Assembly (NCBI GenBank): GCA_001972305.1
Contig: BDDD01000019.1
Location: forward strand, 230,292 to 294,291
DNA: 64,000 bases
Direction of reading: 5' to 3'
Origin: Cephalotus follicularis
Lineage: Eukaryota; Streptophyta; Magnoliopsida; Oxalidales; Cephalotaceae
Shown: positions 1 through 64,000 of the stretch, piece by piece
Position numbering within the stretch: position 1 is the first letter of the stretch
How the letters are laid out: every line of letters begins with the position of its first letter
Program-made: the position numbers and the translations under genes
The notes under the pieces: generated by a model
Told to the model about the DNA's origin: nothing
Databases searched by the model: none
Seen by the model: the letters and a program-made list of their open reading frames with translations, nothing else

Positions 1-1370
1 TATTCTTTTAATGTATTGAAAGAAAATTTATGTTGTTCTTTAATTTTGATGAATGTTTGGTGTTATGAGTTTCCTGTTGTCAAATACGACCGAGGAGCTA
101 AGGGGTCCTCGGATAACAAGATCAAGCATGGCGAGAGTTGCTGGTATGTGCTTAAGGGTTTTACCTGAGGAGCCAGTGTCACACCCCGTTTTTTCCAACT
201 TACATTGGACAAGCATATATGGTGATATCAGAAATAAGCATAATAATATTCCAGCATTCCAATTACAATTCATAAATAAATTTGCGGAAGCATTCAGTAA
301 GCCGGAATATAAATACAAGTCATCCGCACGCATCCCATCCTACGTGCAGGCATAATCCAATAATTATCCTTAACATAAGGAAAATACTACAATATGGGGT
401 ATGAACCGTTCATTACAAATTACAATACAACATCATAAATAACAACCTTAAGTTGACAAATAGAAGCTCTCCAAGCTTCATCAGCAATCTCCAAGTCTTC
501 GCTTAATCTGAAATTGTAGGGGTTAGCCGTTGCCCTCACTTGGCTAAGTAGGAAGATAATGCATGCTAAGGAATATATGAATGCAACATGTATGAAATTT
601 TATATTCAAAATAAAATTTAAATATGCCAATATATATAAGCAATCATGCCAAGTGGCCATAGACAATCCATATGCAAGAATACCGCACAAGGGTACAATC
701 AATCAATCCAGTGGTTGTCCGAAGACCAGTGTTGGGCATCAAGACGTCGCTAACCCCTAGCCTATGTCGAGCCACCTAGCTATCACCCCAACTCCACTGA
801 TGATAGGAGGTAAACAGTACTACCAGCATTAAGCGGGCAGTTAACAATCAAGCTCTGCATTGCAGGAAGTTTTGGTGTGTACTCTAGCCAACTCCTGGCA
901 CATAGGACCACCTCCTTTAGCCAGTGACCTCTGCCATCACTCGACTAATCGGCAATATGCATAGACAATCAATTCAATCTGTGTAATTCAATAATTAATA
1001 CTACATATATATATAATATGCAATATCAAAGTGTTTCCTTTGGAACATATAACATTTAAGTGATCGTACATCTCATATGAGGAAAACGATATCAAAACAG
1101 GAGTGGTTTCCAGTTTGGGAAACAAAACAGTAGGTGCCTCACATAGGAGGAAAATCAGCAGTTCCTTTAAAACAATAGTTTTCATTTGAAAATGATAGTT
1201 AACCCATGAATTGTGCATATAGCACATAATTCGTTCGATCGTTGAAATATAAGTGGTAGTGGTGTTACATAACACCAAAATAGTATATTCTATATGATGG
1301 TAGCATATACAGTTCAACAACATTACAAGACAGTAGCAATTCAATCTATATCATGCATTTTTACCCAGGG

Positions 1371-1484
1371 CAGTCGACTGCTCTCAAGAATAGTCGGCTG
1401 TTTTGGTTGAGTTGTCGACTGTTTTCTCTTAACAGTCGACTGGATAGGGTTGAGTAGTCGACTGCCATGAAGAACAGTCGACTG
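1371..1484. repeat. CAGTCGACTG array, S1 downstream cluster, six monomers
   Basis: Monomers start at 1371, 1391, 1412, 1433, 1455 and 1475, giving steps of 20, 21, 21, 22 and 20 bp. Three are exact CAGTCGACTG; the others are TAGTCGGCTG, TTGTCGACTG and TAGTCGACTG. Spacer sequence between monomers is not conserved, so what is kept is the motif and its spacing. Confidence 0.9.
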
Positions 1485-2539
1485 CTTCTGCCCAGAACAT
1501 GCAGGCAGTAGCAGTTGTGTAATTTTTCAATGTCTAATGCAATCCAATCAATACATGCAATCAAGTAGGAAATAAACATACATGATATGCATAATATATC
1601 TTCCATAAACATGTCATTCCCCCTACCTCAATAGCTTATCCCAAGATCAATTGGAATGATCTTTCTCTTTGAGTTTCCAAGCCTCTTTCACCAATCACTC
1701 TTTCAATTCCAGCAGAATCAATCTATGTATGCATGTTTATGGACACATGCATTAGTACCAGTAGGTTTCAGTAATCTCAGGACAACTATAATTCCAACAG
1801 TAGTTAATCACTAGTCCAAGAACCTTCATAACTATCCTTTATTACCATATCTGTATGAACCTTATGTCAAGTATCCTTCAATTCCAACTTCTTGATCTTA
1901 AACGTGTGAACAGAAGGTGTGACTATACTTAAGGGAATCAATATACATTTATCTTGACAGTTAACAATAACTATAATCCAATTAGAGGTTATAAACTCCA
2001 TTTACACTTGAACCATTTATCACTTTCTATTTCAATTCTAGAAGTTGTTAATCTTTATCCATGTTAACAGAAGGTATTAAACATCTTCCTAGTCACACTA
2101 TCATCACATTAACAGTGGGTTCGAATTGGAAACTCACCAGGAGAATCCAAGCTTCAATTCTCTGTCTTTGAGCTCTCCAATTCCTCAAATGCAAGTTCCA
2201 ATGATTTTCCAGCCCCTCTCCTCTATCTTCAGTGTTTTTCTAACACACATTCAGCTCCTGGACAGCTGATATAAAGGTTGAGGAGCCTTGAATTCGCTAG
2301 GCTCCATTACTCAGCTTCTCTCCTCTTCTTCTCTCTCTTACATGCACCTCTTTTCTTACCTTTTCTCTTCTATTTTGTAGGTTGCAGGTCTGCAATTCTT
2401 ACAGAGGGAATAGAAGACATGCAAGGCACTCCCCTTGCATGTTATGGCAGCTGGTGACACGCATTTCGCATGCATGACACATTTAGAACACTTGGCATCA
2501 CTGTCTCTCCGTCTGCCAGGCGCCTGTTCTGCACCATTC

Positions 2540-2618
2540 CAGTCGACTGTCTTTGACAGGCAGTCGACTGTCCACACACGCATCAGACAGTCGACTGTTC
2601 CTCTGTGACAGTCGGCTG
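2540..2618. repeat. CAGTCGACTG array, S1 upstream (U3) cluster, four monomers
   Basis: Exact monomers are at 2540, 2561 and 2588, with CAGTCGGCTG at 2609. The steps are 21, 27 and 21 bp. The cluster lies 170-250 bp inside the minus-strand LTR start, upstream of the likely promoter. S2 shows nearly the same layout. Confidence 0.9.
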
Positions 2619-4522
2619 TCGATGGCTATTTTAGGGTTGCTTAAGTTTGATATTTCACCAATTGTACATCCATTCATCCCAAGCAATTACCAATCACAAT
2701 TTATAATAATTGGACATTAAATTCAAATGAGTGCACATTTTATAAATCAATATTACAATGTACACGAATTGGATTTACGGTTATTACAGCCAGGGAGTCC
2801 TCGGATCGTTTTATGAGTATATAAGGCTCAAGGTGAAGTCCTCGGATTTAAGTCAGAGGAGGTAAGTTATAGAACAATCCGAGGATGATTTGGGGTTGTA
2901 GTGGTAAATAATGATGTCATGTGTAGATGGGTGAGACTTGTTGAGCAGTCCTCGGATGCGCAGTCAGGGAAAAAATGCCTGTGGAGGAGCTGTGTCCTTG
3001 GGCATGAGTAGACCTAGACGTATAGTGGTCACACGAGGAGGACGTGATGAAGTGCTCTTTAAGGAAGAGCAGAGGAGAAATGCCCGTGGGAGAGCTGTGT
3101 CCTCGGGCGTGGTGCAGACCTGGGTGTTTGACGTGCACGCACAGAGAGCATGTGGGCATCCCAGGCTTAAGTAAAATGGTGAGTTTGGTTCCTCAATATT
3201 TTCTTTTGAGTCCCTACCCTGGCGTTCAGGTCTGGCATTATGCAAACCTTGGCGTTTTTTCTAAGTGAGCTTGTGAGGAGCACATGGGTGTTCTCCTCAG
3301 GCGTTTAGAAATGCGGCGCATTTTGGATGAAGGTAGTGTTGGTGACTTAAGTAAAACAGGGAGTTTGAGTCCTCAGACCCTTTGTCCCCTACCCTTTTAA
3401 CCCCACTTCTGTTACGTTGTGCCCAGACTTCCTCCTCGAACTTTTGTGTAACGCGTCCCTGGTGCGATCCTTAGTGGGTTGCTCTGGCGGTTTTGAGTAG
3501 TGAGAGTTGTTGACGTGGTGAGCCATCCTCACAGCGTATGTCTTCTAGAGCAAAGCAGAAACGGGTCACTCTGAATCCTATTTGCATGGCAGAAAGCAGC
3601 AGTTCTTAACCTATGCATCTGTCGAGGAACCTTTGACAAGTCTGCAAGTGACGTTTGGATGGCAGACCACTTACCATAACTTGCTTTTGTCATTTTGTGG
3701 GTTAATTTTACTAATTATGGGACACATGTCAAGTTAGGGAGTGAAGAATACATATATTTAACCTAATGACAAGACTAAAATAATAACCAGAGACAGATGT
3801 CATCTATTGAAATGAGGGAAATTAAGCACATGGGCAACTACATCGTAAATCAGCATGAGAAAGAGAAGCTTGCATCCCAAGTTCACTATTTATATATGTA
3901 TGTGTAGTCTTAGCCGAGGAAGGCTGTTTTCTACTAAGCTTGATAGGACAAAGGAACTGAAGGGAGAAAAGAAAAAAAAAAGGAGAGTTTTGCTAAGAAT
4001 AGTTCAGTATAAAGAAAGGGAGGAGGAAATTAAAGCAAAGTAAGGATTCTTACCCATTTTTCTAAAGTATGAAATGTCCTGTTTTTTCTAATATTTTATA
4101 GCGAATTCTTTTATTCATAACTTGTTCGTTTCTTGATGAAATTTAAAATGGTTGAATGTTTTAGAAACCGTGAGATGACGTCTAAAACTGTTATGTTTTG
4201 TATACTTCAAAATTCTATCATTTTCTTGATACAACTATGTGTTTAAAATTACTACTCATGCCCTGCTATTACATGAAAGCTGCAACTTTAAAAATTTATT
4301 GTAGTTTCGTTTCTCAACTAAAATTTATGAACTTTATACTCCTGAATTCGTTGGGATGTTTACTTTAAGTTTGATGTTTCAAGTTTTTCATGAAAATAAA
4401 TGTTACTCTATGAAATACAAGTTTTAGAAATGATGGACAATGTTGTTTTTATAAGTGTTCTGAGCAGGTTCATCGCCAGAGGTTTGTTTGCATTTATCAA
4501 TCGTTTTGGTCTCAGCAATCTT

Positions 4523-5787
4523 TCATTCTAGGAATTTGAGATGTCTCTTAGTGACCTCTAAGTCATAATAAATGGTGTCTTCAATCGTCTCAAATTCCAT
4601 ACGAATCACCTTGTGTTGGTTTTCCAACAAATCAAATCGAGAGTTGATAGACTTGAACTTTCCATCGATTGACGCTTCCATTGTATCGAATTGAACGTTC
4701 AGAGCATCAAAGTGAGAGCTCATAAAATCAACAATATGATCATACTCGGAGGTAGAGTATGAACCATGAGTATGAGAGAGAGAGCGAGAGGGATAAACTT
4801 CTTGAGTAGCTTCGTCACATTCCCATGGAGGGATTTCTTCTTGTTCCTCTCAGTTGATTCTCTGACTTTATCGCTTTTTGGACAGTAAGTCCAATTCCCT
4901 TCCTGCTTCTTCCAGCCCATGAGATTAAGTGTGATTTTGTTGTATGTATCTTACTTTTTCAATGTCGTTCCATTATCCCCCTCAACACGAATTTCATGGT
5001 AACGGAAGATTTTGGTTAAGATGCAACCAAAAGGAAGGACATATTTCTTTTGAGTAAAAGCACGGACCATTGTGTGAAGCATAAGCAATGGATAACAAAA
5101 CTTGATTTTGGAAATGATGCACCACATTAGGAATGCTTGCATCCTAGTGAGTTTTGCGTATCCACCACCGGTAGGAAGTAACTGGTGAACAATAAGATGG
5201 TGTAAAAGGTGATGATTAACATATAGTTTGTTGGTGCAAAGAGCCATATTGGGATGAATGTTTGGATCATTGGGGTAGAGAATTGATAAAATGTCATTTG
5301 GGTGGAAACCCTCAACTTCCGGCCACTTCTTGTATTAAAAAATATACAAGCCGGTGTGAGGAATATGAAGAATCGAAGCAAGAATCCTGGCATCTAGAAA
5401 GATTCTTTGACCATTAACAGTGGGAGAAAGGGCAAAATCTTCATTAGGACTAGAGACAATCCTTATGTTCATATAGAACTCCTTTACAAGCTTAACATAA
5501 AACATATCTTGAATTTGCACAAAAGGAAGAAGGTGCAAATTCTCAAGCCATGAAACAAAGGCAAACTCATTTGAACAAAAATATAAATCAATATTTCTAC
5601 CTCCCATTATCCGTTTATCAACAAAGACAACATTTCGAAGGGGAATGATTTCCTTGGATGCGGAATCCGATTCAAGAGCAGGATTGGGAGAAGGTTCCAG
5701 ACTATTAAGCTTTCGTTTTGAAGCAAGTTTTTCTTGCTTGGAAGAACTAATAGCCCTCTTTTTACTAACAGCTTTTGTTCTAGGCAT
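4523..5787 (-). pseudogene. Extra (env-position) ORF of SIRE-1, broken
   Basis: The minus-strand reading from 5787 gives about 150 residues starting MPRTKAVSKKRA, a basic N-terminus followed by a globular part with FVDKRIMGG, WLENLHLLPF and LDARILASILHIPHTG. It continues through shifted frames: MALCTNKLY at 5247, then MGWKKQEGNW at 4920. A final stretch at 4523-4723 has heptad-like spacing of hydrophobic residues, probably a coiled coil. The position behind pol is that of the env-like or plant transposon-type ORF of SIRE elements. I see no clear signal peptide or fusion motif, so an envelope role is not supported here. At least two frameshifts break the frame, and the product is a relic. Confidence 0.6.
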
Positions 5788-6016
5788 TTTGTCAAACAGA
5801 TGGAGAGAGCTAAAAGAAATAAGGGATTGGAGGACAAGAACCTGACTTTGAAGACGACACAGGAAGGAGAAGAAGATGTTTGAGTGATTAGAAAGTCAAA
5901 GAAAAATTTTTGGAGTAAAAAAAAATTCCAGAGAGAAACGTTCAGGATGTGCAATATGAAGAATAGAATGAGATTGATGTTGTTTTATGAACAAGTTGAT
6001 GAAAGATCAAAAAACG

Positions 6017-6220
6017 TCAACGTGATTAAAAAGCATCGACGCATTCTTTAAAAATTCTAAAGAAAGGATCGACCTGAAGTGTAAGAAAATGGTGCGTTTT
6101 GAAGAGCATCGATGCGTTTTTAAAGAGATAGACGTGTTTTACAAAAACTAAAGAACATCGATAGTTTATGAAAGAGATCGACGTGTTTTGGCAAATACAT
6201 CTATTGTGAAAGAAAGAAGT
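6017..6220. repeat. TCGA-core array inside SIRE-1, between pol and the extra ORF
   Basis: Core positions are 6017 and 6036, 6109 and 6129, 6158 and 6178, and 6200 and 6220, giving pair steps of 19, 20, 20 and 20 bp, with a single core at 6069. Flanks read GCATCGACGCAT, GCATCGATGCG or GATCGACGTG. The array lies in the internal region, about 5 kb from the array in the same element's LTR. Confidence 0.75.
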
Positions 6221-6369
6221 CGATGTTTTTAAACATAACAAGCCTAAAATTAAAAAAATAGTAAAAACAAGTAATCAAATTCAATCACACATAATCAAAC
6301 AAACAATCAAACAAAATCATAAATAACAAAAACATTCCATCAAAATCACATAAACCTAGTTCTCTTATA

Positions 6370-9123
6370 AACTCATAAAAGTATTTCCATCTAAAGGTTT
6401 GGTAAAAATATCAGCTATTTGTTTTTCCATAGAAACCTATTCTAATTCAATATCTCCATTTTCAATGTGTTCTCTTAAAAAGTGATACCTAATATCAATA
6501 TGTTTTGTCTTCGAATGATGAACAAGGTTTTTAGCAAGACAAATACTACTAGTGTTATCACACTTTATAGGTACATTTTTTACGATAACACCATAATCTA
6601 TCAACTACTGTTTTTGCCACAAAATTTGTGCACAACAACTACCAATAGTAATATATTCTGCCTCGGCGGTAGAAAGAGCAATAGAATTTTGATTTTTGCT
6701 ACACCAAGATACAAGCATACTTCCTAGGTATTGGCATGAGCCACTAGTGCTCTTGCGATTAACCTTATAACCACCAAAGTCAGCATCTAAGTATGCATGT
6801 AAGTCAAAACTAGAGTCTCGAGAATACCTTAAACCTAAAGTAGGTGTATATGCAAGGTATTTAAGGATACGTTTAACAACAAACAAGTGAGATTCTCTAC
6901 GGTTTGATTGAAAACGTGCACACAAACAAACACTGAACAAAATATCAGGTCTACTAGCAGTTAAATACAATAACAAACCTATCATCCTTCTATAAAGCTT
7001 TTGATCAACATTTTTACCTTGTTTGTCTTTGTCAAGCTTTGTAGAAGTGCTTATAGGAGTCTCACTTGTTTTTGTGTTCTCCATTCCAAACTTTTTGAGA
7101 ATTTCCTTTGCATACTTAGCTTGGTTGATGAAGGTTCCCTCTTTGGTTTGCTTAACTTGAAGCCCAAGGAAGAAGTTGAGTTCTCCCATCATGCTCATTT
7201 CAAATTCTGACTTCATAGTATTAGAAAACTCCTTGCACAAAGATTCGTTAATTGATCCAAAAATAATATCATCAACATAAATTTGTACTACTAGTAAATC
7301 ACTGTCTTTTGATTTTGTAAAAAGTGTTATATCAACATTTCCTCGTTTAAAATCATTTTCAATCAAAAAATTTGTCAACCTCTCCTACCAAGCTCGAGGA
7401 GCTTGTTTGAGACCATATAAAGCTTTGTTGAGTTTAAAAACATGGTTTGGAAATAATGGATCCTCAAAACCTTGAGGCTGTTCCACATATACTTTTTCTT
7501 TTATAAAACCATTTAAAAATGCACTTTTTACATCCATTTGATATAAGTTAACATCTTTAAAACAAGCAAAGGCAAGTAACAAACAAATAGATTCTAATCT
7601 AGCAACATGTGCATACGTTTCATCATAATCTATACCTTCTTCTTGTGAATAACCTTGAGCAACTAATCTAGCTTTATTTCTAACAATTACTCCTTGATTA
7701 TCTAATTTATTTCTAAACACCCATTTAGTCCCTATTACATAATGATCCTTAGGTCTAGGTACTAGAAACCGAACTTTGTTACATTCAAAGTGGTTTAACT
7801 CCTCTTGCATAGCTACTATCCAGTTTTCATCCATTTCAGCTTCTCCAAAGTTCTTAGGCTCAAAATGAGAAAGAAAAGCAACGTAATTACAAGTATTAGC
7901 ACTAGACCTAGTCATAACACCATGTTGAATATTACAAATTATGGCCTCATGAGGGTGGTCTTTAACTATTTTATAGGTCTTATCTAAAAGATATTGTTGG
8001 TAGCTATTCTTAGAATCTACATCTATGTTCTTTGAAGGTTCATGAAATTCTATGCTATCTTGCATACATGTCCTTACATTGTTTGACTCATCAAAGACTA
8101 TATGCATAGACTCTTCGACTAGAAAAGTACATTTATTAAAATATCTATAAGCTCTACTAGTAAGAGAATAACCGAGAAAAATACCTTCATCCGTTTTTGA
8201 GTCGAACTTACCAAGTTGATCCCTTCCGTTGCTGTGTATAAAGCACTTACATCCAAAGGCATGAAAGTAAATTATGTTACGCTTTCTCTCTCTCCATAAC
8301 TCGTATGGAGTCTTTTTTAGAATTGGTCTTATTGATGTTCTATTTAAAATATAACATGAAGTGTTTATGGCTTCGGCCCAAAAATATTTTGTAAGATTAT
8401 TTTCGCAAAGTATGGTTCTAGTTATTTGTTCCAAGGTTCTATTTCTCCTCTCAACAACACCATTTTGTTGAGGAGTTCTAGGAGTTGAAAATTCATGTTT
8501 AAAACCATTTTGTATGCAAAAGTTATCAAAAAAGTGATTTCTGAACTCTTTACCATGATCGGTTCTTACTTTCAAAATAGGAAATCCTTTTTCTTTTTGA
8601 ACTTCTTTAAAAAAATTTGCAAAGAAAGCAAAGACTTCACCTTTATGAGCTAAAAAGAAAACCCATGTGTACCTAGTGTAGTCATCAACAATAACATATG
8701 CATAAGACTTACCGCCTAAGCTTCGTATGTTTATAGGTCAAAAAGATCCATATGAAGTAGTTCAAGTGGCCTAGTAGTTGAGACAATGTTAATTGATTTA
8801 AAACTTGTTCTGGTTTGTTTTCCTTGTTGGCAAGCGTCACAAATCTTGTCTTTTTGAAAAATCAATTTAGGGAGACCTCTAACTAAGTCATGTTTTAAAA
8901 TCTTGGAAAGTGTTATCATACTAACTTGTCCAAGCCTTCTATCCCACATCCAACTATCTTCATTTAAGGTGACAGGACATTTAAAATTTTGATTTTGAAG
9001 ATCATCTATGTTTATTACATAAACATTACCTTCTCTTTGTCCTATAAACTTGGTGGAGTTATTGTTATTGTCAATGACTCTGCATAATAAGTTTTTGAAA
9101 AATAACTCTACAATTCTTGTCAC
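6370..9123 (-). pseudogene. SIRE-1 pol: integrase, reverse transcriptase and RNase H (degenerate)
   Basis: Copia pol makes integrase, reverse transcriptase and RNase H for cDNA synthesis and insertion. From 9123 downwards come the GAG-pre-integrase segment (WDRRLGQVSM, CDACQQGKQTR), the first integrase acidic residue in HMDLF, the second in RTDHGKEF (about 8560) and the glutamate in NGVVERRNRTL. The reverse transcriptase follows (QMDVKSAFLNG, LYGLKQAPRAW) with its active site YVDDIIFG near 7275, then the RNase H motif STAEAEY, and degenerate sequence reaching TKPL near 6370. The 396-residue frame 7385-8575 is the longest open stretch in the window. A frameshift near 8735 breaks integrase. A stop follows APRAW at about 7382, where a tyrosine is usual, and another lies at about 6605. 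Confidence 0.9.
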
Positions 9124-9386
9124 ACAATTGACTTATGCTCAAGAGATTGTGTTTGAGTCCTTTAACACGCAGTACATTAGAAATAGTAAGATTTTCATTA
9201 CCTATGGATCCGATTCCAATGCTTTGTCCTTTTGCATTATCTCCAAAGGTTACGTTTCCCCATCTTTTGGTTCCCAGGTTACAAATAAATTTTTGTTTCC
9301 AGTCATGTGTTTGGAGTATCCGCTATCAAGGTACCAACGATTCCTTTTTGATGATTTCTTTAGGCACATCTACAAAACAAATGAAT

Positions 9387-10927
9387 TTAAGTTGGAGACT
9401 TTAGTACCCAAGGTTCCTTGGGTCCAGGGGGGTTAGTGATAAAAGTTCCTTTTGGAAACCATATAGTTCTTATCTTAAACATTTGATTTCTATAGCACAT
9501 GTTTTGTTTAATCTTATTTCTCTTATAGATGTCATTTTTTCTATGATAGCAGTTGTGTGTAGTGTGACCATTCTTATTGCAATAATTACAAGTTATGCTA
9601 GATGAGGACTTTTTACTATCTTTATTTTCAAGATATTTTTGTAAGTGCTTAACATTGTTCATCTCATCATAACCTAGGGTAGCTTTATTGAAAACACACC
9701 TTTGAAGACCTAAAAGGTTGTCAAGTTTTTCACTACTGTTTGAAAACTTTGAAAAGAGCATCAACTTCTAATTTAAGAGTTTCTTTTTATTTTTCAAGAG
9801 ATATAATTTTATCATATAAAGACTTGTTTGATAAACATTCTATCGCATGTTTTAATCTAACATTCTCTTTATTAAGTGCTTTTATTGTCTTTTTGAGTGA
9901 TGCATTTTCTAGACTAAACTGTTCAAGTAATTCAAGAAGTTCACTTACCTCATTTTCATCTTCGTCTTCATCGAGATGATTGATTGCCATCAACGCCAAT
10001 TGTGCTACTTCTTCGTTCTCATCTTCTTCGGAGCTAGATTCATCACTGTCCGATCATGTAGCTAGCATTTCTTTCTTCTTTTTTATTGTTTCTTTGGCTT
10101 TCTTTAATCTCGGACATTCACTTTTGTAGTGTCCATGTTTGTTGCATTCGAAGCATATGATTTCTTCCTTGTTCGTCTCAAATTTTGAAGGAGTTGACTT
10201 CTTTAAGTTTTTGCTGCCAAACTTCTTCTTTGCTAAGAATCTTTTGAATCTCCTTGTTATTAAGGCCATCTCATCATCACTCTCTTCTTCGCTTCAATCC
10301 ACTGTAGAAGATTTGAAAGCTATGACACTCTTTTTCTTCTTGTCTTGTTCTTCATCATCTTCATGATTTTTGATCGTCATCTCGTGTGTCATGAGCGATC
10401 CAAGAAGCTCTTCAAGTGGAAATGTGTTGAGGTCCTTTGCTTCCTCTATGGCAGTGAATTTAGGCATCCAACTCTTAGGTAGACACCTGAGTATCTTTCT
10501 TACCATCTCACTATTAGTGTGGCACTTATTTAAGGATTGCAGTGAGTTTATAATATTGGTAAATCAAACAAACATACTAGAAATATTTTCATTTTCTTTC
10601 ATTGAGAACATTTCATGTTCTCTAACTAGTATAATTATTTTAGTGTCTTTTACCTGATTGGTTCCCTCATAGGTCACCTCAAGTCTATCCCACATCTCCT
10701 TTGTGGTAGCACATGAGGAGACTATTGAATTCGTTCGAATTCAAGGCACATATTATAACATGCTTAGCTTTAGCGTTTAGTTGTACCTTCTTTCTATCCT
10801 CGACCGTATATAGACTTCTAGGTTTAAGAGATTTGACACCTTCTTTTGATATAGTTTGAGGAAGTTCAGGGTCGTCAATGATGATGTACCATAAGTTAAA
10901 GTCAAGCGCTTGAATGAAAATGGCCAT
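9387..10927 (-). pseudogene. SIRE-1 gag with CCHC zinc knuckle (degenerate)
   Basis: Gag forms the particle that packages the element RNA. The N-terminus MAIFIQALDFNLWYIII at 10927 is typical of SIRE gag. A middle segment (MVRKILRCLPKSW, 10294-10506) matches the Copia gag core, and the knuckle CFECNKHGHYKSECP lies at about 10115-10160 after the basic stretch ALITRRFKRFLAKKKF. A coiled coil follows (9787-9999), then a second CX2C-type segment CNYCNKNGHTTHNC and the NPPGPKEPWV linker before the protease. The frame is broken between these pieces. Between 9124 and 9386 a degraded protease should lie, but I can read no clear DTG triad there. Confidence 0.8.
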
Positions 10928-11244
10928 CTTTGCTGGACCTTGATATAGTTTAAGGAAGCAATTCGTTACACCTCACAATTTCGTGATTGACTTGAATCGC
11001 TGGACCTTGACCTCAAGACCTTTAGAGCATTCACTCTCCTCTTTTACAAGTGTTTGAAAAGTGTTTACAATCTAACCTCTCAGTAGGTTTGATTTGGCTT
11101 ACGATGAAGAACACAAGAAAGAATTACAGAAAGAACTCAGAAAATAAAACTTTGAAGCTAACAGCACTTTGGATTTTGTAGAATGTAACTTGCTTGATTG
11201 CTTGAATTATTTGTTTCTTGATGATTTTTGCAGGCTTGGATCTT

Positions 11245-11254
11245 CCTTTATATA
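11245..11254 (-). promoter_or_regulatory. TATA box of the SIRE-1 LTR
   Basis: The minus strand reads TATATAAAGG, about 100 bp downstream of the last monomer of the TCGA array and ahead of the leader that enters gag. The position fits an LTR core promoter. Confidence 0.7.
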
Positions 11255-11356
11255 GCCAAAAATTGTTTTTATCCGTTGCTTAAATCATGGAGGTTAAGAT
11301 TTGAAAATCTGATGATTTGATGTAAACTCTGTTATGCAGCCATTGGAGCAAAGTCG

Positions 11357-11760
11357 TCGATGTCTTTGATCAGCGTTTTCTGTCTTCATCAGTTAACTAG
11401 CCTTTGTGAGCATCCGGGGCATAATTTTGGTGGAAAGACGTCGATGTCTATAATGGGCGTCGATGTCTTTTCTGGAGTTTTCCCTAGGCTTTGAAGATAT
11501 GAGCAACACATAGATGTCTTTGTAAAGGGATCGATGTCTTTTGGTTGGACGTTGATATCTTCATAGAATCGGATCGATGCTTTTCTTCAAAAACGACCTA
11601 TAACTTTTAGGCATAAACGCATCGATGTCTTTATAAACACATCGATGTCTTTGAGTTGAAAATTCGATGTCTTCTCAGAGATACATCGATGCCTTTGAAT
11701 GAAAACTGGCTGTAACTTTTTGTGCTAAAGATGTCGATTTGTTCTTTAAAATGCGTTGAT
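11357..11760. repeat. GACATCGATGTC-type array in the SIRE-1 U3
   Basis: Core (TCGA or one-base variant) positions are 11357, 11441, 11460, 11511, 11531, 11552, 11574, 11622, 11642, 11664, 11686, 11734 and 11756. Within groups the steps are 19, 20, 21, 22, 20, 22, 22 and 22 bp; groups are 36-84 bp apart. The typical plus-strand monomer is ACATCGATGTCTTT, related to GACGTCGACGTC by C to T and G to A changes at CpG. Upstream of the promoter, so in U3. Confidence 0.85.
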
Positions 11761-12911
11761 GTCTTTTATGTAAGAACTGTCTTTTTGCCTTTTGAGAGAT
11801 TTCAAGTATCTTGAACATAAAATAAACTTTTTAAAAGCAAATATGTTATCATAAAAGCTAGGATTGAGACTAAAACTGTCACACCCCGTATTTCCATTCA
11901 CGTACAATGGACCAGCATATGTGGTGATATCAGAAATTAAGCATAAAATAATATCCCAACATTTCAATTTCAAATCATAATTAAAAATTGCGGAAGCATT
12001 CTATAAGCCGGAATATAAAAATAATCTGTCCGCACGCATCCCATACTACGTACGGGTAAAACCACAATTATCCTTACATAAAAGGAAAATACAACACTAC
12101 GAGGTATGAACCGTTAAATCTCAAATTACAATACAACATCATAAATAATCAACCTTAAATCAAAATAAGAAGCTCTCCTAGCTTCAGCAGCAGTCTCCAA
12201 AAGTCCTTGCTTAATCTGAAATTGTAGGGTAGTTTAACACTGCAAACACACTTAGGTGGTGTTCTGGCCAACTCCTGGCACTCAGAATCACATACCCGTA
12301 GTCAGTGACAACCTCCGTCACCAAACCACGGCACTCATACACAATCAATACAATCAATTCAAGAATAATATTACATATATCATCAATATGCAATAGAAAG
12401 TAGTTTTCTTTAGAAACTATAACACTTCACTTATCGTACCTCTCTCTGGAGGAAAACAACATCACTTAAATAGTGGTTTCCAATTTGGGAAACAAAACAG
12501 TAAGTACCTCTCATATAGGAGGAAAAATCAGTAGTTAATTTGGCAATAATCATTCACTTGAAAATGATAGTTTGATTTCATAAATTGGATACATAGTCCA
12601 TAGTTGGTTTCAATCATTGAAATACATGTGGTGGTGGTGACACCAAAACAGTTTATAATACTGTGACAGTAGCACATTCAGTAACACTTATCATAAGTCA
12701 ATAATTCTTGCAATAAGAGTTTTCACTTGAAAATGGTGTTTAAAACCATGCATTGTGCATATAGTACATAATTCGTTCGATCATTGTAATACAAGTAGTA
12801 GTGATGTTAAATAACATCAAACAGTATATACTAGATGGTGGTAGCATATACAATTCAATAACAATAACAAACAGTAACAATTCAATCAATGTATGAATTT
12901 TCTACCCAGAA

Positions 12912-12982
12912 CAGTCGGCTGCCATGAAGAACCAGTCGACTGTTGGGTTGAGTAGTCGACTGCTTTGGGTGCCAGTCCACTG
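12912..12982. repeat. CAGTCGACTG array, S2 downstream cluster, four monomers
   Basis: Monomers start at 12912 (CAGTCGGCTG), 12933 (exact), 12953 (TAGTCGACTG) and 12973 (CAGTCCACTG), with steps of 21, 20 and 20 bp. S1 has six monomers at the matching place, so monomer number has changed while the spacing has stayed. Confidence 0.9.
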
Positions 12983-13999
12983 CCTCTTCCCAGAAAATGC
13001 AGAAATAGCAAGTCATGTAATGCTAATTCAATTCCCAATCAATTCAATACATGTAATTATGCAGAAAATAAACATACATAATATGCATACTCATATCTTC
13101 CATGACATATCATTACCCCTACCTCAAATCGCTATGCCAAGATCAATTGAGTTTGATCTTTCTCTTTGAGTTCCAAGTCACTTTCACCAATCACTCTTTC
13201 AATTTCCAGTAGAACCAATCTATGCATGTTTGTTTATGAATACATGCATCAATATCAGTAGGTTTCAATAACAATTCCAATAATAGCTTGATCATCAAGT
13301 GTTCTAAGTCTTAACTCCCATTTCAGATTTCCTTTGAATTTCATGTCAAGTATCATTCAATTTAGGATTCATGGATCTAATTTGTTTGACAGTAGGTATA
13401 TCCATACTTAGGAACCATTAAACATATATCATAACACTAACAACAATTTAAAATCTATTCTAGGGGTTATAATCACCATTTACATTTGATCCACTTACTA
13501 CCTCCATTTCAATTCCAAGGTTGTTAATCCTAATCCATTAACATAAAATATTTAACATTCCTAGTCACATTTTATCAACATAACAACAAGAATTTCGGAT
13601 CAAGGACTTACCAAGATTCTAAAGCCTCAAAGTCCTCCTTTCTTAGCTTTCTAACATCTCCAATGCAAGCCTTCCACAATCCTTAGTAACTCTCACTTCA
13701 CTCTGTGTTTCTAACACTCAAACAACATTCCCTCAGCAGATATAACTCTCAAGAACCTCTGAATTCGTCAGATTTGTTACCTACTCACATGCACTCACAT
13801 TTTTCTTTCATTCTTTCCACCACATGCCTCCCTCACTTCCACTTTCTCTCATTAATTATCAATTTGGTGGTTGGTGGTCTGCAGAGAACATGCAAACATT
13901 CCACTTTTCCATGTTCTGGCAGATGGTGAGACATAAGTGCCATTATCCCATCTGTCCTTCTTGTCCCTGCACATGCCAGGAATCTGTCCTGGAGCAAAC

Positions 14000-14079
14000 C
14001 AGTCGACTGGAATTAGTGGGCAGTCGACTGCCTTCTTCACGTGACAAACAGTCGACTGTTGCTCTATGATAGTCGGCTG
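14000..14079. repeat. CAGTCGACTG array, S2 upstream (U3) cluster, four monomers
   Basis: Exact monomers are at 14000, 14021 and 14049, with TAGTCGGCTG at 14070; steps 21, 28 and 21 bp. The matching cluster in S1 has steps 21, 27 and 21. Confidence 0.9.
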
Positions 14080-14265
14080 TTTGGGTTAGATTAGGGTTTC
14101 CTAGTCTTTGATACTTCACCAATTGCATATCAATTCACCCCAAACATTTACCAATCATAGAAATTAGTATAATTGGATAAATAACTCAATTAAAATGTAT
14201 ATTTTATTTCAAAATTGGATCAATATACATTAATCGAAGTTACGGTTATTACAAAAACGTCAACA

Positions 14266-15223
14266 GTTATGGTTGAGACCTAGCGGCATAACCCATTCAT
14301 AATCTTCATTTCCGTCATGAAGCATTATGGGTGTAGGCCACATATATTATGGATATGGAATCCTCCCTTTTTGGGTGACCTACGGGCATCACCGCATTGT
14401 GGAGTGATATGGATATGGCATGGTTATGGCATAGATCGCACATATCTCTGTTATGGTACGAGCTAGTACCTTTCGAGACTAGTATTATGGTATAGATTAT
14501 GTGGCCGGTGTTACCCTATGCTCTACACGGCTATGATACAGAGGATGTATAGATGGTGGAGGTATGATCTTGGGCCATAGAGGCAAAGGAGTACTCAACC
14601 CTATGGATTGGTTGTCCCCATGGATGGTTATGGATTGCTTTTATGGAGTGTCTGCAAGCCTATGGCCTTTGATGTGATGGGGATTAGCAAAGTGTACCAC
14701 CACTCAGGGACGGTTGGTGTGCTGACGCTGTCCATAATTGGCATTCACACATATAACATGTCATGCATATATGTATGTTATATCTGCTACATTTCATAGC
14801 ATATAGTATAGCCTACACAACCATGGGTTGCTGACCCATTCTCGTAATGGGTCAGGTACAGGTGATGCATCACTGTGAAGTAGCTCGAGATGGATCGGAC
14901 ATCGCATGTAGTTTTTGGATGACGTCTCTGATTATTTTTATCTACCTTGTGTATATGATTTAGATGCATAAGAGACACTTTGTATTCCAGCAATTGACCT
15001 GCCGGGTTGTGGCAGCGCCTAAGATATATGTATAGAATGTTATGGAAGTGGTTACAGCTATCTATGTGAATGTTGAATGTGTTATCTTCCGCATGCATAT
15101 GGTATTTAAAGTTTTAAATTTGTACCGTATTTTGGTGTATGATGCCACGTATGTGTTGGATCATATAGATGGACCTACCACATGTCGAGCCTTGGGGTCT
15201 TCCTTGGGGTTCGGGGCGTGGCA
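14266..15223 (+). repeat. Gyp-A 5' LTR, distal part only
   Basis: It runs parallel to 24072-25042 of the 3' LTR, for instance GTTATGGTTGAGACCTA at 14266 and 24074, and both copies end TTGGGGTTCGGGGCRTGRCA in form. Only the last 958 bases remain; the promoter and the TCGA array region are missing because SIRE-1 joins here. Confidence 0.85.
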
Positions 15224-15230
15224 GTTTAGG

Positions 15231-15243
15231 TTGTATCAGAGAC
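15231..15243 (+). other. Gyp-A primer-binding site
   Basis: TTGTATCAGAGAC lies 8 bases after the LTR end and resembles the TGGTATCAGAGCC site complementary to initiator methionine tRNA used by most chromoviruses. It differs at three positions, in keeping with an old element. Confidence 0.65.
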
Positions 15244-15388
15244 ACCGTATGTTGTCTATTCAAGGATAGGATCCTTGTCCATTGGAATGAAGAGATATGG
15301 ATAAGATTGTTGTTATTGGAATTGAGTGATAGTGATAAGTTTGTTGGTTGTTGCATATGTATTGGAATTATTGTTATAAATTGGATAG

Positions 15389-16770
15389 TTGACTTTTGCC
15401 TCTTATACACGGTATATATGGAAGGTCGAAGGAGGGGAGCGGCAGGAGAAGCTAAGGCAGGGTCGTCGACTAGACGTACCCGAGCCAGTAGAGAGGTTAA
15501 AGAACAAGAGGAAAAAAAATGTGAGCAAAGAAGTAGATTTTGTTGCTCTCGGACAAAGGGAACCTAGAGGTTTTATAAGGAAGATGTATAACATGATGAA
15601 CCGAATTAATGAATTTATGCGGTGGCATGTGGCTACAGATAAGCAAACTGCAGCTACAAGGCCGGTTAGGCGTGCAACAGAGGCACAAGAGCAGACCCCG
15701 GTTGTAAGGCTCTCTAGGCATGCTGAAGCACCAAGGAGACCAGTTGACCTACCTAAACCGAGGGAGGATCCCTTATTCAGGTTTTTGAGGTTAAATCCTC
15801 CAGATTTTACAGGGGACCCTGATGTTGTTACTTTGAGTAATGGCTTATGCAGATGAGGAAAATCTTCTGAGTTTTGAGATGTTCAGATTCTGAGAAAGTT
15901 ATCTTCGGCACTTATATGCTACAGGGCAAAGCAGAACATTGGTGGAACATGGTTGCTCCCTCTTGGGAGAAAAATGGGATACCAAATTCATGGGACATGT
16001 TTAGAACAGAGTTCGGCGAGCAGTATTATCTTGAGGCCAAAGTTGATAAGAGAAAGGCTGAATTTCTGCGCTTAACCCAAGGTAACATGACTTAAGCCTA
16101 ATATTAATCCAAATTTGTTGAATTATCAAGGATAGCTCCGTATATGGTTGGCACCGAAACAAGAAAGGCTAAGAAGTTTCTTGGTGGCCTCAGACCTGAT
16201 ATCAACCAGAGGCTAGTATCGCTCAGACTAGGATCTTTCTTTGAGTTGGCTAGCAGAGCCAGAGATATTGAGGTGGTATCAGAGGAGTTGCATAATTTTC
16301 GGATTCAAACTAGTAGTAGCAGACCTGCTTCTTCAAGATGACAGCCGGGGAGGAGTTCTGGGAGCAGTAATAAGTCCTAGAGATCCAGGAACAGTAGTCC
16401 TAATCAGGGTGGATCACCTCAGAGTGTCGGTAGTCCGCCCAGTTGTTCTGGCCAGAGAGGTCAGTCCAGAGGGTCACAACGGATGGGTAAAGGTCATAGC
16501 TCCCAGTATAGGCGCAGAGGATAGGATTCTCAGCAGAGGAGCTAGGGGCTGTAGGGAAACCACTCTAGACTTTCCAGTGGTGGAAGTTAGGCTTCCTTTG
16601 ATCCGTGCCTGCACTGTGGACTCGCAAATCACACATCGGATGATTATTAGTGGAGAGCTGGGAAATGCAATGTATGTAGGGCTTCTGATCACATAGCTAG
16701 GGAGTGCCCTCATGATAGATATGGTTCAGGGAGTCATCTAGGGCAGAGTTCAGGTCAATCTCAGAGAGGT
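15389..16770 (+). pseudogene. Gyp-A gag with zinc knuckle (broken)
   Basis: The capsid protein is seen in pieces. The first frame (15389-15856) has a basic N-terminus and ends in FLRLNPPDFTGDPD, a usual Gypsy gag start block. The next frame (from 15874) has YMLQGKAEHWWNM and FLRLTQGNMT, the retrotransposon gag core. The third (16144 on) has FLGGLRPDINQRL. A zinc knuckle with the CX2CX4HX4C pattern (CNVCRASDHIAREC) is at 16666-16707. At least two frameshifts and several stops separate the pieces. The start codon is not certain. Confidence 0.8.
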
Positions 16771-16949
16771 TTTCATTAGAACCTGAGTGTTGGTCCCCAA
16801 CAGGGCCGTGGTTCTGAACAATAGCACCAGGTCCGTCCTAGTACCAGTTCGCCTTCAGTAATAGGGAGAGATCGGGTGAAACAGCCTATGGGATTGACAC
16901 CTACCGTGTAGGGTTGGGTATATGCCATGGATCAGGGGGCCGTAAGAGG

Positions 16950-17270
16950 ATGTACATTGGTGATAGGAGGAACTATTTGTATCTCTTAGCATATGGCACA
17001 GACTCTCATAGATTCAGGCTCATCCCATTCATAAATTGCATCACATTTTATTTGCTATTTTAATGTAGAGTCTGAGCCATTGCCTTTTGTGATGGAGGTT
17101 AGTACCATAGTGGGAGAGTCTATTATTTCAAAATGGGTGTGCAAGTTTTGCGTTTTAGAGATCGCCGACCGTGTTTTGCTAGCAGATCTTATAGTGTTAC
17201 CGATGGATGAGCTGGATGTGATCCTTGGGATGGATTGGTAACAACACATTATGCCCATGTGGATTGTTAC
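16950..17270 (+). pseudogene. Gyp-A aspartic protease (broken)
   Basis: The retropepsin cleaves the gag-pol polyprotein. The active-site block reads TLIDSGSSHS at about 17002-17030 (DSG in place of the more usual DTG), followed by a stop where FI is expected. The C-terminal block VILGMDWL is at about 17219-17241 and is followed by another stop. Only a remnant is left. Confidence 0.75.
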
Positions 17271-17411
17271 GGGTAGGTCGTGACCTTCAGTATGCCAGGA
17301 AAATCTCAGTTTCAGTTTATTGGGACCTTAGAGCACCAGTCAGTTCAGATGATATCGGCCCTTCATGCTGATAGGCTTATGAGATAGGGTTGCGGTGGTT
17401 TCCTGGCGCAC

Positions 17412-20400
17412 GTGACGGATAGCAGTAAATGGGTGCCGAGGTTAGAGGATTTTCTAGTTGTTTGTGAATATCTGGATGTATTCCCATATGAGTTGACATC
17501 CTTATCGCCAGAAAGGGATACAGAGTTTGTGATTGATTTTCTTCCAGGGACGACACCAATATGGAGAACTACTTATCGTATGGCCCCTCCTGAGTTGAAA
17601 GTTCAGTTATAGGAGTTACTCAATAGTGGTTTTATCAGACTGAGTGTTTCCCCTTGGGGGGCACCTATCTTGTTTGTTAAGAAAAAGGATGGATCCCTTC
17701 GAATGTGTATCAATTATCGGTAGCTCAACAGGGCTACTGTTAAGAATAAGTACCCGTTGCCGCATATCAATGAGTTGTTTGATCAGTTGAGAGGTGCATC
17801 AGTGTTCTCTAAGTTGGATTTGAGATCAGGATATCATCAGATCAGGGTTAGAGCGGAAGAAATTCCAAAGATAGCTTTCAGGTCAAGGTATGGGCACTAT
17901 GAGTTTGTTGTGATGCCATTTGGGGTGACCAATGCCCCTGTCACATTCATGAGTCTGATGAACAGGGTGTTCAGCCCGTATCTCGACCAGTTCATCATCA
18001 TCTTCATTGATGATATCTTAGTGTATTCCAGGAGTATGGAGGTGTTAGATTAGGGGTGTCCCTGCATGCCACGAGGTGGCTCTACATAAATATATATGTA
18101 TGTATGCGATGCACTCCTATACAATCTGAATTCCTTTTCGTGTTTTATAGTGCATATTCAATCAACAATGGCAACCCTCTATATGTATATCCCAAACCAT
18201 CTTAAACGGATCGTGTGATCACCATGTCATCCGAGTACACATATACTGCCCTGTTGTTCGAGGGGTTGGATCTCATTCCTGAGAGGTTATGAGAATGAGA
18301 TCTTTACTCCCTTCTGACAGAACGTTCCAAGGCATAGGTTCACTTTCTTAGGGCAATTGTTGAACCGTAATGACTTGATGTATTATGCTTGCTCCCGAGG
18401 AATGTGGAGGATGGACCATCTCATTACCATTTGGATTTATCCTAAAGCATAATGCGGGGTTCGTGCTAAGGAGCATAAGACTGAACAGACCCACCATAGG
18501 AAACCTATTTGAAAAGGCATACCTATGTCAATAGGATTCCTATAGTCTCGGTAGTGTATAGTCTATGGTGACTAGTAGACCATTCATGGAGCAACGTTGT
18601 ATCGTTAGACTTGACCGGCTGGCATACATTGTGTCGTAACTGCTTGGCTTGGATTTCCGCTTTCCACAGCACTAGCCACGTGCCTGCAAAAGGGTTGTCT
18701 TCGGGCCTTGCGGGAGCTTCATTGTGATGTATGGGCGACTTCACAATAAGGGATTGTCACACCCGTATGCAGGGTGATCGGCTCTATATTATTTGTGTCC
18801 AGTGAGATTCATAAAACCCTGATCAAGTATAGGCATACCGAAAACGGGGTTTCCGGGGAGGTCTGCCAAACGTCTCAATGTGTACGTGAATTTATAGTTA
18901 TCGCGACTTTACCTAGGGGTGACATTATTTCGAACCCTAGGTCGCGGTTAAAGCCAAGTATGACGTAGGATTCATGACACATATGACGCTGACTGAATAA
19001 AGTACTGTTTTAACCGGATGTCGACTTATAGACGTAGTTGATTCTACGGATCCGGGGGGTGATGGGATTCACACCGGGGCTGTTTTAATAGTCGGGGACT
19101 ATTGGGATAACCGTACCATAACTCATGGGATGTTTTGAGAAATTTATAGTCGTACCTGATTCAAACCGGGCTTTCGGGTCCCACCTGATTATTGGAAAAG
19201 CGATGCATGTTACACACATGCTAGCTTGGCAGGAAATCTAGTTTTAACTAGTATATATTAATTTGGCATTAGTGGGTTATTTATTAATTTAAATTTACCA
19301 CCGTATTGTCAAATTGATATATTAAGAGAAACCATAGTGGGAGTATGTTTTGCATACCTTGTGCGGGGCACATAATATAAACCAAGAGAGATTTAATGTT
19401 ATAATAAAAGAGAAAGGGACACATGGCAAATTAGCGCCTTGTACGCCCTAACAGGGGAGAAATCGCACGGCTTTGTGTGCAGCGTTAAGCGACGTGATCC
19501 GGCCCGAGAAGACGATGCTGTGGGCATCGGTCGCCGGCTATGGAGGTGTGCTTTCATCCACGTTACACCTCTCTATCTTCTCTCTTCATTTTCTCTTCTC
19601 TCTCTCTGGTTTTTCCCGACGCGTTTTTCGCGTCTCCCACTGCCGGCCTTATCTTCTGCTGCCGGTGGTCTTGGTAGGTGGAGCCATGCTTGGCTCTGCC
19701 TATTTTGGCCCTAGACTAGGTGTATTCTGGTGCATTTTCAGCTAGTTTTGTGCATCTGAGTCGACCTTGGCAACTCAGTGCGTTGTGTGCTGTGACTCGG
19801 TGTTCTGCGCCGATTCATGACAAGTCTTGCATTGCGTTGTGTTGGTCGTGCTTTGTAGGTGCCAGTTGTGGCGGTGCGGTGTCACGGTGAAGCTGTTTTC
19901 CCCGGGCGGGTTGACTCGACGCCGTCTGTTTGCCTACCAGTGGCTTTATCAGGTGTTTGTGGCCCACATAAATCACCGCCGATCAATGACGCATTGACCG
20001 AGTCACACTGAGTCCGAACACAGTGAGTAACCGCCGTTGTTCGCCGTGTTCCGGGGCACTTCTCGGTGTGTCTCCGCCAAAAATGGGTCGAGTGGATTTT
20101 TTAGAGTCCGTTGGTGTCTTGGTTGACTTTTTTGTGGAATGGTCGGAAACCGGCGATGGAGCCGGTAACCGACAGTTGCTCCGGCAAGCGTGTATCGGCA
20201 AAGTGATGGAGCCGCCAACGTTGGTATGGTTCCTAATCTTATGTTTTTGTTGTTTACCTAATTGGTTTCGGTTAAGTGGATTTATCCTTGACTGTTTTGT
20301 TTTGTTCGATTGAATATTAAACGGAGATCCTAGGCGCATAGATTTTGGGAGTAAGATGTAAGTGTGACCTTGACTTCGTGTCTTAGTGGATTTTGAAAAA

Positions 20401-20834
20401 TTTAAATTATACACACTTGCATCCTAGACCCAAAATCTACCGGGACCCTTCCCAGGTTCCAATAGGAGGAGCATAAGGAACATTTGCACTTTGCATTGTA
20501 GATTCTGAGAGATCATCGGTTGTATTCCAAGTTTAGCAAATGTGAATTCTTGTTGTCAGAGGTGGCTTTTCCGGGACATGTCATTTCCAGTGCTGGTTTG
20601 TTAGTGGGTCCAACAAAGATAGAAGCAGTAAGGGCCAACAAACCTGTCTGAAGTACGTAGTTTCTTAGGCATAATGGGATATTACCGCCGCTTTGTTGAA
20701 GGGTTTTCTCAAATAGCCACTCCTTTGACCAGATTGATGTAGAAGAAAATAGTGTTTGTTTGGATGACAGTTGTGAGCAGAGCTTCCAGGATTTGAAGCA
20801 TCGCTTGATTACCGGGCCAATCTTTGCCTTGCCA
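17412..20834 (+). pseudogene. Gyp-A reverse transcriptase, split by a solo Copia LTR
   Basis: The enzyme copies element RNA into DNA. Blocks seen are [64 protein letters not shown] and MPFGVTNAP. The active site FIDDILVYS is at about 18004-18030. The frame is interrupted at 18042 by 2.4 kb of Copia LTR and resumes at 20465 with EHKEHLHFALQ, then [13 protein letters not shown]. Stops after KVQL and after INYR replace glutamine codons (CAG to TAG). Confidence 0.9.
18043..20464 (+). mobile_element. Solo LTR of a Tork-like Copia family, inserted in the Gyp-A reverse transcriptase
   Basis: It starts TGTTAGATT like the LTR at 54399 and shares its middle part (ACCCACCATAGGAAACCTATT, then GGTAGTGTATAG) with 25900-26419 and 54780-55560. 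The duplication GGAGG is at 18038-18042 and 20465-20469, so the insertion is exact and 2422 bp long. The right terminus reads AATA rather than CA. A TATA-like site near 19373 (ATAATATAAACC) precedes a GC-rich leader (19430-20330). No TCGA array is evident in it. ORFs of up to 143 codons in the leader have no recognisable domain. Confidence 0.85.
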
Positions 20835-21360
20835 TAGGGTAATGAGGATTTCGTGGTATACAGCGATATGTTAGGTAATGGTTTGGGTTGTGTCTTAATG
20901 CAATATGGGAAGGTTATTGCCTATGCCTCAAGTAAGTTGAAGCCTTATGAGGTGAACTACCCCACTCATGATCTGGAGTTGGCAGCATTAGTCTTTACAC
21001 TACGCAAGTGGAGACATTATTTGTATGACACAAAGTTTGTAGCGTACACAGATCACAAGAGCTTGAAGCATCTTTTCTCTCAGAAGGACCTGAATATGAG
21101 ACAAAGGAGGTGGATGGAGCTGCTTAATGATTTCAACTGCAAGATACAGAACCATCAAGGCAAGGATAATGTGGTGGCGGAAGCTTTGAGTCACCGATTA
21201 GCTTGCTTGGCGGTTTCCCAGATTCAAGCATTGCCATGGTTGATGGACAGCATCAGAGAGGCTCAGGCGATGGATGGAGGTTTGCTTAAGGATGCATTGG
21301 CTGGTCAAGGTGGATTGAAGCTTGAATTCTCGATACATGGTGATGGTTTGATCAGATTTT
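20835..21360 (+). pseudogene. Gyp-A RNase H and connection to integrase
   Basis: RNase H removes the RNA strand after reverse transcription. The 169-codon frame 20853-21362 has [51 protein letters not shown] and [11 protein letters not shown], the standard Gypsy RNase H series. It then reads [14 protein letters not shown], where ADALSR is usual. A stop at 21360 replaces the usual codon before GRVC. Confidence 0.9.
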
Positions 21361-22649
21361 AGGGTAGGGTTTGCTTTCCTAACAGTAAGGAAATGAAGGA
21401 TGAGCTATTGTCAAAGGCTCATCGCTCCAGTTTCTCAGTGCATTCAGGCAATACCAATATGTACAGAGACCTGGATCTTACATATTGGTGGAATAATATG
21501 AAGAGGGAGATAGGAGAGTATGTTTCTGCCTACCTAGTATGTTAGCAAGTCAAGGCGCCAAGCTGGAATGCTTCAGCTGTTGCCAGTGCCACAATGGAAA
21601 TGGGAGCATATCACGAGGGATTTTGTGACGGGATTGCGACAGACGACAGGTAACCATGATGCCATATGGGCTATTGTTGATCGTTTCACAAATTTTTCCC
21701 ATTTTCTACCGATCAAGACGACCTATTCTTTGGAACGGTTAGCATCTCTGTATGTTGGGGAGATTGTGAGACTCCATGGAGTACCAGTTAGTGTTGTTTC
21801 TGATAGAGACCCGCGGTTCACTTCCAAATTTTTGAAAAGAATGCAGACAGCTTTCGGTACTTAGCTGAGTTTTAGTACGGCTTTTCACCCACAGACAGAT
21901 GGTCAGTCTGAGATGATGATTCAAACACTTGAGGATATGCTTCGGGCATGTGTGGTAGATTGGGGTTGCAGTTGGGATGAACATGTACCTTTCGTGGAGT
22001 TCTCTTATAATAACAGTTATCATGCCAGCGGTATAGCACCGTTTGAAGCTCTTTATGGATGGAAATGCAGGACTCCAATATGTTTGTGTGAGGTAGGTGA
22101 GCAGAGTCTCCTAGGGCCAAAGCTTACGCAAGAAACTACAGAGAAGGCCAAGGTTATCAGGGAAAGGCGTCTAACGGGTCAGAGTCGGCAGAAGAGTTAT
22201 GTTGACCATCATCGCGGGATCTACAATTCTCAGTGAGTGATCATGTTTTCCTGAAAGTCCCATCGACAAAAGGAATTATGAGGTTTGGAAAGAAAGGGAA
22301 GTTAGCTCCATGGTTTATAGGATATTTTGAGTTCCTTGAGAAGGTAGGTACAGTCGCCTAAAGACTTACCTTACCTCCCAGCTTATCAAAGGTGCACAGT
22401 GTATTTCATGTGTCGATGCTGAGGAAGTATCACCCAGATCCTTCACATGTATTGCGGTATGAATCGTTGGATCTGAGGACGGATATGAGTTTTGAGGAGA
22501 CACATGTTCATATTCTTGACCACCGAGTCAAGCAGCTATGAAACAAGTAAATTGCTTTGGTTAAGGTATTATGGCAATATCACAGGCTCGAGGAAGCAAC
22601 ATGGGAGCGTGAGGATGGCATGAGAGCTTTGTATCCTTATTTGTTTTGA
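21361..22649 (+). pseudogene. Gyp-A integrase and chromodomain-type C-terminus (broken)
   Basis: Integrase inserts the cDNA; the C-terminal chromodomain of this clade is thought to steer it to marked chromatin. The zinc-binding part reads KAHRSSFSVHSG and YWWNNMKREI. The catalytic core has WEHITRDFVTGL (21568 on), SDRDPRFTSKF and HPQTDGQSE near 21895. Near the end come FHVSMLRKYHPDPSHV and LVKVLWQYHRLEEATWERE, then YPYLF and a stop at about 22649. Stops and a frameshift near 22236 break it. Confidence 0.85.
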
Positions 22650-22690
22650 TCCTAGGGAATCTTGGGACGAGATTTCTCTAAGGAGGGGAG

Positions 22691-25042
22691 GGTAAACCCC
22701 AGTTTTTTTTTATATGTACAGAATTGCATGTAATTGTTTGTACTTATACGGTATTGTATGTATGGATGTCATGGAATACATATGATATATACTATTGTCA
22801 ACATTTAAGTCTGTTTACGGGTATTGGGGATTCAGTAGAACTTAAACGTGGATTATGAGATTTTTGCCTAAATGAGCCTATTTCTATAAATAGGTGGTTT
22901 AGCTCTTTCTATTCCCATTTTCATTTATCGTTCAATTCTAGAGAGGGAGGGAGTGAGTTAGAGACAGAAAGTAGGAGAAATCAAGCAAGGAAAGTCTTTG
23001 GGATCGTGACAGAGTGTGGAACCTGAAGGGAGAAGCAAAACGAGGATTGAAGCAGCATATTCTCCGTTCTCAGCCAATTTGAGGTAGGTTCTACATATAC
23101 TTTGATTTCCATATTTTGATGGATTTGCATGATGGTAAGGTTGTGGATGGCTGTATACATGCTACATGAATGGAATAGGGTATGTGTTGTGGTTTAAAAC
23201 GGACTGAAATGGGAATCAAAGAGAGAATTGAGAGTTTAGGTTTATAGGCCTAATCCCTTTTCTCTCTAGATTAATGGGTTATGGGTACGGATCTGAAGAG
23301 TTAAAGTTGATTTTGTTTTACTCTCGACCTTAGGGGCTTATAGCTGCCTTTGGTTCGAATTTAAACAGATTTAAATGATTTTAAAATGGATTTTACAGTT
23401 GATTTGATGAAATGCCTGCTGCTGTCAAACCGACGATGCTTTGGCTATAGTCGTCGACGTTTTGATCGTGCAAACCGTCAACGCTTTGATTAAAGCGTCG
23501 ACGCTTTATGTGTTGCAAAACAGTTGACGCTTAGTGCACGCGTCGACGCTTAAGGTACAACGCTTTAACCGTTGATGCCTTGCATGAAGGCCTCGACGCT
23601 TTAACCGTCGACACCTTAGGCGCTAATCGTCGACGCTTTGGAAAAAGTAGTCGCCGCTTAGCACCCCGTTTCTGCCAAATCACCTTGTTTTCAACTCCAA
23701 GTGGTTTTTTTGTTCAAATTGATTCCATAGGAATCCTCCCTAAGGCCTTGTAGCCTATGTTAATCCTCTTTTAAGACATTTGATTGCTAAACCCATCTTC
23801 AAAGTGGATATTTAAAGAAAGTTTCAAGAAAAAGGGTTTTATTCCAATGGTTTTCAATTAATGGTTACGATAGCTCAATTGGGACATCCGAATGCGGATA
23901 TCCTAGTTGGACTCCCTATCCATTGTTTTTTAACTCCGATAGGGACCAAGAAAATGGTTAAGGAAAATGGTTTTGATGGATGGATCCTATGTGATCCTTT
24001 AGGGTTAGGTCCCTATCCTTTAAATGGAAATATGGTTATGGACTACATGTATTGTACAACTATGATTGATGGATTGTTATGGTTGAGACCTAACTGGATA
24101 ACCCATTCATAATCTTCATTTCTGTCATGAAGCATTATGGGTGTAGGTCACATATATTTTGGATATGGAATCCTCCCTTTTTGGGTGACCTACAAGCATC
24201 ACCGCATTGTGGAGTGATTTGCTATGTTATTGATATAGCATTGTCACGACATAGATCGTACATATCTCTATTATGGTATGGGCTAGTACCTTCGGAACTA
24301 GTATTATGGTATGGATTATGTGTCCGGTATTACCCAATGCTCCACACGGCTATAGCACAGAGGGTGTATAGACGATAGAGGTACTATCTCAGGCCAGAGA
24401 GGCAAAGGAGTACTTGACCCTATGGATTTATTGTCCCCATGGATGGTTATGGATTGCTTTTATGGGGTGTGTGCAGGCCTATGGCCTTTGATGTTATTAG
24501 GACAAGCAAAGTATACCACTGCTTATGGACGGTTGGTATACTGGCGCTGTCCACAATTGGCATTCATGCTATAATATGTCATGCATATATATCTGTTATA
24601 TCTGCTGCATTTCATTGCATATAGTATAGCCTACATAGCCATGGGTTGCTAACCCATTCTCGTAATGGATCAAATACAGGTGATGCATCGCAGTGAAGCA
24701 GCTCGAGACGGATCGGACATCCTAGTTAGTTTTTGGATGTCAGCTCAGATTATTGTTATCTACCTTCTGTATATGATTTGGATGTATAGGAGACACTTTC
24801 TATTCCATCTATTGACCTGCTGGGTTGTGGCAACGCCTAACATATATGTATCAAATGTTATGGAAGTGGTTGAGCATATCAATTATGAATGTTGAATGTG
24901 TTATCTTCCGCGTGCATATGGTATTTAAAATTTTAAATATGTAGCGTATTTTGGTGTATGATGGCACCTATGTGATGCATCGTATGGACGGACATGCCAC
25001 GTGTTGAGCCTTGGGGTCTTCCTCGGGGTTCGGGGCATGACA
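22691..25042 (+). repeat. Gyp-A 3' LTR
   Basis: It follows the polypurine tract AAGGAGGGGAGGG and ends GGGGCATGACA. The expected first bases TGTAAC are altered to GGTAAAC. The promoter TATAAATA is at 22885-22892, with a purine-rich leader after it. A GCGTCGACGC array lies about 540 bp beyond the promoter, so in the transcribed part. The LTR is about 2350 bp. No coding region is seen. Confidence 0.85.
23433..23655. repeat. GCGTCGACGC-type array in the Gyp-A 3' LTR
   Basis: Core positions are 23433, 23454, 23478, 23498, 23524, 23543, 23572, 23593, 23608, 23630 and 23651. Paired steps are 21, 20, 19, 21, 22 and 21 bp. The best monomer reads AAAGCGTCGACGCTTT; others are changed mainly by C to T or G to A, such as GTCAACGC and GTTGACGC. 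Confidence 0.9.
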
Positions 25043-25899
25043 AGAGCTCCAAGAGCTCTACATCTTACATCAAGTCTTAGGAAAGCCCTAAGCCATGCAG
25101 ACTAGCATTAAGGAGAGGTTGGTCAGGCTAGTGCTAACTCGGCTCCTCTACTTATTACACCAAGAATGTGTAGACGGATGGATGTTTTACCTCCTCATGC
25201 CTTAAAGTTATTGAGCAATAGAGTCATGGTTATGGAATGACTGTGCTCTGCTACGTTGAGCCGAGGAGGCATGAGCACTTATGCTTGTTGACTCCTCTGC
25301 CTGCGATAACTAAAGTTCGCAGAAGGGTGGAAGTCCTTTGCCTGCTCATACCTTGTGAATATAGAGTGTAGATCGACAAAGTAGTGTGTAGGATGGCAGA
25401 GTGGTGCATAGAAGGATGAAAGTCCTCCGCCTACTCTTACCTTGTGAATATATATGCCTCTATACGACTTTGGGTTGGTCTGGGTAATACCTGTAGGCCA
25501 AAAAGGGTATGAATGATGACTTCTATGATATGTATACAACCATCCGGGGTAGGTACAGATAATATATGGAAGTGACCAAATGGGCCACATTAGAGAGCAA
25601 GGTGTCCTCTGCAATGCAGTTCCTTCTGTTTATACCTACCTTGTATAAGAGACTTAATGTATAACAATGACTGTATTTCAGTGATATGTGAACTACCGAC
25701 TTGTGCCAGTGCTACTGATATAAGATGATGTATATTATTGGGGCTATTCACGCCATATATGAATCATTATATTCCTCATACGTAACTATATATTGAAGTT
25801 TTAAATTTATTGCATATTTTGGAAGGTGATGATTGATTGGTATGGATGGCATGTTACATGTCGTACCGAGCGGTCCTCCTCCTGGTTCAGGGTGTTACA
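25043..25899 (+). repeat. LTR fragment, related to the Gyp-A LTR end
   Basis: Its last 100 bases parallel the end of the Gyp-A LTR and close with GGTTCAGGGTGTTACA at 25899, a typical Gypsy LTR terminus. Beyond it the Tork-like Copia LTR resumes. The rest shows no ORF with a domain; a purine-pyrimidine mixed stretch with repeats of CCTCYGCCTRCTCWTACCTTGTGAAT lies at 25310-25450. Confidence 0.5.
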
Positions 25900-26420
25900 A
25901 GTGTTTACCCTAAAGCTAATGTGGGGTGCATGCCAAGAGGCATCTTCACTGAACTGACCCACCATTGGAAACCTATTTGTATAGTCAATACCTGTGTAAA
26001 TAGGATTCCTATAGGTCTCGGTAGTGTATAGCCTATGGAGGCTAGTAGGCCATACGTGACCTACGATGTTTCCCTAGACCTGAGCGGCTGGCATGCATCG
26101 CGTAGTAACCGCTTGGATTTGATTTCCACCTTCCCCGTCTCTAGCCATGAGCTGGAAAACGGGTTGTCTTTGGGCCTTGTGGGAGATGCATTGGTGTATG
26201 GGCGAGTTGGCACAACATGGGATCGTCACACCTGTATTGAGGGTGATTGGCTCTATAATATCTATGAGCGCTGCAGACTTAAAATTCTTGCCAGGTGTAT
26301 GCAGACTTGAAATGGGATTTTTGGGGAGTTCTACCGATAGTCTCAGTGCGTTCATAGATTTATAGTTCTTGTGATATTACCTAGCGTTGACATTTATCCA
26401 AACCCTAGTCCGCGGTCAGC

Positions 26421-26535
26421 GTTGACGTTGACGTTGACGAAGACTTAAAAGCGGCGACGCTTTGTAATAAAGCGTCAGCGCTTTAGTCGGGACAAAGGTG
26501 AAAAAGCTCAGGTAAAACCCTTAACCGTCGACGCT
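26421..26535. repeat. GCGTCGACGC-type array in LTR-E2 with a GTTGAC triplet
   Basis: GTTGAC is repeated three times head to tail at 26421-26438. Core positions 26454 (GCGGCGACGC) and 26475 (GCGTCAGCGC) are 21 bp apart, and a full GTCGACGC core is at 26528. It lies directly upstream of the promoter, so in U3. Confidence 0.8.
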
Positions 26536-26616
26536 TTAAGACATATTTCTGACATTTTGTATGCCACAAGCAATGAATGGAGGTGGCATTTTTTTCTATA
26601 AATAGTAGTGATCAGT

Positions 26617-26805
26617 AGAAGAGGAAGAGAGAAAGAGAAAGGAGAGAAGGAAAAGAGAAAGAGAAAGAAGAGAAGGAAGAGAGAAAGAGAGAAAAAAGAG
26701 AAGGAAGAGAGAAAGAGAGAAAGAAGGAAAGAGGAGAAAAGAGAATTTTGTTGGGATTTTAGCATAGTAATTTCTTCAGTGTGGAGAAAAGAGAGAAGGA
26801 GATAA
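26617..26805 (+). repeat. GA-rich purine tract in the LTR-E2 leader
   Basis: About 190 bases of nearly pure G and A on the plus strand (GAAAGAGAAA-type units), just after the TATA box. The 65-codon ORF in it (26608-26805) is made of K, R, E and is a low-complexity artefact. LTR-E3 has a shorter version at 62917-63115. Confidence 0.8.
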
Positions 26806-26931
26806 AGTAAAGTAAGGATTCCTATTCTTTTTCTAAAAAAAAGTAATTTACGTTCTAAGGACTCCTGTTCTTTTTCTAAAAATACTCTATGTTAGGAATT
26901 TCTACTCATTCTTTTAAAGTATTTTATTATT

Positions 26932-27187
26932 CAGCTCAATTTAATTTCACTTTCCCATCGATATAATCGGTATATCCGTCTCACCGAGTGGAGGAAGTTA
27001 ATTTTTAATTTAATATTTCAATTAAGCAGTTTTATGCTCATTGCAACTGTTTATTTTATCAACTCAATTTAATTTAACTTTCCCATTGATATGATCGGTA
27101 TATCCGTCTGACCGAGTGGAGGAAGTTAATTTTTAATTTAATATTTCAATTAAGCAATTTTTATGCTCTATATTTAAATAACTTATT
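26932..27187 (+). repeat. Tandem repeat, two units of about 128 bp, in LTR-E2
   Basis: The anchor TTTCCCAT occurs at 26951 and 27079, 128 bp apart. Each unit has CTCAATTTAATTT, then a GATCGGTATATCCGTC block, then GTGGAGGAAGTTAATTTT. LTR-E3 has four units at the same place. Confidence 0.9.
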
Positions 27188-30100
27188 TGTATATATCTTT
27201 TATAATTATTACGTTCCTGTATTTTAAATTTTTGCCAATATTCGTGGTAAAATGTCTATATTAAATTATGTAAATTCTTAAATTCTATGTTGAAGTCCTG
27301 CCAATTTCTTAACGAAATTATATATTACCATTTTAAAATATTTCCATTTGAAATATGAATTCTAGAAAATGTTGTACAAAATTTTTTATGAATACTTTGA
27401 GCTGATCACTCAACGTATCAAGAAATGATTATTTTTACAAATGAGAAAATGCAACATACTGAGATGAACAACGACTGGATTGCGATCCGGGGTGGATTAA
27501 TCTAGTAAAAGATTAATGTTAAGGAGCGGAGAGTGCTCTCGGGCTTGCAATGCTTAGTAATGATAGTAATCGGGGAGTGCACAATGCCCCGATGAAGCGA
27601 AGGTTCAACAAGGTTATTTACGTTTTTACAACCCCTCAGTATTTATGAAATATTCTGATTCATGAGATATGATCAGAAAAGAAATTAATGAATGTGAAAT
27701 GTTCTCGTTTTATAAAAATACCAGAAAATGAATTTCAACAATGTTTTATTACGATAATTCTTACTGAGCTATTTTGGTGCTCACTCCTTTCAATGTTTTT
27801 GTTTTCACCTAAAATATTTCCAGGAAAAGATTGAACGAGGAAAGTTGAGCTTTGGCAGGAGCTCATAAGTAATATTTCGGAAGGAAATTATTTTACGAAT
27901 TATGTTACGAATATAGTTTTGTGTAATAGTTTATGACATTATAAAATAATATTTTCCGCTGTATAAGGCCTTTTGATAGATCCTGTGGAAATGTAAGACG
28001 TTGAGTATAATTATTATGATGTATGATGATTTAAATAAGAGTATAAAATTTTAAGGTTTATTATATCAAGTTATTTATAAATATTAGCGATTAGTAGGAT
28101 TGTTAAAGGATTAGAGGTTTCACCCCCACGTAATGCACCGAATCCCCGAAGTTCGCTTTGAGCATAAAGTGGACTCGGATCTGGGGCGCTACAATCAGAG
28201 CCATGGATGACGAGGGTAATAGTGTACGCAAACCAAGTACAGGATAAAGTACCGGTTAACTGGCTGTTGACAGATAGACGTGAAACTTCGGTCCACGTAT
28301 CCAGGGGGTGATAGGTATCACACTGGGGCTATTTTGATAGTCGATGACTATTAGAGTGATCGTACCAGAGCCACGGGATGTTCTGGGAAATTTATCATTG
28401 TACCGGGTTCCGAACAGACTTTCGGGTCCAGCCTGATTTTGGAACAAGTTGATATGTCAGTAGACATGTCATTTAGTGAGAGAATAACATCTGGGAGATG
28501 TTACTTTACTGAGAATATTTTATTTGTTGTAAATTTGTCAAAACATCACCATAATAAAAAATTCTAGTCAAAGGATTGACTGTTGAACAAGTAAACACGT
28601 GGAGTGTTGTACGAGCAACTTGGAGAGAGAACTTGCGACGGCTAGGGTTTGGCATAGCCCTATTCAATTGGGCTGAAATTGGGGCCTTGTTTAAGCCCTA
28701 ATTCAGCCACCTCATATGCCCAAAGAGATGCCCAAAGTTTGAATTTTAAGTCACATGGAGGTTGAGTAAAAAACACTCAATGTCATGACAAACATTATGG
28801 GCTTCCCTTACACAAGCATGGCCTTTGTCTTACAACAGCATGGTAACTCTTACATGCAGCATGGGTAGCCTGGTTCCTTGAGAATTGTGGCCGGGTTTGA
28901 CCTAAAGAAAAGAGACAAAAGGGCTTGTCTCTCACAACTACAAATATTACTCCAACATAAGCACACTTTGTCTCCTTTTGGGTATCACGTGTATGCTATC
29001 TCTTTTCTCTACGTTTTCTTCTCTTCTCTTGCCGTCATTTTCAAGTGCTTTTTGAAGAGGACAAAATCAGCTTTAAGCAAATAAAAGGTAGAGCATAACT
29101 CAATCTTCTCTTACCCCCAAAAGTGATTATAGGTGAAGGACATTCACACATTGTGTCTAGCAGTAACCTAGAGTGATTTAGTCTAGGATTTTAAAACACA
29201 TTAACTCCAACAATTCCAAGACATGGGTAGAAGTTTTTGAAGCATCTTTGGAGGCACTAGGATTTTGGAAAAGTTTTGAGGGATCACACAAAGTGAATGA
29301 GTTAAAGGCTTTAGGTAATGGTTCCTACATCACCATTTTTCTTCATCCTTTTTATGGTTGATGTTCGCTTTGGTTTGGGGCTAGGGTTTTGTACCCTAGC
29401 TGACCCTTTTAAGGTTCCATGTGGGAACCCTAAGGCCATTCTTGGTGATGGGCTGGGTGGCTTTGGATTAGGGTTTTTGGCGTGCTAACCCTAGTCCATT
29501 TAGTGTGTAGGCCAAGCTAGGGTTAGTGAAACTCTAGCTCAACCCGCCACCATTACTTGCTTGGATTGGTTTATGGTTCAAGTGAATGGATTAATTAGTG
29601 ATCATTGGACACTATTGGAACTATTTTGGAAATAGTTATTAGGATGAACCATTGCTTGAGGGACTTACAACTAAAATTTTTAAAATTGAACACCCTAATT
29701 ACCTAATGCCCAAAATTGATCCAATCGGCCTATATGCATCGCAAAATATGTATTCATTATGGACTTTGAAATACATGGCCAAGTTCAAGAAATCTAGAAA
29801 TAGGGTTTTTGAGAACAGTTTGCCTATAGTCATAATGGAATTATGTAATTATAGAAACTGGCAAAACTAGGGTTGACACATATCCTTACCCTAGGCTACG
29901 ATTGGAGCCGAGGATGACGAGGGATAAAGTACACGGTAACTGTCATCTGGACAAAGTACCGGATGTGTCAGAAACGGACGTAAAATGTGGAAAATTAAAT
30001 TGGGATTAATTTTCACACCTAGAATATGTGAGACAATTTTAGGGTCTTAAAATAGTCAGGGACTATTTACGATAATTTTACCTGTGTATAGGAGAGCTGT

Positions 30101-31457
30101 AACACCTCGCGCCCGCAGGGCGGACACGTGGCATTACTCTCCATCCAATACACAAAACAATGGTCGGGATTAGCAATATAAAAATGCGGAAAACTTAAAA
30201 CTTTGCAATACATATCAGATGCGGAAGAAACAATACAAATCCATCCATACAGTACAAAGCAAAGCTTTTACAATACAGTCTTTTACAATACATCATCAAT
30301 CCTTCAATACAGTGTTACAATACATAACAAATCAATCCTTTGTCTACGATTTCTCAATCAGCTCTGCGATGCCCAAACGGTTATGCAATCGAATCGAGTC
30401 TTCAATCTTTCTGTCCGCTGCTACCTGCAGCCCTACCTATGCCGCACACAAAGGTACAACACAGCCCCACCCTGAAGGATGGGGTTAGCCATACTGGCTA
30501 AGCAGAAACCCCATGCAGCATGTATGCATGTACAATGTGCAATATCGGTGACAATCCATACAATATCAATGTGCAGTGTACAATATCAATGCATGACATG
30601 AAAAATGTACATGTACAATTGGCGATCATACTATCCATATGACAATGGCCCATAACAGAGCATTCGGATAGGATCTTTAACAATCAATCAATGGCAGACA
30701 CTCAATGGTGGTGTATGAAACACCCAATCAATACATCAATATCCTATAGAGCAATCCCACAGAAGGTAGTCCTTCAAAAAGGGTGGGAGATCTATCTACG
30801 GTTTCCAGATTGATCAGGTCTGTGACTCATAGATCTTCCAGCCTATGGCTGGGTCAATACGGTCTAGATGAGCTACAACCGAGGGAGCTACTGATACCGT
30901 TAGGGAGCCACAGCCTCAAGGGAGCATCAATCGACAATCAATCGGTATCGCTCGTCAACGGGTCAATACAATGCAATAAATGAAAAGATCGGCAGAATAG
31001 GTGGACAGAGTCAAAGACCTAACATGCCGACACGAATCATGAGGCCGCTCTATAGGATCCATACAATACAATCAATCAATCAATCGAGTCAATACAATAT
31101 TGGGTAAAGTCAATAAGTGGTGGTGTCTAATGGAGAAAGGGGAACGTGCGTCCATCGTACCGACTTAGGCTCACAACAACACTCACGACTCAAGCAATCG
31201 ATCGATGTATCAATACAACATCGAAGCAAAGCCAATAAGTGGTGGTGCCTACTGGAGGGATGGGAACTTGCATCCATTTTACAGACTTAGACTCGCAGCA
31301 ACACTCATGACTCAAACAATCAATCGGTCAGTACAATCATTAAAACTAGTTTCAAACACTTGAACACCTCAAGTGAGGCTCCGATCAAGTGGCGATGTGA
31401 AAAGAAGTAGAAAACTAGCTTTAAAATAGTTAAAAACTCCTTTCAGTACATTAGGCG

Positions 31458-31765
31458 ACGATGTCTTTGGTGAAAGACATCGACTCCTCTTTAAAATAGA
31501 GGAAAGACGTCGATGTCTTTCCTTGTTTATGTAGAGAACTGACCAAACACGTCGACGTCCTTCGAGAAAGGCGTCGACGCTTTTCAATAAAAATAGCCTG
31601 AGAATGCGCATCGATGTTCGGCATCGATGTCTTTCCAGGGGAGAGACTTCTCGAGGCAAAGACGTCGACGTCTTTGAAAGACGTCGATGTCTTTGCTGTA
31701 GAATCAAGGATAAAGCACTCAGATGAAAAAGACATCGACGTCTTTGGGCTAAGGGTCGATGACTT
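31458..31765. repeat. GACGTCGACGTC-type array in the Gyp-B LTR
   Basis: Core positions are 31458 and 31480, 31510, 31552 and 31574, 31611 and 31624, 31665 and 31684, and 31735 and 31756. Pair steps are 22, 22, 13, 19 and 21 bp. Monomers read AAAGACGTCGATGTCTTT or close variants, with one GGCGTCGACGCTT of the other dialect at 31571. Confidence 0.9.
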
Positions 31766-32266
31766 TCCCGGGCAGAGTCGATTTTTAGGTAGAAAATGGG
31801 GCCAATCTCAAGCTAAAATCCAATTAAAAGAGATTCTTTGGAAACCAAAGTTTACAATCAATCATTTGAGGTTAGTAAGGCTAGTTACAACCTTCCAAAT
31901 TCAATTGCAATCTTTTAATTAACAATTAGGTCAAGGGTTAGCTATAAACCCTAAAAACCTCAATTCATTCAATTCAATCACTCAATCAATCTTGCAATCC
32001 AGTCAATCAATCAATAAAGCAATAGACAATTCGGTAGAGAAGTCCTACCTATCACTGAAGCTTCAAAAGTTGAGCTTCCAATCACTCAATCGGTTTCTAT
32101 GCCGTTCAATCACCAATCCACTCCTTGCAATCATTGTTCTTGTCGATGGAGATGCAATCCGGGGCTACAAAGGTGGAAGATGGAGGCTACCAGCAAGAGG
32201 GAGAGAGAGAGAGAGAGATAGACAGAGAGAATGAGAAAATGAGAAATGTGGGGGTAAGGAGAGAAA

Positions 32267-32289
32267 GAATTGACTTATATAGTCAATTC
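32267..32289 (-). promoter_or_regulatory. TATA box within a perfect inverted repeat, Gyp-B LTR
   Basis: GAATTGAC (32267-32274) and GTCAATTC (32282-32289) are exact reverse complements around a 7-base loop TTATATA. On the minus strand the centre reads TATATAA. Each arm contains TTGAC, the core that WRKY factors bind. The repeat could act as a dyad site or a hairpin. Confidence 0.7.
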
Positions 32290-32514
32290 GATCAACTCTC
32301 CAAAACTCGGCCCAAAATCCAGAATATACATGCATGTGATCACAATACAATATCAATAGGTATAAGAGTACCTCAATTCAATGCAGTTCAGTACGGTCCA
32401 ATACGGTAAAATACGGTACGATGTATGCATGAACAGTACCAAAGGGAATTCAGGTTGTCACATTCTCCCCTCCTTAAAGGAATCTGGTCCCCAGATTCAT
32501 GATCAAACGATCAA

Positions 32515-33925
32515 TCAATCAAATAGGAAAGGATATGTCTCTCTCATATCGTCCTCGCGCTCCCAGGTGCGCTCCATAGAACCAAGATACTGCCATAGAA
32601 CACTGACCAAAGGGATGGTCTTGTTCCTCAATACTCTGATCTGTCGGTCAACAATCTGTATAGGAGTCTCTGTAAATGATAAGTCAGGTTCCAACTGAAT
32701 TTGACCATACTCAATGATTTGTGAAGGATCTCGAACATGTCTCCTCAACTGAGAAACATGGAACACATCGTGCACTCCCAACAATGCTAGAGGCAAGGCA
32801 AGCCTGTAAGCAAGTCGGCCAATCCGATCCAATACCTCGAAAGGTCCAATAAAACGAGGCGAAAGCTTTCCTTTCTTCCCGAATCTCGTGACACCTTTAG
32901 TGGGCGACACTTTGAGGAAAACATGGTCACCAATACTAAACTCTAAGCCTCTGCGATGAACATCAGCATAGCTTTTCTGTCTACTCTGTGCAACAATCAG
33001 TCAGTCTCTTATCAATTTCACTTTCTCTGCAGTACTCTGTACAATCTCTGGCCCCAAAATACTCTTTTCACCGACCGGATCCCAACAAACTGGTGATCGG
33101 TACTTCCTACCATATAGGACTTCCTATCAAATGCAATTAGTCATCCCAACTACCTCCAAAGTTGAGTACGCATGCTCGAAGCATGTCCTCCAATGTCTGA
33201 ATGGTCCTTTCGGACAAACCATCTGTTTGGGGATGAAAAGCAGTGCTGAAACTCAATTTTGTACCCATAGCTACCTGTAACTTCCTCCAAAACCCGGAAG
33301 TGAAGCGAGAGTCTCGATCTGAAACAATGCTGACAGGAGCTCCATGTGCTTTAACAATCTCTTTCATAAACAATCTGGACAACTTCTCTCTAGAATAAGT
33401 CATCCGAATCGGTATAAAGTGGGCCGACTTCGTGAGTCGATCGACGACAACCCAAATACCATCATGTTTGTCACGAGTCAGAGGCAACCTAGACACGAAA
33501 TCCATGGTAATATGCTCCCATTTCCACTCAGGTATGAGCAAAGGCTAAAGTAAGCCTGCCAGTCTCTGGTGCTCTGCCTTAACTTGCTGACAAGTGAGGC
33601 ATCTCGATACAAACTCTGCGATTTCTCTCTTCATGCCAATCCACCAATAGCTAAGTTTTAGGTCATGATACATCTTCGTACTCCCTGGGTGGACAGAGAG
33701 ACGAGATTTATGAGCTTGAGAAAGAAGCTCTTCCTTCAACTCGCTATCGAGTAGAATGCAAATTCTATTCCTGTATCGCCATAACCCATCTGTAGAGAGA
33801 GAGAAATCGGGTTTCGATCCTTCATGAATAGCAGTAGCTACTTTCTGTAATTCAATATCCACTATCTGTGCATCTCTAATCCGGTCAAGCAATGCAGGTT
33901 GCACCTGAATATGAGAAAGAGTCAT
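32515..33925 (-). pseudogene. Gyp-B integrase with chromodomain-type end (broken)
   Basis: The zinc part is at 33545-33925 (AHKSRLSVHPGSTKMYHD, then SRCLTCQQVKAEH). The core at 33137-33541 shows WEHITMDFVSRLPL, SDRDSRFTSGFW and HPQTDGLSERT. The C-terminal part at 32515-32910 has GRLAYRLALP, VFHVSQLRRHVRDP and VLWQYLGSMERTWERE. A stop after RLAGLL stands where LLQPL is usual (CAG to TAG). Between 32911 and 33136 the frame is shifted. Confidence 0.88.
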
Positions 33926-35389
33926 TCAAGATAGCTTGCGACTCAATGCATCTGCAACGACATTTGCTTTTCCAGGATGGTTTTCAATGTCACAATCATA
34001 ATCATTAAGAAGCTCAAACCACCTTCTCTATCTCATGTTCAATTCCTTCTGTGAAAAGAGATATCTTAAACTCTTATGATCAGTGAAAACTGTGAACTTG
34101 GTCCCATAAAGGTAGTGGCGCCATTTCCCAAGAGCAAAGACAATGGCCACCAACTCCAAGTCATGCACTGGGTATATTTCCTCATGTGGTTTGATCTTCC
34201 TCGATGCATATGCAATCACTTTGCCATATTGCATAAGAACACAACCAAGACACTTTCCAGAAGCATCGGTGTAAACAACAAAGTCTTCGTTCCCGTCTGG
34301 CAAGGCTAAGACAGGAGCGGAAATCAATCTGTCTTTCAACTCTTCAAAACTTCTTTCACAATCACTATCCCATATAAAGGCAGCGTTCTTCTTTGTCAAT
34401 CTAGTCAACGGTGTTGCAATACGGGGAAATCCCTCAACAAACCGACGATAATACCCTGCTAAACCCAAGAAGCTGCGAACTTCAGAAGCATTCATCGGTC
34501 GTTTCAAATCTTTCACTACCTCTACTTTAGATGGATCCACTGATAAACCATCACCAGAAAAAATATGCCCTAGAAAAGCAACCTCCGATAGCCAAAACTC
34601 GCACTTGTCAAATTTGGCATACAGTCGGTGATCCCTCAAAGTTTGCAATACAATGTAGAAGTGCTGGGCATACTCCTCATCAGTCCTGGAATAGACTAAG
34701 AGGTCGTCAATGAACACTACAATGAACTGATCCAAATACTGTCTTTACACTCGGTTCATCAGGTCCATGAAAGCCGCAGGAGCATTAGTCACACCAAAAG
34801 GCATAACTAAGAACTCATAATGGCTATATCTCGATCAGAAAGCCGTCTTCGAAATATCCTCCGGTCTGACTTTCAACTGATGGTAGCCCGATCTCAAGTC
34901 GAGCTTAGAAAACATTGTCGCTCCTCTAAGCTGGTCGAACAGCTTGTCAATGTGCGGTAGAGGGTACTTATTCTTCACTCTAACTTTATTGAGCTGTCGG
35001 TAGTCAATACACATATGGAGCGATCCATCTTTCTTCTTGACAAAAAGAACAGGTGCTCCCCAGGGTGAAGCACTAGGTCTTATAAAACCTTTGTTGAGAA
35101 GATTCTGTAACTGTATCTTTAACTCTTTCAATGCTATCGGTGCCATTCGGTAAGGTGCTCGAGAAATCGGTGCAGTTCTTGGTATCAAATCAATCACAAA
35201 TTCTATCTCTCTGTCCGGTGGCAAAAACGTCAAATCCCGAGGAAAAACATCTTCGAACTCGCAAACCACTGGAATATCCTCCAGTTCCGGCCGCCATCTG
35301 TGAGTATCGAGCACATGTGCCAGAAACCCCTGGCATCCCCGTCGTAACAATCTGTCCGCATGCAAAGCCGAAATCATTAGAAAAAACAA
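33926..35389 (-). pseudogene. Gyp-B reverse transcriptase and RNase H (broken)
   Basis: Reverse transcriptase: [45 protein letters not shown] and, after a stop at about 34833 (CGA to TGA), [16 protein letters not shown]. The active site [10 protein letters not shown] is at about 34690-34718, then [12 protein letters not shown]. RNase [33 protein letters not shown] and [13 protein letters not shown], ending with a TAG for glutamine after LNMR. The frame 34028-34735 is open for 235 codons. Confidence 0.92.
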
Positions 35390-35422
35390 TGGCTCTAAGG
35401 TGCCAAGAAACTGAAAAGGTGG

Positions 35423-35893
35423 TCATCCCGGAGGACTGAAAACCACTACTTTCCGATGACAATCCACTTGAGTAAAGCTAGCAGACAACCAATCCATGCC
35501 AAGAATCACATCTAGGCAAACCATCGGTAAAACAATAAGATTGGCTAACAAGCAATGATCATCAATCTCAACAATACAATCTCTACACACTCGATCGATG
35601 GTCGCTGACTCAACGAGAGGTGTGGATACCTCCATAAAGAAAGGAAGGTACTCGGGTCTCAACCCAACATGGGAGACAAAATGCAATGCAATGAATGAAT
35701 GGGATGAACCCGGATCAATAAGAACCCGCATTGGAAGCTGAAAGAGTCGAATGGTACCTCCAATCACAACGTCTGACCCTGTTGCAGCACTCGGTTCCAT
35801 AGCAAACACTCTAGCCTGAACTGTCGGAGCAGAACTCATAGGCGGCTTCCCCCTGGACTGCGAAGTCCCACGCTGGCAGCCTCCGCCATGCAA
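35423..35893 (-). pseudogene. Gyp-B aspartic protease remnant
   Basis: An open frame of 156 codons with VLIDPGSSHSFIALHFV, where DPG replaces the catalytic DTG or DSG, followed by VESATIDRVCRDC and VILGMDWLSA. The loss of the hydroxyl residue would disable the protease. Upstream the gag would follow, but the sequence passes into the Gyp-C LTR at 35897. Confidence 0.8.
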
Positions 35894-36322
35894 CTAGTGT
35901 CTCAAACACAAACACAAACACATACCAATTCACATAGCAAAACAGTGAATTCAAGCAGTAACAGTACAGTAAACAGGACAGTAGTGATTGTTTGGATCCA
36001 CAACAGGCAGGTTGTTTCCAAAATGTTTCAAAAGTAACAACATTTGAAATATTGCATTTTCAGTAGGAATACTTTTAAACAGTTTCAGTATCGGAAATCG
36101 CTTTCCAAAGATATTTCAAAATACGATATCAATATTCGTTTTGTACTCAAAATAGCAGTTTCAGTTCACATATGCATTTCTAAAGTAACAACACATTAGA
36201 AATCATAATTCGAGTACAAACAGGCAGTAAAACAGTACATATGCGATGCATACAAATGCTCAAATGCATCCTAGCAGGAATCGGGAACGTTTCACATCGT
36301 CTTGGGCCAATAGCAGTCCAAC

Positions 36323-36600
36323 CAGTCAGCTGGAATCCTTACCAGTTGGCTGTTCTGGGTCGAGCAGTATCAGTAGTCGACTGGTTCCTTCTACCAGTCG
36401 ACTGTCCATTAGGCAGTTGGCTGTTGTTCTTCAACAGTCAACTGTTACAGTACACCCATACGAGAACATTCCCAGATTGCCATTTCCTGGGCAGTATGAA
36501 GTATGAACAGTCGACTGCTTTCCATTGGCAGTCGACTGGTCCCATTGAGTAGTCGACTGTCTTCCTTTGACAGTCGGCTGCTCTGTGAACCAGTGGCCTG
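36323..36600. repeat. CAGTCGACTG array, Gyp-C downstream cluster, eleven monomers
   Basis: Monomers start at 36323, 36343, 36374, 36395, 36414, 36435, then 36508, 36529, 36550, 36571 and 36591. Steps are 20, 31, 21, 19, 21, a 73 bp gap, then 21, 21, 21 and 20. Variants are CAGTCAGCTG, CAGTTGGCTG and CAGTCAACTG. Confidence 0.9.
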
Positions 36601-37015
36601 TAAATCGGTTTAACTACTCCAACAAATCATGGTAAGTAGATAAATCAAGCTCAGGGATAGGAATATAACCGCAGGTTGTCATATCATCCATATAACAACA
36701 CGTCCAACATACATTTCAACATGCAAACCAATTCCATGTTAAGGTTCAACATGCATACACTTTATCACATTTGATTCTCAGTGGGCAGGCATAGCAGTTG
36801 GAAACAGTAGTAACCACTTTCTAATATCAGTAGCTACAACTCACAAAACCAGGCATTTCAATTCATGAAACATATAGTAACTTTAACTCAAAACACCATT
36901 ACAACTTCCCCTACCTTTTGATTCCAAGTTAGGAATCTGTAATTCCCTCTGGTTCTTTGTCCTTCCAGTAACAGGACGAAAGGGAATGAGTTGAACGTTT
37001 TTATGCAGAGTCCTT

Positions 37016-38325
37016 TGTTTAGCATAAAAATGTGTTGTTTTTAATGAGTTATTTGTGATATTTTTATGCTTGGAATGGACTACTTTGGTTGTGTTATGTT
37101 GATTTTCAGGTACGGCTGCAAAATGACCAAAGTGCAAGAATACTACCCAAAAGTGTGCAAATTAGATCTTGAAAGAGTAAAGATTGAAGAATTGACAAAT
37201 TCGGCAGAAAACAGAGTAAAAGCGTCGACGCCTTTCATATGCATCGATGTCCTTTCTGGGTTTACATCAAAAGCGTCGACGTCTTTCTATGAGGATCGAC
37301 GTCTTTTCTGGGCAATACAACTTACCTTTAAGGGCTATGAAGAAGACATCGACGTCTTTCATCATAGGGATCGACGTCTTTGTGAAAAATTGACCTGTAA
37401 CTTTTGGACCAAAAGGGATCGACGTCTTTCACCTTAAGAGTCGACGTCTTTCAAGTGCATCTCAGCAAAACGCGATTTGTACCAAAAGACATCGACGTCT
37501 TTTGACAGGGATCGACGTCTTCTTCTGCAGCAAAAATAGAAAGTTAGATTTTTTGCCAGATTTTGTAACTAGGATTGCTTTATTTCTGTTTTTGATCAAT
37601 TTTGTAGTATAAAAACAATTTAAGGCCAGCCAAATCAAGTAGAGTGTGTGGAAGTAGCCACCTCCCTCCTTATTTTCTTTTAGTTTAGTTTTCTTAATGT
37701 TTTGTAGCTAGTTTTTCAAGGTTTAGGATTAGAACAAAGCCTAGATTGTTATTGTTTCAATTCCATCAATAAAAATCGTGGAATATTTCATTTGTTCTTC
37801 AATATTTCTGCCTTTGCACACACTTTGTCTATCTGATTAAAATCCACAAACATCTTGTTAGTGAAGCTGAAAGTTGGTGAATAAATGGTGCTTAAATCAA
37901 TGGAGTCTACTCATACGATTTGTCGCAACAAACACACTTCGTATAGACCTAGCATGACTACTCATACGTCTTGTCTGATTAAAATCCACACTTCGCATAG
38001 ACCTAGCATGTCTACTCATACGTCTTGTCATCACCACCGCACTCTGTATCGACCTAGCTGCCGTTGTTTATCAAGGTATGATCGTTCAATTAAATGGAAT
38101 TGTTCAATACAATCTGCGGTGAGTTTCTATACCCTAAAACCGCTTTTTAATTATATCTTTTCTTAGCTTTTATTCATTAGTTTGATAGTTTGTCTTGAAA
38201 CTTGGTATACTTCGCCTAGGTTGGATATATTATAACTAGTTTATCGTTTCCCTGCGTTCGACCGGTTACTGCATGATCCGTGCACTTGCGGCTTTAAATT
38301 TTAAAACATTCTTTTTATGTGAACA
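37016..38325 (+). repeat. Athila-1 5' LTR
   Basis: 1310 bp; the U3 carries the paired TCGA array at 37225-37515, the promoter TATAAAAA is at 37608-37615, and the rest is leader. Short repeats of a CTCATACGWYTTGTC...ACTTCGTATAGACCTAGC unit (about 60 bp) lie at 37909-38070. Confidence 0.92.
37225..37515. repeat. GACGTCGACGTC-type array, Athila-1 5' LTR, five pairs
   Basis: Core positions are 37225/37244, 37276/37296, 37349/37371, 37419/37441 and 37492/37512. Pair steps are 19, 20, 22, 22 and 20 bp; pairs are 32-53 bp apart. First-pair monomers mix the GCGTCGACGC and GCATCGATG forms; later ones are ACATCGACGTCTTT or GGATCGACGTCTTT. All lie upstream of the TATA box. Confidence 0.92.
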
Positions 38326-38331
38326 AGTTTT

Positions 38332-38350
38332 TGGCGCCGTTGCCAGGGAA
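38332..38350 (+). other. Athila-1 primer-binding site
   Basis: TGGCGCCGTTGCCAGGGAA lies six bases after the LTR end. It is the site characteristic of Athila and Tat elements, reported to pair with a tRNA-Asp 3' end. Confidence 0.85.
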
Positions 38351-38683
38351 ACGTTTTAAATTAGTTTAAATTTATTCGACTGATTTGTAGTATTTATTTG
38401 TGTTTTGTTTTTCTGTTTTTTTTTTGTTTTTCTAACAATTCTAATTTAGTTTAAATAGGAATCATCATAACCTTTAACAATTCCTAACATCATTGCATAA
38501 GCTTTAACAAACTATAACTTAGATAATTAGGTTCAGCATAACTTTTAACAACATTTTAACTTCATTTGCATAAACTTTAACGATTTTCTAACTTAGTTAA
38601 ATTAGGTTTCTTGCCTTGACCTTGTGTTTGCTGCTTTAGCTTAGGTTCTCTGACCTAGTCTTAGTTTATGACCGATTGGGTGC

Positions 38684-39566
38684 GTGGTCCAAAGTCAAAA
38701 ACCCAATGAATCATTTTCTAGGTGTATGGAACATTTTAAGGATCTTCTCTTAGAGTGTCCTCATCATGGTTTGAACACGTGGCATTTATGCCAAATCATC
38801 TACGAAGGGATCGACTACCAGACCAAGCAATTGGTCGAATCTGTGTGTCCCGATGGGTTCACCTTGTACAATGATGAAAACGAGGCATGGAATTTCCTTT
38901 TAGATTTGGGTGAGCGAACTAGAGACTGGGAGTCAACTCAAGTTTCTGAGAGAGCATTGCCAAGTAAAGGGGATGTTATAGAAGGAGCAGTTGCTAAGGA
39001 GGCATAGCTAGAAACTCGCTTGACTAGACTAGAATCACTACTTAGGGGTTCAACACAAGTAAATCAAATCGATCAAAGCACCCCTATGTGTTCTTGGTGC
39101 CAGTCCCCAAACCATGTTTTTGAAGAATGCCAAATCTATATTGACAAAAAATATGCTCATGAGAATGTGTCCGCAATGAACCAATACAACCCGTATAGTA
39201 ACACTTACAACCCGGGTTGGAGAAATCATCCAAACTTCTCATGGAGTCAAGGGCATAATCAAATAGGACCACAAAATTTTCATGGTCAACCGTTGGCAAT
39301 GTTCTAGCATTGGTGCCCCATCTTCACACTTTTTGGGACAACCTTCGAACTTCTCTAGCCAGCCTGCTCCACAGCAGACATATCAAAGGTTTCCCCGAAA
39401 TTCAAAGAATGTCCAACCATCCTTCCCACAAAATCAATTCCAAAATCAACAATCACCTGGATTGTTGAACCAAAGGGAAGATACGTCTAGGATTTCTTCT
39501 TTAGAAAAGAGTTTGGAGCTTCTTATGAGCACTGTGATGACTAGTCAGCATAACATGGAAAAATGA
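38684..39566 (+). pseudogene. Athila-1 gag (broken)
   Basis: The capsid core reads ESFSRCMEHFKDLLLECPHHGL and QIIYEGIDYQTKQLVES, the retrotransposon gag domain of Athila. After a stop at about 39006 comes a CX2CX4HX4C-like knuckle (CSWCQSPNHVFEEC, about 39089-39130) and the Athila block YNPYSNTYNPGWRNHPNFSW. A frame change near 39290 and a stop near 39565 follow. The true start is upstream in degenerate sequence near 38670. Confidence 0.8.
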
Positions 39567-39608
39567 ATTTCACAAGCATCCGCGCTACATACAAGAGAAA
39601 AAGGGAAG

Positions 39609-40723
39609 ATGCCTTCCCAACCCAAACTGAATCCTAGGACGAATATGATTCAGCCCGATCGTATCCAACCGCAATCTAGTCCGCAATGCACCTCTTCTTC
39701 CAGCCCATCGAACAAAGCATTTGCCTTGCGAAGTGGAAGTGAGTACCAACCAGCGGATAAAATAGAAAATTCGAGCGAGGAGTTGGTTGAGTCATTTGCG
39801 CATGACAAATCAAAAGAACAGTTGGTTGACTCCTTTGCACAACCAACAAATTTAGATGCGCAAGAAGAAGTTAGGGAAGAGAAAGAGAAAGAGAAAAGGG
39901 AACTATTAATGGAAATACCCAAGCGTTCATTTGACCCACCAGCTCCCTTTCCGATAAGATTGCAAAGCAAGAAAGCCCCAGCAATGGAAAAGATCATTGA
40001 AACATTTAATCAAGTCCAAATCAATATTCCATTGCTTGAAGCTATTAAACAGGTGCCCTCTTACGCAAAATTCCTTAAAGACTTATGCACTAAAAAGAGG
40101 ATCCTTCAGACTCTGAAAAAGGCTTTCTTGGCAGCCAACATTAGTGCACTGTTTTCGCAACCCACGATGCGAAAGTATAAAGATCCTGGCTGCCCGACAA
40201 TCTCTTGTGTGATTGGTAACACCAAAATCGATCATGCCTTGCTCGATTTAGAGCAAGTGTGAATTTGTTACCTTCGACAGTTTTTGAGCAACTAGGTTTA
40301 GAAGAGTTGCGCCTGACCAACACGACTTTGTAATTAGCTGATAGGTCGGTAAAAGTACCAAGAGGGAAAATTGAGGATGTTTTGATAAAGGTTGGTGAGT
40401 TTTTCTTTCCTGTCGATTTTGTCGTATTAGATACCCAGCCTGTTGTGAATATAAAAGACCAAATCCCAGTTATCCTTGGTAGACCATTCTTGGCCACAAG
40501 TAATGCATTGATCGATTGCCGAAATGGTCTAATGAAGTTGAGTTTTGGAAAGTCGTCGATGGACTTTAACATTTTTTGTTTGGGCAAGCATCAATCTGAC
40601 TTTGATGATGTTTACGTGATTCGCTCGATTCCTGATACCATTGATTCGTATTTTAATATCGACTTTGATCGCAATTTCAAGAGAGAATTCGAGGTAGGGA
40701 AGTTAACCAAAAAGATAGATTGA
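39609..40723 (+). pseudogene. Athila-1 gag-protease junction and protease (broken)
   Basis: A polar linker (39609-39990, many S, Q, E, K) leads to the block RLQSKKAPAMEKIIETFNQVQINIPLLEAIKQVPSYAKFLKD found before Athila protease; its residues lie at about 39957-40080. The protease itself shows DHALLDLE in place of the usual DLGAS motif, then a frame change at about 40262, ADRSVKVPRGKIEDVLIKV, and the conserved QIPVILGRPFLATSNALID at about 40460-40516. The catalytic motif is damaged. Confidence 0.8.
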
Positions 40724-41334
40724 TGTGGCTAGAAAATGAGGAAGCGTTAGCATGGTTAGAAAGTAAGCTCAATGAGCCAACATCGGATAGTGAATGGTAT
40801 CATCTATCCCATTACACACACAAACTCGCTACGCCTAACAGAACGTACATTGACGTAGATTTTGAGAACAGCTTCATGGAATGTTTGAGAGAGTTCGAGG
40901 AATTGGAGGTCACACAAAAGGAAATTCTAAGTTGGTTGGACGATGGGGACGTTGATTCGATTTTGGAAGTTCAATGGGACGATCTGTCCCATTTCACTCA
41001 CAAACTTAGCACGCCATCCCACCCGCACACCATCATCGAAAATAACTTTTTCTTTAGTAAAGATCAATTAGGATGGAGGGTGTGCATTCATATGGACCAT
41101 GTGAGTAATTGGTTGGTTGGCCGTGATTATTCGTGTTCTCTTCATTGTTTTAGTGGTGGAAATCGTATTGGGATGATTGTTTTACTGTTGAAAATTTTTC
41201 TACATTTTATGGTTCTCTTGGTGGTTTTTATTGGTGGCAATCTCATTGGAATGATTTTTATATTGTTCAAACTATGCTTTCACGTGGTGTGTTTGAGTTT
41301 GTTAAGACATGTATTGGAGACGCGTTCGAAGTGA
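40720..41334 (+). pseudogene. Athila-1 post-protease remnant, partly of unknown origin
   Basis: An open frame of 204 codons. Its first 110 residues are acidic and contain two copies of a WxxLSHxTHKLxTP block (about residues 25-37 and 88-100), an internal duplication. The rest is hydrophobic (LIGMIFILFKLCFHVVCL) but shares no known transmembrane family. Just downstream another frame reads AALIEESMDFHEPRYFEPP at about 41371-41427, the terminal residues of Athila pol, which also occur at 50820-50876. The frame therefore spans the deletion joint. Confidence 0.6.
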
Positions 41335-41894
41335 AACGGAAGCAAGCACTAATATTTTTGGATTTTCAAGCTGCATTGATTGAAGAGTCCATGGACTTTC
41401 ATGAGCCTCGTTATTTTGAGCCTCCATGATGATATTCGGTAAACCCTACCCCTTTGTTCTTTATTTTACTGCATTGTTTCTTATATTTGTGTGATCATGC
41501 ATTTTTCTTTTCTTTAGTTTGTTTCTAGTGCATTGAGGACAATGCAAGATAAAAGTATGGGGGGGTTTAGACCTCAAGTATGGGGGTGTTCTATGAATTT
41601 TTGAGTATAGATATATTTAACCTGTTTTCAAAGTTTTAATGAAATGAATTTTGTGTGTTTATTCGCTTGGAAAACACTCATGAGACAAAAACTCGTCCAC
41701 TAGGGCAACCTAGGGGTTTAAAGGCTTGTTGCATAAGCTAAATGCAATCGTGATTCCTACGAAAGTGAGTTAGTTTATTGTTTATGTTCTTGTGTGTGCA
41801 TTTAGTTTTTGTTTTTGTGTTTGCATGTGTTTTCTTGTTTTAGCTTTCTATTTGGTTTGCTTGAGGACAAGCAAAGTCTAAGTATGGGGGTATT

Positions 41895-43203
41895 TGTTTA
41901 GCATAAAAATGTGTTGTTTTTAATGAGTTATTTGTGATATTTTTATGCTTGGAATGGACTACTTTGATTGTGTTATGTTGATTTTCAGGTACAGCTGCAA
42001 AATGACCAAAGTGCAAGAATACTACCCAAAAGTGTGCAAATTAGAGCTTGAAAGAGTAAAGATTGAAGAATTGACAAATTCGGCAGAAAACAGAGTAAAA
42101 GCGTCGACGGCTTTCATACGCATCGATGTCCTTTCTGGGTTTACATCAAAAGCGTCGACATCTTTCTATGAGGATCAACGTCTTTTCTGGGCAATACAAC
42201 TTACCTTCAAGAGCTATGAACAAGACATCGACGTCTTTCATCATAGGGATCGACGTCTTTGTGAAAAATTGACCTGTAAATTTAGGACCAAAAGGGATCG
42301 ACGTCTTTCACCTTAAGAGTCGACGTCTTTCAAGTGCATCTCAGCAAAACGCGATTTTTACCAAAAGCCATCGACGTCTTTTGATAGGGATCGACGTTTT
42401 CTTCTGCAGCAAAAATAGAAAGTTAGATTTTTTGCCAGATTTTATAACTAGGATTGTTTTATTTCCGTTTTTGATCAATTTTGTAGTATAAAAACAATGT
42501 AAGGTCAGCCAAATCAAGTGGAGTTTGTGGAAGTAGCCACCTCCCTCCTTCTTTTCTTTTAGTTTAGTTTTCTTAATGTTTTGTAGCTAGTTTTTCAAGG
42601 TTTAGGGTTAGAACAAAGCCTAGATTGTTATTGTTTCAATTCCATCAATAAAAATCCTTGAATATTTGATTTGTTCTTCAATATTTCTGCCTTCGCACAC
42701 CCTTTGCCTGTTTGATTAAAATCCACAAACATCTTATCGGTGAAGCTGAAAGTTGGTGAATAAATGGTGCTTAAATCAAAGGAGTCTACTCATACGATTT
42801 GTCGAACGAACACACTTCGTATAGACCTAGCATGACTACTCATACGTCTTGTCTGATTAAAATCCACACTTCGTATAGACCTAGCATTTCTACTCGTACA
42901 TCTTGTCATCACCGTCGCACTCCGTATCGACCTACCTTCCGTTGTTTATCAAGGTATGATAGTTCAATTAAATGGAATTGTTCAATACAATCTACGGTGA
43001 GTTTCTATACCCTAAAACCGCTTTTTAATTAAATCTTTTCTTAGCTTTTATTCATTAGTTTGATAGTTTATCTTGAAACTTGGTATACTTCGCCTAGGTT
43101 GGATATATTATAACTAGTTTATCATTTCCCTGCGTTGGACCCGTTACTGCATGATCCGTGAACTTGCGGCTATAAATTTTAAAACATTCTTTTTACGTGA
43201 ACA
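41895..43203 (+). repeat. Athila-1 3' LTR
   Basis: It follows the polypurine tract AAGTATGGGGGTATT; further AAGTATGGGGG tracts at about 41551 and 41576 may be internal primers. The promoter TATAAAAA is at 42487-42494. Its array (42118-42405) matches that of the 5' LTR pair for pair. Four of seven early differences from the 5' LTR fall inside array monomers. Confidence 0.92.
42109..42405. repeat. GACGTCGACGTC-type array, Athila-1 3' LTR
   Basis: Same five pairs as in the 5' LTR, with GTCGAC at about 42103 and GATCGACG near 42390. Changes against the 5' copy include GACGTC to GACATC and GATCGAC to GATCAAC, both C to T on one strand at CpG. Confidence 0.88.
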
Positions 43204-43434
43204 TCCTTCCTCTTTTCCTTCCTTCACTCCTCACATGGCACTAAATGCCACACTCTCCTATTCACATGCATGCACACAATCACATGTCTGATTTCTCTGC
43301 CCCATGAAGTTTTGCATGATGCACAGGTGTCCTCTCCTTCCATCCATTCAGCTGTATGAAGAACATATGGCCTCCACTTCCAAAGTCAGTTGTAACATGT
43401 GATTTCTGTCACATGCAACAAACAGAGCATGATC

Positions 43435-43585
43435 CAGTCGGCTGCCTTTCCCTGGCAGTCGGCTGTTCACCTGGCAGTCTGTTGCCAAGTGTCACGACAG
43501 TTGGCCAGTCGACTGGTTCATCCTACCAGTCGACTGCCCCCATATGAAGCCATCCAGTCGGCTGGTCCTCCATACCAGTCGACTG
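43435..43585. repeat. CAGTCGACTG array, Gyp-C upstream (U3) cluster, seven monomers
   Basis: Monomers start at 43435, 43456, 43475, 43506, 43527, 43555 and 43576, with steps 21, 19, 31, 21, 28 and 21 bp. The final 21-28-21 run matches the U3 cluster of S1 and S2. CAGTCGGCTG and exact CAGTCGACTG alternate. Confidence 0.9.
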
Positions 43586-43807
43586 CCTCCAGTATAATTA
43601 CCAAGTAATCACACTTCTAAGTATGTAATTGATTAAAATCAACATCACCATAATTTGGGACAACATCATCAAATTCGGAAAAATCCGTCATTTTATTAAT
43701 TCCACAAATAAGGTACAATTACATTGTGAAATTACAGTACATGAAAATTACGGGCGTTACATCCACCCCTCCTTCAAAAGAATTTTGTCCTCGAAATTTA
43801 AAACAAT

Positions 43808-44929
43808 CTAGAACAAGTGCGGGTAGCGTTCTCGGATGTCCTCCTCACGCTCCCAAGTTGCCTCATCAGGTTTGTGAAACTGCCATTGAACCTTGACCAT
43901 GGAAATGGTTCGGTTCCTCAAGATCTGCGTCTTCCAATCAAGACTCCGCACAAGCAACTCTTCACAAGATAGGTCATCTCGCACCGGAACAGTATCATGA
44001 TCCAGGACATGTGATGGGTCCGGGATATATTTCCTCAGCATAGATACATGGAAGACGTCGTGCACGTTTGACAGTGCTGGAGGCAAGGCAAGCTGATAGG
44101 CTACCTCCCCAACTCTCTCCAAAATCTCGAAAGGACCAATGTAGCGAGGAGCTAATTTTCCCTTCCTTCCAAACCATTGCACGCCCTTCCGTGGTGAGAC
44201 CTTTAGGAACACATGATCACCCACACAGAAGGTTAAAGGCCTCCTCTTGACACTGTCCGCATAGCTCTTCTGCCGGCTCTAAGCAGTAAGCAGCTTCTCT
44301 TTGATCGACCTGATCTTCTCTGAAGTTTCCTCCATTAACTCAGTCCCGAGTAAAGGTCGCTCCCCAACTTCATCCCAACACACAGGAGATCTGCACTTCC
44401 TCCCATACAGTGCTTCAAACGGTGCCATGCCGATACTGGAGTGATAACTGTTATTATAAGAGAACTCTATCAGAGGAATGTGATCCTTCCAAGTACCAGC
44501 AAACTCAATAAGAAAGGCCCGCAACATATCCTCCAAGGTCTGGATGGTACGCTCAGACTGCCCATCGGTCTGAGGGTGGAATGCAGTACTCAGGTTCAGC
44601 TTCGTCCCGAAAGCTGTCGAAAACCTCTTCCAGAAGTTGGAAGTGAAGGTGGCATCTCTATCACATATGATGCTGACTGGAACACTATGTAGCCTCACTA
44701 TCTCCTTTACATACAAACCAGCTAACTTGTTTGCCGAATCAGTAACATGTGTAGGCAGAAAGTGTGCTTATTTGGTGAGTCTATCCACGATGACCCACAT
44801 GACATTATGACGGTTCCGAGTCAGAGGAAAACCCGAAACAAAATCCATCGTGACATGTTCCCACTTCCACACTGGAATTGGCAAAGGTTGTAGCAAACCT
44901 GCCGGTCTCTGGTGCTCGGCCTTAACTGT
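43808..44929 (-). pseudogene. Gyp-C integrase and chromodomain-type end (broken)
   Basis: The C-terminal part (43808-44224) reads HVFLKVSPRKGVQWFGRKGK, VFHVSMLRKYIPDPSHVLDH and MVKVQWQFHKPDEATWERE. The core (44279-44716) shows ICDRDATFTSNFW and HPQTDGQSERTIQTLED, with NNSYHSSIGMAPFEALYG. A stop at 44279 replaces the glutamine of QSRQKSY (CAG to TAG), and another near 44770 interrupts the N-terminal core. Confidence 0.9.
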
Positions 44930-45988
44930 CTAGCAAGTCAAACACCTTGCCACATACTCGACGATCTCCCTCTTCATGCCAGGCCACCAGTAACACTTCT
45001 CCATGTCTTGATACATTTTAGTGCTACGTGGATGAATACTGTATAGAGATTTATGAGCCCCGTAAAGTAGCTCATCCTTCAACCTCGGTTCGTTCGGAAG
45101 ACACACACGTCCCCGATACCTCAGAATACCATCAGCATGCACTCGAAAATCGGATTCCGAGTCCAGGTTCTCTCGAATCCACTGTAACTCTGGATCATGT
45201 GGTTGTGCATCCCTGATGTGATCCAGTAACACAGGCTGTACTCGTATGTCAGCTAGAAAGATCCCCAGTGATTGATTAAACGGAGACCATTCTTGGAAGT
45301 TTTCCAACATCTTCCATTGCGACACCATCGCACTGTCAAGCATAGCCTTGTGGCTCAAGGAATCAGCGACTATATTCTCTTTCCTCGGGTGGTACTGAAC
45401 ACTGCAATCATAATCCTTAAAGAATTCTACCCACCTGCGATGTCTCATGTTCAGTGTATCTTGACAAAACAAATACCTCAAGCTTCTATGATCGGTAAAG
45501 ATCTCAAACTGCGCCCCATAAAGATAGTGCCTCCACTTCTGAAGGGCGAAGACAATAGCTGCAAGCTCAAGGTCATGGGTTGGGTAGTTTTCTTCATACG
45601 GTTTCAGCTTCCTCGAGGCATATGCAATCACCCTGCCTCGCTGCATCAATACACAGCCCAAACCCTTTCCTGATGCATCACTATAAACTGCAAAGCCTTC
45701 ATTACCATCAGGTAATGCCAAAACAGGAGCGGAAACCAACCGATCCTTCAATTCACGAAAACTGGCCTCATAGTCTTCGTCCCAGATAAAAGGAATCTTC
45801 TTCTGGGTCAGTATAGTCAAGGGTTCGGCTATCCTCGAAAAATTCTGGATGAACCTCCTGTAATATCCTGCCAATCCAAGGAAACTGCGCACCTCTGTCA
45901 CATTCTTCGGATGCGGCCAGTCTCGTACCACTTCAGTCTTTGACGGATCCACCGTCAAGCCTTCTCCAGATACTATGTGACCAAGAAA
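44930..45988 (-). pseudogene. Gyp-C reverse transcriptase end, RNase H and integrase zinc part
   Basis: An open frame of 342 codons. It begins inside reverse transcriptase ([32 protein letters not shown]), continues with RNase H ([45 protein letters not shown]) and ends with the integrase zinc part ([23 protein letters not shown]). The N-terminal part of reverse transcriptase, including the catalytic YxDD region, is missing because the element breaks off near 45988. Confidence 0.92.
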
Positions 45989-46821
45989 GATCCTCCTCCC
46001 GATTCCTCTTGAGCTACATTAGTTGCACTCTCATGTTTTTCTTTGTATTGCAGAACTTTGAGTTTGTAATTTTTGATGAATTATGTAAACGACAATGTGT
46101 GGTTTATGAAATTGATGTTTTATGACTATGTGTTTCAATATTTATTGTTTTGTGAATGTGGTTCCTCCTATTGCTTTGATCTTATTGTTAAAATTGAATA
46201 TGAATGCATATGTTGAGGGGGAGCTCTTCAATCCATCCTTTGATTGAGGGGGAGCTTCCGTTTCTCTTTTTGTTGTTTGACAAAAAGGGGGAGAAATATA
46301 TTTTGCATTGCATTTAAGGGGAAAGTACAAAAAAGGGGGTATATTGCATAAATGAAGTTGTATTTGGTGAGATATATATATATATATGCTTTGCATTTGG
46401 GGAGATATATGTTATAATGCATTTTTTGAAAGTTGCATTTGGGGGAATATGTTTGAGACTATATTGCTAAAGTTGCATATTTTGTTCAAAATGGATATTC
46501 ATTGAAAATCTTGTGTTAAACAAGTGTATTTTGATATCCCATATGCAATGGTTGTGATACAATTGATAATATTGGACTTTGGAACTAAAAATGGTTAAGT
46601 TTGTCAAGAATGTATGCAAAATGAGCATGTTTTGTCAATCATCAAAAAGGGGGAGATTGTTGGCCTTTGCCACCCCGTTAATTGTATCAACAGATGATAT
46701 TTTGATGATTAACAAACATATAACAATTGTATGCATAATTCTATGAGTTACAACTTCATATACTCACTTGATCTTAAGTCCAAAATGTGCAAAAGGCTAT
46801 TTCTGCAGGTACAGGGCAATC

Positions 46822-47289
46822 CAGCCGACGGTCAAGAAACCCAGCTGACTGCCAAGGTTGAGTAGTCGACTGCCATAGGTTGTGTAGCCGACTGGTTCTT
46901 CAACCAAGTCCAGAAATTGCAGGAACACATGATCCAGCCGACTGCCACAGGGGTCCAGTCGACTGCCATGGGTGCACATTTCAGGCAGTAGCTTCTGTAT
47001 CATTTTGACACCTCATCCAGCCGACTGAAGCAGGGCATCCATCGACTGCCAAGGGGTCCAGTCGACTGCCAGTGAATCCAACCGACTGTCACCAAATGTG
47101 CAATTTCAGGCAGTAGCTTATGTAAATCAATTTCAGCTCATCCAGCCGACTGGAACAGAGCACCAGCCGACTGCCAGGCTCCACCAGTCGACTGCCCAGA
47201 GGAAGCAGCCGACTGTCCACCACCAACGGCTATATTCAAATATACGCGCCATCAAATCCAGCTGACTGCCGTATAAATCCAGCCGACTG
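46822..47289. repeat. CAGCCGACTG / CAGTCGACTG array in the SIRE-2 U3, sixteen monomers
   Basis: Monomer starts are 46822, 46842, 46863, 46885; 46935, 46956; 47018, 47039, 47059, 47079; 47143, 47164, 47185, 47206; 47259 and 47280. Steps inside groups are 20, 21, 22; 21; 21, 20, 20; 21, 21, 21; 21. The predominant form, CAGCCGACTG, contains GCCGAC, the core of the dehydration-responsive element. The groups are separated by 50-64 bp stretches, several ending in a repeated TTTCAGGCAGTAGCTT segment. Confidence 0.92.
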
Positions 47290-47331
47290 GATTGTAACAG
47301 AACTTCAAAAATAGATTCGTTGGAGCACAAG

Positions 47332-47339
47332 TATAAAGG
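47332..47339 (+). promoter_or_regulatory. TATA box of the SIRE-2 LTR
   Basis: TATAAAGG, 43 bp after the last array monomer, matches the place and sequence of the SIRE-1 promoter. Confidence 0.7.
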
Positions 47340-47582
47340 CCAAAGTGGAGCATTCTTGGGGGTATCTCTTGCAATCAAAGTGAACATTCTTACTAGTCAA
47401 CTCAAGCAAAATTCCAAGCTTCCCAAACATCAAAAGAGATCAATTCGAAGCAATCCTATACACTACAAAGCTCTCATTTTTACAATTCTTATACACTAGA
47501 AGCTTTGTCCAAATTGAGCGATATTGTAAACAAATTCGAGCGAATTTGTAATCCTTTAAACATTTACTTTCACACATACAAG

Positions 47583-47583
47583 N
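47583..47583. other. Ambiguous base N
   Basis: The only N in the window, exactly where SIRE-2 LTR sequence gives way to Tork-like Copia sequence. The joint may be an assembly join, so linkage across it is not certain. Confidence 0.95.
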
Positions 47584-49035
47584 CTTCCTACATAGTTCCA
47601 ATGGTGAAAACCCAAGGAAGAGGCAGTTAGTGATAGGGGATATCATTCTAGAAAGGATCGAAAAACTTAAAAAGTAGAAAGCCTGCTTCTATTGTGGGAA
47701 GTAAGGGCACCACAAGAGATATTGCAGTATGTTCCTAAAGTCTAAAGCTGGAGGTGCCTTGGGGTCACGTACTTCTATGTTTTATCTAGCTCATAATGTA
47801 AGTACAACTTGGGTATGTGATTCAGGTTGTGAGGCTGACATTTCTAACTCTTTGCAGGAGCTAAGAGACGCTAGACAACTGAGAACTGGTAAAGCTTAGG
47901 ACTGGCACCATGGTTATGCATCGAGGATTCACACCAATGTTGTTGGCGTTTATGAATTGTAAATTTTTTGTAAATGGTTATGTAATAAAGGCCTGATCTC
48001 TGCATATAAATAACATTGTAAGAAACTAATGTTTTTGTTTCAAGTGTGTATAAGATGAGCTGAGAGCTCAAATTTTTGTATAAATTCCTTTAGTCTTATA
48101 CATCACCATGTTCTAGTTAGTGCAAGAGGCACGTGGACAAAAGAGATCTACGTCTTATACAATTACCATAACTTTACATTAACAATTCAATGAACTACTA
48201 ATAAAAGACTTTGAGAGACAAAAGATCTAAATCCTTCATACATTTTGCATTGTGGATTAAGTCATCCTAGCAAGACTAGATAAACACGATGGTTAAGGAT
48301 GGACTATTGGACATCTAGGACATGAGGTCCTTTCCAACGTGTGCACCATGTGTGGTTTGTGTGATAACCAAATCTCCCTTCTCCAAGTGTAGAGAAAGGG
48401 CAGTGGACATATTAGGTTAAGTCCACACTGACAGTAGTGAACCAATGTCAGTTAATGCAAATGGAGGTTTTCACTTCTTCATTGCTTTCACCAATGTTAT
48501 ATCATGTTTTAGGTATGTGTTTTGAGTGAAACACAAATCTGAATCCTTTGAGAGATTTAAGGGATTCATACAAGAAGTAGGTAAGCAAATATGTAAGCCC
48601 ATGTTAAGAATTCGGTGGAACAGAAGAGGGCAAATACCTATCTGCTAAATTCCAATATTATCTGAGAGATAATGGAATTATCTCTCAATGGACACCTAAC
48701 GGAATACCACATCTTGGTGGATATCCATATGGTGAAAATGGACCTCATTATGGGGTTATGCCCTGCAGTTGGCAGCGCACATCCTAAACCGAATTCCTTT
48801 GAAATTCGTCCCCTCCATATCTTGTCAGATATTTATAGTGGAGGAAACCCATCCTAAACCAATAAAGGATTTATGGATTATGTATGAAGGTGAGAACCTT
48901 CTAAGCTAGGGGCACGATCGAAATGTTGCCAGTCTGAGAGAAATCCTAAGGAGAAGCTTAGGATATTATTTCTACAATCCCAATGAACAAAATATGTTTG
49001 TTTCGCGTACTGCAGCATTCCTAGAGTGGGAATAC
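47584..49035 (+). pseudogene. Tork-like Copia gag-integrase relic, left part
   Basis: Read with stops, it has a knuckle CFYCGK-GHHKRYC at about 47688-47727, a protease block WVCDSGCEADISNSLQELR (the D-S/T-G motif preserved as DSG), integrase remnants (RYVF, KHKSESFERFKGFI near 48520-48560, AAHILNRIP near 48763-48795) and FYNPNEQNMFVSRTAAFLEWEYL near 48980-49035, the joint to reverse transcriptase. The reverse transcriptase itself is missing. Stops and frameshifts are frequent. Confidence 0.75.
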
Positions 49036-49557
49036 CTACTTGCAGCAACATTCTCTGACAAGTGCCTTGAAGCTTTTAACCACTTAAAGAAGGAGCTCAC
49101 CTCGGGTCCTATCATTTAGGCACCCATATGGACTAAGCCTTTTGAGATTATGTGTGATGCGTCTGACAGCGCCATAGGAGCTGTTCTCGAGCAAAGGCTG
49201 AATAAATTGCCTCACATTATTTACTATGCAAGTAGGAACCTTTCAGACGCGCAATTGAATTACAGAATGACCGAGAAGGAGTTTTTAGTGGTAGTCTTCG
49301 CACTCAAAAAATTTCGGTCATATCTTTTAGGATCACACGTCATTGTTTATACTGGTCATGCTGCAATTCGGTACCTAGTGGGAAGAAAGGATGCAAAAGC
49401 GTGTCTCATCCGTTGGGGTTTTCTACTTCAAGAGTTTGACGTGGAAATAAGAGGCAAGAAAGGAACCGAGAATCTGGTGGCCCACCACCTATCCCATCTC
49501 CCCAATACACCAAAGGTCAAAGGTCCTATTAATGAGAATTTCCCTGATCAGTAGCTT
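49036..49557 (+). pseudogene. Athila-2 reverse transcriptase end and RNase H
   Basis: FSDKCLEAFNHLKKELTSGPI is the last reverse transcriptase block, broken by a TAG at about 49118. RNase H follows in an open frame of 134 codons: [54 protein letters not shown] sequence, and [28 protein letters not shown] is changed to GHAAIRYL, and ADHLSR to AHHLSH. Confidence 0.85.
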
Positions 49558-50880
49558 ATGCGTGTTGAGAGCGAACCATGGTATATGGACACAGTAAATT
49601 ATCTCGTTACAGGGATCATACCACCCAAGTGGACTGCTCAAGATAAGCTTTTGTTTCTCTCGCAAGTCAAACATTTTTTCAGAGATGATCCTTACCTTTT
49701 TAAAGCGTGTCCTGACCAAATTATGTGGAGGTGCATTCTTGATAATGAGTGTCATTCTATCCTTTCTTTCTGTCATCATCAAGCTTATGGTGGCCATTTT
49801 GGCCCAACTAAGACATCGGCCAAAGTTTTACAGTGTGGATTTTATTGGCCCACTGTTTTCAAAATGCTTTTCAATACTATTGGGCTTGTGCGCCATGTCA
49901 ATCTTTAGGTCATGTGACCAAGAGGAATATGATGCCTTTAACTCCGATTTTTACCGTAAAGACTTTTGATGTTTCGAGCATCGATTTCATGAGTCCGTTT
50001 CCCAACTCGTTTTGGAATTTATACATCTTGTTAGATGTTGACTACATTTCGAAGTGAATAGAGGTGATTCCTTGTCAAACTAATGACAACTCTGTGGTTG
50101 TCAAGTTCCTCAAGGAAAATATCTTTTCTCGGTTTGGTACCCCAAGAACCATCATCAGCGATAGGGGTACCCATTTTTGTAATCGTTCTTTTGAAGGCTT
50201 ATAAAAAGGTATGGGATCACTCAGAAACTAACTACACCATTCCATCCTCAAAGTAGTGGGAAAGTTGAGGTATCCAATCGCTAAATTAAGAAAATTCTCA
50301 AAAAATCAGTCAACCCCAGCAGAAAGGATTGGTCCACTCGACTTGTGGATTCTCTTTCGGCTTATCGGACAGCCTTCAAGACTGGCCTTGGTCAATCTCC
50401 TTACCGACTTGTGTACGGTAAAGCTTGTCATCTTCTAGTGGAATTAGAACATAGGGCACTTTGGGCCATTAAGCAATTTAATTTTGATCGTTCCACTGCG
50501 GGTAGTCATCGTGCTTTCCAACTATCTAAGTTGGAAGAGATCCGAAATGATGCATATGACAACCCAAAAATTTCTAAAGAAAAAACCAAGGCCTTCCATG
50601 ATTCGCAGATTTTGCGGAAAACATTTGAAGTTGGTGACAAGGTTCTTTTGTACAATTCCCGGTTACACATGTTTCTTGGTAAACTGAGATCCCGTTGGGA
50701 TGGTCCTGATATTGTTAAAAAAAATTATTCACATGGTGTTTTTGAGATTTGTAAGCCATGTATTGAAATGCTTTCAAGGTGAATGAGTAGCGGTTGAAGA
50801 AGTTTCTTGAGTTTACGGCTGCACAGATGGAAGAGGCAATGGACCTTCATGAGCCTCTTTATTTTGATCCTCCATGATCA
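49558..50880 (+). pseudogene. Athila-2 integrase and pol C-terminus (broken)
   Basis: The zinc part reads HHQAYGGHFGPTKTSAKVLQCGFYWPTVF, its residues at about 49777-49865; a frame change follows at CAPCQ. The core has SSIDFMSPFP (first aspartate, about 49975-50004), a stop at about 50057, then ISDRGTHFCN (second aspartate, about 50155). The glutamate region near 50260 is damaged. The end (50345-50782) reads [30 protein letters not shown] and WDGPDIVKK, and in another frame AAQMEEAMDLHEPLYFDPP stops at about 50877. Confidence 0.85.
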
Positions 50881-51999
50881 TATTCGGTAAACCATACCCC
50901 TATTTGTTCTTTTATTTATTGCATTGTTTCACATATATTTTTGATCATTCATTGTTATTTCTATTAGTTCATTTTAACTTTGAAAGTAGGAGTAAGTGTT
51001 CATGTACTTAGAAATAATAGAAAACCCCATAGGAGAAATAATAAAAAATTTTGTTTTCAAGGAAAATAAAAGGAATACATCTCAAGGGAGGAGTTTGTGA
51101 TAAAATAAAAAAAATGAATAAAAAGAACAATCTTCTGTGTCTTCAAAATTTCATAAATCTTAGTAAGGAGAAGGATAAAGAATTGATGTTCGTGCATATA
51201 AAAAAAAGAAGAAGAAAAAAGTATATATATTTTACCTCTTTCAATTCAGTCCTGGTCTGTAACCTATTTTATTCGAGTAAGTAAGCCTTAGGGGTGTTCT
51301 ACACCTAGTTCCTTAAAGCCAACTGGCTTGAGAGTAACTAGTCTGAAACTCACTACATGGGTCTTATAGAAAGCTTAAGAAACTATGACATTGCACGAAT
51401 TTAAGTTGGTAAAATTTTTATTGATGTCATGTGTGCATTGTAAAATCTAAAGCTACTTAGTAATTTGGGTGTCTGGTGTATACTCCATCCACGTCATTCA
51501 AACCAACAGTAGTGGGGGAATGAGTTCGATAAAAGAGAAACGATAAGAAAAAGAAATGTGTGAGTGCTAAAGTTCTCTGTCTGGCTCCAAAGTAGGATTT
51601 TATGTTACTGAGAATGCGTGTCTTGATTGGTAAATAGTGTGGAATAACAGAAATATTCAGTATACTCCTTAATTGAGATGTGTTATGATTCTAGAAGTTG
51701 GAGCAAGATAATAAAATTCAAGTATGGGGGTTGACTATGAATTTTTAAGTGGAGATATATTTAAGCTACTAGCCAAGTTATAATGAACTGAATTTTGTGT
51801 GTTTATTCGCTGAAAACACTCACGAGACAAAACTCGTCCACTAGGGACACTTAGGGGTTCAAAGGCTTGTTGCATATGATAAATGCAATCATGATTCCAA
51901 CGAAAGTGAGTTATGGATTTTGTTTATGTTTATGTTTTCTTCTTTTAGCTTTCCATTTTCTTTGCTTGAGAACAAGCACTGTTTAAGTATGGGGGTATT
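50881..51999 (+). other. Athila-2 untranslated region before the 3' LTR
   Basis: No coding sequence is seen. AAGTATGGGGG tracts at about 51720 and 51985 are polypurine primers. The stretch 51050-51240 is A-rich low complexity. The part 51730-51990 parallels the end of Athila-1 (41590-41890), for example ACTCGTCCACTAGGG. Confidence 0.75.
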
Positions 52000-52197
52000 T
52001 GTTTAGCATAAAAATGTGTTATTTTTAATGATCTATTTGTTATATTTTTATGCTTGGAACAGACTATTTTGGTTGTGTTTTATTGATTTTCAGGTACAAG
52101 GGCAAAGTCATCAAAGTGTATTAGTGCAAGTCTATTTGGAAAAAATTGAAGACAAAAGCCTAAAATCTGCAGATTGTGTAAATAACAAGGACAAGCG

Positions 52198-52700
52198 TCG
52201 ACGTTTTCATTATAAGAAGACAAGCGTTAACTCTTAAGAGCTTCTCTGCACTAGTGCTCCGCTAGACTACACTTCATGGTTTGCTCTACTGAAACACTCT
52301 AAGTCTAGTCCGCTACTACACTTCATAGTCGGCCCCATCACTAACACTTCAAGTCTGGTCTAACCAAGTCATCATGCTCTACAAAGAGGAAGTCGGCAAG
52401 TGTACTCGGTAACATTACTCTCCCCAAGTGTGCTTTGCTAGTCTGGTCTGGTGGTCTACCTTCGCTATGCTCTGCTAAAAAAGCATGCTCGGAAACTCGG
52501 TTCTTCATGCTCTTCTTGGCACAACTGCATTTCAAGTATGACCAATACCAAAGTGCTGCTTGGCAATGGGTGTAAAGCATCGACGCCTTCAAAGAAACTG
52601 TCGATGCTTAACATTAAAGTGCAGAATAAGCTCGCCTTTACATTATTAAAGCGTCAACGCCCAGCAACAAAGCATTGACGCCTTGTGCAATACCGTCGAT
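52198..52700. repeat. GCGTCGACGC-type array, Athila-2 LTR upstream of the promoter
   Basis: Core positions 52198 and 52227 (29 bp), 52580 and 52601 (21), and 52654, 52675, 52696 (21 and 21). Monomers read GCATCGACGCC, TGTCGATGCTT, GCGTCAACGC, GCATTGACGCC, CCGTCGATGCTT. Confidence 0.85.
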
Positions 52701-53457
52701 GCTTACGATATATCAAGCGAAAAAATTGGAAAGTTTTCAATATTTGATTTGGGTTGTAATGATTCCATTTACGATTTTAATTAGGTTAAAATTTATTTCT
52801 GTTTTTATGCATGTTTAAAAGTATAAAAGGAAGAGCGGTCGGCCATAAACACAAGTCGGCTCTTACAGCCACCTCCTCTCTTCTTCCTTTAGTTTACAGT
52901 TTTATTTACAATGTTTTGTAGTTAAACTTTCAAGGTTTATAGGGTTAGAACAAAGCCATTAGATATATTGATTAAACTCCATCAATAAAAATACTTGAAT
53001 TTTTGATTTCTTCAATTTTCTGACATCTCCCACACTTTTAATGTTTGATTAAAATCTACAAACACTTTGTCTGTGAAGATGAAAGTTGCTGAATGAATGG
53101 TTTTTACACGAAATCAATGGATGTCTACTCACATGATTTCTCACGCCAAACACACTCCGTATAGACATAGCATGACTACTCAAACTATTTGTCACCGTTG
53201 CCACACTCCATATAGACCTAGCATGACTACTAATACGATTTGAGATCACAGTCGCCCTCTGTATTAATCTAGCAGCTGTTGATTACCATGGTTTGATCAT
53301 TCAAGTAAGTGAGTTTTTCAATATAATCTATGGTGAGTTTCTATACCCTAAAATGGACTTTATCTTGCATATCTCATTCAGCTTCATTTCATGCTTTGAT
53401 ACTTAATAGTTTGCAAGCTTTAATTTATGTTGATTTTAAATTTAGTACACATAACCA

Positions 53458-53534
53458 TTGACGCCTTGCATCAAAGCGTTGACGCTTTCAGTTTTTCAAG
53501 TTATTCACGTCGACGCCTTGTGACAAGCATTGGC
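53458..53534. repeat. GCGTCGACGC-type array, Athila-2 LTR downstream of the promoter
   Basis: Cores at 53458, 53479, 53510 and 53530: steps 21, 31 and 20 bp. Athila-1 has no array at the matching place. Confidence 0.85.
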
Positions 53535-53731
53535 GCTTTTGTCGCTTGTTTCAACTGTTTGGTTATTTTTGCATGTTTAGTAGTAGTTTTTGATAATAGC
53601 CATCAATTTTGTATACTTCGCCTAGGTTGGATAGATTAAAACTGATTTAGCTTGTTTCCTAGCGTTCAACCCGTTACTGCACAACCGTGCACTTGCGGTA
53701 TAAATTTAATCCGTTTCAAAATTTGTGAACA

Positions 53732-54398
53732 AATGGCTAGTCGATTTCAGTCCAATCCTTGTGAGAGACACTGGGACATTGTCAAGAGCATATAATCCCT
53801 ATGAGAGACTTAGGATTATTTCTTGACAAATTGAGAAGATAGTGGACTAAGACTTAAGAGTTAGGTTTACTCTAGTTTCAATTGTGATCTGGATGATCAC
53901 AAATCCACTTCAGAATATGTGTTGTTCCAGAATGGACATGTTGTGTGAGTTGGAGGAGTTTGAGGCAGTTGAGAACTACAGACTCCACCATGAGAGTATA
54001 ATGCAACCTATGATACCGATATAGATAGCTGGTTTTGATACGGAAGTTCATTGTTGAACATTATGTGGTTCTAACCATATATCGTCTAGTTGTGGTTACT
54101 ATGACAAAGTTGGAGGCTGTTGCACAAGCCTAGGTACCTGGGTCTCATTACCTCCCAAACGTATACAGCGACAGTATCATTTGATTGTGGAGATCATAGA
54201 TGTATGTAGCATCTCTAAAGAGAAGTTAATTGAGGGCATATAGGAGACATCGAAGAGTAGATGTCACCATAGAGAGAGTAGCGCAAGAAGTGAACTTAGC
54301 AAACCCACTGACAAAAGCCATGAGTAGTACTCAAGAGGCAAGAGAGTTCAATATGCTTAGGCTGTAGGTCTTCGCATCTGGAGGACCAAGTGGGAAAT
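53732..54398 (+). pseudogene. Tork-like Copia RNase H end and polypurine tract, right part
   Basis: After the Athila-2 end the relic resumes with SRFQSNPCERHWDIVKSI, a Copia RNase H block, then DDHKSTSEYVLFQNGHVV and, near 54270-54370, VNLANPLTKAMSSTQEAREFNM, the usual end of Copia pol. The polypurine tract is AAGTGGGAAAT just before the LTR. The frame is broken many times. Confidence 0.75.
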
Positions 54399-55762
54399 TG
54401 TTAGATTGGAGTGTCCCTGCAAGCCACGAGGAGGCTGCAACCATGTGTTCTTAATAAATGATACCTGCATGAATCATACATTCTTAGTTCCACTCAGGTT
54501 TTATTGTGCATGTTTAGTAAATAATGGGCATCTGCTATATGTATTATCCCAAACCGTCTCTACGGATCAATTGATCACCAAGTCAACTGAATACACATAT
54601 AGCGCCCTGTTGTTCGAGGGGTTGGATATCATGCCTGAGAGGCTATGAGAATAAGATCCTTACTCCTTTCTGACAAAACGTTCCAAGTTATAGGTTCACT
54701 TTACTAAGGCAATTGATAAACCGTAAAGACTTGTCGTGTTATGCTTGCTACCGATGTTGGGGAGGATGGATCATCTCATTGCCATTTGTGTTTACCCTAA
54801 AGCTGACGCGGGGTGCATGCGTGGAGGCATGACATTGAATAGACCCACCATAGGAAACCTATTTTGAGTGCTCATACCTTTGTCAATAGGATTCCTATTT
54901 TCACGGTAGTGTATAGTCGAAGGTGACTAGTAGATCATACGTGATTTACGTTGTATCCTTAGATCTGAGCGGCTGGAATGCATTATGTAGTAACCGATTG
55001 GCTTTGATTTCTAGCTTTCCCGGTACAAGCCACGTGCTGGCAAAAGGGTTGTCTTTGGGCCTTGTGAGTGCTGCATTGAGAAGTATGGGTGAGTGCCCAA
55101 TATGCAATCATCACACCCGTATTAGGGGGTGACTAGATCTATAGTATTTATGTCCGTTGAGACCTAAATCCTGGCTAGGTGTAGGCAGATTTGAATAACA
55201 GTTTCTTGGGATGTCTGCCAATAGACTCAGTGCGAAAATGAATTTTATAGCTATCGCAGTTTTACCTGGGTTGACAGTAATCCAAACCCTATTCCGCGGA
55301 CGGAGCGAAGGATGATGATACATGACACATACACCTATGACTGTGGAAAGTACAGGTTATCCGGCTAATGTATGATAGACGTTGTACTATGTTCCACACA
55401 TCCGGGGTGGTGATTAGATATCACAGCGGGGCTATTTAGATAGTCGAAAGACTATTGGGATGGTCGTATAAGAAATTTGGGATGTTCTGGGAAATATGTC
55501 ATTGTACCGGAATCCAACCTGACTTTCGGGTCCCACCTAGTTTTGGAATCATTTGACGTGTGTGGGAGACATGTCATTTAGTGAGAGGATGGCATCTGGG
55601 ATATATTACTTGGCTAGTGAACATTTATTTTGCTGGACTTTATGATTTCTTAGAATGTGAGTTCATGCAGCACCATAAATAAGTTGTTACGGGCTAAGGG
55701 GTATTTTTGACATTTATGAATTATTACGTAATTCATGTAGAGAGGGACCATTTGGGCCGAAC
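54399..55762 (+). repeat. Tork-like Copia 3' LTR, distal part missing
   Basis: It starts TGTTAGATTGGAGTGTCC after the polypurine tract and parallels the solo LTR at 18043-20464 over its first 1.2 kb. At 55762 it is interrupted by LTR S3. No TCGA array is evident. Confidence 0.85.
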
Positions 55763-56667
55763 TGTAATAACCGCAATTTTCAATTAATGTATATTGTACA
55801 ATGATGAATAAAATGTACATTATATTGAGATTAAATGTCCAATTACCATATGAATTGTAGTTATTTAATTGTTGCAGACTAAATTGAATTGAATTGACAG
55901 TTGGTGGAATAAGCTTAGGGAACCAGAATTGGCGCCTAACAGTCGACTGTCGCAGGGTAACAGTCCACTGGTTGGCTCATGAAGGAATAGTCAACTGTCA
56001 GATAAAATAGCCAACTGGAAGACCTCAGACAGGTGTCTATGCATGGCGATTGAAAACAGAGCAAGGCGTGAGTGGTTTGGATAGGTGTTATTCTGGTGTC
56101 AAATGAAGAGAAACGTGGCAATGAAGAGTGATAACTGATTGCCATGAATGCCAGCTCGTGTTGTATGGAGGCTTGACCTTCTGAACTCCTGTAACCACAA
56201 AACAAAAGAAAACAGTAAAAAGAAAGAAGAAAACAGAGGAGAGAGAAGGAAAATGCCAGGAGAGTGAGTTAGAGAATTCAAACAAATTCCTCAAATGAAT
56301 TCATATATATCAGCTAATTCATTAGTGAAATTGAGTGTTAAAACGTTGAAAGGAGAGGGAATCATCTGCTACTATGTGCATGCTTTATTGGAGTTCAAAG
56401 TGGACTTAGAAGCTTGAAATCAAATTGCTAAGCTTCTGTTTATTATTCTAGTTACTATTAAGTTAATCGATTAGTATATACATACTTATTTCGTGATATA
56501 TATACCTACTGTTAACATGCAACTATAGCTTGAATTATGGAATTGGAGTTGAATTGAGTTGAAGGAGTGTTGAGCTTAAAAAGAAGAATCACTCAATTGA
56601 TTCTGGGATAGCGATTGAGGTAGGTTGTAGGATTTATGACATGATTATGAAATATATAACATGCATT
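55763..56667 (+). mobile_element. LTR S3, same family as S1/S2, plus strand, cut by Gyp-D
   Basis: It starts TGTAATAACCGCAATTTTC and parallels the reverse complement of S1 and S2 for 900 bases, including the promoter-like CATATATATCAGC at about 56297 and TTGATTCTGGGATAGC near 56598. It stops at 56667 where the Gyp-D LTR begins. ORFs of 60-89 codons on its minus strand have no conserved content. Confidence 0.85.
55940..56022. repeat. CAGTCGACTG array, S3 U3 cluster, decayed
   Basis: CAGTCGACTG is at 55940, CAGTCCACTG at 55961 (21 bp), then TAGTCAACTG at about 55988 and TAGCCAACTG at about 56009. Same place and same 21-27-21 rhythm as in S1 and S2. Confidence 0.85.
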
Positions 56668-57932
56668 TGTCACTCCGATATACAACATTTAAGTGGTAAC
56701 AATATGGCAATCAACATAATAACATTATCCAGCTTATGCAATTTTACGAATAAATTAAAAACTAGCTGAAGCATCATATAAATAAGCTGAATTAAACGCA
56801 TGTCACGCATCCCATACTACGTGATACTAAATTGTTTCATAAAAATACTCAACATCGTCGTCGATTTCCCTCAAACGGAGCGTGAGTACTAATACAAAAC
56901 CAAATATCCATCAAACATGATAAACATATTATCATGAGTACAGTATCCCAAAAATAAATAAACCATTATCCAATTACAAAAATATAAGAGAGGACAACCC
57001 AATCTTCTCTTCAAGCCCAAGTGTGCGCAACCATAAAACCAGCTACATCAATCTGAAATAGTAGGAGGTTAGCATTTGTCCTCACTCGGCTAAGTAGTAC
57101 AGTTATAAGTGCAATTCGGGATCAAAGATAATGCGTGTCATGTAATGTATGCAATCATGGATGCAATACATAGTATTCCATAATAATACATCTATATGCG
57201 TGTATATGCATATATAACTGCCAATAGAGCAAACATGCCAAATGGATACAATCCAAAAATCCAATATGCAGACACAAGCTATGAAGACATCGCCATCTCC
57301 TGGTCCAGATGTTGTACTCCTCACTCCAATCCCAACTCCCAGACAACTCGAAGCAGGCCTTAATCCAATTTTACTAGCACGCAGCTAAGTACTCAATCCA
57401 CTGTGGTAATCCCTAGCCAACTCCTGGTACCTAGAGAAAAACCCGCCATTAGCCGGCCATGGAAATCTCCACCTTGCGACTAACAGCTACAATCCACAAT
57501 CCAATCCAGCCATTTATGAAAATAAATAATTGAAAACATATATATTTTCCAATATATAAAATAATCCGTTTTCCAAGTAGATTATGCATCATAAAATACT
57601 TGTAACAACATATTTGTTCAAAATATGTAACAATCCTTTTTAAACAACATGTTTATTCGAACATGCTTCAATCCCATTTTAAAATTGCATTTCGGTTTGA
57701 ACATAACAGTTTATACAAAATAATGATTTGAAATAAATCATGTATGCAACTCCCTAAAAATGATAATTCAATTTTAAAGCAATAACAATCCCATTCAATC
57801 CACAATCCATACCTAATACAATGCAAGTGCAATGCAATCATATGCTCAAACGTGCCTAGAGTCGTATCTAGAGTCGTTTCGGGGTTAACAGGTCGAATTC
57901 GGGCCAAACCAGCCAAACCAGGGGGATAAGCG

Positions 57933-58328
57933 CCGACGCTTATCCGCTGGGCCTCGACGCTTATGTCCTCTAAGTATCAACGTTTCGTGCATTCAATCCC
58001 AGGCGTAGCAAAACCATATGCGTCGACACTTTCCCAAGGGCATCGACGCTTTTGTGATATCAGGGGATATCACTTCACCAGTCTTAATTCCAAGGGGAAA
58101 TTCAACCCCCACACTTACATGCAATCCCAGAAACGTTCGTTACAGGCATAGTACACACAGCAGGTTATCAATATAGGTAACCAGTTTATCAAACCATCAA
58201 CAATTCATGGAATCCACAAATGAACATACCAGTCCTACAAAAATTCATATAAGGCGTCGACGTTTTCCTTAAGCATTGACGTCCACTGCCTTTGCTCATG
58301 AAGGCGTCGACGCTTATAGCGTGAGTGT
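57933..58328. repeat. GCGTCGACGC-type array, Gyp-D downstream cluster
   Basis: Cores at 57933/57954 (21), 57977 (23), 58023/58043 (20), 58257/58276 (19) and 58307/58328 (21). Confidence 0.88.
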
Positions 58329-59114
58329 CGACGGTTAAGCAATTTTGTACACTTCGTCATCCTCATTTCAACCAACTAGGGGAAAACAAGTCAAATAATC
58401 ATGCGATTCAGCTCATTTATTCTCTTAGATTACACATGCATAATCGGTTTGCATATCATAGTAATCATTCCAAGAATCCAAACAATCCAAAAAAAGCAAG
58501 CATTTCATGCATAATATCAATGGCATGAATATTAACTTCAATTCCAATTTTGCATGTATAAAACCACTACAATCCCCTACCTCTGGTTTCAAGTTAGAAA
58601 CCTTGAAAGTCCACCTCTTTGTGTTCCAAAATCTGGCCACAACAGCCTCAAGCTTCGTCCAGCAGCAGCACTCCACAAGCTCCAAGTCCCGAGCTTCAAT
58701 TGGTTCAACAATGGAGGAAATCCTCTCCTCATTCTCTCTGGTTTTTCCCTCTAACACCATTGGTTTCTCTCCTTTGTTTTCACAAGTGTTTACCCCGGAA
58801 AGCGGAGAAGAGAGGAGCATTTATGCTGGTAAAAACCTTCTCTCCTTCTCATCTGGTTTGCATGCACACACACACCCGTGTTCTTCTCATTCATTTACTG
58901 TTTTTGTTCTTTTCTTTGCTTTTCCGCAGGTTGCAAGTGATGAAGACTCACCTCTCTTGCATGCAATGGCTGAGGGCACGTGCTTGGTGCATGCCTGGCG
59001 TCATGCATGCATGACCAACATGTTTCATTCAACTTGCAATGGCACCTGAATACATGTTCCCCCTTGCACGTTTCTTGTCAGTATCAGAACGTGCCTCAGA
59101 TTCGACACTAAGCG

Positions 59115-59247
59115 TCAACATTTACATGCAGGCGTCGACGCTTTGGTCATTTCCTGCAATGGCGTTGACACATTCTTCCACATAGACGTGCATGTTTGTT
59201 TGACTCGTGTTTTATTGCCTTAGGCATCGACGCTTTCGATAGGGCAT
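59115..59247. repeat. GCGTCGACGC-type array, Gyp-D upstream (U3) cluster
   Basis: Cores at 59115/59135 (20 bp) and 59227/59247 (20 bp), about 200-330 bp inside the LTR start. The S family has its CAGTCGACTG U3 cluster at a similar distance. Confidence 0.88.
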
Positions 59248-59593
59248 CGACGTTTTAGGCTCAAAACAGTGTCATTTTGCTTTAAAATTTACTTTACCAT
59301 TTCTAGTAATTTTCACTTCCAAAATTCAACATTTAAAATTTGGAAAACATCCTCAAAGTTGGTAATTCTGCCATTCTCATTAATTCCATAATACGATCAC
59401 ATTTGAAATTAGAATATTACAATATGCAAAAATACTAAGCGTTACATCCACCCCTCCTTCAACAAATTTCGTCCTCAAAATTAAAACGATACTAAAACCA
59501 ATACGGGTAACGCTCTCAGATATCATCCTCAAGTTCCCAAGTGGCCTCATCCGGAAGGTGGAACTATCATTGAACCTTTACCATCGAAATGCC

Positions 59594-60655
59594 TCAGTTC
59601 CTCAATACCTGTATCTTCCAATCCATAATCCACACCAGTGACTCCTCACAAGAAAGGTCATCTTGCACAGGAACTGAATCATAATCCAAGACATGTGATG
59701 GGTCTCGGATATATCTCCTCAGCATAGACACATGGAAGACGTCGTGCACATTTGACAGTGTAGGACGTAAAGCAAGCTGGTAGGCCACGTCCCCAACTCT
59801 CTCCAGAATCTCAAAAAGACCAATATAGCATGGAGCTAACTTGCCCTTTTCCCCAAACCTTTGCACGCCCTTCCATGGTGAAACTTTTAATAACACAAGA
59901 TCACCAACATCAAAAGTCAAGCGTCTCCTCTTGACACTATCAACATAACTCTTCTTCTGGCTCTGTGCTGCAAGTAGCTTCTCCTTGATAACCTTGACCT
60001 TATTAGAAGTCTCCTCTACAACATTCGACCCAAGCAATGGTCGCTCACCAACCTCATCCCAAGAAACGGGTGATCTACACTTCCTCCCATACAGTGCCTC
60101 GTACGGGGCCATACCAATATTTGAGTGGTAGCTATTGTTGTATGAAAACTTTATCAAAGGAATGTGGTCCTCCCTAGTACCAGTAAAGTCGATAACAGAA
60201 GCTCGAAGCATATCCTCCAAGGTCTGGATGGTACGCTCTGACTGCCCATCAGTCTGTGGGTGAAAAGCAGTGCTCAGGTTCAGATTTGTCCCAAAAGCTG
60301 TCTGAAATCTCTTCCAGAAGTTGGAAGTGAAGTTTGAATCTCTATCACAAACAATACTCACGGGAACACTGTGCAGTATTACAATCTCCTTAACATACAA
60401 TCGAGCCAACTTTCTTGCTGAATCCGTGATGTGAGTGGGTAGAAAGTGAGTTGGCTTCGTGAGTCTATCCATGATAACCCACACTGCATTGTGACGATTT
60501 CTAGTCAGTGGAAATCCTGAAACAATATCCATAGTTATGTGTTCCCATTTCCACTCTGCCACTGGCAATGACTGCAATAATCCTGCTGGTTTCTGGTGCT
60601 CGGCTTTGACTCTCTGGCAAGTCAAAACACTTCGCAACATACTCGACAATCTCAC
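59594..60655 (-). pseudogene. Gyp-D integrase and chromodomain-type end
   Basis: An open frame of 353 codons, long for this window. It starts at the end of the zinc part (LTCQRVKAEHQKPAGLLQ), then [52 protein letters not shown] and NNSYHSNIGMAPYEALYG. The C-terminal part has VFHVSMLRRYIRDPSHVLDY, and the final VKVQW...TWERE block is lost after 59594. The MRLSSMLRSV start is only where the frame opens; the real polyprotein would begin far upstream. Confidence 0.9.
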
Positions 60656-61629
60656 ACTTCATACATGACCACCAGTAATTCCTCTTCATATCCTAGTACA
60701 TTTTTGTACTACCAGGGTGAATGATGTAATAAGATTTGTGAGCCCCGTAAAGTAACTCTCTCTTCAAACTGTCAACAATCGGAAGACACACCCGTCCCCG
60801 AAATCTCAAGATACCATTACAATGCATCTGAAAATTTGACTCCAATCCTAGATTCTAACGAATCTCTAGCAATTTAGGATCACACGACAGTGCATCCTTT
60901 ATATGACCCAGTAGCGCTGGTTGCGCTTGTATGCTAGCGACAAAGACCCCCAGTGACTGATTAAATGAAAACCACCTCTGGAAGTCTTCTAAGATCTTCC
61001 ACTGAGATACCATCGTGCTAGCAATCATAGCCTTACGGCTTAAGGCATCCGCAAAAACATTCGCTTTCCTGGGATGGTACTGAATACTGTAATCATAATC
61101 GTTGAAGAACTCAACCCATCTTCGTTGCCTCATATTCAATGCATCTTGTCAGAACAGGTACCTCAAGCTCTTATGATCCGTAAGGATCTCAAACTGCGCT
61201 CCATACAGATAATGCCTCAATTTCTGAAGAGCAAATACAATCGCGTCCAGTTCAAGATCATGCATCGGGTAGTTCTCCTCGTATGGATTTAGCTTCCATG
61301 AAGCATAAGCAATCACTCTGCCCCGTTGCATCAATACGCAACCCATTCCTTTACCCGATGCATCACTATATACAACAAGGTCTTTGTTACCCTCGGCCAA
61401 CGCCAAAATAGGAGCAGTAATCAACCGATCCTTTAGCTCTGGAAAGCTATTCTCACAATCCTCATCCCAGATAAATAAGGCTTCTTCTGGGTCAGTTTGG
61501 TCAAAGGTACAAAAGGAAGTTCTGAATGAACCTCTGGTAATAACCCGCCAAGTCGAGAAAACTACACACCTCAGTCACATTCCTTGGTTGTGGCCATTCT
61601 CGCACCACTTCAGTCTTTGACGGATCCAC
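60656..61629 (-). pseudogene. Gyp-D RNase H and reverse transcriptase end (broken)
   Basis: RNase H reads [45 protein letters not shown] (61149-61424), then after a TGA the block [20 protein letters not shown] and [10 protein letters not shown] (60855-61139). The zinc part near 60660-60720 is shifted. The last part before 61629 reads the FLGLAGYY region in broken form and ends at VDPSK. Confidence 0.85.
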
Positions 61630-62319
61630 TGTAATACCCTGTTTGTTTGTATGCATGTTTTACGGACTTTTAATCTGTTTGTTTATGGCCATGTGTGTTC
61701 TGGGCTGACTTATACCATCATGAATTTTGGATATGTGGGTATGATTATGCTCTTTGGATGGGCTTATGTTTATGTCCTTTTTGATAAATATACTATTTTA
61801 AAACTTATTAAAACAATTTTATTTCTTTTAAAATTTTATTTACTTTTATTTTATTTTAAAATTCCTTTTATTTCTACTTCTTCCCTCTATTCTCTCCCTC
61901 TCCCGTAACTCTCTCTATCACGGTTTCTCCCACAAAATCCCGAATTTCTCTCTTGTTTCCTTATCCCATCAGATTGTTATCTCTTGTTCCCTTATCCCTA
62001 CCGATTTGGTCAATTTTTTTTCCTTTTAAAGAGTGTCATTGCCATGGTTTTATGCTATTATCTCCTTTCTTGCAAGTCACTGCTGATTCTGCAAAGTACG
62101 AATTCATTTTGTTCTTGGGCAAGTTACTTCATCAAAAAGTCAGGTTTGTGCCTTGTAATCACAGCCCTCTGCTTGTTTTGTTGGGATGTAATTTCCTTTG
62201 GCAGACTTTGAGGCTGTGTATTTGTTTTGTTTCTCTTCTCTTTTTGTTCCTGTGTACAGCCTAGTGATCATTGAATTGTGGTGTTTCTCATATGGTTTCT
62301 GTGTCCTTAAAACCATTGC
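61630..62319 (+). repeat. LTR-F, start of an unclassified LTR, cut by LTR-E3
   Basis: It starts TGTAATACCCTG within the Gyp-D reverse transcriptase (TCCAC would be the left duplication) and stops at 62319 where TGTAATGACCG of LTR-E3 begins. It is AT-rich with a pyrimidine-rich leader at 61860-61960. ORFs of 85-103 codons in it are hydrophobic or low-complexity and not recognisable. Confidence 0.55.
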
Positions 62320-62394
62320 TGTAATGACCGAAAAATTTTGTAAAATTTTATTACTAATGTTGAGATTGGGAAATATTTTAAGGGACCCGTTCTA

Positions 62395-62500
62395 TGACCC
62401 TAACGCTTGGGGGGTTCGGGGGTTCCGCTCCCCGGCGAGCGGACGGGGGGTCCCGCTGCCCGGACAACAGGCAGGGGCTCGGGGGCAGCGCCCCCGAAAG
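62395..62500 (+). other. GC-rich segment with strong hairpins
   Basis: G and C runs of 5-6 bases surrounded by AT-rich DNA. TCGGGGGC and GCCCCCGA (62479-62497) form an 8 bp stem with loop AGC. G-runs at 62409-62422 and 62444-62450 could also form quadruplexes. No such segment is seen in LTR-E2, whose start is missing. Confidence 0.8.
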
Positions 62501-62609
62501 AAAATTTAAATTGGCTATTTGTGTTGAAACAGAAATTTGGTTGAAGTTATTGTTCTTAGTGCTGTATGTTTTGTGGCGATAAAAATGTCCATTTTAAAGG
62601 AGTAAAGCG

Positions 62610-62790
62610 TCGACAGTTGGCTAGAAAGCGGCGACACTTTCCTTCGTTTTCATTGCCTTTGTTGAAACACACACAACTGGCGACACTTTGAGGCAAAAGC
62701 GCCGACGCTTAAAGCCTGTTTTCTTTGATAATTCTGTTAACTGGCGACACTTTGAGGGCAAACCGTCGACACTTTGCGTTAAACGTCGAC
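62610..62790. repeat. GCGTCGACGC-type array in the LTR-E3 U3
   Basis: Cores at 62610/62631 (21 bp), 62680/62702 (22), and 62744/62766/62786 (22 and 20). Monomers are AAAGCGTCGACAG, AAGCGGCGACACTTT, CTGGCGACACTTTG, AAGCGCCGACGCTT, ACCGTCGACACTTTG and AACGTCGACGCTTTG. Confidence 0.88.
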
Positions 62791-63249
62791 GCTTTGAGTC
62801 ATTTTTGACGTTTTGTGCGCCACGTGTCAAGCAACGAACGGACGCGGTAAAAATGGGCAGAAAACGACAAAAATGGAGGCGGCGTTTTAACCCTATATAT
62901 ATGTGTAATGTTGAGTGAGAGGTAAAGAAGAATTGAGAGAGAGGTCAGTAGAAGAATTGAGAGGGAATTTTTACTTAAAGAAGATAGAGTCTGGGAGAGA
63001 ATAGGAGACGAAGAAAGAGAGAAAGGAAGAAGAGATAGGAAAATTCTGCTGGCATTTCAGCATAACAATTTCTTCGGTGTGGAGAAAAGAGAGAAGGAGA
63101 TAAAGCAAGGTAAGGATCCCTAGTCTTCTTCTAAAAGTACTTTATGTTAGTAAGGATTTCTGGCCACTTTGTCAAGATATTTTATGTTCGCATTTTATGT
63201 AAGGAATTTCAACTCACTCTTTTAAAGTATTTTTTTTTTGTATTCATCT

Positions 63250-63740
63250 CAATTTAATTTAACTTTCCCATCGACATGATCGGTATACCCGTCTGACTGA
63301 GTGGAGGAAGTTAATTTGAAGTTAATTTTCAGTTAATATTTTAATTAAGCAATTTTATGCTCGTTGCAACCGTTTATTTTATCAACTCAATTTAATTTAA
63401 CTTTCCCATCGACATGATCGGTTATTCCGTCTGACTGAGTGGAGGAAGTTAATTTTCAGTTAATATTTTAATTAAACAATTTTATGCTCGTTGCAACCGT
63501 TTATTTTATCAACTCAATTTAATTTAACTTTCCCATCGGCATGATCGGTATATCCGTCTGACTGAGTGGAGGAAGTTAATTTTCAGTTAGCATTTTAATT
63601 AAGCAATTTTATGCTCGTTGCAACCGTTTATTTCATCAACTCAATTTAATTTAACTTTCCCATCGACATGATCGGTATATCCATCTGACTGAGTGGAGGA
63701 AGTTAATTTTAATTTAATATTTCAATTAAACAATTTTTAT
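63250..63740 (+). repeat. Tandem repeat, four units of 127-138 bp, in LTR-E3
   Basis: The anchor TTTCCCAT lies at 63264, 63402, 63529 and 63656, steps 138, 127 and 127 bp. The first unit has an extra GAAGTTAATTTT. LTR-E2 has only two units. Confidence 0.92.
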
Positions 63741-64000
63741 GTTTGATATTTAAATAACTTATTTTTATATATCTTTTATAATTATTACGTTCCTGTATTT
63801 TAAATTTCTGCCAATATTCGTGGTAAATTTCTATATTAAATTTATGTATATTCTTAAATTCTATGTTGAATTGCTGCCAATTTCTTAACAAAATTATATA
63901 TTACAATTTTAAAATATTTCCGTTTGAAATATAAATTCTAGAAAATATTGTACAAAATTATTTATGAATGCTTTGAGTTGATCACTCAACGTATCAAGAA

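Follow-up and report, generated by a model that had tools for sequence, protein, structure and literature searches.

Arrays of directional, CGA-cored motifs at a step of about two helical turns in the LTRs of copia and gypsy retrotransposons of Cephalotus follicularis

Why should the LTRs of retrotransposons that are not otherwise alike carry arrays of the same short, nearly palindromic motifs, set about 21 bp apart? This question is raised by the window analyzed here, a stretch of 64,000 nucleotides of Cephalotus follicularis contig BDDD01000019.1 (coordinates are window positions), for which the initial annotation had proposed a spacing rule common to copia and gypsy LTRs. That rule holds, the arrays being located in Sirevirus, chromovirus, and Athila LTRs (table 1). 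Two motif classes were found, class 1 (CAGTCGACTG) and class 2 (CRTCGAYG, with flanks AAAG/CTTT); between them, they are distributed over Ty1/copia LTRs (Sirevirus) and Ty3/gypsy LTRs (chromovirus and Athila). The names “Tekay,” “Athila,” and “chromovirus” are structural assignments (chromodomain matches, LTR ends, and PBS).

Table 1. Motif arrays of the window and the LTRs in which they lie
Feature	Position	Strand	Array and other details
Sirevirus (Ty1/copia) LTR	46658..47592	+	class 1 array 46867-47288; TATA-like words near 47271, 47331
Chromovirus-type LTR	177..2818	-	class 1 arrays 2544-2613, 1375-1479; 5' end not sharply defined
Chromovirus-type LTR	11876..14253	-	class 1 arrays 14004-14074, 12916-12977
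Chromovirus B 3' LTR	30098..32462	-	class 2 array about 31480-31736; sites +726..+981
Athila-type (gypsy) 5' LTR	37016..38325	+	class 2 array 37221-37518; TATA at about 37607
Athila-type 3' LTR	41893..43203	+	class 2 array from 42105
Chromovirus C 3' LTR start	43361..43761	-	class 1 array 43435-43585; sites +181..+322; GAAGGAGGGGTGGA/TGTAACGC junction
Chromovirus D 3' LTR start	59081..59447	-	class 2 array 59132-59253; sites +199..+311; junction as in chromovirus C
Chromovirus-type LTR start, fragment	55763..56063	+	class 1 sites 55944, 55965
Class 1 array	36373..36580	.	site scan
Class 2 array	11437..11692	.	site scan
Class 2 sites	23450..23636	.	steps 44, 45, 50, 37, none at 19-22

The Sirevirus LTR and its homologue at another sampled locus, L021, are recognized as such by PPT, junction, and poly-C signal: the PPT AGGGGGAG lies at 46648-46655, 10 bp ahead of the LTR start, and L021 shows the terminal poly-C signal together with a CATTTGGTATCAGAG junction. 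Counted from 46661, this LTR carries 13 class 1 sites from +207 to +624, with TATA-like words at +611 and +671. The array at 1371-1475 had been given a SIRE label, which was wrong, the arrays there sitting in a chromovirus-type LTR that shows full-length similarity to the L015 and L024 LTRs, both of which flank gypsy pol. In the chromovirus-type LTRs examined, no match to a TATA was found, and a further array is located about 1 kb into the LTR. The Athila-type element has an LTR pair 95.6% identical and a tRNA-Asp PBS at 38332, and the class 2 sites of its 5' LTR (+213 to +500) are located ahead of a TATA at +594. Chromovirus B displays a PPT/TGTGACAACC junction 56 bp past its chromodomain ORF and an LTR end in GTGTTACA; the assignment of 30097-32462 to an Athila LTR was rejected on this PPT/TG junction. 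The sibling chromoviruses C and D, once aligned, agree in the U3 location and the step of their arrays but not in motif class. The array at 36373-36580 had no similarity to the other loci compared. A coding origin of the class 1 arrays was rejected, steps of 20, 22, and 28 disrupting the frame, and no candidate emerged when the array of locus L001 was translated and searched against proteins.

The step itself is found well beyond the window. Across the whole genome (1.58 Gb), exactly 21 bp separate the members of 25,896 of the 46,314 CAGTCGACTG pairs spaced 15–30 bp, a peak that bears out the hand-read distances, and for class 2, 34 of the 50 pairs listed at 18–48 bp (50 of 5,617) fall at 19–22 bp. 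A 264 kb sample, composed of the window and of 20 stretches of 10 kb chosen by contig number and hence non-random, yielded 99 sites of CAGTCGACTG with at most one mismatch and 49 pairs at 19–22 bp, whereas 60 dinucleotide shuffles of the same sample averaged 3.2 sites without producing any such pair; the corresponding figures for CRTCGAYG are 150 sites and 35 pairs versus 4.8 sites and none. With the all-N word removed, the strongest clustering among the 256 palindromic 8-mers is that of AGTCGACT (49 pairs at ≤60 bp), followed by CGTCGACG (22) and then by AT-rich words with at most 11 pairs each, CATCGATG having 4. The centers initially read are indeed present, at 1375, 1395, 1416, 1437, 1459, and 1479 (steps 20, 21, 21, 22, 20) and at 47147, 47168, 47189, and 47210 (steps 21, 21, 21). 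The step is thus real, but “nearly all” neighbors was too strong a wording: 67 of the 107 nearest-neighbor steps of 10–60 bp lie at 19–22 bp, over 16 array regions of which some are related copies. Another step, of 26–29 bp, is also in use in class 1, and steps of 19–22 bp amount to 2 of 8 in the chromovirus B LTR and to 0 of 4 at 23300-23800.

The class 1 unit, CAGYCGACTR, is not strictly palindromic, since CAGCCGACTG pairs are same-direction in 19,109 cases genome-wide versus head-to-head in 270; orientation is uniform within nine of ten class 1 arrays. The term “TCGA-core palindrome” describes part of the monomers, dyad symmetry being complete save for the outer bases in 64 of 137 (TCGA) and broken in 44 (CCGA), and we regard the symmetry as partly incidental to a directional unit. 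Substitutions are concentrated at the Y of GYCGAC and at the outer bases. The core shared by the two classes, GYCGAC/RTCGAC, fits the CRT/DRE core RYCGAC; in the PLACE entries quoted in PMC9138379, such cores are given as GTCGAC, RYCGAC, and RCCGAC. RYCGAC is present on at least one strand of 106 of the 137 class 1 monomers, versus 100.7 ± 1.9 after column permutation (p 0.005), and of 121 of 144 class 2 monomers, a set picked for its central CG, 19 of which have ATCGAT and not RYCGAC.

We consider it, on balance, probable that the arrays are U3 sites for a DNA-binding protein. Each motif would be a single putative site for a sequence-specific protein, the offset of two helical turns would make the bound proteins face the same way, and the proteins thus co-aligned on one face of the helix may act jointly on the LTR promoter; it is the binding, its cooperativity, the promoter activation, and the identity of the protein that we infer here. 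The idea, put forward with the initial annotation, that a 21 bp step suits proteins on one DNA face is supported. Helical phasing past the primary step is weak: over non-redundant intervals beyond the 20–22 bp peak, 10.5 bp phasing gave p 0.14 for class 1 (n = 16) and p 0.05 for class 2 (n = 48). A strong helical comb was rejected, as the blind all-pairs peaks at 10.4 bp (class 1) and 10.2–10.3 bp (class 2) come from redundant copies and from the 21 bp step. The binding protein would probably be a host factor. An AP2/ERF (CBF/DREB-like) factor would be the first candidate, a tentative one held with low confidence, because the shared core fits RYCGAC; if this holds true, binding to CAGTCGACTG and CAGCCGACTG is expected, and its loss on CAGCCGGCTG. 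The tomato Rider LTR, as described in passages of PMC6762207, likewise has a U3 carrying dehydration-responsive and CBF-type sites, although these are single sites and not arrays, and it was drought and ABA, rather than cold, that Rider responded to.

On the whole, motifs are better conserved than spacers, with exceptions. In alignable families (10 class 1 and 22 class 2 LTR pairs, all counted), non-CpG bases are kept between related LTRs at 1006 of 1138 positions in class 1 motifs versus 1654 of 2525 in adjacent spacers, and CpGs at 215 of 248 in class 1 motifs versus 30 of 46 in spacers and 597 of 850 elsewhere, a comparison biased towards motifs in that a match in a single copy was enough for a motif to be picked and that arrays are possibly misregistered. 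In some LTR pairs motifs have no advantage, for example T1 and L024 (motif CpG 14/26 vs. 74/123 far from them) or L010 and L021 (32/42 vs. 80/92). It is unlikely, in our opinion, that a unit of about 21 bp was simply duplicated head to tail by slippage or template switching, with spacers that drifted, a motif that was homogenized, and no need for protein binding. Such duplication would agree with the uniform direction within arrays and with spacers that are more alike within arrays than between them (normalized edit distances of 0.559 vs. 0.637 for class 1, shuffled 0.659, and 0.33 vs. 0.46 for class 2, shuffled 0.617), but class 1 motifs are kept between spacers that are scarcely more alike than shuffled sequence, identical motifs and steps occur in LTRs that do not align, and sibling elements carry the two classes at one place. 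The earlier view of spacers as not conserved does not apply to class 2, whose palindrome extends into AAAG...CTTT.

The broken symmetry also bears on a role of the arrays at the level of nucleic-acid structure, either as hairpins in RNA or as a source of small RNAs, for which 21 is a known length; such a role appears very improbable. Were pairing maintained, a C at position 4, found in 57 of 137 oriented monomers, should be compensated, yet only one of these has the G at position 7 (0.4 expected, no excess), and among 21 bp pairs genome-wide, the compensated form stands beside CAGYCGACTG in 1,844 versus 19,109 with uncompensated CAGCCGACTG alone; moreover, the steps are not fixed, varying from 19 to 22. 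This is so even if the arrays, folded as transcripts, do better than their shuffled counterparts (z −2.7, −7.7, −3.3) and if, in maize Sireviruses, small RNAs have hotspots in LTR regions rich in palindromes, as stated in passages of PMC5311732. Quite improbable as well is that the motifs are targets of a silencing factor of the host or of an element-encoded anti-silencing protein, comparable to VANC of Arabidopsis VANDAL, rather than of an activator. In the passages concerned, VANC targets resemble our arrays as short motifs in fast-changing tandem arrays of noncoding DNA that vary between related elements (PMC5735166, PMC10398659), one motif even being common to an unrelated element (PMC5735166); they differ in belonging to DNA transposons, in their motif (YAGTATTAY or AGTTGTCC/AGTTGTAC), in being read by an element-encoded protein, and in that a step of about 21 bp is absent from these same passages (PMC5735166, PMC10398659). 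No candidate VANC-like protein was recognized by Pfam in 19 ORFs of the window, a small fraction of the elements' coding capacity, and a single protein would need to serve both copia and gypsy lineages.

We interpret the arrays as repeated regulatory motifs, mostly of U3, akin to the repeated motif (RM) boxes of Sireviruses and present in copia and gypsy alike. Palindromes in maize Sirevirus LTRs were reportedly the subject of a study in 2016. The initial annotation knew of no description of such arrays, a claim that does not survive the 2010 paper whose text passages and Table 3 present palindromic RMs of Sirevirus LTRs, termed Sirevirus-specific and left open as to function, two of them TCGA-cored, CGGTCGACCG in Vitis and ACAATCGATTGT in Tnd-1 (PMC2829016). 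The Vitis motif equals CAGTCGACTG except for two outer CpGs. RM boxes are defined there by at least eight copies, dyad symmetry, a CGG-CCG core (Tnd-1 excepted), and extra copies ahead of the ENV gene, and they share with our arrays the many copies of a short, palindromic or nearly palindromic motif in the upper LTR half, from 200–400 bp past the PPT and upstream of the TATA (PMC2829016), as in the Sirevirus LTR of the window in both copy number and position, the sites extending up to the TATA-like words. In contrast to these Sirevirus-specific, CGG-CCG-cored boxes, for which the text gives no spacing (PMC2829016), the arrays described here have a unit without the CGG-CCG dyad and reach other lineages, class 1 being found in chromovirus LTRs (L024 and chromovirus C of the window) and class 2 in those of Athila as well as of chromoviruses. 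What is added to the published RMs is the two-turn step, the presence in gypsy LTRs, the class difference between sibling chromoviruses, and the direction. Among the matches listed for the motif strings (titles and abstract starts), none was a plant-transposon paper, and those listed from the open-licence literature gave no description of the motif in gypsy LTRs.

With the step, the direction, the substitution pattern, and the gypsy arrays, RMs become a concrete, testable binding-site hypothesis, which suggests that different retrotransposon lineages of one genome may share one regulator. A bolder proposal, which we hold as doubtful, is that unrelated copia and gypsy lineages of this genome arrived, by convergence or by exchange, at the same U3 module of directional CRT/DRE-like sites two turns apart, one host factor driving several of them together; siblings that swap class and keep position and step would then point to common selection on a promoter code that the lineages share. 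As separate observations on element structure, a copia pol is located between the LTRs at 177-2818 and 11876-14253, and the class 1-bearing LTR of the L023 type has a copia pol upstream, yet an end that is chromovirus-like.

The TCGA-core palindromes that the initial annotation had read at 1371-1475 and 47143-47206 were found, upon re-reading of the sequence, to have the centres and steps reported there. Here, motifs were not chosen by eye: all 256 palindromic 8-mers were ranked by their pairs of copies at most 60 bp apart in a 264-kb sample, made up of the window and 20 further 10-kb stretches of this genome. Two of them stand out, namely AGTCGACT (61 sites, 49 pairs) and CGTCGACG (55 sites, 22 pairs), when AT-rich palindromes reach at most 11 pairs and CATCGATG reaches 4. 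With one mismatch allowed, class 1 (unit CAGYCGACTR) has 99 sites and 49 pairs at 19-22 bp in this sample, and class 2 (CRTCGAYG, flanked by AAAG/CTTT) has 150 sites and 35 such pairs, while 60 dinucleotide shuffles gave on average 3.2 class 1 and 4.8 class 2 sites and no pair at 19-22 bp of either class. At the scale of the genome (1,577,397,061 bases, 9,746 contigs), 46,314 pairs of CAGTCGACTG with 5-20 bp between them were retrieved, 25,896 of which are spaced by exactly 21 bp, against 150 pairs (89 at exactly 21 bp) for the reversed pattern used as a control. For class 2, 5,617 pairs of GCGTCGACGC with 8-38 bp between them were found against 7 for the control, and 34 of the 50 places among the matches listed are spaced by 19-22 bp. 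The class 1 control is itself a palindrome, GTCAGCTGAC, whose 150 pairs lie 15-30 bp apart, and is perhaps a minor third motif class that shares the 21-bp step.

As to the strictness of the spacing, 67 of the 107 steps of 10-60 bp between nearest neighbours fall at 19-22 bp across 16 array regions, related copies among them, with a second mode at 26-29 bp in class 1 and further steps near 31-33, 41-48, and 50-53 bp in class 2; the best period retrieved blindly from all-pairs distances up to 150 bp is 10.4 bp for class 1 and 10.2-10.3 bp for class 2. Once similar intervals are collapsed into one, 20-22 bp accounts for 25 of 41 class 1 intervals and 19-22 bp for 12 of 61 in class 2, and the 10.5-bp signal is weak in the non-redundant intervals of 23-75 bp (class 1, n = 16, p 0.14; class 2, n = 48, p 0.05). 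These non-redundant counts make the two-turn step firm in class 1 and the commonest one in class 2, a longer helical comb being no more than suggestive. A spacer word like ACACGCATCAG recurs in many of the 27-28 bp intervals of class 1 (e.g., window 2565-2592), possibly as a second site type within these arrays.

When each class 1 array is oriented by its T>C variants, the direction is uniform in 9 of the 10 arrays having at least two of them, and position 4 of the oriented unit is T in 75/137 and C in 57/137 monomers, position 7 being A in 132/137. Genome-wide, CAGCCGACTG pairs at 21 bp point in the same direction in 9,549 + 9,560 cases versus 270 head-to-head (tail-to-tail pairs being left out), and the compensated symmetric form, CAGCCGGCTG followed by CAGYCGACTG, accounts for 928 + 916 pairs. 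This same-direction excess and these compensated-form counts indicate that base pairing is not what preserves the class 1 sequence, which is palindromic when Y is T. Arrays serving as RNA structures or small-RNA sources would fit their strong predicted folding (z -2.7, -7.7, and -3.3) and the small-RNA hotspots described at maize Sirevirus palindromes (PMC5311732), but the symmetry is not defended. Class 2 is an 18-bp palindrome, AAAGRCRTCGAYGYCTTT, one half of which is better kept in Athila arrays. GTCGAC, RYCGAC, and RCCGAC are listed as CRT/DRE cores (PLACE names CRTDREHVCBF2, CBFHV, and DRECRTCOREAT; PMC9138379). RYCGAC occurs on at least one strand of 106/137 class 1 monomers, versus 100.7 +- 1.9 expected with permuted columns (p 0.005), and of 121/144 class 2 monomers, 19 of the class 2 monomers containing ATCGAT.

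Between related LTR copies, non-CpG bases of class 1 are kept in 1006/1138 motif, 1654/2525 adjacent spacer, and 19578/28165 other positions (CpGs: 215/248, 30/46, and 597/850), and those of class 2 in 477/562, 2639/3574, and 37159/46945 (CpGs: 606/720, 97/132, and 1566/2073), knowing that a motif search by match in one copy gives motifs an advantage worth at most one branch of divergence, a bias that is even for CpG, and that arrays are possibly aligned out of register. The motif advantage is absent in some LTR pairs.

Sirevirus (Ty1/copia) and chromovirus and Athila (Ty3/gypsy) elements all host such arrays (see table). The LTR of L021, another sampled stretch, is homologous to the Sirevirus LTR of the window and ends with a poly-C signal and a CATTTGGTATCAGAG junction; the window copy has one N at 47583, where about 300 bp of L021 are apparently absent. 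The chromovirus of stretch L024 has two copies of one LTR enclosing gypsy protease, RT, RNase H, and integrase, together with a Met primer binding site (PBS), and its first array recurs in the other LTR copy (9226-9294). Among the chromoviruses of the window, B, C, and D show polypurine tract|TG junctions right behind the end of pol; C and D share 77% DNA identity over 43635-45955 and an identical junction, yet differ in class at the equivalent place, and scanning the LTR of A (14266-15223) revealed no class 1 or 2 site. Further class 2 sites follow the PBS of a copia element (L020) or belong to a family that is apparently nonautonomous (L009, L010, L021, and L022); the arrays behind a Met PBS occupy the leader, not the LTR.

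Arrays and host LTRs (plain coordinates, window; +n, from LTR start; L, other sampled stretches)
Feature	Class	Location	Basis or remark
Sirevirus LTR array	1	46867-47288	AGGGGGAG begins 10 bp ahead of LTR start
L024 chromovirus arrays	1	about +207 to +275 and +1060 to +1200	
L024-type (chromovirus) LTRs		177-2818 and 11876-14253	
Athila-type LTRs with arrays	2	37016-38325 and 41893-43203	tRNA-Asp PBS
Chromovirus B	2	+726 to +981	
Chromovirus C	1	+181 to +322	
Chromovirus D	2	+199 to +311	
Arrays behind Met PBS	2	L020:3852-3952, L009:9037-9319, L010:5093-5191, L022:9530-9789	150-590 bp behind PBS
Arrays without element assignment		11437-11692, 23450-23636, 36373-36580	scattered single sites and the LTR type of L023 likewise

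Counted from 46661, Sirevirus LTR sites span +207 to +624 and TATA-like words lie at +611 and +671; counted from 37014, Athila sites span +213 to +500, with a TATA at +594. The chromovirus-type LTRs examined yielded no TATA match to the same pattern.

The initial annotation knew of no description of such arrays, but repeated palindromic motifs with the same anatomy, TCGA-cored ones from Vitis and Tnd-1 included, have been in print for Sirevirus LTRs since 2010 (PMC2829016). There, the motif is termed Sirevirus-specific, the comparison being with other Ty1/copia elements; the Vitis motif differs from CAGTCGACTG by a change of both outer CpGs, and the text of the article leaves motif spacing unmentioned. 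What the present arrays add to the published motifs is their occurrence in gypsy LTRs and the 21-bp step, neither of which we found described in searches of open-licence literature.

We propose that a putative sequence-specific protein may bind sites two turns apart, which would account for the step, for the class 1 motif being kept while spacers are free, for the Sirevirus and Athila arrays preceding the TATA box, and for the reuse across unrelated LTRs. The arrays were probably built by duplication of a unit of about 21 bp, which would account for their direction and for spacers being partly alike, and selection on the site would then maintain them.

Elsewhere in the window, an ORF downstream of a copia RT (5338-5895, minus strand) weakly matches PF20167 (21.9 bits, cut-off 45) and is perhaps a Sirevirus ENV-like gene, and a tandem repeat whose period is about 127 bp occurs at both 26867-27160 and 63180-63737, 36 kb apart.
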